A stretch of DNA of 64,000 bases from Salminus brasiliensis (taxonomy: Eukaryota > Chordata > Actinopteri > Characiformes > Bryconidae), in NCBI RefSeq assembly GCF_030463535.1, contig NC_132892.1, positions 31,570,436 through 31,634,435 on the forward strand, read 5' to 3'. The notes under the pieces were generated by a model that saw nothing but the letters and a program-made list of their open reading frames with translations, was not told where the DNA came from and made no database searches. Positions 1 through 64,000 of this stretch are shown piece by piece. A program made the position numbers and the translations under genes. Position 1 is the first letter of the stretch; the number at the start of each line of letters is the position of its first letter.

Positions 1-194
1 TTTATTTATTTAACTATGCATAGGTTTTAAATACAAAAGCACATTATTTAAATAAAGTCTGAGCACCTCTGCACAGTACTGTATGTGTCAGCAAATCAGT
101 AACGGAACCGGCAATGGAATTATTTTAATTTAAGGTGGATCAGTTTAAGGTGGTTCATGAAGGGAGGCTTGTTTTAATAAGCTGTTATTAAATA

Positions 195-200
195 TTTATT
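195..200 (-). terminator. Candidate poly(A) signal of GIMAP gene 1
   Basis: On the minus strand this reads AATAAA, about 110 bases beyond the stop codon of the GTPase exon that ends at 311. A second AATAAA lies at positions 1-6. Either could serve gene 1. The rest of 1-310 is AT-rich 3' flank with no other recognised feature. Confidence 0.45.
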
Positions 201-310
201 TGCATTTGGACAAAAAAGTCACACGAAAGTAGAGCAGGAACTATGATGAGAGCATCCACTGGTAGGGCATCGCAGAAGCTTTTTTTGGTTAGTTGGGAAA
301 ATCCAGTGAC

Positions 311-1131
311 TTACTTTAGCAGATTACAACTAATACACAGAAATAATATACAGAGCACACCTGAGACTAAAAGAGCAGTCTGTAACTGGGTAATGGTATT
401 CTGTGTGTGTTCCAGCGCTGCCTTTAATTTGACGTTTTCATATTGTTCGTCTCGTAATTTAATCGCCACCTCCTTCATCTGCTTTTGCCTTTTTATGTCT
501 TCCTCCTTGTTGTTTTCCTTGACCTTGTTATACACCTCCTTTGTGTACATGTAGCCCATGTTCTCATGCAACATCAGCTTTATCTTCTGAAACAGCTCAG
601 TGACTTGAGTGCGGTTACTTCTGTCATAGTTGTTAAAGACGTGATATCGACCTTCGCAGGTGTCTACAAGATTCTGAAGCTCATAACTGTTACTGATGAA
701 CTTCTCAATGGTTTTCCCCTCCAGCAGATCTCCACCAGTGAACAGGATCATGGTGAACTTCACAGCTACTTCCCCAAAGTTCTCCTGAATCCACTTCACG
801 CCGTTCACCTCCTCCTGTGTAAATCTCCCCACTCTGACCACCAGCAGGAACGCGTGAGGCCCAGGAACAACCATGGAGATACATTCATGCGCTCTGTGAG
901 CTGCTTCGTCTGACATCAGCCAGGTGTCCATGACCCCCGGAGTGTCGATCACAGTGACGTTCCTTTGGCCCACAGCTTTGTTTTTCTTCACACAGTCAGC
1001 AGTCACGGACGCTGGCGACGCCTCGACCCTGAAAGTCTCTTCACCCAGGATGGTGTTTCCTGACGCGCTCTTCCCAGCTCCTGTTTTACCCACCAGCATC
1101 AGTCTCAGCTCATGATGGTCAACCTCTTGTT
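311..1131 (-). CDS. GTPase exon of GIMAP gene 1
   Basis: Open from the acceptor (AG at 1132-1133) to the stop at 311. From the first Met (1099) it encodes 262 residues. The G1 loop GKTGAGKS is at residues 4-11, G3 DTPG at 52-55, the AIG1-specific conserved box ([17 protein letters not shown]) at about 81-97, a G4-position TGGD at 121-124 and the G5-region FNN at 155-157. A charged, coiled-coil-prone stretch spans about 185-240 and a hydrophobic tail 241-261. The Met at 1099 is probably not the true start: the frame stays open upstream through [11 protein letters not shown] to the acceptor, and an in-frame TAA straddles the intron side. Gene 2 has the same exon start. Confidence 0.93.
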
Positions 1132-4106
1132 CTTAAACGACAGAACAACACAAGTCATGCTAAGGTAGAAGCTAGGATAGCTGATCTGTTGGTCAGGGGC
1201 TCAGTGGGCCTCCAGGACCAGAGCTTCATCTCAGCCCTAAACCTAGAAGTGAACCCACGTGAACTTCTGTGATCTTAAAGCAGTTGTGGAAGGAAGAATC
1301 TAGAATCTCCTCCAAAACTCCTCCAACCTGTTAGGCAGGACTGATCATCAGCTCCTGGAACGTTATTGTGGCTCCAGGGTGTCATAACAGCAACTGAAAG
1401 TAAAGGCTCACGTACGCTAAATGGACAAAAATATTGGGACACCTGCTCATTCACGGTTTCTTCTGGGGATTAATCAAGTGGATTAAAAAGAGCCTTATTG
1501 GAGAACTGTCTATACTGTCCAGGGACGATGGCTCTTTACTAGATTTTGGAGGAGGAGCATTGCTGTGAAGATTTGACTGCATTCACCAACAAGAGTGTTA
1601 GTGACGTCAGGTCCCTAACCCCCCAACTCATCCCAAGAGTACTGGATGGAGCTCCACCACCATCCATCATTCCAGAAAACACAGTTCTTCCACTGCTCCA
1701 CAGCTTCTCAATGCTGGGGGGCTTTATTTATACCCCTCCAGCCCACGCCTGACATCAGGCAGCATGGTGCCAATAGGTTCATGTTGATCTGCTCCAGAGA
1801 GTCCTATTCTATTGGCAGTACTTCTTCTACACAGGGACTGAACAGGCTGTGTGTGTGCATTTGCACATCTGTGTCAGAAATGGGGATTTGGACATATAGA
1901 GTATTTAATGAATCTGAATGTGGATTTACCTTTAAAAGCCAAGAGAAATGTAATAAACAATGCAATGATTCCCACCATCAAAGCCCTCCAAGGAAATGCA
2001 GCACTGGTTTTCTACCAGAAAGAGGTGAAAAGCATATTTATCATTCTGATAAGTGAGGTGAGGTGAAGTTGATTCTCATTTTAAGTGCTTTGATAGTATG
2101 ATGTACCTCTAACAGCCCTTCAGTCTGATGTTTCATACGTTCTAATTCTTCCTTCATTTTCTGGAGATCCTCATTTGTGACGTCTGTTTGTGTTCCCGTG
2201 GGCACTCGCCTGTTTACAGAGGGGTGAACTGACAGTTATAGACATAATAAAGACCAACAGTTACCTGTTCACTGTGGAACTGTTCACAATTTTTGGACAG
2301 GTAGTGAAGTATGCAACAAAAATATGCAAAGTTTATGCAAAGTTGTTTTTTTCAGCCAATGACTGTAGAAAACATGACCGCCGTTCCCTCACGTTCTACA
2401 GAAATGAAGCCCAGACTGTCCGCCATGTTGCCAAATTTGCTACCTGACTTTGCACAGTAGACACCAGAGGTGGAGCCAGACTCACCACCTTCCCATTTGG
2501 TAGACCCACCCCCTTCTCCCAAACCAGGCCTCAGTGTCTCAGACCGTCTTCCCTGAGCTTCCAGTGCAGAAGCAGAGTGGATTCTCCCCCTCTATTTCCA
2601 GTCTGTCCGGTAAGTGGACGACAGCTCCAACAGTAAAAGTGGAGCTCATGGAAGTTCCTCTACAACGCAGCTGTTCCGGTCTGTCAATCACTGCCTTCAC
2701 TCTTAAGTGTAGCCCCGCCTTCTTACGATAGAGCAGAGTAAGAGTTAAAAACTGATTTCTGGGGAAAATAAAAATGGGCCAATATTAGAACAGGGAGACT
2801 AACTGCAGGAGTCTGGAGACACTGGAGATGGAAAAAAAGTTTGGAGGATGAAAATGAGATGGAAAACGGGCGGAGTTTTGTCAATAAAACATATGATGAT
2901 GGGCGGAGCTACACATTACACTGCAACCAGCCAGAGGAGACGCTAAACCTGTGGTCTCTTCACTTTTGAGAGATGTTGAGCTCTCCATGTGTTCTACAGT
3001 CACTGGTTTATAAAATAAAACTAATTTAAATGGTGTAGATTGAAGCTGGAGGTTAGTGGATTGGCATAACTTTAACACTATACGAATACTGGGAAGGGCC
3101 TCCTTTTGCTCTCAGAACAGCCTTTCGTTCTTCTAGGGTGGTTTTCTGAGAGCAGTGGCTTAGCTTCTCTGCCTACCGTCTTTGTCCTGGGTATATATTA
3201 CTCCGTCCAGCAGCTGAGTTGAGGTCTGGCTGTTGGTCATTCTCTCCCTGCTCCAGTCTCATATTTAGGAGCTTGGGTTCACTGAAGGTAAAACATAAAA
3301 TACTCTCCATTAACCTGCAATTACCAAACCTTCATTTTTATGCATTATATTGCATCACTACTCTCTGAGACCCACCTAGCCAATCCATTTACAGTCCAGA
3401 TGAGGCTGGTGGAACTCACTGTAAATCACTGTGTTTAACCCTTTAAAGCCTAAACCAACAAGTAACTGCCAAAAACATATTTGTCCTCCAGACCAATTAT
3501 TAGAAAAAAAAAGTTTCTGACTTTAAGTTTGTATCATATTTGACACATCTAGAATTTATTGCTCATTTTTTAACCTGTTTAACCCCTCAACACTCAACAA
3601 GGCTTATTACTCCCTGAGGTGTATTATTCAGTAACTACAGGGACGTCTGTAAAGGAATGTCCGGCCCGGCGGGGGGCCACTGGACGTACTCTTTTTTTTT
3701 ACTATTTTTTACTACTTTATTACTGTTATTATTATTTACTCTTTACTAGTAAATTACTTATTTACTATATTGATTTATAATAATGCGTTATGTAATTATC
3801 ACACTGATGTTGCAGAGATCTCCAAATCTCAAATACATATCAAATATGATACCCTGGGCTTTAAATGGTTACCATGTTTAACATTTTCTCAGTTAATTAA
3901 ACTGAAACTGTACTCAGTCCAGTTGAAGGACTGACACACTGCACGGATCTGTCCCACACTTAGCCGTAACAAGCTGTATCAGACCATTCAAGTCTGACAT
4001 GAGGTTCAGAGGTTGTAGAGCTTCGCCTTACCTTACCTTTCTGAGAAATTGGGTGGGCAAGGTAGAGAGTGATCATTTTCCTCCCACTGACTGTCAAATT
4101 GATCAT
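311..4106 (-). CDS. GIMAP-family (AIG1) GTPase gene 1, 5' end not resolved
   Basis: Minus-strand gene with coding exons at 4037-4106, 2107-2209, 1930-2011 and 311-1131. Phases chain as 1-2, 2-0, 0-1 and 1-stop. Predicted order is an acidic segment, a coiled-coil segment, a transmembrane segment, the AIG1 GTPase domain, a basic/coiled stretch and a C-terminal hydrophobic tail. GIMAP proteins are GTPases of immune cells that often sit on intracellular membranes through a hydrophobic tail; that role here is inferred from the family. The first coding exon is not located: the 4037-4106 exon enters in phase 1, so at least one upstream exon is missing from the model. The GTPase domain is very similar to that of gene 2 at 9919, pointing to recent tandem duplication. 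Confidence 0.8.
1418..1905. mobile_element. MITE-like non-autonomous DNA element
   Basis: The left end begins near GGACAAAAATATTGGGACAC and the right end finishes near GGATTTGGACATATAG. These are imperfect inverted repeats of each other around a CTATATG(G/T) motif. The body (TACTGGATGGAGCTCC, GGCTTTATTTATACCCCTCC) is a recurrent interspersed repeat that I recognise from fish genomes. It has no transposase. It lies in the intron between the GTPase and transmembrane exons of gene 1. I do not assign a superfamily. Between 1134 and 1417 there is no recognised gene. Confidence 0.6.
1930..2011 (-). CDS. Transmembrane exon of GIMAP gene 1
   Basis: 82 nt, phase 0 in and 1 out. The acceptor is CTTTCTGGTAG at the high end and the donor is AAAG|GTAAAT at the low end. 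It encodes 27 residues: [10 protein letters not shown] followed by a hydrophobic run (about 11-24) ending in LAFK. The final G joins AA of the GTPase exon to give Glu. It matches gene 2 exon 11085-11172 in phase, position and architecture (K-x-x-x-x-F-x-W, hydrophobic run, final FK). That independent agreement is the main support. Confidence 0.75.
2107..2209 (-). CDS. Coiled-coil exon of GIMAP gene 1
   Basis: 103 nt, phase 2 in and 0 out. The acceptor is TCTGTAAACAG and the donor is GAG|GTACAT. It encodes 34 residues, starting [10 protein letters not shown] and continuing as a heptad-like charged stretch ([14 protein letters not shown], then TEGLLE). It has the same phase class and the same position, just before the transmembrane exon, as gene 2 exon 11439-11532. 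Confidence 0.7.
2210..4036. other. Gene 1 intron, no recognised feature
   Basis: Low-complexity and AT-rich pieces plus a short GC-rich spot (GGCCCGGCGGGGGGCC near 3663). A 65-codon minus-strand ORF at 2881-3078 has no recognisable domain and I do not call it. No further exon with good splice sites and a fitting phase was found. Confidence 0.5.
4037..4106 (-). CDS. Acidic exon of GIMAP gene 1
   Basis: 70 nt, phase 1 in and 2 out. The acceptor is GTCTGCAG and the donor is AAAG|GTAAGG; a second GTAAGG lies five bases on. The open reading gives 22 residues, [20 protein letters not shown] then SE. The last two bases join G of the next exon to give Arg. Acidic and aromatic composition resembles the equivalent exon of gene 2 (WTEPEYEPS). 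No exon supplying phase 1 upstream was identified. Confidence 0.6.
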
Positions 4107-4305
4107 CTGCAGACAAAATGTTCATCCTAAAAAAAAATAAACCACAAAAACTGGATTTGGGTTTGGTTTCAGTCTAACAGAGCTGGGCTGGGTTTCTCCT
4201 GACTGATGTGGAAGAACACCCCTGTATGAATGTATTACCCAATTGTAAACGACTGACCTGTGATCTACAACAAGGGATGAATTACTGACACTGATGCAGA
4301 CATGT

Positions 4306-5225
4306 CTAAAGTACTGGAGACCCAGACTTGAGTAAAAGTACAGGAGCTCTATCAGAAAAGTGAACTGAGTGGAAGTAGAAGTTCTTTAAGCTCCAGACTT
4401 TAGTGGAAGTATTAAAGTACTCAATGTTTTTGTACTTAAGTACTGCAAGTAGTTTAGTATTCTAAAAAGTACTGCTTAAGTACTGACAGTAAAAGTACAG
4501 TACTGTGTTCTGTAGTTCTTACAAAAGTTTGGGTATCAGTGTTTATATTAGTTCAGATGCTCAGACTTGTGTCAAGGCCGGTCTCAGTTCCTCTGGCTGT
4601 ATGAGAAGGACAGGACTGTAGAAGACAGAGTTCATGAACACGAGTCTTCAGTTCACTCTCTAAACAAACTCAGACCTGACTCAACCCGCCACATACAAGA
4701 GTTTCATCTGTAAAACCAGTGAGGAGAGCAGATCAAACCCCTGAGCTTCACTCTCTGTAGACTACAGCTGAAAGAGCTCAGGCCGTTCGGAGTATTTGCA
4801 GGAGATGAAGATGGAGGAGGTTCTTTTGGTGGTTCTTCTTCTTCCATCTGGAGATAAACTAACAGAGCTCTAGAGTTAGTGTCCTCACTGCAGCAGCGTA
4901 GTGAGGAGAGTAAGAATGGCAGCATGCTCGCTCGCGGCTCGATTGCCTGTTCTGCTCAATGCTGAGATGGCTTCATCCAACCCGGTGACAGCGCCATCTA
5001 GCGCTCTGGAGGTGATAATGTGGGTTTGAAATGATTCATACCGTTTTTATAATTGTAGCGAGTAACAATGCGGCACATAAACAAACAATGTTACAGAGTA
5101 AAAGTATTAAACTCCTCCAAAATATGCAGTGAAGTAAAAGTGTATCCAGTAGATACAGATACAGTATTTTAGTACTTAAGTACAGTAGTGAAGTATTTCT
5201 ACTTCCTTACTATACATCTCTGCAT
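4306..5225. mobile_element. hAT-like MITE of the 'AGTACTTAAGTACT' type
   Basis: Both ends are filled with repeated AGTAC/GTACTTAAGTACT motifs in opposite orientation, for example GTACTTAAGTACTGCAAG near 4432 and TTTTAGTACTTAAGTACAG near 5167. The right end reads CTTCCTTACTATACATCTCTG. This pattern is typical of abundant non-autonomous elements in fish that are usually placed with hAT. No transposase is present. The minus-strand ORF at 4704-4925 inside it is not a gene. Superfamily is from general knowledge, not checked. Confidence 0.55.
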
Positions 5226-5580
5226 TGTGATGCTGTGTGTAAATGCATTCCCAAAACAAAAAGATAACCAGTAAAGTAATGTAATTTACAAACAACAGCT
5301 CTATTCCATATATGGTTCGAGCAACGGGTTATTGATGACAGGGTTGAGACTTCAATTTTCAGGCATGGTTGGGCACCTGAGCCTGCTCAGCAGGCACAGC
5401 AGCAAAGGCCGCCCACCGCTCCACTGGTGTTTATGTTGGTGTTAACTGCATTGATGGGTTTCCATGTGTGTCCATCACAAATGCTGACCATGGTTGCAAG
5501 TGCTACAACAATAGAAACAGCTATTTTCCACAAGCAATCTGACTTCTCAACTCCAGAGACTTAATGGATGGACTTCTCCA

Positions 5581-5600
5581 TACACACACACACACACACA
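5581..5600. repeat. (CA)n microsatellite
   Basis: Short run of CA dinucleotides followed by CTCACACTCA. It lies in unassigned DNA between 5226 and 5920 where I see no gene. Confidence 0.8.
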
Positions 5601-5924
5601 CTCACACTCATTCAACCAATGTGAATCCCAGACAATGTGAAAGCATTGCACTACATGCTACCTCACTACGTCACTGGACTCTTTCCTGTTGTTTATTTTA
5701 GACATAGCTGCTAGAGAACAGCACTAACCTGTACTGCACTCTATTGGTTTTAACATAGTTAAACCCTACTTCCCACTACTGTCTCAGTCTCTGATTGATT
5801 TATTTACACATTCTCGTCTGCACTCTGTGTCTCTTCTGCACTGTCTGCATTGTGTTGTACTGTCTGTCTGCACTGTCCGGTGATTCTTGGGGATCACCCT
5901 AATGTACTCCTGCATTGCTCAATA

Positions 5925-6010
5925 AATTTACATTACATTTACATTTATGGCATTTAGCAGACGCTCTTCTCCAGAGCGACTTACAAAGTGCTTTGCTATT
6001 TACCCAAGAA
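5925..6010. repeat. Conserved fish interspersed repeat core
   Basis: Contains TTTATGGCATTTAGCAGACG and CCAGAGCGACTTACAAAG, a short core found very widely in fish genomes as part of interspersed repeats. I recognise the motif but do not assign a named family. The following 6011-6390 is AT-rich with a small inverted repeat around 6115-6140 (AGCCTAACCCGGCCAGGCT). Confidence 0.45.
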
Positions 6011-6397
6011 AAGCCTTAGCAAGTTAGAATAGACCAATAGCTAGTTAGAATAGACCATAATATAATAAGATAATAAATAGGTCAAAGTCGTTTTCCCGGC
6101 CATAGAAAACCCAGCCTAACCCGGCCAGGCTGGTTTAGCTGGTTGACATGCTTAGCCCGTGACCGAGTTCACCGGGACTGTCAAAGAGCGAGACCAAGCG
6201 AGTGAACCACCATAACCGTACTGTCAAAGTCAAAAATAAAACATATGCTGGTCAAGATGTTAATATAATATTTTAATACAACAAAAACAACAACAACAAT
6301 AATAATATAAAATAATAGTCCACCAACTTGCTGACCTATAAAAGGTCATAAAAGGTTTTTGTCAAAATTTATAAAACAGAACAGCTGTGGCTGTGTG

Positions 6398-6430
6398 GAC
6401 AGGGGTGGACAGGACAGGACAGGACAGGAG
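6398..6430. repeat. (GGACA)n pentanucleotide repeat
   Basis: About five tandem GGACA units with one interrupted copy at the left. Confidence 0.75.
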
Positions 6431-6440
6431 ACACACTGAC

Positions 6441-6461
6441 CTTGCCGCTACGCTGGAGCTT
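6441..6461 (-). other. Candidate 21-nt 5' exon of gene 1
   Basis: On the minus strand a good acceptor (TTTTCTTCCAG) and a donor (CAAG|GTCAGT) flank 21 nt. It cannot join the 4037-4106 exon in a coding frame, so if real it is 5' UTR, or another exon lies between. Confidence 0.3.
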
Positions 6462-6494
6462 CTGGAAGAAAACACACACCTGTGAACGGTGTAA

Positions 6495-6502
6495 TGACGT
6501 CA
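6495..6502. promoter_or_regulatory. Perfect CRE palindrome TGACGTCA
   Basis: Eight-base consensus site for CREB/ATF factors, next to the candidate 5' exon of gene 1. Its position fits a proximal promoter or 5' UTR on the minus strand. Function is inferred. Confidence 0.45.
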
Positions 6503-6666
6503 GTGTAGAGCCAGGGTCCCTTCAGGTGTAGAAGTTAGAGATGCCTCCACCTGTTCAGAGTCGTGGGTTTGTTGCTGCAGCTTCTGCTTTCTCCCCAGAG
6601 CTTCAGTGCTGAGCTCGCCATGTGACTCCCGTGAACCAATCACAGTCAGAGCTCAGGTTATGAGTG

Positions 6667-6683
6667 TTTACTTTCACTTTTCC
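6667..6683 (-). promoter_or_regulatory. IRF/PRDM1-type element
   Basis: On the minus strand it reads GGAAAAGTGAAAGTAAA, with the AANNGAAA core of IRF sites and the AAGTGAAAGT shared by PRDM1 sites and interferon promoter elements. It lies 5' of the candidate first exon and the CRE of gene 1, and a CCAAT motif sits nearby at about 6634. For a GIMAP gene, lymphocyte or interferon control would make sense; that is inference. Confidence 0.45.
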
Positions 6684-6767
6684 AAACATTTTAGACACGT
6701 TATCTATTGAATTTAACATATCGGAAAGAACATTAAAACATAATGTATTTAATGTGCCATTATAAGC

Positions 6768-6784
6768 CACACACACACACACAC
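6768..6784. repeat. (CA)n microsatellite
   Basis: Short run of CA. The DNA from 6785 to 7250 is AT-rich, with a (TAAA)n-like stretch near 7025-7060 and a small direct repeat (CATGGTACAAAGTCC) near 7157-7186. No gene is seen there. Confidence 0.7.
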
Positions 6785-7252
6785 GTAGTAGTAGTACATA
6801 TCATTTTACCTGGGGTCCTAATTTATTTAAAATAAGTGCTAATGCGCTCTGTCACACATCTGCACTCGAATGATTATTGCAGTGATTTTATTCATAATAA
6901 CTATTTATGATGGTATATATTGATCCCAATTTTATATTTAAAATGTCAAACATTATTAAGTTAACATCACTACTAGTATAAAACTCAAATATTTAATTGC
7001 ATTTTAGAATGCAATATAGAGTCTTTAAATAAATAAAAAATAAATAAATAAATAAAAGAAATGCATTTCACACTAACTGAATTTAGGTTGTAGAAACACA
7101 TTCTTTTTTTTTAACAATTCAGAAATTTGTCCGTGAATGGATGCACAATGCTGGTACATGGTACAAAGTCCATGGTACAAAGTCCCCTGATCTCAAATTG
7201 TACAACGTTGTCAGGGCTTTTGAGTTCAAAAAGTTTCAGATGAGACGAGACC

Positions 7253-8623
7253 AGTATTTAGTCAGTCACCAATTGTGCAAGTTCTTCCACTTAAAAAGAT
7301 GAGAGAGGCTGTAATTGACATCATAGGTAGACCTCAACTATGAGAGACAAAATGAGAAAAAATATTCTGAAAATCACATTGTCTGATTTTTAAAGAATTT
7401 ATTTGCAAATAATGGTGGAAAATAAGTATTTGGTCACCTACAAACAAGCAAGATTTCTGTCTGTCACAGACCTGTAACTACTTCTTTAAGAGGCTTCTCT
7501 GTCCTCCTCTCATTACCTGTATTAATGGCACCTGTTTGAACTGGTTAACAGTATAAAAGACACCTGCCCACAACATCAAACAGTCACACTCCAAACTCCA
7601 CTAGGGTGAAGACCAAAGAGCTGTCGAAGGACACCAGAAACAAAATTGTAGACCTGCACCAGGCTGGAAAGACTGAATCTGCAATAGGCAGCAGCTTGGT
7701 GTGAAGAAATCTACTGTGGGAGCAATAATGAGAAAATGGAAGACCTACAAGACCACTGCTAATCTCCCTCGATCAGGGGCTCCACGCAAGATCTCAGCCC
7801 TCAACAAGAACGGTGAGCAAAAATCCCAGAACCACACGGGGGGACCTAGTGAATGACCTGCAGAAAGCTGGGACCAACGTTACAAAGGCTACCGTCAGTA
7901 ACATACTACACCGCCAAGGACTCGGATCTTGCAGTGCCAGATGTGTTCCCCTGCTTAAGCCAGTACATATCCGGGCGCTTCTGAAATTTGCTAGAGAGCA
8001 TTTGGATGTTCTGGAAGAGTTTTGGGAGAATGTCTTATGGTCAGATGAAACCAAAGTAGAACTGTTTGGTACAAACACAACTCGTTGTGTTTGGAGGAGA
8101 GTGAATGCTGAGTTGCATCCAAAGAACACCATACCAACTGTGAAGCATGGGGGTGGCAACATCATGCTTTGGAGCTGTTTCTCTGCAAAAGGACTAGGAC
8201 GACTGGTCCGTGTACATGAAAGAATGAATGGGGCCATGTATTGTGAGATATTGAGTGCAAACCTCCTTCCATCAGCAAGGGCATTGAGGATGAAACGTGG
8301 CTGGGTCTTTCAGCATGACAATGATCCCAAGCACACTGCCAGGGCAACAAAGGAGTGGCTTCGTAAGAAGGTCCTGGAGTGGCCTAGCCTCTGTCATTGC
8401 CAACAAAGGATATATAACAAAGTATTGAGATGAACTTTTGTTATTGACCAAATACTTATTTTCCACCATTATTTGCAAATAAATTCTTTAAAAATCAGAC
8501 AATGTGATTTTTTGTCTCTCATAGTTGAGGTCTACCTATGATGTCAATTACAGGCCTCTCTCTTTTTTAAGTGGGAGAACTTGTACAATTGGTGACTGAC
8601 TAAATACTTTTTTTCCCCCACTG
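7253..8623 (+). mobile_element. Tc1/mariner element, left-end truncated
   Basis: Long terminal inverted repeats: 7253-7434 and, in inverse orientation, 8446-8623 share GTATTTAGTCAGTCACCAAT, the block through GGTAGACCTCAACTATGAG, and AATAAGTATTTGGTCA. The right end finishes in CCCCCACTG next to TA, the expected target dinucleotide. The left copy lacks roughly the outermost 17 bases, so this copy is not expected to be mobile. Confidence 0.88.
7590..8433 (+). pseudogene. Tc1-like transposase, broken
   Basis: DDE-type transposase reading across frames. The N-terminal helix-turn-helix part (about 7600-7812) is shifted out of frame relative to the main ORF that starts at 7813. The main ORF (206 codons) has the first catalytic Asp in [10 protein letters not shown] and the second in [10 protein letters not shown]. 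After WLRKK it jumps to sequence that no longer carries the third catalytic acidic residue and its SPD-type context, ending in RIYNKVLR. It is therefore catalytically dead through both a frame break and a C-terminal deletion. Confidence 0.85.
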
Positions 8624-8875
8624 TATATCAAAATGATGGCTATAGAGAGAAGTGTGGCTTTGCGAAGTGAAAAGATTTTGTTTTTAGATTTTGTTTCCGG
8701 TCGAAGCAAAAGCTTTAAGGCATTTTACTGTGTTCCTCAGAGCCGCAACTCTAGCCAAATACAGCCATAACTGGATTTTCATACATTTCCAACCAAGCGC
8801 CACTAAGCTCTAAAAGGATCCAGACAATCTGAAGGGTAGTGGGTCCCAATTGTCTAGTAAATGCCGGTTTTCAGT

Positions 8876-8901
8876 CATGTTGTTCTACTCAGAACAACAT
8901 G
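8876..8901. repeat. Perfect 11-bp inverted repeat
   Basis: Arms CATGTTGTTCT and AGAACAACATG with a 4-base loop (ACTC). It could be the end-to-end remnant of another element or simply a cruciform-prone spot. Confidence 0.7.
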
Positions 8902-9918
8902 AAACAAATCAAATCAAATTTGATTGAGACGCCGATTGAGACGCCGATAATTGGAAGAGAACTTGACATGAGAGTTTGAGGCCGTGTGATTCAGGAGTAA
9001 AACGTCTAGTGAAGTGGTAGTGTAGATGATAAGGATTGACTGAGTTGGAAGCAAATTAATGATGGATAAGGGTGGAGATGGCCGTTAAAAGGTGGAGTTG
9101 CTTGTGAGCATTAATTGATTCAGGCAAGTAATCTGGAGGTGGCTGATCGTGCAGCAAGTTAGATGGCCTGTTTACTACAGAGGGGGGCTTTGTTATACAG
9201 GTAAGGAGAAACTGTTGTGATTGAGACCCCAAAGAAGGCAAAAGAGACTGGATGCAGTTGCACCTGTCAAAGGGGGCAAGGGTGTGAGGCCAACGCACTG
9301 TAAAGGCCTTTGGACAGCGAGGCAAGCAGAATGTGTTAAACTCACAACGTCAGGTCTTAGCAAAATAACAAACTCAGCAATATATGGAGCAACATTTTTT
9401 TAAATTATTTAGGTTTAATTTGTTAAAGACATTGTAAATTCATGAAGCACAAATTAAGACAATATTACATGATTCCAAGCAACAGAAATGAAACAGAAAT
9501 CAAGCTTTAAAGATGATGAAATAGGATATTTTATAGACTTTATAGGTATTTATAGGTCAAATTTAGGAAACACTACCTGTAATTATAATAACAATAATTG
9601 TAATGCCCTGGTTGACAACTTGACAACTCAGCAGACAGCTAACACAGCTGGACTTGAAGTCGGAAACCAAAATATGCTTGGTCTTTGGTGTTTTACTTCT
9701 ATCCCAGCATCCAACAACAATTTCTGAAACTGAAAAACAGGTAATGGAAGATCTGCACAGATTGCAACTAAGCGTGAGAACTCTCAACACTCTAGCAATA
9801 CAGACTGTACTGTCTTGGATCATGTGGAGACAAAGATCCAGCAACATAAGCCTCTTTCTGAGCTCTTAAATAGTCATCCTCAATGAGGTTGTTGCACTTG
9901 ATTGGCTCTGGCTTTAGG
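8902..9918. other. 3' flank of gene 2, no recognised gene
   Basis: No ORF here has a recognisable domain. It includes a tandem GATTGAGACGCC pair near 8933-8949. The stretch nearest 9918 probably holds the 3' UTR of gene 2, but I found no clear AATAAA close to the stop. Confidence 0.4.
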
Positions 9919-15836
<5,918 letters not shown>

Positions 15837-16228
15837 GGCTCGTTTGCTGGTTCACACACATAATTCAGACAAATATATTAGGACTGCTGAAGAGTGATCG
15901 GACAGTTACTGTATTTTCAAAAGACTAAATATTACATATTAGTCCTACTTGCAATGGAAAATGTTTAAAAACTTGCTTTATTAGCTGTATACATTTTAAG
16001 CTTCTTCCAAAGTTTCTAAAGTGTGTGTTTTAAAATAACAGTGACAGTTTTATGGGCTATTACTGAAATGTCTGAATATGGACATTACTTGTTTATTGTG
16101 AATTTGTATATATAAAGGTTTAACTAAATGATCTTAAAGGGTCACTTGTCACAGATTTTTAAAACACATACTAGACTAACGGTATTCTTTGACACATTTG
16201 CTTTCAGCCCTGTTTTTGACAGAATTAG

Positions 16229-16429
16229 TGTTACATGGGAGTCCCACCAGCCTCAGGTGTGTGTTTTGCTTTTCCCACGTTAAGTTGTCATAGTTGTGTT
16301 TGATTTTTCCTTTGTCCCTGTAATATTGCTGCATTTTCTACCCTTATTTTATTTGTTAATAAAACACTGTCGCATCGAGCCATCCCCTGCGAGTGTTCAC
16401 CCTCATTGTCTGACCTAGCCCGTCATGAC
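16229..16429 (+). mobile_element. LTR-like relic
   Basis: Starts TGTTACATGG, contains AATAAAACACTGTC near 16358 and ends CCCGTCATGACA, a tail style common to fish LTR elements. I could not find a convincing target-site duplication, so boundaries and class are uncertain. Neighbouring DNA (15850-16228 and 16430-16800) shows no gene. Confidence 0.35.
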
Positions 16430-16806
16430 AGCACTGCCATCTCCACCAAACAAAAAAAGCCTATATCACTCTGCTAAACATATTGCCCTACTAGCTAGCT
16501 AATTAGCCACTTAAAAGTAGAAGTTAGATAAAAGTTAAGTAAGCTAAAAATTGCTGCTAACACTTGCTTTCACTGGCTACAAGTGCTAGACAATTAGTGG
16601 TTAGCAGCCAGAAGTATCAAAAAAAAATTAATCTTGCTGTGAAGGTATTCATTGTGAGACCTAGATCTAGATTCAAATTTTTGGTTTTATTGTTAAATTA
16701 TTAAACTCATCTAAATTTACAGACACTGGAAAATCTGACATCATGAAGACTTCGCATCCTATTTCACCAAAACCACAAAATGTTCATTAAAAACATTTTT
16801 GTTTAC

Positions 16807-16910
16807 CTGTTTCTATGAAAGAGTGGTTGTAGGATTTCTTTGGATTTATTGGTACAAGATGTGGCACAGGATTCTGCATCTGATGAATAAACTTTGCACT
16901 GTCTGATCCA
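16807..16910 (-). CDS. Candidate upstream exon of gene 2 (WIRQ exon)
   Basis: 104 nt with a strong acceptor (TTTTTGCCTGCAG) and a donor ACAG|GTAAAC. In phase 0 in, 2 out it encodes WIRQCKVYSSDAESCATSC, then 15 more residues ending LFHRN. The trailing AG joins C of exon 15801-15846 to give Ser. A second frame is open too. It could be reached from the ATG in the 16-nt exon 18435-18450, or from the phase-0 end of exon B in the tandem array. Confidence 0.45.
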
Positions 16911-17845
16911 CTGCAGGCAAAAACACAGAAAAAAATAAAGCATTAAAATAAAGACAGTATCGCTGTGTATCAGCCAATTTATTGTCCAAAAATGTGATCG
17001 GATTGAGCCGATCATGAGGGCTGATCAGGATTAGGAAGGTTACAGGACCCTGCAGTTCCTCATTCGACTACTTGATGACAATACAGACCTCACTCACGGC
17101 TGCAGAAATCCATTAAAACTAGCTGCTAACAACTCTGATCTCCACAGTGCAGTCTTGCATGGTAATTTATGGTTTCAGAGTTCCGAGACAGCATTTTAAT
17201 TGCGAGTTGATGCCATCTCTACACTCTGAATACAGTGACCTCAATAATGTTTGGACAAATACACATTTTTCCTACATATGCTCCTCATTGTGGGGCTGTG
17301 TAAAATAGTGTTGTAATTTCAACATGGTGGATCTGAGAGGTATTTAAATAAACGTATATTAAGTCTGGAATGTGGGCCTAAATAACGTCTGATTGGACTA
17401 AATGTCTCTTGTGACTACAGCACCTTTCACATAGGGAAGAACTAGTGTGAACATAATTTCTAGTTAAAATCTCGGGTTGATAAGTTGAGTCAGTAAGTAC
17501 CTAAGTACCTGCTTTTACTGGAACGTTACAGTGAGTGACGAGTGTAAACATATAGACTACAGCAAGCAGAGAAGAACTGCAGCACTACTGATTGTTGAGT
17601 TTTGTGAGTGAAACCCTGCTTATGTTCTCTGCTTATGGACACAAACGACACAGCATGGCCGTACACTGGACACTGGACGTACATTTCCCGGTCCAGAAGT
17701 TCAATTTATCTCAATACTGCATTTTTACTGCACTATTTTAAACCCAGAACTATACCACAGTTGCGTTTTTATGTGTTACCTTATAAATTGACTCTTGCTT
17801 GAAGTCTTCACCAATATCGGTGGCTTGTTCTGTGTTGTAGCACAT

Positions 17846-17847
<2 letters not shown>
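16911..17847. other. Intergenic/intronic stretch, no recognised gene
   Basis: AT-rich unique-looking sequence. Small plus-strand ORFs (for example 17608-17802) have no recognisable domain and are not called. Confidence 0.5.

Positions 17848-17882
<35 letters not shown>
17848..17882. repeat. (CA)n microsatellite
   Basis: Uninterrupted CA run of about 17 units after GCGCA. 17883-18434 shows nothing further that I recognise. Confidence 0.85.
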
Positions 17883-17885
<3 letters not shown>

Positions 17886-18434
17886 AGATATACATACACA
17901 AAGAGTGTTTACAACTGACCAAACATGTGTTTTGTGTCCAAATAGTATCTGGATACTTTGACTGGCATTAAAAAAGGGCAATTCCTAAGTAGTGGGTGGG
18001 AAGCTAACAGAGTAATTTGAATGCTGGCCTGCAAACAGTAAAATCACAAACATGAACAGTAATGCACTCTCCTGACCGACCGTTTCTTAATGTGTTTATT
18101 TATAGCCAGTAGGGAAGAAGCCATTGTGCCTAGACCATATGGGATTTTCCGAGCATTCCTTTAGAGCTCAGTGCAGCCAAAACAGTAGCAGTATAAATGG
18201 TAGACGCAATTTTGCATACCACAGTCTGCTGTACTTTGCAGACAAAAGCTAGCAGGCAGCTTCGCAGTGCTTCGCAGGGCTGGAAACCACTGGTTTAACA
18301 AACTATTACTCATAGATAGGAGCAGATGTAAGTCTTATTTAATCATAATTTTGGAAATAATAATTAGTAGTCAATAGTGATTTTAAGTGGGTTTAGTTAT
18401 CTACTGTGTGGCCAGAGTGATCTTTAAGACTTAC

Positions 18435-18450
18435 CTGGATCATATAGTGT
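18435..18450 (-). CDS. Candidate 16-nt microexon
   Basis: Bounded by a good acceptor (CTTTTCCTTCCAG) and a perfect donor (CAG|GTAAGT). It begins ACACT like exon A of the array and may be a shrunken relative. An ATG at 18443 reads M-I-Q and ends in phase 0, which fits the WIRQ exon 16807-16910 and would give gene 2 a longer start (513 residues in all). Read in phase 0, as exon A is, it would lead to stops in the WIRQ exon. Confidence 0.35.
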
Positions 18451-18717
18451 CTGGAAGGAAAAGAGAGAGATCAGATCAGATCAGCTGAGCCTATAACATT
18501 TTGACAGGATTCACCCTGTTCTCAACTGCTGTGCTGTGAGGTCCAGCCTGCCATGTGATTTTTTGGGGTACACATTTTTTGAGGAAAAAAAAATCCTCTT
18601 ACCACTTACACCATCCTCTATTCACATTTTAATTTAATATAATTTTATTATTATTTTACATTTCCTCTTGTCCTAATGGTCCTCAGCTGCTTACATCACA
18701 TTACATGTGTGTTAAGA

Positions 18718-19590
18718 TAATATGATGACTGTTTCTAGATGGAGATGATTTGCATATTGAGATTATTTTTAGATGGAGATGATTTCTAGATAAAGATCAT
18801 TTTTAGATTGAGATGGAGATGATTTCTAAATAGATATGCTAACTACACTGAGATGCTTTCATGATGGAAATGCTTTCAACAAAAAGATGTATTTGTAGAT
18901 GGAGAAGCCTTATAGATGGAGATGCTTTCTAGATAAGGATCTTTAAGTAGTAATGCTTTCAAGAAGAAAAAGCTTTCGAGATGGAAATGTTTACTACAGC
19001 AAGATGCTTTAAAGATGGAAAGATCTAAATCAAGATGATCAAGATGATTTCTAGATGGAGATTATTTCTAGATGAAGATTATTTCTAGATGGAGATAATT
19101 TCTAGATGGAGATTATTTCTAGATGGAGATGTTTTCTAGATGGAGATTATTTCTAGATGGAGATTGTTTCTAGATGGAGCTCATTTCTAAATAAAGCTTT
19201 GTATGTGTCAATTCTTTCGAGGTGGAGAAGCATAAAGAAGATCATTTCTATAGAAGATGCTTTCTACAATTTGATGCTATCTTGATGAAGATAATTTCTA
19301 GATAAAGATGAATTCTAGATGGAGATGATTTCTAGATTTAGATGGAGATAATTACTAGATGGAGATGATTTCTAGATGGAGATGATTTCTAGAATTAGAT
19401 GGAGATAATTGCTAGATGGAGATAGAGATAATTGCTAGATGTAGATAATTACTAGATGTAGATAATTACTAGATGGAGATAGAGATAAGTGCTAGATGGA
19501 GATGTAGATAATTACTATATGGAGATAATTACTAGATGGAGATTATTTCTAGATAAAGATGTTTTCTAGATTGAGAAGCTTTCTAAACCC
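18718..19590. repeat. 17-bp minisatellite, expanded copy
   Basis: Tandem degenerate copies of a 17-bp unit close to GATTTCTAGATGGAGAT, about 50 copies with variants (GATGCTTTC, GATAATTACTAGATG). The same 17-bp unit occurs as a short run in every later array unit between segment C and exon B. In this first unit it is greatly expanded, and exon D and segment C are missing. Confidence 0.85.
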
Positions 19591-22232
19591 TATTGTGTGT
19601 GTGTGTGTGTGTGTGTTTGTGTGTGTATGTGTGTGTGTTACCTCATTGTGCGGTTGCTGGAGTTCTCTGTTGTTACTGGTGGGATGTTTTGTGCCCCCTG
19701 TTGTCATCTGATTAGTGCCAGCTAGACTGTCCATAACTACAGGGAACACACACAGCTGGTTTAGAGGAAAAAGACTGATGAAAGAGGAGCAAGAGATCTG
19801 TCATCTGCATCACCTCCCAGAGAAAGAAAGAGACTAAAGGAGAATTTGTGTGAATTAACTCACGGACCATATAATTGTCCACTAACAAAAGAGTAAAGAG
19901 TAAAAACTCCAACATGAGGGACTGAAGTCCAGTTCCTGATGTTACAGTGAGAGCAGATCTTCTAGTTTGTGCATTAGCTGCCACCAGCCAATGAAACCTT
20001 TCTGTTATTTTAAGGACTGACCAGTAGGGGGTGTTGGTGTCTCCGCTCCAGAACCTCCAGAGTCCAGTGTCTGAGAGAGAGACAGAGAGAGGGAGACAGT
20101 TAGTACTTTAGCATATTTTAGCAGTGTACAGATTATAATGAATATCTGACATGCAAATCTATATAAACATCTAATGATATTTGACTCAATAAACTCACTA
20201 TAATAATGTGGTGTGTGTACATGTGTGTGAGAGAGAGACGGCTGGTTTAAACAGGAAGGAGATCTGGACTGATGTACAAACAGCAGCTATGCTTTCATTC
20301 TACTATAAAGTCTGATGTTAAACACAGCAGTAACACTTGCATCACACTCCACTTGTGTTGGATTAATATGATGACTGTAGACGTAGAAGCTTTCACGATT
20401 GAGATGCTTTCTAGAAGTAGAAGCGTTTACGACTGAGATGCTTTCTAGAAGTAGAAGCTTTCAGGATTGAGATGCTTTCGAGACATAGAAGCTTTCACGA
20501 TTGAGATGCTTTCTAAACGTAGAAGCGTTTATGACTGAGATGCTTTCTAGAAGTAGAAGCTTTCAGGATTGAGATGATTTCTAAACGTAGAAGCTTTCAG
20601 GATTGAGATGCTTTCTAGACATAGAAGCTTTCATGATTGAGATGCTTTCTAGACGTAGAAGCTTTCATGATTAAGATGCTTTCTAAACGTAGAAGCTTTC
20701 AGGATTGAGATGCTTTCTAGACATAGAAGCTTTCATGATTGAGATGCTTTCTAGACATAGAAGCTTTCATGATTGAGATGCTTTTTAGAAGTAGAAGCTT
20801 TCATGATTGAGATGCTTTCTAGACATAGAAGCTTTCATGATTGAGATGCTTTCTAGAAGTAGAAGCTTTCAGGATTAAGATGCTTTCTAGATGTAGAAGC
20901 TTTCATGATTAAGATGCTTTCTAGAAGTAGAAGCTTTCAGGATTGAGATGCTTTCTGGACGCAGAAGCTTTCATGATTGAGATGCTTTCTAGACATAGAA
21001 GCTTTCACGACTGAGATGCTTTCTAGAGGTAGAAGCTTTCAGGATTAAGATGCTTTCTAGAAGTAGAAGCTTTCATTATTAAGATGCTTTCTGGACGTAG
21101 AAGCTTTCATGACTGAGATGCTTTCTAAACGTAGAAGCGTTTACGACTGAGATGCTTTCTAGAAGTAGAAGCTTTCAGGATTGAGATGCTTTCTAGACGT
21201 AGAAGCTTTCATGATTGAGATGATTTCTAAACGTAGAGGCTTTCAGGATTGAGATGCTTTCTAGACATAGAAGCTTTCATGATTGAGATGCTTTCTAGAC
21301 ATAGAAGCTTTCATGATTGAGATGATTTTTAGAAGTAGAAGCTTTCACGATTGAGACGCTTTCTAGACATAGAAGCTTTCATGATTGACATGCTTTCTAG
21401 AAGTAGAAGCTTTCATGATTAAGATGCTTTCTAGAAGTAGAAGCTTTCAGGATTTAGATGCTTTCTGGACGCAGAAGCTTTCACGACTGAGATGCTTTCT
21501 AGACATAGAAGCTTTCATGATTGAGATGCTTTTTAGAAGTAGAAGCTTTCACGATTGAGACGCTTTCTAGACATAGAAGCTTTCATGATTGACATGCTTT
21601 CTAGAAGTAGAAGCTTTCAGGATTAAGATGCTTTCTAGAAGTAGAAGCTTTCATGATTAAGATGCTTTCTAGAAGTAGAAGCTTTCAGGATTGAGATGCT
21701 GTCTGGACGCAGAAGCTTTCACGACTGAGATGCTTTCTAGAGGTAGAAGCTTTCATGATTGAGATGCTTTCTAGAAGTAGAAGCTTTCATGATTGAGATG
21801 CTTTCTAGACATAGAAGCTTTCATGACTGAGATGCTTTCTAGAGGTAGAAGCTTTCACGATTGAGATGCTTTCTAGAAGTAGAAGCTTTCATGATTAAGA
21901 TGCTTTCTGGACGTAGAAGCTTTCACGACAGAGATGCCTTCTAGAAGTAGAAGCTTTCAGGATTGAGATGCTTTCTAGACGTAGAAGCTTTCACGATTGA
22001 GATGCTATCTAGAGGTAGAAGCTTTCATGATTTAGATGCTTTCTAGAAGAAGAAGCTTTCATGACTGAGATGCTTTCTAGACGTAGAAGCTTTCATGATT
22101 GAGATGCTTTCAAGAAGTAGAAGCTTTCAGGAGTGAGATGCTTTCTAGACGTAGAAGCTTTCATGATTGAGATGCTTTCTAGAAGTAGAAGCTTTCACGA
22201 TTGAGATGCTTTCTAGAAGTAGAAGCTTTCAC
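19591..22232 (-). repeat. Array unit 1 (left edge, diverged)
   Basis: Exon B 19642-19736, exon A 20022-20070; no exon D or segment C. B carries changes (GGTKHPT; LQQPHNE). One G fewer after the B acceptor shifts the frame of the intronic ORF. Minisatellite block 20381-22232 is the longest, about 54 copies, and the most mixed (CATGATT, CAGGATT, ACATAGAAG variants). Confidence 0.85.
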
Positions 22233-22789
22233 ATGGTGTGCATGAATGTAAGAGCTGGGTTAATCAGGATGGAGATCTGGGCTGATGTATGATGGATGTA
22301 TGATCATTTATGGTTTCATTCTACTATAAAACACAGCAGTACCACTTACACCAGATTAGATTGGTAAGTTACCTTTAACTTGATCTCCTCTGATCCATTC
22401 TCTTCCTTAGTGGGTGTGTCCTGATTGTCCATAGAAAGCTACATTATTAAGAGATGATAATATTGTCCCATTTTAGCAGGTATTAGCATTGAACACATAT
22501 ATTTTCAGTTTTGCTAAGTTGTGAGTGAAGATGAGGATCAGGAAGCAGAACAGAGCTCCAGAAACACAAAGCAGAATCAACACAGATAAGTAAAGCATAA
22601 TGCAGTAGATAGGAAAGGCAAATTGTCTGAATAATTACTAGATTGAAATCATTTCTAGATGGAGATGGAGAAAATGACAAGATGGAGATGAGTTCTAGAT
22701 GGAGATGATTTCTGGATAAAGATGGTTTCTAGATGGAGATGATTTCTAGATGTTCTCTTGATTGAGAAGCTTTCTAAACCCTATTGTGC

Positions 22790-22820
<31 letters not shown>

Positions 22821-24916
22821 TGTGTTACCTCATCGTGCAGTTGCTTGAGTTCTCTGTTGTTACTGGTGGGAGGTTTTGTGTCCCCTGTTGTCATCTGATT
22901 AGTGCCAGCTAGACTGTCCATAACTACAGGGGAACACACACAGCTGGTTTAGAGGAAAAAGACAGATGAAAGAGGAGCAAGAGATCTGTCATCTGCATCA
23001 CCTCCCAGAGAAAGAAAGAGACTAAAGGAGAATTTGTGTGAATTAACCCATGGACCATATAATTGTCCACTAACAAAAGAGTAAAGAGTAAAAACTCCAA
23101 CATGAGGGACTGAAGTCCAGTTCCTGATGTTACAGTGAGAGCAGATCTTCTAGTTTGTGCATTAGCTGCCACCAGCCAATGAAACCTTTCTGTTATTTTA
23201 AGAACTGACCAGTAGGGGGTGTTGGTGTCTCCGCTCCAGAACCTCCTGAGTCCAGTGTCTGAGAGAGAGACAGAGAGAGGGAGACAGTTAGTACTTTAGC
23301 ATATTTTAGCAGTGTACAGATTATAATGAATATCTGACATGCAAATCTATATAAACATCTAATGATATTTGACTCATTAAACTCACTATAATAATGTGGT
23401 GTGTGTACATGTGTGTGAGAGAGAGACGGCTGGTTTAAACAGGAAGGAGATCTGGACTGATGTACAAACAGCAGCTATGCTTTCATTCTAGTATAAAGTC
23501 TGATGTTAAACACAGCAGTAACACTTACATCACACTCCACTTGTGTTGGGTTAATATGATGACTGTAGACGTAGAAGCTTTCACGATTGAGATGCTTTCT
23601 AGAAGTAGAAGCTTTCACGATTGAGATGCTTTCTAGAAGTAGAAGCTTTCACGATTGAGATGCTTTCTAGAAGTAGAAGCGTTTACGACTGAGATGCTTT
23701 CTAGAAGTAGAAGCGTTTACGACTGAGATGCTTTCTAGAAGTAGAAGCTTTCATGATTGAGATGCTTTCTAGATGTAGAAGCTTTCATGATTAAGATGCT
23801 TTCTAGACGTAGAAGCTGTCATGATTGAGATGCTTTCTAGACATAGAAGCTTTCACGATTGAGATATTTTCTAAACGTAGAAGTGTTTACGACTGAGATG
23901 CTTTCTAGAAGTAGAAGCGTTTACGACTGAGATGCTTTCTAGAAGTAGAAGCGTTTACGACTGAGATGCTTTCTAGAAGTAGAAGCTTTCATGATTGAGA
24001 TGCTTTCTAGATGTAGAAGCTTTCATGATTAAGATGCTTTCTAGACGTAGAAGCTTTCATGATTGAGATGCTTTCTAGACATAGAAGCTTTCACGATTGA
24101 GATGCTTTCTAAACTTAGAAGCATTTACGACTGAGATGCTTTCTAGAAGTAGAAGCTTTCATGATTGAGATGCTTTCTAGACATAGAAGCTTTCACGACA
24201 GAGATGCTTTCTAGAAGTAGAAGCTTTCAGGATTGAGATGCTTTCTAGACGTAGAAGCTTTCACTATTGAGATGCTTTCTAGAGCTAGAAGCTTTCATGA
24301 TTTAGATGCTTTCTAGAAGAAGAAGCTTTCGCGATTGAGATGCTTTCTAGACGTAGAAGCTTTCACATGGTGTGCATGAATGTAAGAGCTGGGTTAATCA
24401 GGATGGAGATCTGGGCTGATGTATGATGGATGTATGATCATTTATGGTTTCATTCTACTATAAAACACAGCAGTACCACTTACACCAGATTAGATTGGTA
24501 AATTACATTTAACTTGTCCTCCTCTGAACCATTCTCTTCCTTAGGGGGTGTGTCCTGATTGTCAATAGAAAGCTGCATTAATCAGAGATGATAATATTGT
24601 CCCATTTTAGCAGGTATTAGCATTGAACACATATATTTTCAGTTTTACTACGTTGTGAGTGAAGATGAGGATCAGGAAGCAGAACAGAGCTCCAGAAACA
24701 CAAAGCAGAATCAACACGGATAAGTAAAGCATAATGCAGTAGATAGGAAAGGCAAATTGTCTGAATAATTACTAGATTGAAATCATTTCTAGATGGAGAT
24801 GGAGAAAATTACAAGATGGAGATGAGTTCTAGATGGAGATGATTTCTGGATAAAGATGGTTTCTAGATGGAGATGATTTCTAGATGTTCTCTTGATTGAG
24901 AAGCTTTCTAAACCCT

Positions 24917-24960
<44 letters not shown>

Positions 24961-27259
24961 TTTGTTACCTCATCGTGCAGTTGCTTGAGTTCTCTGTTGT
25001 TACTGGTGGGAGGTTTTGTGTCCCCTGTTGTCATCTGATTAGTGCCAGCTAGACTGTCCATAACTACAGGGGAACACACACAGCTGGTTTAGAGGAAAAA
25101 GACTGATGAAAGAGGAGCAAGAGATCTGTCATCTGCATCACCTCCCAGAGAAAGAAAGAGACAAAAGGAGAATTTGTGTGAATTAACCCATGGACCATAT
25201 AATTGTCCACTAACAAAAGAGTAAAGAGTAAAAACTCCAACATGAGGGACTGAAGTCCAGTTCCTGATGTTACAGTGAGAGCAGATCTTCTAGTTTGTGC
25301 ATTAGCTGCCACCAGCCAATGAAACCTTTCTGTTATTTTCAGGACTGACCAGTAGGGGGTGTTGGTGTCTCCGCTCCATAACCTCCTGAGTCCAGTGTCT
25401 GAGAGAGAGACAGAGAGAGGGAGACAGTTAGTACTTTAGTATATTTTAGCAGTGTACAGATTATAATGAATATCTGACATGCAAATCTATATAAACATCT
25501 AATGATATTTGACTCATTAAACTCACTATAATAATGTGGTGTGTGTACATGTGTGTGAGAGAGAGGGCTGGTTTAAACAGGAAGGAGATCTGGACTGATG
25601 TACAAACAGCAGCTATGCTTTCATTCTACTATAAAGTCTGATGTTAAACACAGCAGTAACACTTACATCACACTCCACTTGTGTTGGGTTAATATGATAA
25701 CTGTAGACGTAGAAGCTTTCACGATTGAGATGCTTTCTAGAAGTAGAAGTGTTTACGACTGAGATGCTTTCTAGAAGTAGAAGCTTTCATGATTAAGATG
25801 CTTTCTGGACGTAGAAGCTTTCACGACTGAGATGCTTTCTAAACGTAGAAGCGTTTACGACTGAGATGCTTTCTAGAAGTAGAAGCTTTCAGGATTGAGA
25901 TGCTTTCTAGACATTGAAGCTTTCGCGATTGAGATGCTTTCTAGAAGTAGAAGCTTTCGCGATTGAGATGCTTTCTAGACATAGAAGCTTTCGCGATTGA
26001 AATGCTTCCTAGAAGTAGAAGCTTTCACGATTGAGATGCTTTCTAGAAGTAGAAGCTTTCGCAATTGAGATGCTTTCTAGACATAGAAGCTTTCGCGATT
26101 GAAATGCTTCCTAGAAGTAGAAGCTTTCACGATTGAGATGCTTTCTAGAAGTAGAAGCTTTCAGGATTGAGATGCTTTCTAGAAGTAGAAGCTTTCGCGA
26201 TTGAGATGCTTTCTAGACATAGAAGCTTTCGCGATTGAAATGCTTCCTAGAAGTAGAAGCTTTCACGATTGAGATGCTTTCTAGAAGTAGAAGCTTTCAG
26301 GATTGAGATGCTTTCTAGAAGTAGAAGCTTTCGCGATTGAGATGCTTTCTAGACATAGAAGCTTTCGCGATTGAAATGCTTCCTAGAAGTAGAAGCTTTC
26401 ACGATTGAGATGCTTTCTAGAAGTAGAAGCTTTCGCGATTGAGATGCTTTCTAGAAGTAGAAGCTTTCACGATTGAGATGCTTTCTAGAAGTAGAAGCTT
26501 TCACGATTGAGATGCTTTCTAGAAGTAGAAGCTTTCGCGATTGAGATGCTTTCTAGAAGTAGAAGCTTTCACAATTGAGATGCTTTCTAGAAGTAGAAGC
26601 TTTCGTGATTGAGATGCTTTCTAGAAGTAGAAGCTTTCACGATTGAGATGCTTTCTAGAAGTAGAAGCTTTCGCGATTGAGATGCTTTCTAGAAGTAGAA
26701 GCTTTCACATGGTGTGCATGAATGTAAGAGCTGGGTTAATCAGGATGGAGATCTGGGCTGATGTATGATGGATGTATGATCATTTATGGTTTCATTCTAC
26801 TATAAAACACAGCAGTACCACTTACACCAGATTAGATTGGTAAATTACCTTTAACTTGTTCTCCTCTGAACCATTCTCTTCCTTAGGGGGTGTGTCCTGA
26901 TTGTCAATAGAAAGCTGCATTAATAAGAGATGGTAATATTGTCCCATTTTAGCAGGTATTAGCATTGAACACATATATTTTCAGTTTTGCTACGTTGTGA
27001 GTGAAGATGAGGATCAGGAAGCAGAACAGAGCTCCAGAAACACAAAGCAGGATCAACACGGATAAGTAAAGCATAATGCAGTAGATAGGAAAGGCAAATT
27101 GTCTGAATAATTACTAGATTGAAATCATTTCTAGATGGAGATGGAGAAAATGACAAGATGGAGATGAGTTCTAGATGGAGATGATTTCTGGATAAAGATG
27201 GTTTCTAGATGGAGATGATTTCTAGATGTTCTCTTGATTGAGAAGCTTTGTAAACCCTA

Positions 27260-27292
<33 letters not shown>

Positions 27293-29218
27293 TGTGTTAC
27301 CTCATCGTGCAGTTGCTTGAGTTCTCTGTTGTTACTGGTGGGAGGTTTTGTGTCCCCTGTTGTCATCTGATTAGTGCCAGCTAGACTGTCCATAACTACA
27401 GGGGAACACACACAGATGGTTTAGAGGAAAAAGACTGATGAAAGAGGAGCAAGAGATCTGTCATCTGCATCACCTCCCAGAGAACGAAAGAGACTAAAGG
27501 AGAATTTGTGTGAATTAACCCATGGACCATATAATTGTCCACTAACAAAAGAGTAAAGAGTAAAAACTCCAACATGAGGGACTGAAGTCCAGTTCCTGAT
27601 GTTACAGTGAGAGCAGATCTTCTAGTTTGTGCATTAGCTGCCACCAGCCAATGAAACCTTTCTGTTATTTTCAGGACTGACCAGTAGGGGGTGTTGGTGT
27701 CTCCGCTCCAGAACCTCCTGAGTCCAGTGTCTGAGAGAGAGACAGAGAGAGGGAGACAGTTAGTACTTTAGCATATTTTAGCAGTGTACAGATTATAATG
27801 AATATCTGACATGCAAATCTATATAAACATCTAATGATATTTGACTCATTAAACTCACTATAATAATGTGGTGTGTGTACATGTGTGTGAGAGAGAGACG
27901 GCTGGTTTAAACAGGAAGGAGATCTGGACTGATGTACAAACAGCAGCTATGCTTTCATTCTACTATAAAGTCTGATGTTAAACACAGCAGTAACACTTAC
28001 ATCACACTCCACTTGTGTTGGGTTAATATGATAACTGTAGACGTAGAAGCTTTCACGATTGAGATGCTTTCTAGAAGTAGAAGTGTTTACGACTGAGATG
28101 CTTTCTAGAAGTAGAAGCTTTCATGATTAAGATGCTTTCTGGACGTAGAAGCTTTCACGACTGAGATGCTTTCTAAACGTAGAAGCGTTTACGACTGAGA
28201 TGCTTTCTAGAAGTAGAAGCTTTCACGATTGAGATGCTTTCTAGAAGTAGAAGCTTTCAGGATTGAGATGCTTTCTAGAATTAGAAGCTTTCACGATTGA
28301 GATGCTTTCTAGAAATAGAAGCTTTCAGGATTGAGATGCTTTGTAGAATTAGAAGCTTTCATGATTGAGATGCTTTCTAGAAGTAGAAGCTTTCAGGATT
28401 GAGATGCTTTCTAGAAGTAGAAGCTTTCACGATTGAGATGCTTTCTAGAAGTAGAAGCTTTCACGATTGAGATGCTTTCTAGAATTAGAAGCTTTCACGA
28501 TTGAGATGCTTTCTAGAAGTAGAAGCTTTCACGATTGAGATGCTTTCTAGAAGTAGAAGCTTTCGCGATTGAGATGCTTTCTAGAAGTAGAAGCTTTCAC
28601 GATTGAGATGCTTTCTAGAAGTAGAAGCTTTCGCGATTGAGATGCTTTCTAGAAGTAGAAGCTTTCACATGATGTGCATGAATGTAAGAGCTGGGTTAAT
28701 CAGGATGGAGATCTGGGCTGATGTATGATGGATGTATGATCATTTATGGTTTCATTCTACTATAAAACACAGCAGTACCACTTACACCAGATTAGATTGG
28801 TAAATTACCTTTAACTTGTTCTCTTCTGAACCATTCTCTTCCTTAGGGGGTGTGTCCTGATTGTCAATAGAAAGCTGCATTAATAAGAGATGATAATATT
28901 GTCCCATTTTAGCAGGTATTAGCATTGAACACATATATTTTCAGTTTTGCTACGTTGTGAGTGAAGATGAGGATCAGGAAGCAGAACAGAGCTCCAGAAA
29001 CACAAAGCAGAATCAACACGGATAAGTAAAGCATAATGCAGTAGATCGGAAAGGCAAATTGTCTGAATAATTACTAGATTGAAATCATTTCTAGATGGAG
29101 ATGGAGAAAATTACAAGATGGAGATGAGTTCTAGATGGAGATGATTTCTGGATAAAGATGGTTTCTAGATGGAGATGATTTCTAGATGTTCTCTTGATTG
29201 AGAAGCTTTCTAAACCCT

Positions 29219-29272
<54 letters not shown>

Positions 29273-31408
29273 TGTGTTACCTCATCGTGCAGTTGCTTGA
29301 GTTCTCTGTTGTTACTGGTGGGAGGTTTTGTGTCCCCTGTTGTCATCTGATTAGTGCCAGCTAGACTGTCCATAACTACAAGGGAACACACACAGCTGGT
29401 TTAGAGGAAAAAGACTGATGAAAGAGGAGCAAGAGATCTGTCATCTGCATCACCTCCCAGAGAACGAAAGAGACTAAAGGAGAATTTGTGTGAATTAACC
29501 CATGGACCATATAATTGTCCACTAACAAAAGAGTAAAGAGTAAAAACTCCAACATGAGGGACTGAAGTCCAGTTCCTGATGTTACAGTGAGAGCAGATCT
29601 TCTAGTTTGTGCATTAGCTGCCACCAGCCAATGAAACCTTTCTGTTATTTTCAGGACTGACCAGTAGGGGGTGTTGGTGTCTCCGCTCCAGAACCTCCTG
29701 AGTCCAGTGTCTGAGAGAGAGACAGAGAGAGGGAGACAGTTAGTACTTTAGCATATTTTAGCAGTGTACAGATTATAATGAATATCTGACATGCAAATCT
29801 ATATAAACATCTAATGATATTTGACTCATTAAACTCACTATAATAATGTGGTGTGTGTACATGTGTGTGAGAGAGAGACGGCTGGTTTAAACAGGAAGGA
29901 GATCTGGACTGATGTACAAACAGCAGCTATGCTTTCATTCTACTATAAAGTCTGATGTTAAACACAGCAGTAACACTTACATCACACTCCACTTGTGTTG
30001 GGTTAATATGATAACTGTAGACGTAGAAGCTTTCACGATTGAGATGCTTTCTAGAAGTAGAAGTGTTTACGACTGAGATGCTTTCTAGAAGTAGAAGCTT
30101 TCATGATTAAGATGCTTTCTGGACGTAGAAGCTTTCACGACTGAGATGCTTTCTAAACGTAGAAGCGTTTACGACTGAGATGCTTTCTAGAAGTAGAAGC
30201 TTTCACGATTGAGATGCTTTCTAAACATTGAAGCTTTCATGATTGAGATGCTTTCTAGACGTAGAAGCTTTCATGATTGAGATGATTTCTAAACTTAGAA
30301 GCTTTCAGGATTGAGATGCTTTCTAGACATAGAAGCTTTCATGATTGAGATGCTTTCTAGACATAGAAGCGTTTCCGACTGAGATGCTTTCTAAACGTAG
30401 AAGCTTTCAGGATTGAGATGCTTTCTAGACGTAGAAGCTTTCGCGATTGAGATGCTTTCTAGAAGTAGAAGCTTTCAGGATTGAGATGCTTTCTAGAAGT
30501 AGAAGCTTTCGCGATTGAGATGCTTCCTAGAAGTAGAAGCTTTCACGATTGAGATGCTTTCTAGAAGTAGAAGCTTTCGCGATTGAGATGCTTCCTAGAA
30601 GTAGAAGCTTTCGCGATTGAGATGCTTTCTAGAAGTAGAAGCTTTCACGATTGAGATGCTTTCTAAAAGTAGAAGCTTTCACGATTGAGATGCTTTCTAG
30701 AAGTAGAAGCTTTCGCGATTGAGATGCTTTCTAGAAGTAGACGCTTTCACGATTGAGATGCTTTCTAGAAGTAGAAGCTTTCGTGATTGAGATGCTTTCT
30801 AGAAGTAGAAGCTTTCACGATTGAGATGCTTTCTAGAAGTAGAAGCTTTCGCGATTGAGATGCTTTCTAGAAGTAGAAGCTTTCACATGGTGTGCATGAA
30901 TGTAAGAGCTGGGTTAATCAGGATGGAGATCTGGGCTGATGTATGATGGATTTATGATCATTTATGGTTTCATTCTACTATAAAACACAGCAGTACCACT
31001 TACACCAGATTAGATTGGTAAATTACCTTTAACTTGTTCTCCTCTGAACCATTCTCTTCCTTAGGGGGTGTGTCCTGATTGTCAATAGAAAGCTGCATTA
31101 ATAAGAGATGATAATATTGTCCCATTTTAGCAGGTATTAGCATTGAACACATATATTTTCAGTTTTGCTACGTTGTGAGTGAAGATGAGGATCAGGAAGC
31201 AGAACAGAGCTCCAGAAACACAAAGCAGAATCAACACGGATAAGTAAAGCATAATGCAGTAGATAGGAAAGGCAAATTGTCTGAATAATTACTAGATTGA
31301 AATCATTTCTAGATGGAGATGGAGAAAATGACAAGATGGAGATGAGTTCTAGATGGAGATGATTTCTAGATGTTCTCTTGATTGAGAAGCTTTCTAAACC
31401 CTATTGTG

Positions 31409-31450
<42 letters not shown>

Positions 31451-33410
31451 TTTGTTACCTCATCGTGCAGTTGCTTGAGTTCTCTGTTGTTACTGGTGGG
31501 AGGTTTTGTGTCCCCTGTTGTCATCTGATTAGTGCCAGCTAGACTGTCCATAACTACAGGGGAACACACACAGCTGGTTTAGAGGAAAAAGACTGATGAA
31601 AGAGGAGCAAGAGATCTGTCATCTGCATCACCTCCCAGAGAAAGAAAGAGACTAAAGGAGAATTTGTGTGAATTAACCCATGGACCATATAATTGTCCAC
31701 TAACAAAAGAGTAAAGAGTAAAAACTCCAACATGAGGGACTGAAGTCCAGTTCCTGATGTTACAGTGAGAGCAGATCTTCTAGTTTGTGCATTAGCTGCC
31801 ACCAGCCAATGAAACCTTTCTGTTATTTTCAGGACTGACCAGTAGGGGGTGTTGGTGTCTCCGCTCCAGAACCTCCTGAGTCCAGTGTCTGAGAGAGAGA
31901 CAGAGAGAGGGAGACAGTTAGTACTTTAGTATATTTTAGCAGTGTACAGATTATAATGAATATCTGACATGCAAATCTATATAAACATCTAATGATATTT
32001 GACTCAATAAACTCACTATAATAATGTGGTGTGTGTACATGTGTGTGAGAGAGAGACGGCTGGTTTAAACAGGAAGGAGATCTGGACTGATGTACAAACA
32101 GCAGCTATGCTTTCATTCTACTATAAAGTCTGATGTTAAACACAGCAGTAACACTTACATCACACTCCACTTGTGTTGGGTTAATATGATAACTGTAGAC
32201 GTAGAAGCTTTCACGATTGAGATGCTTTCTAGAAGTAGAAGCTTTCATGATTAAGATGCTTTCTGGACGTAGAAGCTTTCACGACTGAGATGCTTTCTAA
32301 ACGTAGAAGCGTTTACGACTGAGATGCTTTCTAGAAGTAGAAGCTTTCAGGATTGAGATGCTTTCTAGACATTGAAGCTTTCGCGATTGAGATGCTTTCT
32401 AGAAGTAGAAGCTTTCAGGATTGAGATGCTTTCTAGAAGTAGAAGCTTTCGCGATTGAGATGCTTTCTAGACGTAGAAGCTTTCACGATTGAGATGCTTT
32501 CTAGAAGTAGAAGCTTTCGCGATTGAGATGCTTCCTAGAAGTAGAAGCTTTCACGATTGAGATGCTTTCTAGAAGTAGAAGCTTTCGCGATTGAGATGCT
32601 TTCTAGAAGTAGAAGCTTTCACGATTGAGATGCTTTCTAAAAGTAGAAGCTTTCACGATTGAGATGCTTTCTAGAAGTAGAAGCTTTCGCGATTGAGATG
32701 CTTTCTAGAAGTAGACGCTTTCACGATTGAGATGCTTTCTAGAAGTAGAAGCTTTCGTGATTGAGATGCTTTCTAGAAGTAGAAGCTTTCACGATTGAGA
32801 TGCTTTCTAGAAGTAGAAGCTTTCGCGATTGAGATGCTTTCTAGAAGTAGAAGCTTTCACATGGTGTGCATGAATGTAAGAGCTGGGTTAATCAGGATGG
32901 AGATCTGGGCTGATGTATGATGGATGTATGATCATTTATGGTTTCATTCTACTATAAAACACAGCAGTACCACTTACACCAGATTAGATTGGTAAATTAC
33001 CTTTAACTTGTTCTCCTCTGAACCATTCTCTTCCTTAGGGGGTGTGTCCTGATTGTCAATAGAAAGCTGCATTAATAAGAGATGATAATATTGTCCCATT
33101 TTAGCAGGTATTAGCATTGAACACATATATTTTCAGTTTTGCTACGTTGTGAGTGAAGATGAGGATCAGGAAGCAGAACAGAGCTCCAGAAACACAAAGC
33201 AGAATCAACACGGATAAGTAAAGCATAATGCAGTAGATAGGAAAGGCAAATTGTCTGAATAATTACTAGATTGAAATCATTTCTAGATGGAGATGGAGAA
33301 AATTACAAGATGGAGATGAGTTCTAGATGGAGATGATTTCTGGATAAAGATGGTTTCTAGATGGAGATGATTTCTAGATGTTCTCTTGATTGAGAAGCTT
33401 TCTAAACCCT

Positions 33411-33448
<38 letters not shown>

Positions 33449-35652
33449 TGTGTTACCTCATCGTGCAGTTGCTTGAGTTCTCTGTTGTTACTGGTGGGAG
33501 GTTTTGTGTCCCCTGTTGTCATCTGATTAGTGCCAGCTAGACTGTCCATAACTACAAGGGAACACACACAGCTGGTTTAGAGGAAAAAGACTGATGAAAG
33601 AGGAGCAAGAGATCTGTCATCTGCATCACCTCCCAGAGAACGAAAGAGACTAAAGGAGAATTTGTGTGAATTAACCCATGGACCATATAATTGTCCACTA
33701 ACAAAAGAGTAAAGAGTAAAAACTCCAACATGAGGGACTGAAGTCCAGTTCCTGATGTTACAGTGAGAGCAGATCTTCTAGTTTGTGCATTAGCTGCCAC
33801 CAGCCAATGAAACCTTTCTGTTATTTTCAGGACTGACCAGTAGGGGGTGTTGGTGTCTCCGCTCCAGAACCTCCTGAGTCCAGTGTCTGAGAGAGAGACA
33901 GAGAGAGGGAGACAGTTAGTACTTTAGCATATTTTAGCAGTGTACAGATTATAATGAATATCTGACATGCAAATCTATATAAACATCTAATGATATTTGA
34001 CTCATTAAACTCACTATAATAATGTGGTGTGTGTACATGTGTGTGAGAGAGAGACGGCTGGTTTAAACAGGAAGGAGATCTGGACTGATGTACAAACAGC
34101 AGCTATGCTTTCATTCTACTATAAAGTCTGATGTTAAACACAGCAGTAACACTTACATCACACTCCACTTGTGTTGGGTTAATATGATAACTGTAGACGT
34201 AGAAGCTTTCACGATTGAGATGCTTTCTAGAAGTAGAAGTGTTTACGACTGAGATGCTTTCTAGAAGTAGAAGCTTTCATGATTAAGATGCTTTCTGGAC
34301 GTAGAAGCTTTCACGACTGAGATGCTTTCTAAACGTAGAAGCGTTTACGACTGAGATGCTTTCTAGAAGTAGAAGCTTTCAGGATTGAGATGCTTTCTAA
34401 ACATTGAAGCTTTCATGATTGAGATGCTTTCTAGACGTAGAAGCTTTCATGATAGAGATGATTTCTAAACTTAGAAGCTTTCAGGATTGAGATGCTTTCT
34501 AGACATAGAAGCTTTCATGATTGAGATGCTTTCTAGACGTAGAAGCGTTTCCGACTGAGATGCTTTCTAAACGTAGAAGCTTTCAGGATTGAGATGCTTT
34601 CTAGACGTAGAAGCTTTCGCGATTGAGATGCTTTCTAGAAGTAGAAGCTTTCAGGATTGAGATGCTTTCTAGAAGTAGAAGCTTTCGCGATTGAGATGCT
34701 TCCTAGAAGTAGAAGCTTTCACGATTGAGATGCTTTCTAGAAGTAGAAGCTTTCGCGATTGAGATGCTTCCTAGAAGTAGAAGCTTTCACGATTGAGATG
34801 CTTTCTAGAAGTAGAAGCTTTCGCGATTGAGATGCTTTCTAGAAGTAGAAGCTTTCACGATTGAGATGCTTTCTAAAAGTAGAAGCTTTCACGATTGAGA
34901 TGCTTTCTAGAAGTAGAAGCTTTCACGATTGAGATGCTTTCTAGAAGTAGAAGCTTTCGCGATTGAGATGCTTTCTAGAAGTAGAAGCTTTCACGATTGA
35001 GATGCTTTCTAGAAGTAGAAGCTTTCGCGATTGAGATGCTTTCTAGAAGTAGAAGCTTTCACGATTGAGATGCTTTCTAGAAGTAGAAGCTTTCACATGG
35101 TGTGCATGAATGTAAGAGCTGGGTTAATCAGGATGGAGATCTGGGCTGATGTATGATGGATGTATGATCATTTATGGTTTCATTCTACTATAAAACACAG
35201 CAGTACCACTTACACCAGATTAGATTGGTAAATTACCTTTAACTTGTTCTCCTCTGAACCATTCTCTTCCTTAGGGGGTGTGTCCTGATTGTCAATAGAA
35301 AGCTGCATTAATAAGAGATGATAATATTGTCCCATTTTAGCAGGTATTAGCATTGAACACATATATTTTCAGTTTTGCTACGTTGTGAGTGAAGATGAGG
35401 ATCAGGAAGCAGAACAGAGCTCCAGAAACACAAAGCAGAATCAACACGGATAAGTAAAGCATAATGCAGTAGATAGGAAAGGCAAATTGTCTGAATAATT
35501 ACTAGATTGAAATCATTTCTAGATGGAGATGGAGAAAATGACAAGATGGAGATGAGTTCTAGATGGAGATGATTTCTGGATAAAGATGGTTTCTAGATGG
35601 AGATGATTTCTAGATGTTCTCTTGATTGAGAAGCTTTCTAAACCCTATTGTG

Positions 35653-35694
<42 letters not shown>

Positions 35695-37862
35695 TTTGTT
35701 ACCTCATCGTGCAGTTGCTTGAGTTCTCTGTTGTTACTGGTGGGAGGTTTTGTGTCCCCTGTTGTCATCTGATTAGTGCCAGCTAGACTGTCCATAACTA
35801 CAGGGGAACACACACAGCTGGTTTAGAGGAAAAAGACTGATGAAAGAGGAGCAAGAGATCTGTCATCTGCATCACCTCCCAGAGAAAGAAAGAGACTAAA
35901 GGAGAATTTGTGTGAATTAACCCACGGACCATATAATTGTCCACTAACAAAAGAGTAAAGAGTAAAAACTCCAACATGAGGGACTGAAGTCCAGTTCCTG
36001 ATGTTACAGTGAGAGCAGATCTTCTAGTTTGTGCATTAGCTGCCACCAGCCAATGAAACCTTTCTGTTATTTTCAGGACTGACCAGTAGGGGGTGTTGGT
36101 GTCTCCGCTCCAGAACCTCCTGAGTCCAGTGTCTGAGAGAGAGACAGAGAGAGGGAGACAGTTAGTACTTTAGTATATTTTAGCAGTGTACAGATTATAA
36201 TGAATATCTGACATGCAAATCTATATAAACATCTAATGATATTTGACTCATTAAACTCACTATAATAATGTGGTGTGTGTACATGTGTGTGAGAGAGAGG
36301 GCTGGTTTAAACAGGAAGGAGATCTGGACTGATGTACAAACAGCAGCTATGCTTTCATTCTACTATAAAGTCTGATGTTAAACACAGCAGTAACACTTAC
36401 ATCACACTCCACTTGTGTTGGGTTAATATGATAACTGTAGACGTAGAAGCTTTCACGATTGAGATGCTTTCTAGAAGTAGAAGTGTTTACGACTGAGATG
36501 CTTTCTAGAAGTAGAAGCTTTCATGATTAAGATGCTTTCTGGACGTAGAAGCTTTCACGACTGAGATGCTTTCTAAACGTAGAAGCGTTTACGACTGAGA
36601 TGCTTTCTAGAAGTAGAAGCTTTCAGGATTGAGATGCTTTCTAGACATTGAAGCTTTCGCGATTGAGATGCTTTCTAGAAGTAGAAGCTTTCGCGATTGA
36701 GATGCTTTCTAGAAGTAGAAGCTTTCAGGATTGAGATGCTTTCTAGAAGTAGAAGCTTTCGCGATTGAGATGCTTTCTAGACATAGAAGCTTTCGCGATT
36801 GAAATGCTTCCTAGAAGTAGAAGCTTTCACGATTGAGATGCTTTCTAGAAGTAGAAGCTTTCGCGATTGAGATGCTTTCTAGAAGTAGAAGCTTTCACGA
36901 TTGAGATGCTTTCTAGAAGTAGACGCTTTCGCGATTGAGATGCTTTCTAGACATAGAAGCTTTCGCGATTGAAATGCTTCCTAGAAGTAGAAGCTTTCAC
37001 GATTGAGATGCTTTCTAGAAGTAGAAGCTTTCGCGATTGAGATGCTTTCTAGAAGTAGAAGCTTTCACGATTGAGATGCTTTCTAGAAGTAGAAGCTTTC
37101 ACGATTGAGATGCTTTCTAGAAGTAGAAGCTTTCGCGATTGAGATGCTTTCTAGAAGTAGAAGCTTTCACAATTGAGATGCTTTCTAGAAGTAGAAGCTT
37201 TCGTGATTGAGATGCTTTCTAGAAGTAGAAGCTTTCACGATTGAGATGCTTTCTAGAAGTAGAAGCTTTCGCGATTGAGATGCTTTCTAGAAGTAGAAGC
37301 TTTCACATGGTGTGCATGAATGTAAGAGCTGGGTTAATCAGGATGGAGATCTGGGCTGATGTATGATGGATGTATGATCATTTATGGTTTCATTCTACTA
37401 TAAAACACAGCAGTACCACTTACACCAGATTAGATTGGTAAATTACCTTTAACTTGTTCTCCTCTGAACCATTCTCTTCCTTAGGGGGTGTGTCCTGATT
37501 GTCAATAGAAAGCTGCATTAATAAGAGATGATAATATTGTCCCATTTTAGCAGGTATTAGCATTGAACACATATATTTTCAGTTTTGCTACGTTGTGAGT
37601 GAAGATGAGGATCAGGAAGCAGAACAGAGCTCCAGAAACACAAAGCAGAATCAACACGGATAAGTAAAGCATAATGCAGTAGATAGGAAAGGCAAATTGT
37701 CTGAATAATTACTAGATTGAAATCATTTCTAGATGGAGATGGAGAAAATGACAAGATGGAGATGAGTTCTAGATGGAGATGATTTCTGGATAAAGATGGT
37801 TTCTAGATGGAGATGATTTCTAGATGTTCTCTTGATTGAGAAGCTTTCTAAACCCTATTGTG

Positions 37863-37902
<40 letters not shown>

Positions 37903-40070
37903 TTTGTTACCTCATCGTGCAGTTGCTTGAGTTCTCTGTTGTTACTGGTGGGAGGTTTTGTGTCCCCTGTTGTCATCTGATTAGTGCCAGCTAGACTGTC
38001 CATAACTACAGGGGAACACACACAGCTGGTTTAGAGGAAAAAGACTGATGAAAGAGGAGCAAGAGATCTGTCATCTGCATCACCTCCCAGAGAAAGAAAG
38101 AGACTAAAGGAGAATTTGTGTGAATTAACCCACGGACCATATAATTGTCCACTAACAAAAGAGTAAAGAGTAAAAACTCCAACATGAGGGACTGAAGTCC
38201 AGTTCCTGATGTTACAGTGAGAGCAGATCTTCTAGTTTGTGCATTAGCTGCCACCAGCCAATGAAACCTTTCTGTTATTTTCAGGACTGACCAGTAGGGG
38301 GTGTTGGTGTCTCCGCTCCAGAACCTCCTGAGTCCAGTGTCTGAGAGAGAGACAGAGAGAGGGAGACAGTTAGTACTTTAGTATATTTTAGCAGTGTACA
38401 GATTATAATGAATATCTGACATGCAAATCTATATAAACATCTAATGATATTTGACTCATTAAACTCACTATAATAATGTGGTGTGTGTACATGTGTGTGA
38501 GAGAGAGGGCTGGTTTAAACAGGAAGGAGATCTGGACTGATGTACAAACAGCAGCTATGCTTTCATTCTACTATAAAGTCTGATGTTAAACACAGCAGTA
38601 ACACTTACATCACACTCCACTTGTGTTGGGTTAATATGATAACTGTAGACGTAGAAGCTTTCACGATTGAGATGCTTTCTAGAAGTAGAAGTGTTTACGA
38701 CTGAGATGCTTTCTAGAAGTAGAAGCTTTCATGATTAAGATGCTTTCTGGACGTAGAAGCTTTCACGACTGAGATGCTTTCTAAACGTAGAAGCGTTTAC
38801 GACTGAGATGCTTTCTAGAAGTAGAAGCTTTCAGGATTGAGATGCTTTCTAGACATTGAAGCTTTCGCGATTGAGATGCTTTCTAGAAGTAGAAGCTTTC
38901 GCGATTGAGATGCTTTCTAGAAGTAGAAGCTTTCAGGATTGAGATGCTTTCTAGAAGTAGAAGCTTTCGCGATTGAGATGCTTTCTAGACATAGAAGCTT
39001 TCGCGATTGAAATGCTTCCTAGAAGTAGAAGCTTTCACGATTGAGATGCTTTCTAGAAGTAGAAGCTTTCGCGATTGAGATGCTTTCTAGAAGTAGAAGC
39101 TTTCACGATTGAGATGCTTTCTAGAAGTAGACGCTTTCGCGATTGAGATGCTTTCTAGACATAGAAGCTTTCGCGATTGAAATGCTTCCTAGAAGTAGAA
39201 GCTTTCACGATTGAGATGCTTTCTAGAAGTAGAAGCTTTCGCGATTGAGATGCTTTCTAGAAGTAGAAGCTTTCACGATTGAGATGCTTTCTAGAAGTAG
39301 AAGCTTTCACGATTGAGATGCTTTCTAGAAGTAGAAGCTTTCGCGATTGAGATGCTTTCTAGAAGTAGAAGCTTTCACAATTGAGATGCTTTCTAGAAGT
39401 AGAAGCTTTCGTGATTGAGATGCTTTCTAGAAGTAGAAGCTTTCACGATTGAGATGCTTTCTAGAAGTAGAAGCTTTCGCGATTGAGATGCTTTCTAGAA
39501 GTAGAAGCTTTCACATGGTGTGCATGAATGTAAGAGCTGGGTTAATCAGGATGGAGATCTGGGCTGATGTATGATGGATGTATGATCATTTATGGTTTCA
39601 TTCTACTATAAAACACAGCAGTACCACTTACACCAGATTAGATTGGTAAATTACCTTTAACTTGTTCTCCTCTGAACCATTCTCTTCCTTAGGGGGTGTG
39701 TCCTGATTGTCAATAGAAAGCTGCATTAATAAGAGATGATAATATTGTCCCATTTTAGCAGGTATTAGCATTGAACACATATATTTTCAGTTTTGCTACG
39801 TTGTGAGTGAAGATGAGGATCAGGAAGCAGAACAGAGCTCCAGAAACACAAAGCAGAATCAACACGGATAAGTAAAGCATAATGCAGTAGATAGGAAAGG
39901 CAAATTGTCTGAATAATTACTAGATTGAAATCATTTCTAGATGGAGATGGAGAAAATGACAAGATGGAGATGAGTTCTAGATGGAGATGATTTCTGGATA
40001 AAGATGGTTTCTAGATGGAGATGATTTCTAGATGTTCTCTTGATTGAGAAGCTTTCTAAACCCTATTGTG

Positions 40071-40110
<40 letters not shown>

Positions 40111-43100
40111 TTTGTTACCTCATCGTGCAGTTGCTTGAGTTCTCTGTTGTTACTGGTGGGAGGTTTTGTGTCCCCTGTTGTCATCTGATTAGTGCCAGCT
40201 AGACTGTCCATAACTACAGGGGAACACACACAGCTGGTTTAGAGGAAAAAGACTGATGAAAGAGGAGCAAGAGATCTGTCATCTGCATCACCTCCCAGAG
40301 AAAGAAAGAGACTAAAGGAGAATTTGTGTGAATTAACCCACGGACCATATAATTGTCCACTAACAAAAGAGTAAAGAGTAAAAACTCCAACATGAGGGAC
40401 TGAAGTCCAGTTCCTGATGTTACAGTGAGAGCAGATCTTCTAGTTTGTGCATTAGCTGCCACCAGCCAATGAAACCTTTCTGTTATTTTCAGGACTGACC
40501 AGTAGGGGGTGTTGGTGTCTCCGCTCCATAACCTCCTGAGTCCAGTGTCTGAGAGAGAGACAGAGAGAGGGAGACAGTTAGTACTTTAGTATATTTTAGC
40601 AGTGTACAGATTATAATGAATATCTGACATGCAAATCTATATAAACATCTAATGATATTTGACTCATTAAACTCACTATAATAATGTGGTGTGTGTACAT
40701 GTGTGTGAGAGAGAGGGCTGGTTTAAACAGGAAGGAGATCTGGACTGATGTACAAACAGCAGCTATGCTTTCATTCTACTATAAAGTCTGATGTTAAACA
40801 CAGCAGTAACACTTACATCACACTCCACTTGTGTTGGGTTAATATGATAACTGTAGACGTAGAAGCTTTCACGATTGAGATGCTTTCTAGAAGTAGAAGT
40901 GTTTACGACTGAGATGCTTTCTAGAAGTAGAAGCTTTCATGATTAAGATGCTTTCTGGACGTAGAAGCTTTCACGACTGAGATGCTTTCTAAACGTAGAA
41001 GCGTTTACGACTGAGATGCTTTCTAGAAGTAGAAGCTTTCAGGATTGAGATGCTTTCTAGACATTGAAGCTTTCGCGATTGAGATGCTTTCTAGAAGTAG
41101 AAGCTTTCGCGATTGAGATGCTTTCTAGAAGTAGAAGCTTTCGCGATTGAGATGCTTTCTAGAAGTAGAAGCTTTCAGGATTGAGATGCTTTCTAGAAGT
41201 AGAAGCTTTCGCGATTGAGATGCTTTCTAGACATAGAAGCTTTCGCGATTGAAATGCTTCCTAGAAGTAGAAGCTTTCACGATTGAGATGCTTTCTAGAA
41301 GTAGAAGCTTTCGCGATTGAGATGCTTTCTAGAAGTAGAAGCTTTCACGATTGAGATGCTTTCTAGACATAGAAGCTTTCGCGATTGAAATGCTTCCTAG
41401 AAGTAGAAGCTTTCACGATTGAGATGCTTTCTAGAAGTAGAAGCTTTCGCGATTGAGATGCTTTCTAGAAGTAGAAGCTTTCACGATTGAGATGCTTTCT
41501 AGAAGTAGAAGCTTTCACGATTGAGATGCTTTCTAGAAGTAGAAGCTTTCGCGATTGAGATGCTTTCTAGAAGTAGAAGCTTTCACAATTGAGATGCTTT
41601 CTAGAAGTAGAAGCTTTCGTGATTGAGATGCTTTCTAGAAGTAGAAGCTTTCACGATTGAGATGCTTTCTAGAAGTAGAAGCTTTCGCGATTGAGATGCT
41701 TTCTAGAAGTAGAAGCTTTCACATGGTGTGCATGAATGTAAGAGCTGGGTTAATCAGGATGGAGATCTGGGCTGATGTATGATGGATGTATGATCATTTA
41801 TGGTTTCATTCTACTATAAAACACAGCAGTACCACTTACACCAGATTAGATTGGTAAATTACCTTTAACTTGTTCTCCTCTGAACCATTCTCTTCCTTAG
41901 GGGGTGTGTCCTGATTGTCAATAGAAAGCTGCATTAATAAGAGATGGTAATATTGTCCCATTTTAGCAGGTATTAGCATTGAACACATATATTTTCAGTT
42001 TTGCTACGTTGTGAGTGAAGATGAGGATCAGGAAGCAGAACAGAGCTCCAGAAACACAAAGCAGGATCAACACGGATAAGTAAAGCATAATGCAGTAGAT
42101 AGGAAAGGCAAATTGTCTGAATAATTACTAGATTGAAATCATTTCTAGATGGAGATGGAGAAAATGACAAGATGGAGATGAGTTCTAGATGGAGATGATT
42201 TCTGGATAAAGATGGTTTCTAGATGGAGATGATTTCTAGATGTTCTCTTGATTGAGAAGCTTTCTAAACCCTATTGTGTGTGTGTGTGTGTGTGTGTATG
42301 TGTGTGTGTTACCTCATCGTGCAGTTGCTTGAGTTCTCTGTTGTTACTGGTGGGAGGTTTTGTGTCCCCTGTTGTCATCTGATTAGTGCCAGCTAGACTG
42401 TCCATAACTACAGGGGAACACACACAGATGGTTTAGAGGAAAAAGACTGATGAAAGAGGAGCAAGAGATCTGTCATCTGCATCACCTCCCAGAGAACGAA
42501 AGAGACTAAAGGAGAATTTGTGTGAATTAACCCATGGACCATATAATTGTCCACTAACAAAAGAGTAAAGAGTAAAAACTCCAACATGAGGGACTGAAGT
42601 CCAGTTCCTGATGTTACAGTAAGAGCAGATCTTCTAGTTTGTGCATTAGCTGCCACCAGCCAATGAAACCTTTCTGTTATTTTCAGGACTGACCAGTAGG
42701 GGGTGTTGGTGTCTCCGCTCCAGAACCTCCTGAGTCCAGTGTCTGAGAGAGAGACAGAGAGAGGGAGACAGTTAGTACTTTAGCATATTTTAGCAGTGTA
42801 CAGATTATAATGAATATCTGACATGCAAATCTATATAAACATCTAATGATATTTGACTCATTAAACTCACTATAATAATGTGGTGTGTGTACATGTGTGT
42901 GAGAGAGAGACGGCTGGTTTAAACAGGAAGGAGATCTGGACTGATGTACAAACAGCAGCTATGCTTTCATTCTACTATAAAGTCTGATGTTAAACACAGC
43001 AGTAACACTTACATCACACTCCACTTGTGTTGGGTTAATATGATAAGTGTAGACGTAGAAGCTTTCACGATTGAGATGCTTTCTAGAAGTAGAAGTGTTT

Positions 43101-43924
43101 ACGACTGAGATGCTTTCTAGAAGTAGAAGCTTTCATGATTAAGATGCTTTCTGGACGTAGAAGCTTTCACGACTGAGATGCTTTCTAAACGTAGAAGCGT
43201 TTACGACTGAGATGCTTTCTAGAAGTAGAAGCTTTCACGATTGAGATGCTTTCTAGAAGTAGAAGCTTTCAGGATTGAGATGCTTTCTAGAAATAGAAGC
43301 TTTCAGGATTGAGATGCTTTCTAGAAGTAGAAGCTTTCGCGATTGAGATGCTTTCTAGAAGTAGAAGCTTTCACATGATGTGCATGAATGTAAGAGCTGG
43401 GTTAATCAGGATGGAGATCTGGGCTGATGTATGATGGATGTATGATCATTTATGGTTTCATTCTACTATAAAACACAGCAGTACCACTTACACCAGATTA
43501 GATTGGTAAATTACCTTTAACTTGTTCTCTTCTGAACCATTCTCTTCCTTAGGGGGTGTGTCCTGATTGTCAATAGAAAGCTGCATTAATAAGAGATGAT
43601 AATATTGTCCCATTTTAGCAGGTATTAGCATTGAACACATATATTTTCAGTTTTGCTACGTTGTGAGTGAAGATGAGGATCAGGAAGCAGAACAGAGCTC
43701 CAGAAAAACAAAGCAGAATCAACACGGATAAGTAAAGCATAATGCAGTAGATCGGAAAGGCAAATTGTCTGAATAATTACTAGATTGAAATCATTTCTAG
43801 ATGGAGATGGAGAAAATTACAAGATGGAGATGAGTTCTAGATGGAGATGATTTCTGGATAAAGATGGTTTCTAGATGGAGATGATTTCTAGATGTTCTCT
43901 TGATTGAGAAGCTTTCTAAACCCT

Positions 43925-43970
<46 letters not shown>

Positions 43971-46176
43971 TGTGTGTTACCTCATCGTGCAGTTGCTTGA
44001 GTTCTCTGTTGTTACTGGTGGGAGGTTTTGTGTCCCCTGTTGTCATCTGATTAGTGCCAGCTAGACTGTCCATAACTACAAGGGAACACACACAGCTGGT
44101 TTAGAGGAAAAAGACTGATGAAAGAGGAGCAAGAGATCTGTCATCTGCATCACCTCCCAGAGAACGAAAGAGACTAAAGGAGAATTTGTGTGAATTAACC
44201 CATGGACCATATAATTGTCCACTAACAAAAGAGTAAAGAGTAAAAACTCCAACATGAGGGACTGAAGTCCAGTTCCTGATGTTACAGTGAGAGCAGATCT
44301 TCTAGTTTGTGCATTAGCTGCCACCAGCCAATGAAACCTTTCTGTTATTTTCAGGACTGACCAGTAGGGGGTGTTGGTGTCTCCGCTCCAGAACCTCCTG
44401 AGTCCAGTGTCTGAGAGAGAGACAGAGAGAGGGAGACAGTTAGTACTTTAGCATATTTTAGCAGTGTACAGATTATAATGAATATCTGACATGCAAATCT
44501 ATATAAACATCTAATGATATTTGACTCATTAAACTCACTATAATAATGTGGTGTGTGTACATGTGTGTGAGAGAGAGACGGCTGGTTTAAACAGGAAGGA
44601 GATCTGGACTGATGTACAAACAGCAGCTATGCTTTCATTCTACTATAAAGTCTGATGTTAAACACAGCAGTAACACTTACATCACACTCCACTTGTGTTG
44701 GGTTAATATGATAACTGTAGACGTAGAAGCTTTCACGATTGAGATGCTTTCTAGAAGTAGAAGTGTTTACGACTGAGATGCTTTCTAGAAGTAGAAGCTT
44801 TCATGATTAAGATGCTTTCTGGACGTAGAAGCTTTCACGACTGAGATGCTTTCTAAACGTAGAAGCGTTTACGACTGAGATGCTTTTTAGAAGTAAAAGC
44901 TTTCAGGATTGAGATGCTTTCTAAACATTGAAGCTTTCATGATTGAGATGCTTTCTAGACGTAGAAGCTTTCATGATTGAGATGATTTCTAAACTTAGAA
45001 GCTTTCAGGATTGAGATGCTTTCTAGACATAGAAGCTTTCATGATTGAGATGCTTTCTAGACGTAGAAGCGTTTCCGACTGAGATGCTTTCTAAACGTAG
45101 AAGCTTTCAGGATTGAGATGCTTTCTAGACGTAGAAGCTTTCGCGATTGAGATGCTTTCTAGAAGTAGAAGCTTTCAGGATTGAGATGCTTTCTAGAAGT
45201 AGAAGCTTTCGCGATTGAGATGCTTCCTAGAAGTAGAAGCTTTCACGATTGAGATGCTTTCTAGAAGTAGAAGCTTTCGCGATTGAGATGCTTCCTAGAA
45301 GTAGAAGCTTTCACGATTGAGATGCTTTCTAGAAGTAGAAGCTTTCGCGATTGAGATGCTTTCTAGAAGTAGAAGCTTTCACGATTGAGATGCTTTCTAA
45401 AAGTAGAAGCTTTCACGATTGAGATGCTTTCTAGAAGTAGAAGCTTTCGCGATTGAGATGCTTTCTAGAAGTAGACGCTTTCACGATTGAGATGCTTTCT
45501 AGAAGTAGAAGCTTTCGTGATTGAGATGCTTTCTAGAAGTAGAAGCTTTCACGATTGAGATGCTTTCTAGAAGTAGAAGCTTTCGCGATTGAGATGCTTT
45601 CTAGAAGTAGAAGCTTTCACATGGTGTGCATGAATGTAAGAGCTGGGTTAATCAGGATGGAGATCTGGGCTGATGTATGATGGATGTATGATCATTTATG
45701 GTTTCATTCTACTATAAAACACAGCAGTACCACTTACACCAGATTAGATTGGTAAATTACCTTTAACTTGTTCTCCTCTGAACCATTCTCTTCCTTAGGG
45801 GGTGTGTCCTGATTGTCAATAGAAAGCTGCATTAATAAGAGATGATAATATTGTCCCATTTTAGCAGGTATTAGCATTGAACACATATATTTTCAGTTTT
45901 GCTACGTTGTGAGTGAAGATGAGGATCAGGAAGCAGAACAGAGCTCCAGAAACACAAAGCAGAATCAACACGGATAAGTAAAGCATAATGCAGTAGATAG
46001 GAAAGGCAAATTGTCTGAATAATTACTAGATTGAAATCATTTCTAGATGGAGATGGAGAAAATGACAAGATGGAGATGAGTTCTAGATGGAGATGATTTC
46101 TGGATAAAGATGGTTTCTAGATGGAGATGATTTCTAGATGTTCTCTTGATTGAGAAGCTTTCTAAACCCTATTGTG

Positions 46177-46216
<40 letters not shown>

Positions 46217-48176
46217 TTTGTTACCTCATCGTGCAGTTGCTTGAGTTCTCTGTTGTTACTGGTGGGAGGTTTTGTGTCCCCTGTTGTCATCTGATTAGTG
46301 CCAGCTAGACTGTCCATAACTACAGGGGAACACACACAGCTGGTTTAGAGGAAAAAGACTGATGAAAGAGGAGCAAGAGATCTGTCATCTGCATCACCTC
46401 CCAGAGAAAGAAAGAGACTAAAGGAGAATTTGTGTGAATTAACCCACGGACCATATAATTGTCCACTAACAAAAGAGTAAAGAGTAAAAACTCCAACATG
46501 AGGGACTGAAGTCCAGTTCCTGATGTTACAGTGAGAGCAGATCTTCTAGTTTGTGCATTAGCTGCCACCAGCCAATGAAACCTTTCTGTTATTTTCAGGA
46601 CTGACCAGTAGGGGGTGTTGGTGTCTCCGCTCCAGAACCTCCTGAGTCCAGTGTCTGAGAGAGAGACAGAGAGAGGGAGACAGTTAGTACTTTAGTATAT
46701 TTTAGCAGTGTACAGATTATAATGAATATCTGACATGCAAATCTATATAAACATCTAATGATATTTGACTCAATAAACTCACTATAATAATGTGGTGTGT
46801 GTACATGTGTGTGAGAGAGAGACGGCTGGTTTAAACAGGAAGGAGATCTGGACTGATGTACAAACAGCAGCTATGCTTTCATTCTACTATAAAGTCTGAT
46901 GTTAAACACAGCAGTAACACTTACATCACACTCCACTTGTGTTGGGTTAATATGATAACTGTAGACGTAGAAGCTTTCACGATTGAGATGCTTTCTAGAA
47001 GTAGAAGTGTTTACGACTGAGATGCTTTCTAGAAGTAGAAGCTTTCATGATTAAGATGCTTTCTGGACGTAGAAGCTTTCACGACTGAGATGCTTTCTAA
47101 ACGTAGAAGCTTTCAGGATTGAGATGCTTTCTAGACGTAGAAGCTTTCGCGATTGAGATGCTTTCTAGAAGTAGAAGCTTTCAGGATTGAGATGCTTTCT
47201 AGAAGTAGAAGCTTTCGCGATTGAGATGCTTTCTAGACGTAGAAGCTTTCACGATTGAGATGCTTTCTAGAAGTAGAAGCTTTCGCGATTGAGATGCTTC
47301 CTAGAAGTAGAAGCTTTCACGATTGAGATGCTTTCTAGAAGTAGAAGCTTTCGCGATTGAGATGCTTTCTAGAAGTAGAAGCTTTCACGATTGAGATGCT
47401 TTCTAAAAGTAGAAGCTTTCACGATTGAGATGCTTTCTAGAAGTAGAAGCTTTCGCGATTGAGATGCTTTCTAGAAGTAGACGCTTTCACGATTGAGATG
47501 CTTTCTAGAAGTAGAAGCTTTCGTGATTGAGATGCTTTCTAGAAGTAGAAGCTTTCACGATTGAGATGCTTTCTAGAAGTAGAAGCTTTCGCGATTGAGA
47601 TGCTTTCTAGAAGTAGAAGCTTTCACATGGTGTGCATGAATGTAAGAGCTGGGTTAATCAGGATGGAGATCTGGGCTGATGTATGATGGATGTATGATCA
47701 TTTATGGTTTCATTCTACTATAAAACACAGCAGTACCACTTACACCAGATTAGATTGGTAAATTACCTTTAACTTGTTCTCCTCTGAACCATTCTCTTCC
47801 TTAGGGGGTGTGTCCTGATTGTCAATAGAAAGCTGCATTAATAAGAGATGATAATATTGTCCCATTTTAGCAGGTATTAGCATTGAACACATATATTTTC
47901 AGTTTTGCTACGTTGTGAGTGAAGATGAGGATCAGGAAGCAGAACAGAGCTCCAGAAACACAAAGCAGAATCAACACGGATAAGTAAAGCATAATGCAGT
48001 AGATAGGAAAGGCAAATTGTCTGAATAATTACTAGATTGAAATCATTTCTAGATGGAGATGGAGAAAATTACAAGATGGAGATGAGTTCTAGATGGAGAT
48101 GATTTCTGGATAAAGATGGTTTCTAGATGGAGATGATTTCTAGATGTTCTCTTGATTGAGAAGCTTTCTAAACCCT

Positions 48177-48216
<40 letters not shown>

Positions 48217-50386
48217 TGTGTTACCTCATCGTGCAGTTGCTTGAGTTCTCTGTTGTTACTGGTGGGAGGTTTTGTGTCCCCTGTTGTCATCTGATTAGTG
48301 CCAGCTAGACTGTCCATAACTACAAGGGAACACACACAGCTGGTTTAGAGGAAAAAGACTGATGAAAGAGGAGCAAGAGATCTGTCATCTGCATCACCTC
48401 CCAGAGAACGAAAGAGACTAAAGGAGAATTTGTGTGAATTAACCCATGGACCATATAATTGTCCACTAACAAAAGAGTAAAGAGTAAAAACTCCAACATG
48501 AGGGACTGAAGTCCAGTTCCTGATGTTACAGTGAGAGCAGATCTTCTAGTTTGTGCATTAGCTGCCACCAGCCAATGAAACCTTTCTGTTATTTTCAGGA
48601 CTGACCAGTAGGGGGTGTTGGTGTCTCCGCTCCAGAACCTCCTGAGTCCAGTGTCTGAGAGAGAGACAGAGAGAGGGAGACAGTTAGTACTTTAGCATAT
48701 TTTAGCAGTGTACAGATTATAATGAATATCTGACATGCAAATCTATATAAACATCTAATGATATTTGACTCATTAAACTCACTATAATAATGTGGTGTGT
48801 GTACATGTGTGTGAGAGAGAGACGGCTGGTTTAAACAGGAAGGAGATCTGGACTGATGTACAAACAGCAGCTATGCTTTCATTCTACTATAAAGTCTGAT
48901 GTTAAACACAGCAGTAACACTTACATCACACTCCACTTGTGTTGGGTTAATATGATAACTGTAGACGTAGAAGCTTTCACGATTGAGATGCTTTCTAGAA
49001 GTAGAAGTGTTTACGACTGAGATGCTTTCTAGAAGTAGAAGCTTTCATGATTAAGATGCTTTCTGGACGTAGAAGCTTTCACGACTGAGATGCTTTCTAA
49101 ACGTAGAAGCGTTTACGACTGAGATGCTTTCTAGAAGTAGAAGCTTTCAGGATTGAGATGCTTTCTAAACATTGAAGCTTTCATGATTGAGATGCTTTCT
49201 AGACGTAGAAGCTTTCATGATTGAGATGATTTCTAAACTTAGAAGCTTTCAGGATTGAGATGCTTTCTAGACATAGAAGCTTTCATGATTGAGATGCTTT
49301 CTAGACGTAGAAGCGTTTCCGACTGAGATGCTTTCTAAACGTAGAAGCTTTCAGGATTGAGATGCTTTCTAGACATAGAAGCTTTCGCGATTGAGATGCT
49401 TTCTAGAAGTAGAAGCTTTCAGGATTGAGATGCTTTCTAGAAGTAGAAGCTTTCGCGATTGAGATGCTTCCTAGAAGTAGAAGCTTTCACGATTGAGATG
49501 CTTTCTAGAAGTAGAAGCTTTCGCGATTGAGATGCTTCCTAGAAGTAGAAGCTTTCACGATTGAGATGCTTTCTAGAAGTAGAAGCTTTCGCGATTGAGA
49601 TGCTTTCTAAAAGTAGAAGCTTTCACGATTGAGATGCTTTCTAGAAGTAGAAGCTTTCGCGATTGAGATGCTTTCTAGAAGTAGTCGCTTTCACGATTGA
49701 GATGCTTTCTAGAAGTAGAAGCTTTCGTGATTGAGATGCTTTCTAGAAGTAGAAGCTTTCACGATTGAGATGCTTTCTAGAAGTAGAAGCTTTCGCGATT
49801 GAGATGCTTTCTAGAAGTAGAAGCTTTCACATGGTGTGCATGAATGTAAGAGCTGGGTTAATCAGGATGGAGATCTGGGCTGATGTATGATGGATGTATG
49901 ATCATTTATGGTTTCATTCTACTATAAAACACAGCAGTACCACTTACACCAGATTAGATTGGTAAATTACCTTTAACTTGTTCTCCTCTGAACCATTCTC
50001 TTCCTTAGGGGGTGTGTCCTGATTGTCAATAGAAAGCTGCATTAATAAGAGATGATAATATTGTCCCATTTTAGCAGGTATTAGCATTGAACACATATAT
50101 TTTCAGTTTTGCTACGTTGTGAGTGAAGATGAGGATCAGGAAGCAGAACAGAGCTCCAGAAACACAAAGCAGAATCAACACGGATAAGTAAAGCATAATG
50201 CAGTAGATAGGAAAGGCAAATTGTCTGAATAATTACTAGATTGAAATCATTTCTAGATGGAGATGGAGAAAATGACAAGATGGAGATGAGTTCTAGATGG
50301 AGATGATTTCTGGATAAAGATGGTTTCTAGATGGAGATGATTTCTAGATGTTCTCTTGATTGAGAAGCTTTCTAAACCCTATTGTG

Positions 50387-50426
<40 letters not shown>

Positions 50427-52494
50427 TTTGTTACCTCATCGTGCAGTTGCTTGAGTTCTCTGTTGTTACTGGTGGGAGGTTTTGTGTCCCCTGTTGTCAT
50501 CTGATTAGTGCCAGCTAGACTGTCCATAACTACAGGGGAACACACACAGCTGGTTTAGAGGAAAAAGACTGATGAAAGAGGAGCAAGAGATCTGTCATCT
50601 GCATCACCTCCCAGAGAAAGAAAGAGACTAAAGGAGAATTTGTGTGAATTAACCCATGGACCATATAATTGTCCACTAACAAAAGAGTAAAGAGTAAAAA
50701 CTCCAACATGAGGGACTGAAGTCCAGTTCCTGATGTTACAGTGAGAGCAGATCTTCTAGTTTGTGCATTAGCTGCCACCAGCCAATGAAACCTTTCTGTT
50801 ATTTTCAGGACTGACCAGTAGGGGGTGTTGGTGTCTCCGCTCCAGAACCTCCTGAGTCCAGTGTCTGAGAGAGAGACAGAGAGAGGGAGACAGTTAGTAC
50901 TTTAGTATATTTTAGCAGTGTACAGATTATAATGAATATCTGACATGCAAATCTATATAAACATCTAATGATATTTGACTCATTAAACTCACTATAATAA
51001 TGTGGTGTGTGTACATGTGTGTGAGAGAGAGACGGCTGGTTTAAACAGGAAGGAGATCTGGACTGATGTACAAACAGCAGCTATGCTTTCATTCTACTAT
51101 AAAGTCTGATGTTAAACACAGCAGTAACACTTACATCACACTCCACTTGTGTTGGGTTAATATGATAACTGTAGACGTAGAAGCTTTCACGATTGAGATG
51201 CTTTCTAGAAGTAGAAGTGTTTACGACTGAGATGCTTTCTAGAAGTAGAAGCTTTCATGATTAAGATGCTTTCTGGACGTAGAAGCTTTCACGACTGAGA
51301 TGCTTTCTAAACGTAGAAGCTTTCAGGATTGAGATGCTTTCTAGACGTAGAAGCTTTCGCGATTGAGATGCTTTCTAGAAGTAGAAGCTTTCAGAATTGA
51401 GATGCTTTCTAGAAGTAGAAGCTTTCGCGATTGAGATGCTTTCTAGACGTAGAAGCTTTCACGATTGAGATGCTTTCTAGAAGTAGAAGCTTTCGCGATT
51501 GAGATGCTTCCTAGAAGTAGAAGCTTTCACGATTGAGATGCTTTCTAGAAGTAGAAGCTTTCGCGATTGAGATGCTTTCTAGAAGTAGAAGCTTTCACGA
51601 TTGAGATGCTTTCTAAAAGTAGAAGCTTTCACGATTGAGATGCTTTCTAGAAGTAGAAGCTTTCGCGATTGAGATGCTTTCTAGAAGTAGACGCTTTCAC
51701 GATTGAGATGCTTTCTAGAAGTAGAAGCTTTCACGATTGAGATGCTTTCTAGAAGTAGAAGCTTTCGCGATTGAGATGCTTTCTAGAAGTAGACGCTTTC
51801 ACGATTGAGATGCTTTCTAGAAGTAGAAGCTTTCGTGATTGAGATGCTTTCTAGAAGTAGAAGCTTTCACGATTGAGATGCTTTCTAGAAGTAGAAGCTT
51901 TCGCGATTGAGATGCTTTCTAGAAGTAGAAGCTTTCACATGGTGTGCATGAATGTAAGAGCTGGGTTAATCAGGATGGAGATCTGGGCTGATGTATGATG
52001 GATGTATGATCATTTATGGTTTCATTCTACTATAAAACACAGCAGTACCACTTACACCAGATTAGATTGGTAAATTACCTTTAACTTGTTCTCCTCTGAA
52101 CCATTCTCTTCCTTAGGGGGTGTGTCCTGATTGTCAATAGAAAGCTGCATTAATAAGAGATGATAATATTGTCCCATTTTAGCAGGTATTAGCATTGAAC
52201 ACATATATTTTCAGTTTTGCTACGTTGTGAGTGAAGATGAGGATCAGGAAGCAGAACAGAGCTCCAGAAACACAAAGCAGAATCAACACGGATAAGTAAA
52301 GCATAATGCAGTAGATAGGAAAGGCAAATTGTCTGAATAATTACTAGATTGAAATCATTTCTAGATGGAGATGGAGAAAATTACAAGATGGAGATGAGTT
52401 CTAGATGGAGATGATTTCTGGATAAAGATGGTTTCTAGATGGAGATGATTTCTAGATGTTCTCTTGATTGAGAAGCTTTCTAAACCCTATTGTG

Positions 52495-52538
<44 letters not shown>

Positions 52539-55500
52539 TTTGTTACCTCATCGTGCAGTTGCTTGAGTTCTCTGTTGTTACTGGTGGGAGGTTTTGTGTC
52601 CCCTGTTGTCATCTGATTAGTGCCAGCTAGACTGTCCATAACTACAGGGGAACACACACAGCTGGTTTAGAGGAAAAAGACTGATGAAAGAGGAGCAAGA
52701 GATCTGTCATCTGCATCACCTCCCAGAGAAAGAAAGAGACTAAAGGAGAATTTGTGTGAATTAACCCATGGACCATATAATTGTCCACTAACAAAAGAGT
52801 AAAGAGTAAAAACTCCAACATGAGGGACTGAAGTCCAGTTCCTGATGTTACAGTGAGAGCAGATCTTCTAGTTTGTGCATTAGCTGCCACCAGCCAATGA
52901 AACCTTTCTGTTATTTTCAGGACTGACCAGTAGGGGGTGTTGGTGTCTCCGCTCCAGAACCTCCTGAGTCCAGTGTCTGAGAGAGAGACAGAGAGAGGGA
53001 GACAGTTAGTACTTTAGTATATTTTAGCAGTGTACAGATTATAATGAATATCTGACATGCAAATCTATATAAACATCTAATGATATTTGACTCATTAAAC
53101 TCACTATAATAATGTGGTGTGTGTACATGTGTGTGAGAGAGAGACGGCTGGTTTAAACAGGAAGGAGATCTGGACTGATGTACAAACAGCAGCTATGCTT
53201 TCATTCTACTATAAAGTCTGATGTTAAACACAGCAGTAACACTTACATCACACTCCACTTGTGTTGGGTTAATATGATAACTGTAGACGTAGAAGCTTTC
53301 ACGATTGAGATGCTTTCTAGAAGTAGAAGTGTTTACGACTGAGATGCTTTCTAGAAGTAGAAGCTTTCATGATTAAGATGCTTTCTGGACGTAGAAGCTT
53401 TCACGACTGAGATGCTTTCTAAACGTAGAAGCGTTTACGACTGAGATGCTTTCTAGTAGTAGAAGCTTTCAGGATTGAGATGCTTTCTAGACATTGAAGC
53501 TTTTTAATGATTGAGATGCTTTCTAGACGTAGAAGCTTTCATGATTGAGATGATTTCTAAACGTAGAAGCTTTCAGGATTGAGATGCTTTCTAAACATAG
53601 AAGCTTTCATGATTGAGATGCTTTCTATGCGTAGAAGCGTTTCCAACTGAGATGCTTTCTAAACGTAGAAGCTTTCAGGATTGAGATGCTTTCTAGACGT
53701 AGAAGCTTTCGCGATTGAGATGCTTTCTAGAAGTAGAAGCTTTCAGGATTGAGATGCTTTCTAGAAGTAGAAGCTTTCGCGATTGAGATGCTTTCTAGAC
53801 ATAGAAGCTTTCACGATTGAGATGCTTTCTAGAAATAGAAGCTTTCAGGATTGAGATGCTTTCTAGAATTAGAAGCTTTCATGATTGAGATGCTTTCTAG
53901 AAGTAGAAGCTTTCAGGATTGAGATGCTTTCTAGAAGTAGAAGCTTTCACGATTGAGATGCTTTCTAGAAGTAGAAGCTTTCACGATTGAGATGCTTTCT
54001 AGAATTAGAAGCTTTCACGATTGAGATGCTTTCTAGAAGTAGAAGCTTTCACGATTGAGATGCTTTCTAGAAGTAGAAGCTTTCGCGATTGAGATGCTTT
54101 CTAGAATTAGAAGCTTTCACGATTGAGATGCTTTCTAGAAGTAGAAGCTTTCACGATTGAGATGCTTTCTAGAAGTAGAAGCTTTCGTGATTGAGATGCT
54201 TTCTAGAAGTAGAAGCTTTCACGATTGAGATGCTTTCTAGAAGTAGAAGCTTTCGCGATTGAGATGCTTTCTAGAAGTAGAAGCTTTCACATGGTGTGCA
54301 TGAATGTAAGAGCTGGGTTAATCAGGATGGAGATCTGGGCTGATGTATGATGGATGTATGATCATTTATGGTTTCATTCTACTATAAAACACAGCAGTAC
54401 CACTTACACCAGATTAGATTGGTAAATTACCTTTAACTTGTTCTCCTCTGAACCATTCTCTTCCTTAGGGGGTGTGTCCTGATTGTCAATAGAAAGCTGC
54501 ATTAATAAGAGATGATAATATTGTCCCATTTTAGCAGGTATTAGCATTGAACACATATATTTTCAGTTTTGCTACGTTGTGAGTGAAGATGAGGATCAGG
54601 AAGCAGAACAGAGCTCCAGAAACACAAAGCAGAATCAACACGGATAAGTAAAGCATAATGCAGTAGATAGGAAAGGCAAATTGTCTGAATAATTACTAGA
54701 TTGAAATCATTTCTAGATGGAGATGGAGAAAATTACAAGATGGAGATGAGTTCTAGATGGAGATGATTTCTGGATAAAGATGGTTTCTAGATGGAGATGA
54801 TTTCTAGATGTTCTCTTGATTGAGAAGCTTTCTAAACCCTATTGTGTGTGTGTGTATGTGTGTGTGTGTGTGTGTGTGTAAGTGTGTGTGTTACCTCATC
54901 GTGCAGTTGCTTGAGTTCTCTGTTGTTACTGGTGGGAGGTTTTGTGTCCCCTGTTGTCATCTGATTAGTGCCAGCTAGACTGTCCATAACTACAGGGGAA
55001 CACACACAGCTGGTTTAGAGGAAAAAGACTGATGAAAGAGGAGCAAGAGATCTGTCATCTGCATCACCTCCCAGAGAACGAAAGAGACTAAAGGAGAATT
55101 TGTGTGAATTAACCCATGGACCATATAATTGTCCACTAACAAAAGAGTAAAGAGTAAAAACTCCAACATGAGGGACCGAAGTCCAGTTCCTGATGTTACA
55201 GTGAGAGCAGATCTTCTAGTTTGTGCATTAGCTGCCACCAGCCAATGAAACCTTTCTGTTATTTTCAGGACTGACCAGTAGGGGGTGTTGGTGTCTCCGC
55301 TCCAGAACCTCCTGAGTCCAGTGTCTGAGAGAGAGACAGAGAGAGGGAGACAGTTAGTACTTTAGCATATTTTAGCAGTGTACAGATTATAATGATTATC
55401 TGACATGCAAATCTATATAAACATCTAATGATATTTGACTCAATAAACTCACTATAATAATGTGGTGTGTGTACGTGTGTGAGAGAGAGACGGCTGGTTT

Positions 55501-57122
55501 AAACAGGAAGGAGATCTGGACTGATGTTCAAACAGCAGCTATGCTTTCATTCTACTATAAAGTCTGATGTTAAACACAGCAGTAACACTTACATCACACT
55601 CCACTTGTGTTGGGTTAATATGATGACTGTAGACGTAGAAGCTTTCACGATTGAGATGCTTTCTAGAAGTAGAAGTGTTTACGACTGAGATGCTTTCTAG
55701 AAGTAGAAGCTTTTATGATTAAGATGCTTTCTGGACGTAGAAGCTTTCACGACTGAGATGCTTTCTAAACGTAGAAGCGTTTACGACTGAGATGCTTTCT
55801 AGAAGTAGAAGCTTTCAGGATTGAGATGCTTTCTAAACATTGAAGCTTTCATGATTGAGATGCTTTCTAGATGTAGAAGCTTTCATGATTGAGATGATTT
55901 CTAAACGTAGAAGCGTTTCCGACTGAGATGCTTTCTAAACGTAGAAGCTTTCAGGATTGAGATGCTTTCTAGACGTAGAAGCTTTCGCGATTGAGATGCT
56001 TTCTAGAAGTAGAAGCTTTCGCGATTGAGATGCTTTCTAGACATAGAAGCTTTCATGATTGAGATGCTTTCTAGAAGTAGAAGCTTTCATGATTAAGATG
56101 CTTTCTGGACACAGAAGCTTTCACGATTGAGATGCTTTCTAGAGGTAGAAGCTTTCATGATTGAGATGCTTTCTAGACATAGAAGCTTTCACGACTGAGA
56201 TGCTTTCTAGAAGTAGAAGCTTTCAGGATTGAGATGCTTTCTAGACGTAGAAGCTTTCACGATTGAGATGCTTTCTAGAAGTAGAAGCTTTCGCGATTGA
56301 GATGCTTTCTAGAAGTAGAAGTTTTCACGATTGAGATGCTTTCTAGAAGTAGAAGCTTTCACGATTGAGATGCTTTCTAGAAGTAGAAGCTTTCGCGATT
56401 GAGATGCTTTCTAGAAGTAGAAGCTTTCACGATTGAGATGCTTTCTAGAAGTAGAAGCTTTCGTGATTGAGATGCTTTCTAGAAGTAGAAGCTTTCACGA
56501 TTGAGATGCTTTCTAGAAGTAGAAGCTTTCGCGATTGAGATGCTTTCTAGAAGTAGAAGCTTTCACATGGTGTGCATGAATGTAAGAGCTGGGTTAATCA
56601 GGATGGAGATCTGGGCTGATGTATGATGGATGTATGATCATTTATGGTTTCATTCTACTATAAAACACAGCAGTACCACTTACACCAGATTAGATTGGTA
56701 AATTACCTTTAACTTGTTCTCCTCTGAACCATTCTCTTCCTTAGGGGGTGTGTCCTGATTGTCAATAGAAAGCTGCATTAATAAGAGATGATAATATTGT
56801 CCCATTTTAGCAGGTATTAGCATTGAACACATATATTTTCAGTTTTGCTACGTTGTGAGTGAAGATGAGGATCAGGAAGCAGAACAGAGCTCCAGAAACA
56901 CAAAGCAGAATCAACACGGATAAGTAAAGCATAATGCAGTAGATCGGAAAGGCAAATTGTCTGAATAATTACTAGATTGAAATCATTTCTAGATGGAGAT
57001 GGAGAAAATGACAAGATGGAGATGAGTTCTAGATGGAGATGATTTCTAGATAAAGATGGTTTCTAGATGGAGATGATTTCTAGATGTTCTCTTGATTGAG
57101 AAGCTTTCTAAACCCTATTGTG

Positions 57123-57162
<40 letters not shown>

Positions 57163-60100
57163 TTTGTTACCTCATCGTGCAGTTGCTTGAGTTCTCTGTT
57201 GTTACTGGTGGGAGGTTTTGTGTCCCCTGTTGTCATCTGATTAGTGCCAGCTAGACTGTCCATAACTACAGGGGAACACACACAGCTGGTTTAGAGGAAA
57301 AAGACTGATGAAAGAGGAGCAAGAGATCTGTCATCTGCATCACCTCCCAGAGAAAGAAAGAGACTAAAGGAGAATTTGTGTGAATTAACCCATGGACCAT
57401 ATAATTGTCCACTAACAAAAGAGTAAAGAGTAAAAACTCCAACATGAGGGACTGAAGTCCAGTTCCTGATGTTACAGTGAGAGCAGATCTTCTAGTTTGT
57501 GCATTAGCTGCCACCAGCCAATGAAACCTTTCTGTTATTTTCAGGACTGACCAGTAGGGGGTGTTGGTGTCTCCGCTCCAGAACCTCCTGAGTCCAGTGT
57601 CTGAGAGAGAGACAGAGAGAGGGAGACAGTTAGTACTTTAGTATATTTTAGCAGTGTACAGATTATAATGAATATCTGACATGCAAATCTATATAAACAT
57701 CTAATGATATTTGACTCATTAAACTCACTATAATAATGTGGTGTGTGTACATGTGTGTGAGAGAGAGACGGCTGGTTTAAACAGGAAGGAGATCTGGACT
57801 GATGTACAAACAGCAGCTATGCTTTCATTCTACTATAAAGTCTGATGTTAAACACAGCAGTAACACTTACATCACACTCCACTTGTGTTGGGTTAATATG
57901 ATAACTGTAGACGTAGAAGCTTTCACGATTGAGATGCTTTCTAGAAGTAGAAGTGTTTACGACTGAGATGCTTTCTAGAAGTAGAAGCTTTCATGATTAA
58001 GATGCTTTCTGGACGTAGAAGCTTTAACGACTGAGATGCTTTCTAAACGTAGAAGCGTTTACGACTGAGATGCTTTCTAGTAGTAGAAGCTTTCAGGATT
58101 GAGATGCTTTCTAGACATTGAAGCTTTTTAATGATTGAGATGCTTTCTAGACGTAGAAGCTTTCATGATTGAGATGATTTCTAAACGTAGAAGCTTTCAG
58201 GATTGAGATGCTTTCTAGACATAGAAGCTTTCATGATTGAGATGCTTTCTAGACGTAGAAGCGTTTCCAACTGAGATGCTTTCTAAATGTAGAAGCTTTC
58301 AGGATTGAGATGCTTTCTAGACGTAGAAGCTTTCGCGATTGAGATGCTTTCTAGAAGTAGAAGCTTTCAGGATTGAGATGCTTTCTAGAAGTAGAAGCTT
58401 TCGCGATTGAGATGCTTTCTAGACATAGAAGCTTTCACGATTGAGATGCTTTCTAAACGTAGAAGCTTTCAGGATTGAGATGCTTTCTAGACGTAGAAGC
58501 TTTCGCGATTGAGATGCTTTCTAGAAGTAGAAGCTTTCAGGATTGAGATGCTTTCTAGAAGTAGAAGCTTTCACGACTGAGATGCTTTCTAGAAGTAGAA
58601 GCTTTCGCGATTGAGATGCTTCCTGGAAGTAGAAGCTTTCACGATTGAGATGCTTTCTAGAAGTAGAAGCTTTCGTGATTGAGATGCTTTCTAGAAGTAG
58701 AAGCTTTCACGATTGAGATGCTTTCTAGAAGTAGAAGCTTTCACGATTGAGATGCTTTCTAGAAGTAGAAGCTTTCGCGATTGAGATGCTTTCTAGAAGT
58801 AGAAGCTTTCGTGATTGAGATGCTTTCTAGAAGTAGAAGCTTTCACGATTGAGATGCTTTCTAGAAGTAGAAGCTTTCGCGATTGAGATGCTTTCTAGAA
58901 GTAGAAGCTTTCACATGGTGTGCATGAATGTAAGAGCTGGGTTAATCAGGATGGAGATCTGGGCTGATGTATGATGGATGTATGATCATTTATGGTTTCA
59001 TTCTACTATAAAACACAGCAGTACCACTTACACCAGATTAGATTGGTAAATTACCTTTAACTTGTTCTCCTCTGAACCATTCTCTTCCTTAGGGGGTGTG
59101 TCCTGATTGTCAATAGAAAGCTGCATTAATAAGAGATGATAATATTGTCCCATTTTAGCAGGTATTAGCATTGAACACATATATTTTCAGTTTTGCTACG
59201 TTGTGAGTGAAGATGAGGATCAGGAAGCAGAACAGAGCTCCAGAAACACAAAGCAGAATCAACACGGATAAGTAAAGCATAATGCAGTAGATAGGAAAGG
59301 CAAATTGTCTGAATAATTACTAGATTGAAATCATTTCTAGATGGAGATGGAGAAAATTACAAGATGGAGATGAGTTCTAGATGGAGATGATTTCTGGATA
59401 AAGATGGTTTCTAGATGGAGATGATTTCTAGATGTTCTCTTGATTGAGAAGCTTTCTAAACCCTATTGTGTGTGTGTATGTGTGTGTGTTACCTCATCGT
59501 GCAGTTGCTTGAGTTCTTTGTTGTTACTGGTGGGAGGTTTTGTGTCCCCTGTTGTCATCTGATTAGTGCCAGCTAGACTGTCCATAACTACAGGGGAACA
59601 CACACAGCTGGTTTAGAGGAAAAAGACTGATGAAAGAGGAGCAAGAGATCTGTCATCTGCATCACCTCCCAGAGAACGAAAGAGACTAAAGGAGAATTTG
59701 TGTGAATTAACCCATGGACCATATAATTGTCCACTAACAAAAGAGTAAAGAGTAAAAACTCCAACATGAGGGACCGAAGTCCAGTTCCTGATGTTACAGT
59801 GAGAGCAGATCTTCTAGTTTGTGCATTAGCTGCCACCAGCCAATGAAACCTTTCTGTTATTTTCAGGACTGACCAGTAGGGGGTGTTGGTGTCTCCGCTC
59901 CAGAACCTCCTGAGTCCAGTGTCTGAGAGAGAGACAGAGAGAGGGAGACAGTTAGTACTTTAGCATATTTTAGCAGTGTACAGATTATAATGAATATCTG
60001 ACATGCAAATCTATATAAACATCTAATGATATTTGACTCAATAAACTCACTATAATAATGTGGTGTGTGTACATGTGTGTGAGAGAGAGACGGCTGGTTT

Positions 60101-61274
60101 AAACAGGAAGGAGATCTGGACTGATGTTCAAACAGCAGCTATGCTTTCATTCTACTATAAAGTCTGATGTTAAACACAGCAGTAACACTTACATCACACT
60201 CCACTTGTGTTGGGTTAATATGATAACTGTAGACGTAGAAGCTTTCACGATTGAGATGCTTTCTAGAGGTAGAAGCTTTCATGATTGAGATGCTTTCTAG
60301 ACATAGAAGCTTTCACGACTGAGATGCTTTCTAGAAGTAGAAGCTTTCAGGATTGAGATGCTTTCTAGACGTAGAAGCTTTCACGATTGAGATGCTTTCT
60401 AGAAGTAGAAGCTTTCGCGATTGAGATGCTTCCTAGAAGTAGAAGCTTTCACGATAGAGATGCTTTCTAGAAGTAGAAGCTTTCGTGATTGAAATGCTTT
60501 CTAGAAGTAGAAGGTTTCACGATTGAGATGCTTTCTAGAAGTAGAAGCTTTCACGATTGAGATGCTTTCTAGAAGTAGAAGCTTTCGCGATTGAGATGCT
60601 TTCTAGAAGTAGAAGCTTTCACGATTGAGATGCTTTCTAGAAGTAGAAGCTTTCGCGATTGAGATGCTTTCTAGAAGTAGAAGCTTTCACGATTGAGATG
60701 CTTTCTAGAAGTAGAAGCTTTCACATGGTGTGCATGAATGTAAGAGCTGGGTTAATCAGGATGGAGATCTGGGCTGATGTATGATGGATGTATGATCATT
60801 TATGGTTTCATTCTACTATAAAACACAGCAGTACCACTTACACCAGATTAGATTGGTAAATTACCTTTAACTTGTTCTCCTCTGAACCATTCTCTTCCTT
60901 AGGGGGTGTGTCCTGATTGTCAATAGAAAGCTGCATTAATAAGAGATGATAATATTGTCCCATTTTAGCAGGTATTAGCATTGAACACATATATTTTCAG
61001 TTTTGCTACGTTGTGAGTGAAGATGAGGATCAGGAAGCAGAACAGAGCTCCAGAAACACAAAGCAGAATCAACACGGATAAGTAAAGCATAATGCAGTAG
61101 ATAGGAAAGGCAAATTGTCTGAATAATTACTAGATTGAAATCATTTCTAGATGGAGATGGAGAAAATGACAAGATGGAGATGAGTTCTAGATGGAGATGA
61201 TTTCTGGATAAAGATGGTTTCTAGATGGAGATGATTTCTAGATGTTCTCTTGATTGAGAAGCTTTCTAAACCCT

Positions 61275-61308
<34 letters not shown>

Positions 61309-63230
61309 CTCATCGTGCAGTTGCTTGAGTTCTCTGTTGTTACTGGTGGGAGGTTTTGTGTCCCCTGTTGTCATCTGATTAGTGCCAGCTAGACTGTCCA
61401 TAACTACAGGGGAACACACACAGCTGGTTTAGAGGAAAAAGACTGATGAAAGAGGAGCAAGAGATCTGTCATCTGCATCACCTCCCAGAGAACGAAAGAG
61501 ACTAAAGGAGAATTTGTGTGAATTAACCCATGGACCATATAATTGTCCACTAACAAAAGAGTAAAGAGTAAAAACTCCAACATGAGGGACTGAAGTCCAG
61601 TTCCTGATGTTACAGTGAGAGCAGATCTTCTAGTTTGTGCATTAGCTGCCACCAGCCAATGAAACCTTTCTGTTATTTTCAGGACTGACCAGTAGGGGGT
61701 GTTGGTGTCTCCGCTCCAGAACCTCCTGAGTCCAGTGTCTGAGAGAGAGACAGAGAGAGGGAGACAGTTAGTACTTTAGCATATTTTAGCAGTGTACAGA
61801 TTATAATGAATATCTGACATGCAAATCTATATAAACATCTAATGATATTTGACTCATTAAACTCACTATAATAATGTGGTGTGTGTACATGTGTGTGAGA
61901 GAGAGACGGCTGGTTTAAACAGGAAGGAGATCTGGACTGATGTACAAACAGCAGCTATGCTTTCATTCTACTATAAAGTCTGATGTTAAACACAGCAGTA
62001 ACACTTACATCACACTCCACTTTTGTTGGGTTAATAAGATGACTGTAGACGTAGAAGCTTTCGCGATTGAGATGCCTTCTAGACATAGAAGCTTTCACGA
62101 TTGAGATGCTTTCTAAACGTAGAAGTGTTTACGACTGAGATGCTTTCTAGAAGTAGAAGCTTTCAGGATTGAGATGCTTTCTAGACATAGAAGCTTTCAT
62201 GATTGAGATGCTTTCTAGACGTAGAAGCGTTTACGACTGAGATGCTTTCTAGAAGTAGAAGCTTTCAGGATTGAGATGCTTTCGAGACATAGAAGCTTTC
62301 ACGATTGAGATGCTTTCTAAACGTAGAAGCGTTTACGACTGAGATGCTTTCTAGAAGTAGAAGCTTTCAGGATTGAGATGCTTTCTAGACATAGAAGCTT
62401 TCATGATTAAGATGCTTTCTAAACGTAGAAGCTTTCAGGATTGAGATGCTTTCTAGACATAGAAGCTTTCATGATTGAGATGCTTTCTAGACATAGAAGC
62501 TTTCATGATTGAGATGCTTTTTAGAAGTAGAAGCTTTCACGATTGAGATGCTTTCTAGACATAGAAGCTTTCATGATTGAGATGCTTTCTAGAAGTAGAA
62601 GCTTTCAGGATTAAGATGCTTTCTAGAAGTAGAAGCTTTCACGATTGAGATGCTTTCTAGAAGTAGAAGCTTTCACATGGTGTGCATGAATGTAAGAGCT
62701 GGGTTAATCAGGATGGAGATCTGGGCTGATGTATGATGGATGTATGATCATTTATGGTTTCATTCTACTATAAAACACAGCAGTACCACTTACACCAGAT
62801 TAGATTGGTAAGTTACCTTTAACTTGTTCTCCTCTGATCCATTATCTTCCTTAGTGGGTGTGTCCTGATTGTCCATAGAAAGCTACATTAATCAGAGATG
62901 ATAATATTGTCCCATTTTAGCAGGTATTAGCATTGAACACATATATTTTCAGTTTTGCTACGTTGTGAGTGAAGATGAGGATCAGGAAGCAGAACAGAGC
63001 TCCAGAAACACAAAGCAGAATCAACACGGATAAGTAAAGCATAATGCAGTAGATAGGAAAGGCAAATTGTCTGAATAATTACTAGATTGAAATCATTTCT
63101 AGATGGAGATGGAGAAAATTACAAGATGGAGATGAGTTCTAGATGGAGATGATTTCTGGATAAAGATGGTTTCTAGATGGAGATGATTTCTAGATGTTCT
63201 CTTGATTGAGAAGCTTTCTAAACCCTATTG

Positions 63231-63263
<33 letters not shown>

Positions 63264-63700
63264 GTGTTACCTCATCGTGCAGTTGCTTGAGTTCTCTGTT
63301 GTTACTGGTGGGAGGTTTTGTGTCCCCTGTTGTCATCTGATTAGTGCCAGCTAGACTGTCCATAACTACAAGGGAACACACACAGCTGGTTTAGAGGAAA
63401 AAGACTGATGAAAGAGGAGCAAGAGATCTGTCATCTGCATCACCTCCCAGAGAACGAAAGAGACTAAAGGAGAATTTGTGTGAATTAACCCACGGACCAT
63501 ATAATTGTCCACTAACAAAAGAGTAAAGAGTAAAAACTCCAACATGAGGGACTGAAGTCCAGTTCCTGATGTTACAGTGAGAGCAGATCTTCTAGTTTGT
63601 GCATTAGCTGCCACCAGCCAATGAAACCTTTCTGTTATTTTCAGGACTGACCAGTAGGGGGTGTTGGTGTCTCCGCTCCAGAACCTCCTGAGTCCAGTGT
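19642..63700 (-). CDS. Repeat-protein coding exons A, B and D across the array (partial gene)
   Basis: In transcript order A (49 nt, phase 0-1; TLDSGGSGAETPTPPT), B (95 nt, 1-0; V-MDSLAGTNQMTTGDTKPPT and then SNNRELKQLHDE) and D (66 nt, 0-0; LSIDNQDTPPKEENG and then SEENKLK). The sum is 210 nt, exactly 70 codons, so each unit adds one 70-residue repeat in frame. Splice sites: A CTCTCTCAG and CTACTG|GTCAGT; B CCCCTGTAG and GAG|GTAACA; D TAATGCAG and AAAG|GTAATT. B is open in only that one frame, and for D only this frame is stop-free. The repeat is rich in T, P, S, E, N and D, likely disordered, acidic and perhaps glycosylated or phosphorylated; no known domain. I saw no frame break in the copies read. 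The 5' end lies beyond the window. The 3' end may be B of unit 1 spliced into GIMAP gene 2 exons. Confidence 0.6.
22233..24366 (-). repeat. Array unit 2
   Basis: Exon D 22373-22438, B 22829-22923, A 23210-23258; block 23569-24366, about 23 copies. D is a diverged form (LSMDNQDTPTKEENG; EEIKLK) that shares Met3 and Thr10 with unit 21. Confidence 0.88.
22483..22645 (-). pseudogene. Segment C: frame-broken transmembrane exon (example from unit 2)
   Basis: On the minus strand, after acceptor TTATTCAG, one frame reads a near-ideal membrane helix (FAFPIYCIIMLYLSVLILLC, then GALFCFLILIFTHN). The end THN resembles THFK of the gene 2 transmembrane exon. From the phase-0 end of exon B, however, the frame entered is the other one (ICLSYLLHYALL...), which runs to a stop. 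Segment C recurs in units 2-21 in the same state. I read it as a relic of a transmembrane exon that is now skipped, or as an alternative terminal exon. Confidence 0.45.
24367..26708 (-). repeat. Array unit 3
   Basis: Exon D 24507-24572, B 24969-25063, A 25350-25398; block 25707-26708, about 29 copies. D ends AAT|GTAATT instead of AAAG|GTAATT, a weaker donor, and changes the last residue to Asn. A has Tyr in place of the second Ser, as in unit 10. Confidence 0.88.
26709..28668 (-). repeat. Array unit 4
   Basis: Exon D 26849-26914, B 27301-27395, A 27682-27730; block 28041-28668, about 18 copies. Private variants shared with unit 11: CACAGATGG next to the B acceptor, AGCAGGATCAAC in segment C, and CACATGATGTG after the block. 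Confidence 0.88.
28669..30886 (-). repeat. Array unit 5
   Basis: Exon D 28809-28874, B 29281-29375, A 29662-29710; block 30021-30886, about 25 copies. Shares TAGATCGG in segment C and a synonymous change in D with unit 12. It has the longest (TG)n tract, about 29220-29277. Confidence 0.88.
30887..32860 (-). repeat. Array unit 6
   Basis: Exon D 31027-31092, B 31459-31553, A 31840-31888; block 32199-32860, about 19 copies. Shares GACTCAATAAACTC upstream of exon A with unit 13. Confidence 0.88.
32861..35096 (-). repeat. Array unit 7
   Basis: Exon D 33001-33066, B 33457-33551, A 33838-33886; block 34197-35096, about 26 copies. The order of variant repeats at the left of its block matches unit 14. 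Confidence 0.88.
35097..37306 (-). repeat. Array unit 8
   Basis: Exon D 35237-35302, B 35703-35797, A 36084-36132; block 36441-37306, about 25 copies. Nearly identical to units 9 and 10, with the same repeat order in the block; the youngest-looking triplet in the window. Confidence 0.88.
37307..39514 (-). repeat. Array unit 9
   Basis: Exon D 37447-37512, B 37911-38005, A 38292-38340; block 38649-39514, about 25 copies. 2208 bp, the same length as unit 10 and two bases shorter than unit 8, a (TG)n difference. Confidence 0.88.
39515..41722 (-). repeat. Array unit 10
   Basis: Exon D 39655-39720, B 40119-40213, A 40500-40548; block 40857-41722, about 25 copies. Exon A carries the Tyr variant of unit 3, so this unit is a mosaic: mostly like unit 9 but like unit 3 at exon A. 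Confidence 0.88.
41723..43374 (-). repeat. Array unit 11 (shortest)
   Basis: Exon D 41863-41928, B 42313-42407, A 42694-42742; block 43053-43374, only about 9 copies. Carries the private variants of unit 4, with roughly nine fewer minisatellite repeats than that unit. Confidence 0.88.
43375..45620 (-). repeat. Array unit 12
   Basis: Exon D 43515-43580, B 43981-44075, A 44362-44410; block 44721-45620, about 26 copies. Counterpart of unit 5 (TAGATCGG, synonymous D change). Confidence 0.88.
45621..47626 (-). repeat. Array unit 13
   Basis: Exon D 45761-45826, B 46225-46319, A 46606-46654; block 46965-47626, about 19 copies. Counterpart of unit 6. Confidence 0.88.
47627..49830 (-). repeat. Array unit 14
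   Basis: Exon D 47767-47832, B 48225-48319, A 48606-48654; block 48965-49830, about 25 copies. Counterpart of unit 7. Confidence 0.88.
49831..51938 (-). repeat. Array unit 15
   Basis: Exon D 49971-50036, B 50435-50529, A 50816-50864; block 51175-51938, about 22 copies. The block matches unit 13 but contains an extra three-repeat duplication marked by two AGTAGACGCTTTCACG copies. Confidence 0.88.
51939..54290 (-). repeat. Array unit 16
   Basis: Exon D 52079-52144, B 52547-52641, A 52928-52976; block 53287-54290, about 29 copies with a 2-bp insertion (GAAGCTTTTTAATGATT) shared only with unit 18. Confidence 0.88.
54291..56566 (-). repeat. Array unit 17
   Basis: Exon D 54431-54496, B 54895-54989, A 55276-55324; block 55633-56566, about 27 copies. 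Shares GGACCGAAGTCC and GATGTTCAAACAG with unit 19. Confidence 0.88.
56567..58914 (-). repeat. Array unit 18
   Basis: Exon D 56707-56772, B 57171-57265, A 57552-57600; block 57911-58914, about 29 copies. Counterpart of unit 16. Confidence 0.88.
58915..60724 (-). repeat. Array unit 19
   Basis: Exon D 59055-59120, B 59493-59587, A 59874-59922; block 60233-60724, about 14 copies. Counterpart of unit 17 with about half the block. It has the shortest (TG)n tract (59467-59490), and B has Lys in place of Arg in NNRELK. Confidence 0.88.
60725..62676 (-). repeat. Array unit 20
   Basis: Exon D 60865-60930, B 61309-61403, A 61690-61738; block 62049-62676, about 18 copies, with the mixed variant repeats seen in unit 1. 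Its (TG)n lacks the TATG interruption found in the other units. Confidence 0.88.
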
Positions 63701-64000
63701 CTGAGAGAGAGACAGAGAGAGGGAGACAGTTAGTACTTTAGCATATTTTAGCAGTGTACAGACTATAATGAATATCTGACATGCAAATCTATATAAACAT
63801 CTAATGATATTTGACTCATTAAACTCACTATAATAATGTGGTGTGTGTACATGTGTGTGAGAGAGAGACGGCTGGTTTAAACAGGAAGGAGATCTGGACT
63901 GATGTACAAACAGCAGCTATGCTTTCATTCTACTATAAAGTCTGATGTTAAACACAGCAGTAACACTTACATCACACTCCACTTGTGTTGGGTTAATATG
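62677..64000 (-). repeat. Array unit 21 (cut by window edge)
   Basis: Exon D 62817-62882, B 63271-63365, A 63652-63700. D is a diverged form (LSMDNQDTPTKEDNG). The window ends just before its minisatellite block would begin. Confidence 0.88.

Follow-up and report, generated by a model that had tools for sequence, protein, structure and literature searches.

What kind of gene carries 21 near-identical sets of short exons in tandem, and do these exons contribute to a protein? The question is raised by a 64,000-nucleotide stretch of the Salminus brasiliensis genome (contig NC_132892.1; called the window below, with its coordinates also used for positions beyond its end), in which a preliminary description had proposed a 21-copy array of three-exon units encoding a 70-residue repeat. 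The tandem array is real: 21 copies of exon A (49 nt) and 21 of exon B (95 nt) lie indel-free on the minus strand of the window, and the limits given for it, 19642-63700, are exact, the outermost A ending at 63700 and the lowest B beginning at 19642. The three exons described for every unit hold for A and B (21/21 each) but not quite for D, which is missing below the lowest unit and thus present 20 times in the window; a 21st copy, D0, lies 1.4 kb outside it at 65359-65424. Read along the minus strand, the order is A, intron, B, an intron with segment C, D, and an intron with a 34-bp variable number tandem repeat (VNTR), followed by the next A.

19642..63700, minus strand: repeat-unit array, holding 21 copies each of A and B and 20 of D within the window
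63652..63700, minus strand: outermost of the A exons, 49 nt, phase 0 to 1; each of the 21 A has an AG acceptor and a GTCAGT donor
Minus strand, end positions of the other A copies: 61738, 59922, 57600, 55324, 52976, 50864, 48654, 46654, 44410, 42742, 40548, 38340, 36132, 33886, 31888, 29710, 27730, 25398, 23258, 20070
63271..63365, minus strand: outermost of the B exons, 95 nt, phase 1 to 0; each of the 21 B has a GTAACA donor
Minus strand, start positions of the other B copies: 61309, 59493, 57171, 54895, 52547, 50435, 48225, 46225, 43981, 42313, 40119, 37911, 35703, 33457, 31459, 29281, 27301, 24969, 22829, 19642
62817..62882, minus strand: outermost of the D exons within the window, 66 nt, phase 0 to 0
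Minus strand, start positions of the other D copies: 60865, 59055, 56707, 54431, 52079, 49971, 47767, 45761, 43515, 41863, 39655, 37447, 35237, 33001, 31027, 28809, 26849, 24507, 22373
62046..62676, strand-neutral: 34-bp intronic VNTR, example array
61010..61117, minus strand: segment C, example copy between B and D, open, hydrophobic (transmembrane-like), probably a skipped relic

The 20 unit periods range from 1668 to 3188 bp, mostly because of the VNTR, which forms 20 arrays in the window with 9.6 to 54.5 copies each; a genome-wide search with a consensus 34-mer gave 78 exact matches, all inside or at the edge of the A/B/D array. Such a structure invites the suspicion that the copy number or the unit order was inflated by the assembler, since units 9 and 10 differ at only 1 of 2208 bases and a single assembly was examined. 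This is very improbable, as only one pair among the 20 full units is of equal length, the VNTR copy number varies along the array, the terminal units have diverged and the window contains no N.

The array consists of head-to-tail genomic units, each holding complete predicted exons. An AG acceptor precedes 63/63 exons (A, B and D, with D0 counted), the 21 D donors read GTAATT in 18 copies and GTAACT in 3, and AG/GT sites, length and frame are intact in all 63. The splice sites had been called good, which was borne out for A and D, the top two of 16 candidate exons, but not for B, which ranked tenth (position weight matrix, one unit scored). It had also been stated that B and D are each free of stops in one frame only, and this is correct (offset 2 for B, offset 0 for D); A is open in all three frames and therefore gives no constraint. 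When the exons were shuffled separately by dinucleotides and then joined (20,000 shuffles), the demanded frame was open in 3.9% of the products and at least one frame in 10.3%; the open frame by itself is therefore suggestive rather than decisive. The units join in frame at any number, as had been proposed, the 210-nt D-A-B block being phase-neutral and open through 21 copies. The encoded repeat is acidic, with a calculated pI of 4.3 and a charge of about -7 per 70 residues. The claim that it matches no described protein agrees with the searches, which returned no Pfam family above cut-off and no PDB chain at E<=1; elsewhere in the 1.07-Gb genome no repeat was found at E<=1 (64 of 64 candidates scored, in a search limited by the shortness of the exons).

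The gene to which these exons could belong is indicated by what flanks them. Downstream on the minus strand, a series of candidate exons was chosen by eye and partly by phase, with several higher-scoring candidates left unused:

18435..18450, minus strand: exon A', probably related to A but diverged; peptide TLYDP, 16 nt, phase 0 to 1
17780..17829, minus strand: exon B', possibly related to B but diverged; peptide EQATDIGEDFKQESIYK, 50 nt, phase 1 to 0
14706..14788, minus strand: tail exon E5, 83 nt, phase 0 to 2
16807-16910: 104 nt, phase 0 to 2, alternative that can substitute for E5 but not be added to it
14555..14623, minus strand: tail exon E6, 69 nt, phase 2 to 2
11439..11532, minus strand: tail exon E7, 94 nt, phase 2 to 0
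11085..11172, minus strand: transmembrane exon, 88 nt, phase 0 to 1, hydropathy peak 2.3
9919..10967, minus strand: final coding exon, with the AIG1 (GIMAP) GTPase domain, a repeated region resembling a coiled coil, a hydrophobic segment at the C-terminus, and the stop

The last of these contains a 349-aa open frame that matches Pfam AIG1 (PF04548) with an E-value of 4e-53 (180 bits against a cut-off of 27) and, as its best PDB match, the GIMAP7 structure 3zjc (E 7e-43). Exon A' is the best-scoring of 43 tail candidates (acceptor 9.4, donor 8.5) and opens with ACACT and keeps phase 0-1 as in A; the flank before it aligns with that of A at a score of 78.5, compared with a shuffle mean of 49.4 (sd 6.8, max 68.0, n=100). 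The acceptors of B' (-2.2), E7 (-0.5) and the GTPase exon (-0.5) are weak. When D0, the 21 A, 21 B and 20 D and the seven tail exons are joined, the resulting 5,859 nt contain one stop, at the end.

Upstream, the start-codon copy of D and a candidate exon lie beyond the window:

65359-65424, minus strand: exon D0, with in-frame ATG
65111-65157: candidate exon X, between D0 and the first A, with fair splice sites

About 0.8 kb upstream of D0 is a promoter motif composed of what we take to be an interferon element (ISRE) and a CCAAT element. Its 13-base core, AAAGTGAAAGTAA, has exactly two matches in 263 kb with both strands searched, at 66234 and 6680 on the minus strand; at both sites a CCAAT-type box, GATTGGTTC, comes next, and each lies upstream of one of two GIMAP genes. 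The two promoters align with a score of 54.0, against a mean of 28.2 for two-base-block shuffles (sd 5.0, max 49.5, n=300).

The second of these genes, the neighbouring GIMAP at 311-1132, is 81% identical to the GTPase next to the array over 235 residues, and the dN/dS of 0.48 between the two GTPase cores (209 codons) indicates moderate constraint. By eye, its end has the same layout, with a phase 2-0 exon, a transmembrane exon of phase 0-1 and an AIG1 exon of phase 1; E7 and the transmembrane exon thus have counterparts there with equal phases, E7 in position as well. The neighbour's exons were missed, except for nine residues of the AIG1 exon, when the E7 and transmembrane peptides were used in tblastn (E<=0.5), and blastn (E<=0.05) found no second copy of the promoter, E5, E6, E7 or the transmembrane exon in 263 kb. 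Matches to the host GTPase number at least 116 in the genome (116 of 206 candidates scored), and among these no comparable array was seen by eye in the upstream 2.6 kb of three (L029-L031), one of which contains withheld letters.

With a start exon and promoter to its right and transmembrane and AIG1 exons to its left, the array resembles the region encoding the N-terminus of a GIMAP protein, and its host is very probably a GIMAP-type GTPase gene. This host gene was absent from the preliminary description. In the proposed model, the array would be the N-terminal coding region of one such gene, about 56 kb long on the minus strand, with D0 supplying the start codon and with the promoter and a 5'UTR exon located around 66.2-66.1 kb. 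The transcript would continue after D0 with 21 A-B blocks joined by D, with C skipped, and then with A', B', E5, E6, E7, the transmembrane exon and the AIG1 GTPase exon (10967-9919). The predicted product is a membrane-anchored GTPase of about 1,950 residues and 213 kDa, of which 1,468 residues (75%) would be 21 acidic, Pro/Thr/Ser-rich 70-residue repeats, probably disordered and forming a long flexible arm. That the array is in fact spliced and translated as the repeat part of a GIMAP protein is what we infer from the sequence, with a probability of roughly 60%.

The frame that permits this model also permits a much shorter product, since D0 joined directly to A', with zero units, is likewise in frame and open to the final stop (505 codons). 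The array could therefore be an intronic satellite expansion with cryptic exons, normally skipped in a GIMAP gene that uses D0 to A' or a few units, a reading that is possible though not probable. The donors of B and D are only moderate, and the differences between copies look neutral. B is identical in 19 of 21 copies, and the changes found in the exons, 15 nonsynonymous, 3 synonymous and 0 stop, give no indication of purifying selection (expectation 0.69/0.29/0.03; p = 0.31); the lack of stops among 18 changes would be expected 62% of the time. Nor are the exons more conserved than the introns, with 10 of 210 variable columns compared with 43 of 1066 in introns and flanks (20 units, Fisher p = 0.57; 108 C columns, 4 of them variable, were left out and gap columns were not scored as variable), and D is even above the introns in variability (8/66 vs 43/1066 columns, p = 0.007). 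A second array in the cluster, at 77.7-100.4 kb, repeats a GIMAP N-terminal-like exon in units of about 7 kb with no AIG1 match inside it, so that amplification without the GTPase does occur in this GIMAP cluster. Against skipping stand the intact sites and frame in 63/63 exons, which weigh little because the copies are too alike; for the same reason, the frame-conservation test proposed earlier is without power. The tail also speaks against it: A' and B', if they are relatives of A and B, have kept the same phases, and their lengths differ from those of A and B by whole codons (33 and 45 nt).

A further reading starts from D and C. The ATG is present in D0, D1 and D20, while the remaining 18 D copies have ATT, and the C core (60-nt probe) gives 20 matches, one per D-bearing unit. 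The units could then be partial copies, in decay, of a GIMAP-like gene that formerly stood on its own, now unused, with D as a duplicated start exon and X and C as the remnant N-terminal and transmembrane part; alternatively, a short D-X-C form could be the real product. D0-X-C-D is in frame with a hydrophobic helix formed by C, and is open with D20 as the last exon, whereas D0-X-A-B reaches a stop in B. This reading is unlikely, as no unit contains an AIG1 match, the array holds no additional exact copy of the promoter core, the frames of A, B and D are intact and mutually phased, and the splice sites of C are poor (acceptor -0.7, donor -4.2, one copy scored). The same scores, together with the stops that enter D, led us to reject a coding role for C between these two exons, B and D. 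The resemblance of C to a GIMAP transmembrane exon and that of X to B are by eye only, and both derivations were rejected, with no blastn match in 263 kb at E<=0.05. An immunoglobulin-type receptor as the parent gene, an idea prompted by C, was dropped once the AIG1 domain had been found.

If the array is the repeat part of a GIMAP protein, unequal crossing-over or gene conversion between the near-identical units would change the length of that protein in steps of 70 residues, without a frameshift because the D-A-B block is 210 nt and phase-neutral. We infer disorder and length polymorphism of the repeats, and an immune function. More tentatively, one may picture an arm of about 1,470 residues, variable in copy number and encoded by 63 tandem exons behind an interferon-type promoter, with alleles differing in 70-residue steps through unit recombination, that would serve as a fast-changing contact surface for pathogens or as a length-tuned tether between GTPase and membrane. 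If expressed, the locus would be one where recombination alters protein length while keeping the frame, and array length versus infection outcome would be a ready association test. With exons of 49-95 nt and units separated by VNTRs, it suggests that annotation can readily overlook arrays of this kind.

GIMAP/IAN GTPases are described as having an AIG1 domain, a coiled-coil-like region and a C-terminal hydrophobic segment, all of which the host gene shares; their transmembrane segments are C-terminal, whereas the predicted transmembrane exon of the host gene is N-terminal (excerpts of PMC8201404). Their expansions in teleosts are large, with up to nearly 190 genes (excerpts of PMC9245644). A tandem N-terminal repeat is not mentioned in the excerpts of either paper, and no report of a GIMAP with one was found among literature titles and the starts of abstracts.

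The array would work like the KIV-2 coding repeat of LPA, in an unrelated gene family. In both, a kilobase exon-intron unit is repeated head to tail in one gene, and the length of the protein would follow, in fixed steps, from the number of phase-neutral units. KIV-2 encodes folded kringles of a secreted protein with two exons per unit, whereas the array, in an unrelated gene and with an unrelated domain, has an unfolded-looking, acidic 70-residue unit of three exons placed before a GTPase. The Olduvai (DUF1220) repeats of NBPF are a further case of tandem amplification within genes, with multi-exon units about 1.5 kb long, but the protein unit differs and this is a primate gene family with no GTPase. 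For LPA KIV-2, copy-number polymorphism is documented (excerpts of PMC11462820, PMC11201333 and PMC6314250). The array, if expressed, would be an LPA-type multi-exon coding repeat in a family of immune GTPases that has undergone great expansion in fish.

The 21-copy tandem array that the preliminary description had placed at 19642–63700 is real, and its predicted exons stand there on the minus strand without indels. Each unit comprises three short exons, A, B and D.

Exons of the array units
A: 49 nt, 21 copies, minus strand, within 19642–63700
B: 95 nt, 21 copies, minus strand, within 19642–63700
D: 66 nt, 20 copies in the window, minus strand, and one more at 65359–65424, beyond the window

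An AG acceptor precedes all 63 array exons, and the donors are uniform, with GTCAGT after the 21 copies of A, GTAACA after the 21 of B, and GTAATT (18) or GTAACT (3) after the 21 of D. The unit period ranges from 1668 to 3188 bp (n = 20), mostly because of an intronic VNTR with a 34-bp unit, present in 9.6 to 54.5 copies per array. The 34-mer consensus has 78 exact matches genome-wide, every one within or at the edge of the array, and the repeat was not found elsewhere in the 1.07-Gb genome at E ≤ 1 (64/64 candidates scored). The window itself belongs to a contig of 36.9 Mb. The adjacent units 9 and 10 (window 36133–40548) are of equal length and differ at 1 of 2208 bases, VNTR included, which points to duplication or conversion in the very recent past.

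The further argument that the only open frames of B and D are those demanded by the splice phases held, B being open at offset 2 only and D at offset 0 only; A is open in all frames and uninformative. The demanded frame was open in 3.9% of 20,000 dinucleotide shuffles, so that the open frame of A-B-D is, on its own, suggestive and not decisive. Its persistence from copy to copy weighs little because the copies are nearly identical. Among the 21 blocks there are 18 departures from the consensus, 15 nonsynonymous, 3 synonymous and none a stop, where proportions of 0.69, 0.29 and 0.03 were expected (p = 0.31); zero stops in 18 changes would occur 62% of the time. Across 20 units, 10 of 210 exon columns are variable versus 43 of 1066 in introns and flanks (p = 0.57). 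D alone is more variable than the introns (8/66 columns, p = 0.007), and A and B together are less so, non-significantly (2/144, p = 0.16). A second tandem array lies beyond the window at 77700–100400 (L002–L004), with units of about 7–7.7 kb and long self-matches that are 95–97.5% alike. It carries three copies of an exon (SMDTPNTFEDHLSF) resembling an N-terminal exon, that of the GIMAP gene at 107.5–109.5 kb, and no AIG1 match was found inside it; amplification without use is thus possible at this locus.

The earlier account ended at the array itself. On that strand, the region below holds a GTPase exon of the AIG1 (GIMAP) type and, beyond it, a neighbouring paralogue.

GTPase features below the array
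10967–9919, minus strand: AIG1 (GIMAP) GTPase exon, Pfam E 4e-53, GIMAP7 structure E 7e-43
1132–311, minus strand: GIMAP paralogue, 81% identity over 235 residues

Comparing the GTPase cores of the paralogous pair gave a dN/dS of 0.48 (134 synonymous sites with 19 differences, 493 nonsynonymous sites with 35), so that the core looks moderately constrained. This genome holds at least 116 matches to the GTPase; one GIMAP match, at G000:C9:10775407-10776327, lies in an open frame of 1,882 residues, the longest among the 116 listed. Where the GTPase exon of the array gene encodes the coiled coil, it contains 2.2 copies of a 90-bp unit (30 residues; window 10142–10342), possibly a second length-variable coding repeat in this gene. 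Tc1-type transposase fragments (Pfam HTH_Tnp_Tc3_2) lie between the two GIMAP genes (7732–8433, plus strand) and within the array gene's tail (12151–12804, minus strand).

Read by eye on the minus strand, the paralogue is a compact chain of a Met exon (out phase 2), exons of phases 2-2 and 2-0, a transmembrane exon (0-1) and the AIG1 exon. The tail of the array gene, also by eye, runs A' (16 nt, 0-1), B' (50 nt, 1-0), E5 (0-2), E6 (2-2), E7 (2-0), a transmembrane (TM) exon (0-1) and AIG1; these exons were selected partly by phase, other candidates score higher and several acceptors are weak. A' has the top score among the 43 candidate exons of the tail and starts ACACT, as does A. Its upstream flank aligns with that of A at 78.5 (100 shuffles: mean 49.4, sd 6.8, max 68.0), and B' aligns with B at 53.0 (shuffles: mean 29.1, sd 4.8, max 41.5), a score helped by CA/TG runs. 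The length gaps, 33 nt for A'/A and 45 nt for B'/B, are both divisible by three. Blastn of E5, E6, E7 and TM against 263 kb gave self-matches only at E ≤ 0.05, and tblastn of the E7 and TM peptides did not find the paralogue's exons at E ≤ 0.5, save nine residues of the AIG1 exon; kinship of the tail exons with those of the paralogue rests on position and phase.

At the other end, beyond the window, D0, the start-codon copy of D, starts CTTTCTATGG, and its in-frame ATG gives MDKEDTPTKEENGSEEDKLK. A putative 5'UTR exon ends near 66104 (donor score 4.2, percentile 100). Upstream, at 66234 on the minus strand, stands AAAGTGAAAGTAA, which resembles an interferon-response element, then a CCAAT-type box. 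The only other exact site in 263 kb of both strands is at 6680 (minus), upstream of the paralogue and again with this box; each site precedes a GIMAP gene. Aligned to each other, the promoter regions of the pair score 54.0 (300 shuffles: mean 28.2, sd 5.0, max 49.5); blastn with 251 promoter bases did not recover the second at E ≤ 0.05. Motif and box would form a candidate interferon-responsive promoter of this GIMAP pair. With the ATG and the promoter motif above the array and the GTPase exon below, the gene's start and end would flank it, and the array very likely lies within a GIMAP gene. Next to the candidate promoter of the array gene is a plus-strand open frame of 1,294 residues (L001:5936-9820) that includes 44 repeats of a 45-bp unit, charged and coiled-coil-like (EEEEKRKELEKRVREE); the frame matched no Pfam family at E ≤ 0.01.

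Joining D0 to the 21 A, 21 B and 20 D exons, and these to the tail with its seven, makes 5,859 nt with a single, terminal stop. The predicted product has 1,950 residues from Met (213 kDa), 1,468 of them in the repeat, an acidic arm (calculated pI 4.3) abundant in T, E, P, D, G, L, S and N that would be disordered. Hydropathy peaks in the transmembrane exon and in a segment at the C-terminus; GIMAP membrane anchors are C-terminal in an excerpt of PMC8201404. Joining D0 directly to A' is also open through to the final stop, because each block is phase-neutral. With X (65111–65157), a fair-looking candidate exon between D0 and the first A, the D0-X-A-B join meets a stop within B, and D0-X-C-D20, in which C is the hydrophobic segment between B and D, is in frame, open and carries a hydrophobic helix. 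The latter may be an older or alternative arrangement, a short form with the helix near its N-terminus. That the units are spliced into mRNA as a repeat protein is the reading we favor, at a probability of about 0.6.

Teleost GIMAP genes number up to nearly 190, and those of zebrafish react to viral exposure, according to an excerpt of PMC9245644 (the latter citing Balla et al.). In titles and the starts of abstracts, no report of a GIMAP with tandem repeats of this kind was found. The closest likeness is to LPA KIV-2, described in excerpts of PMC11462820, PMC11201333 and PMC6314250 as a 5.6-kb unit present 1–40 times per allele. As predicted from the genome sequence, the array gene would operate in the same manner, although with a different unit, in a different gene family and with a different probable function.
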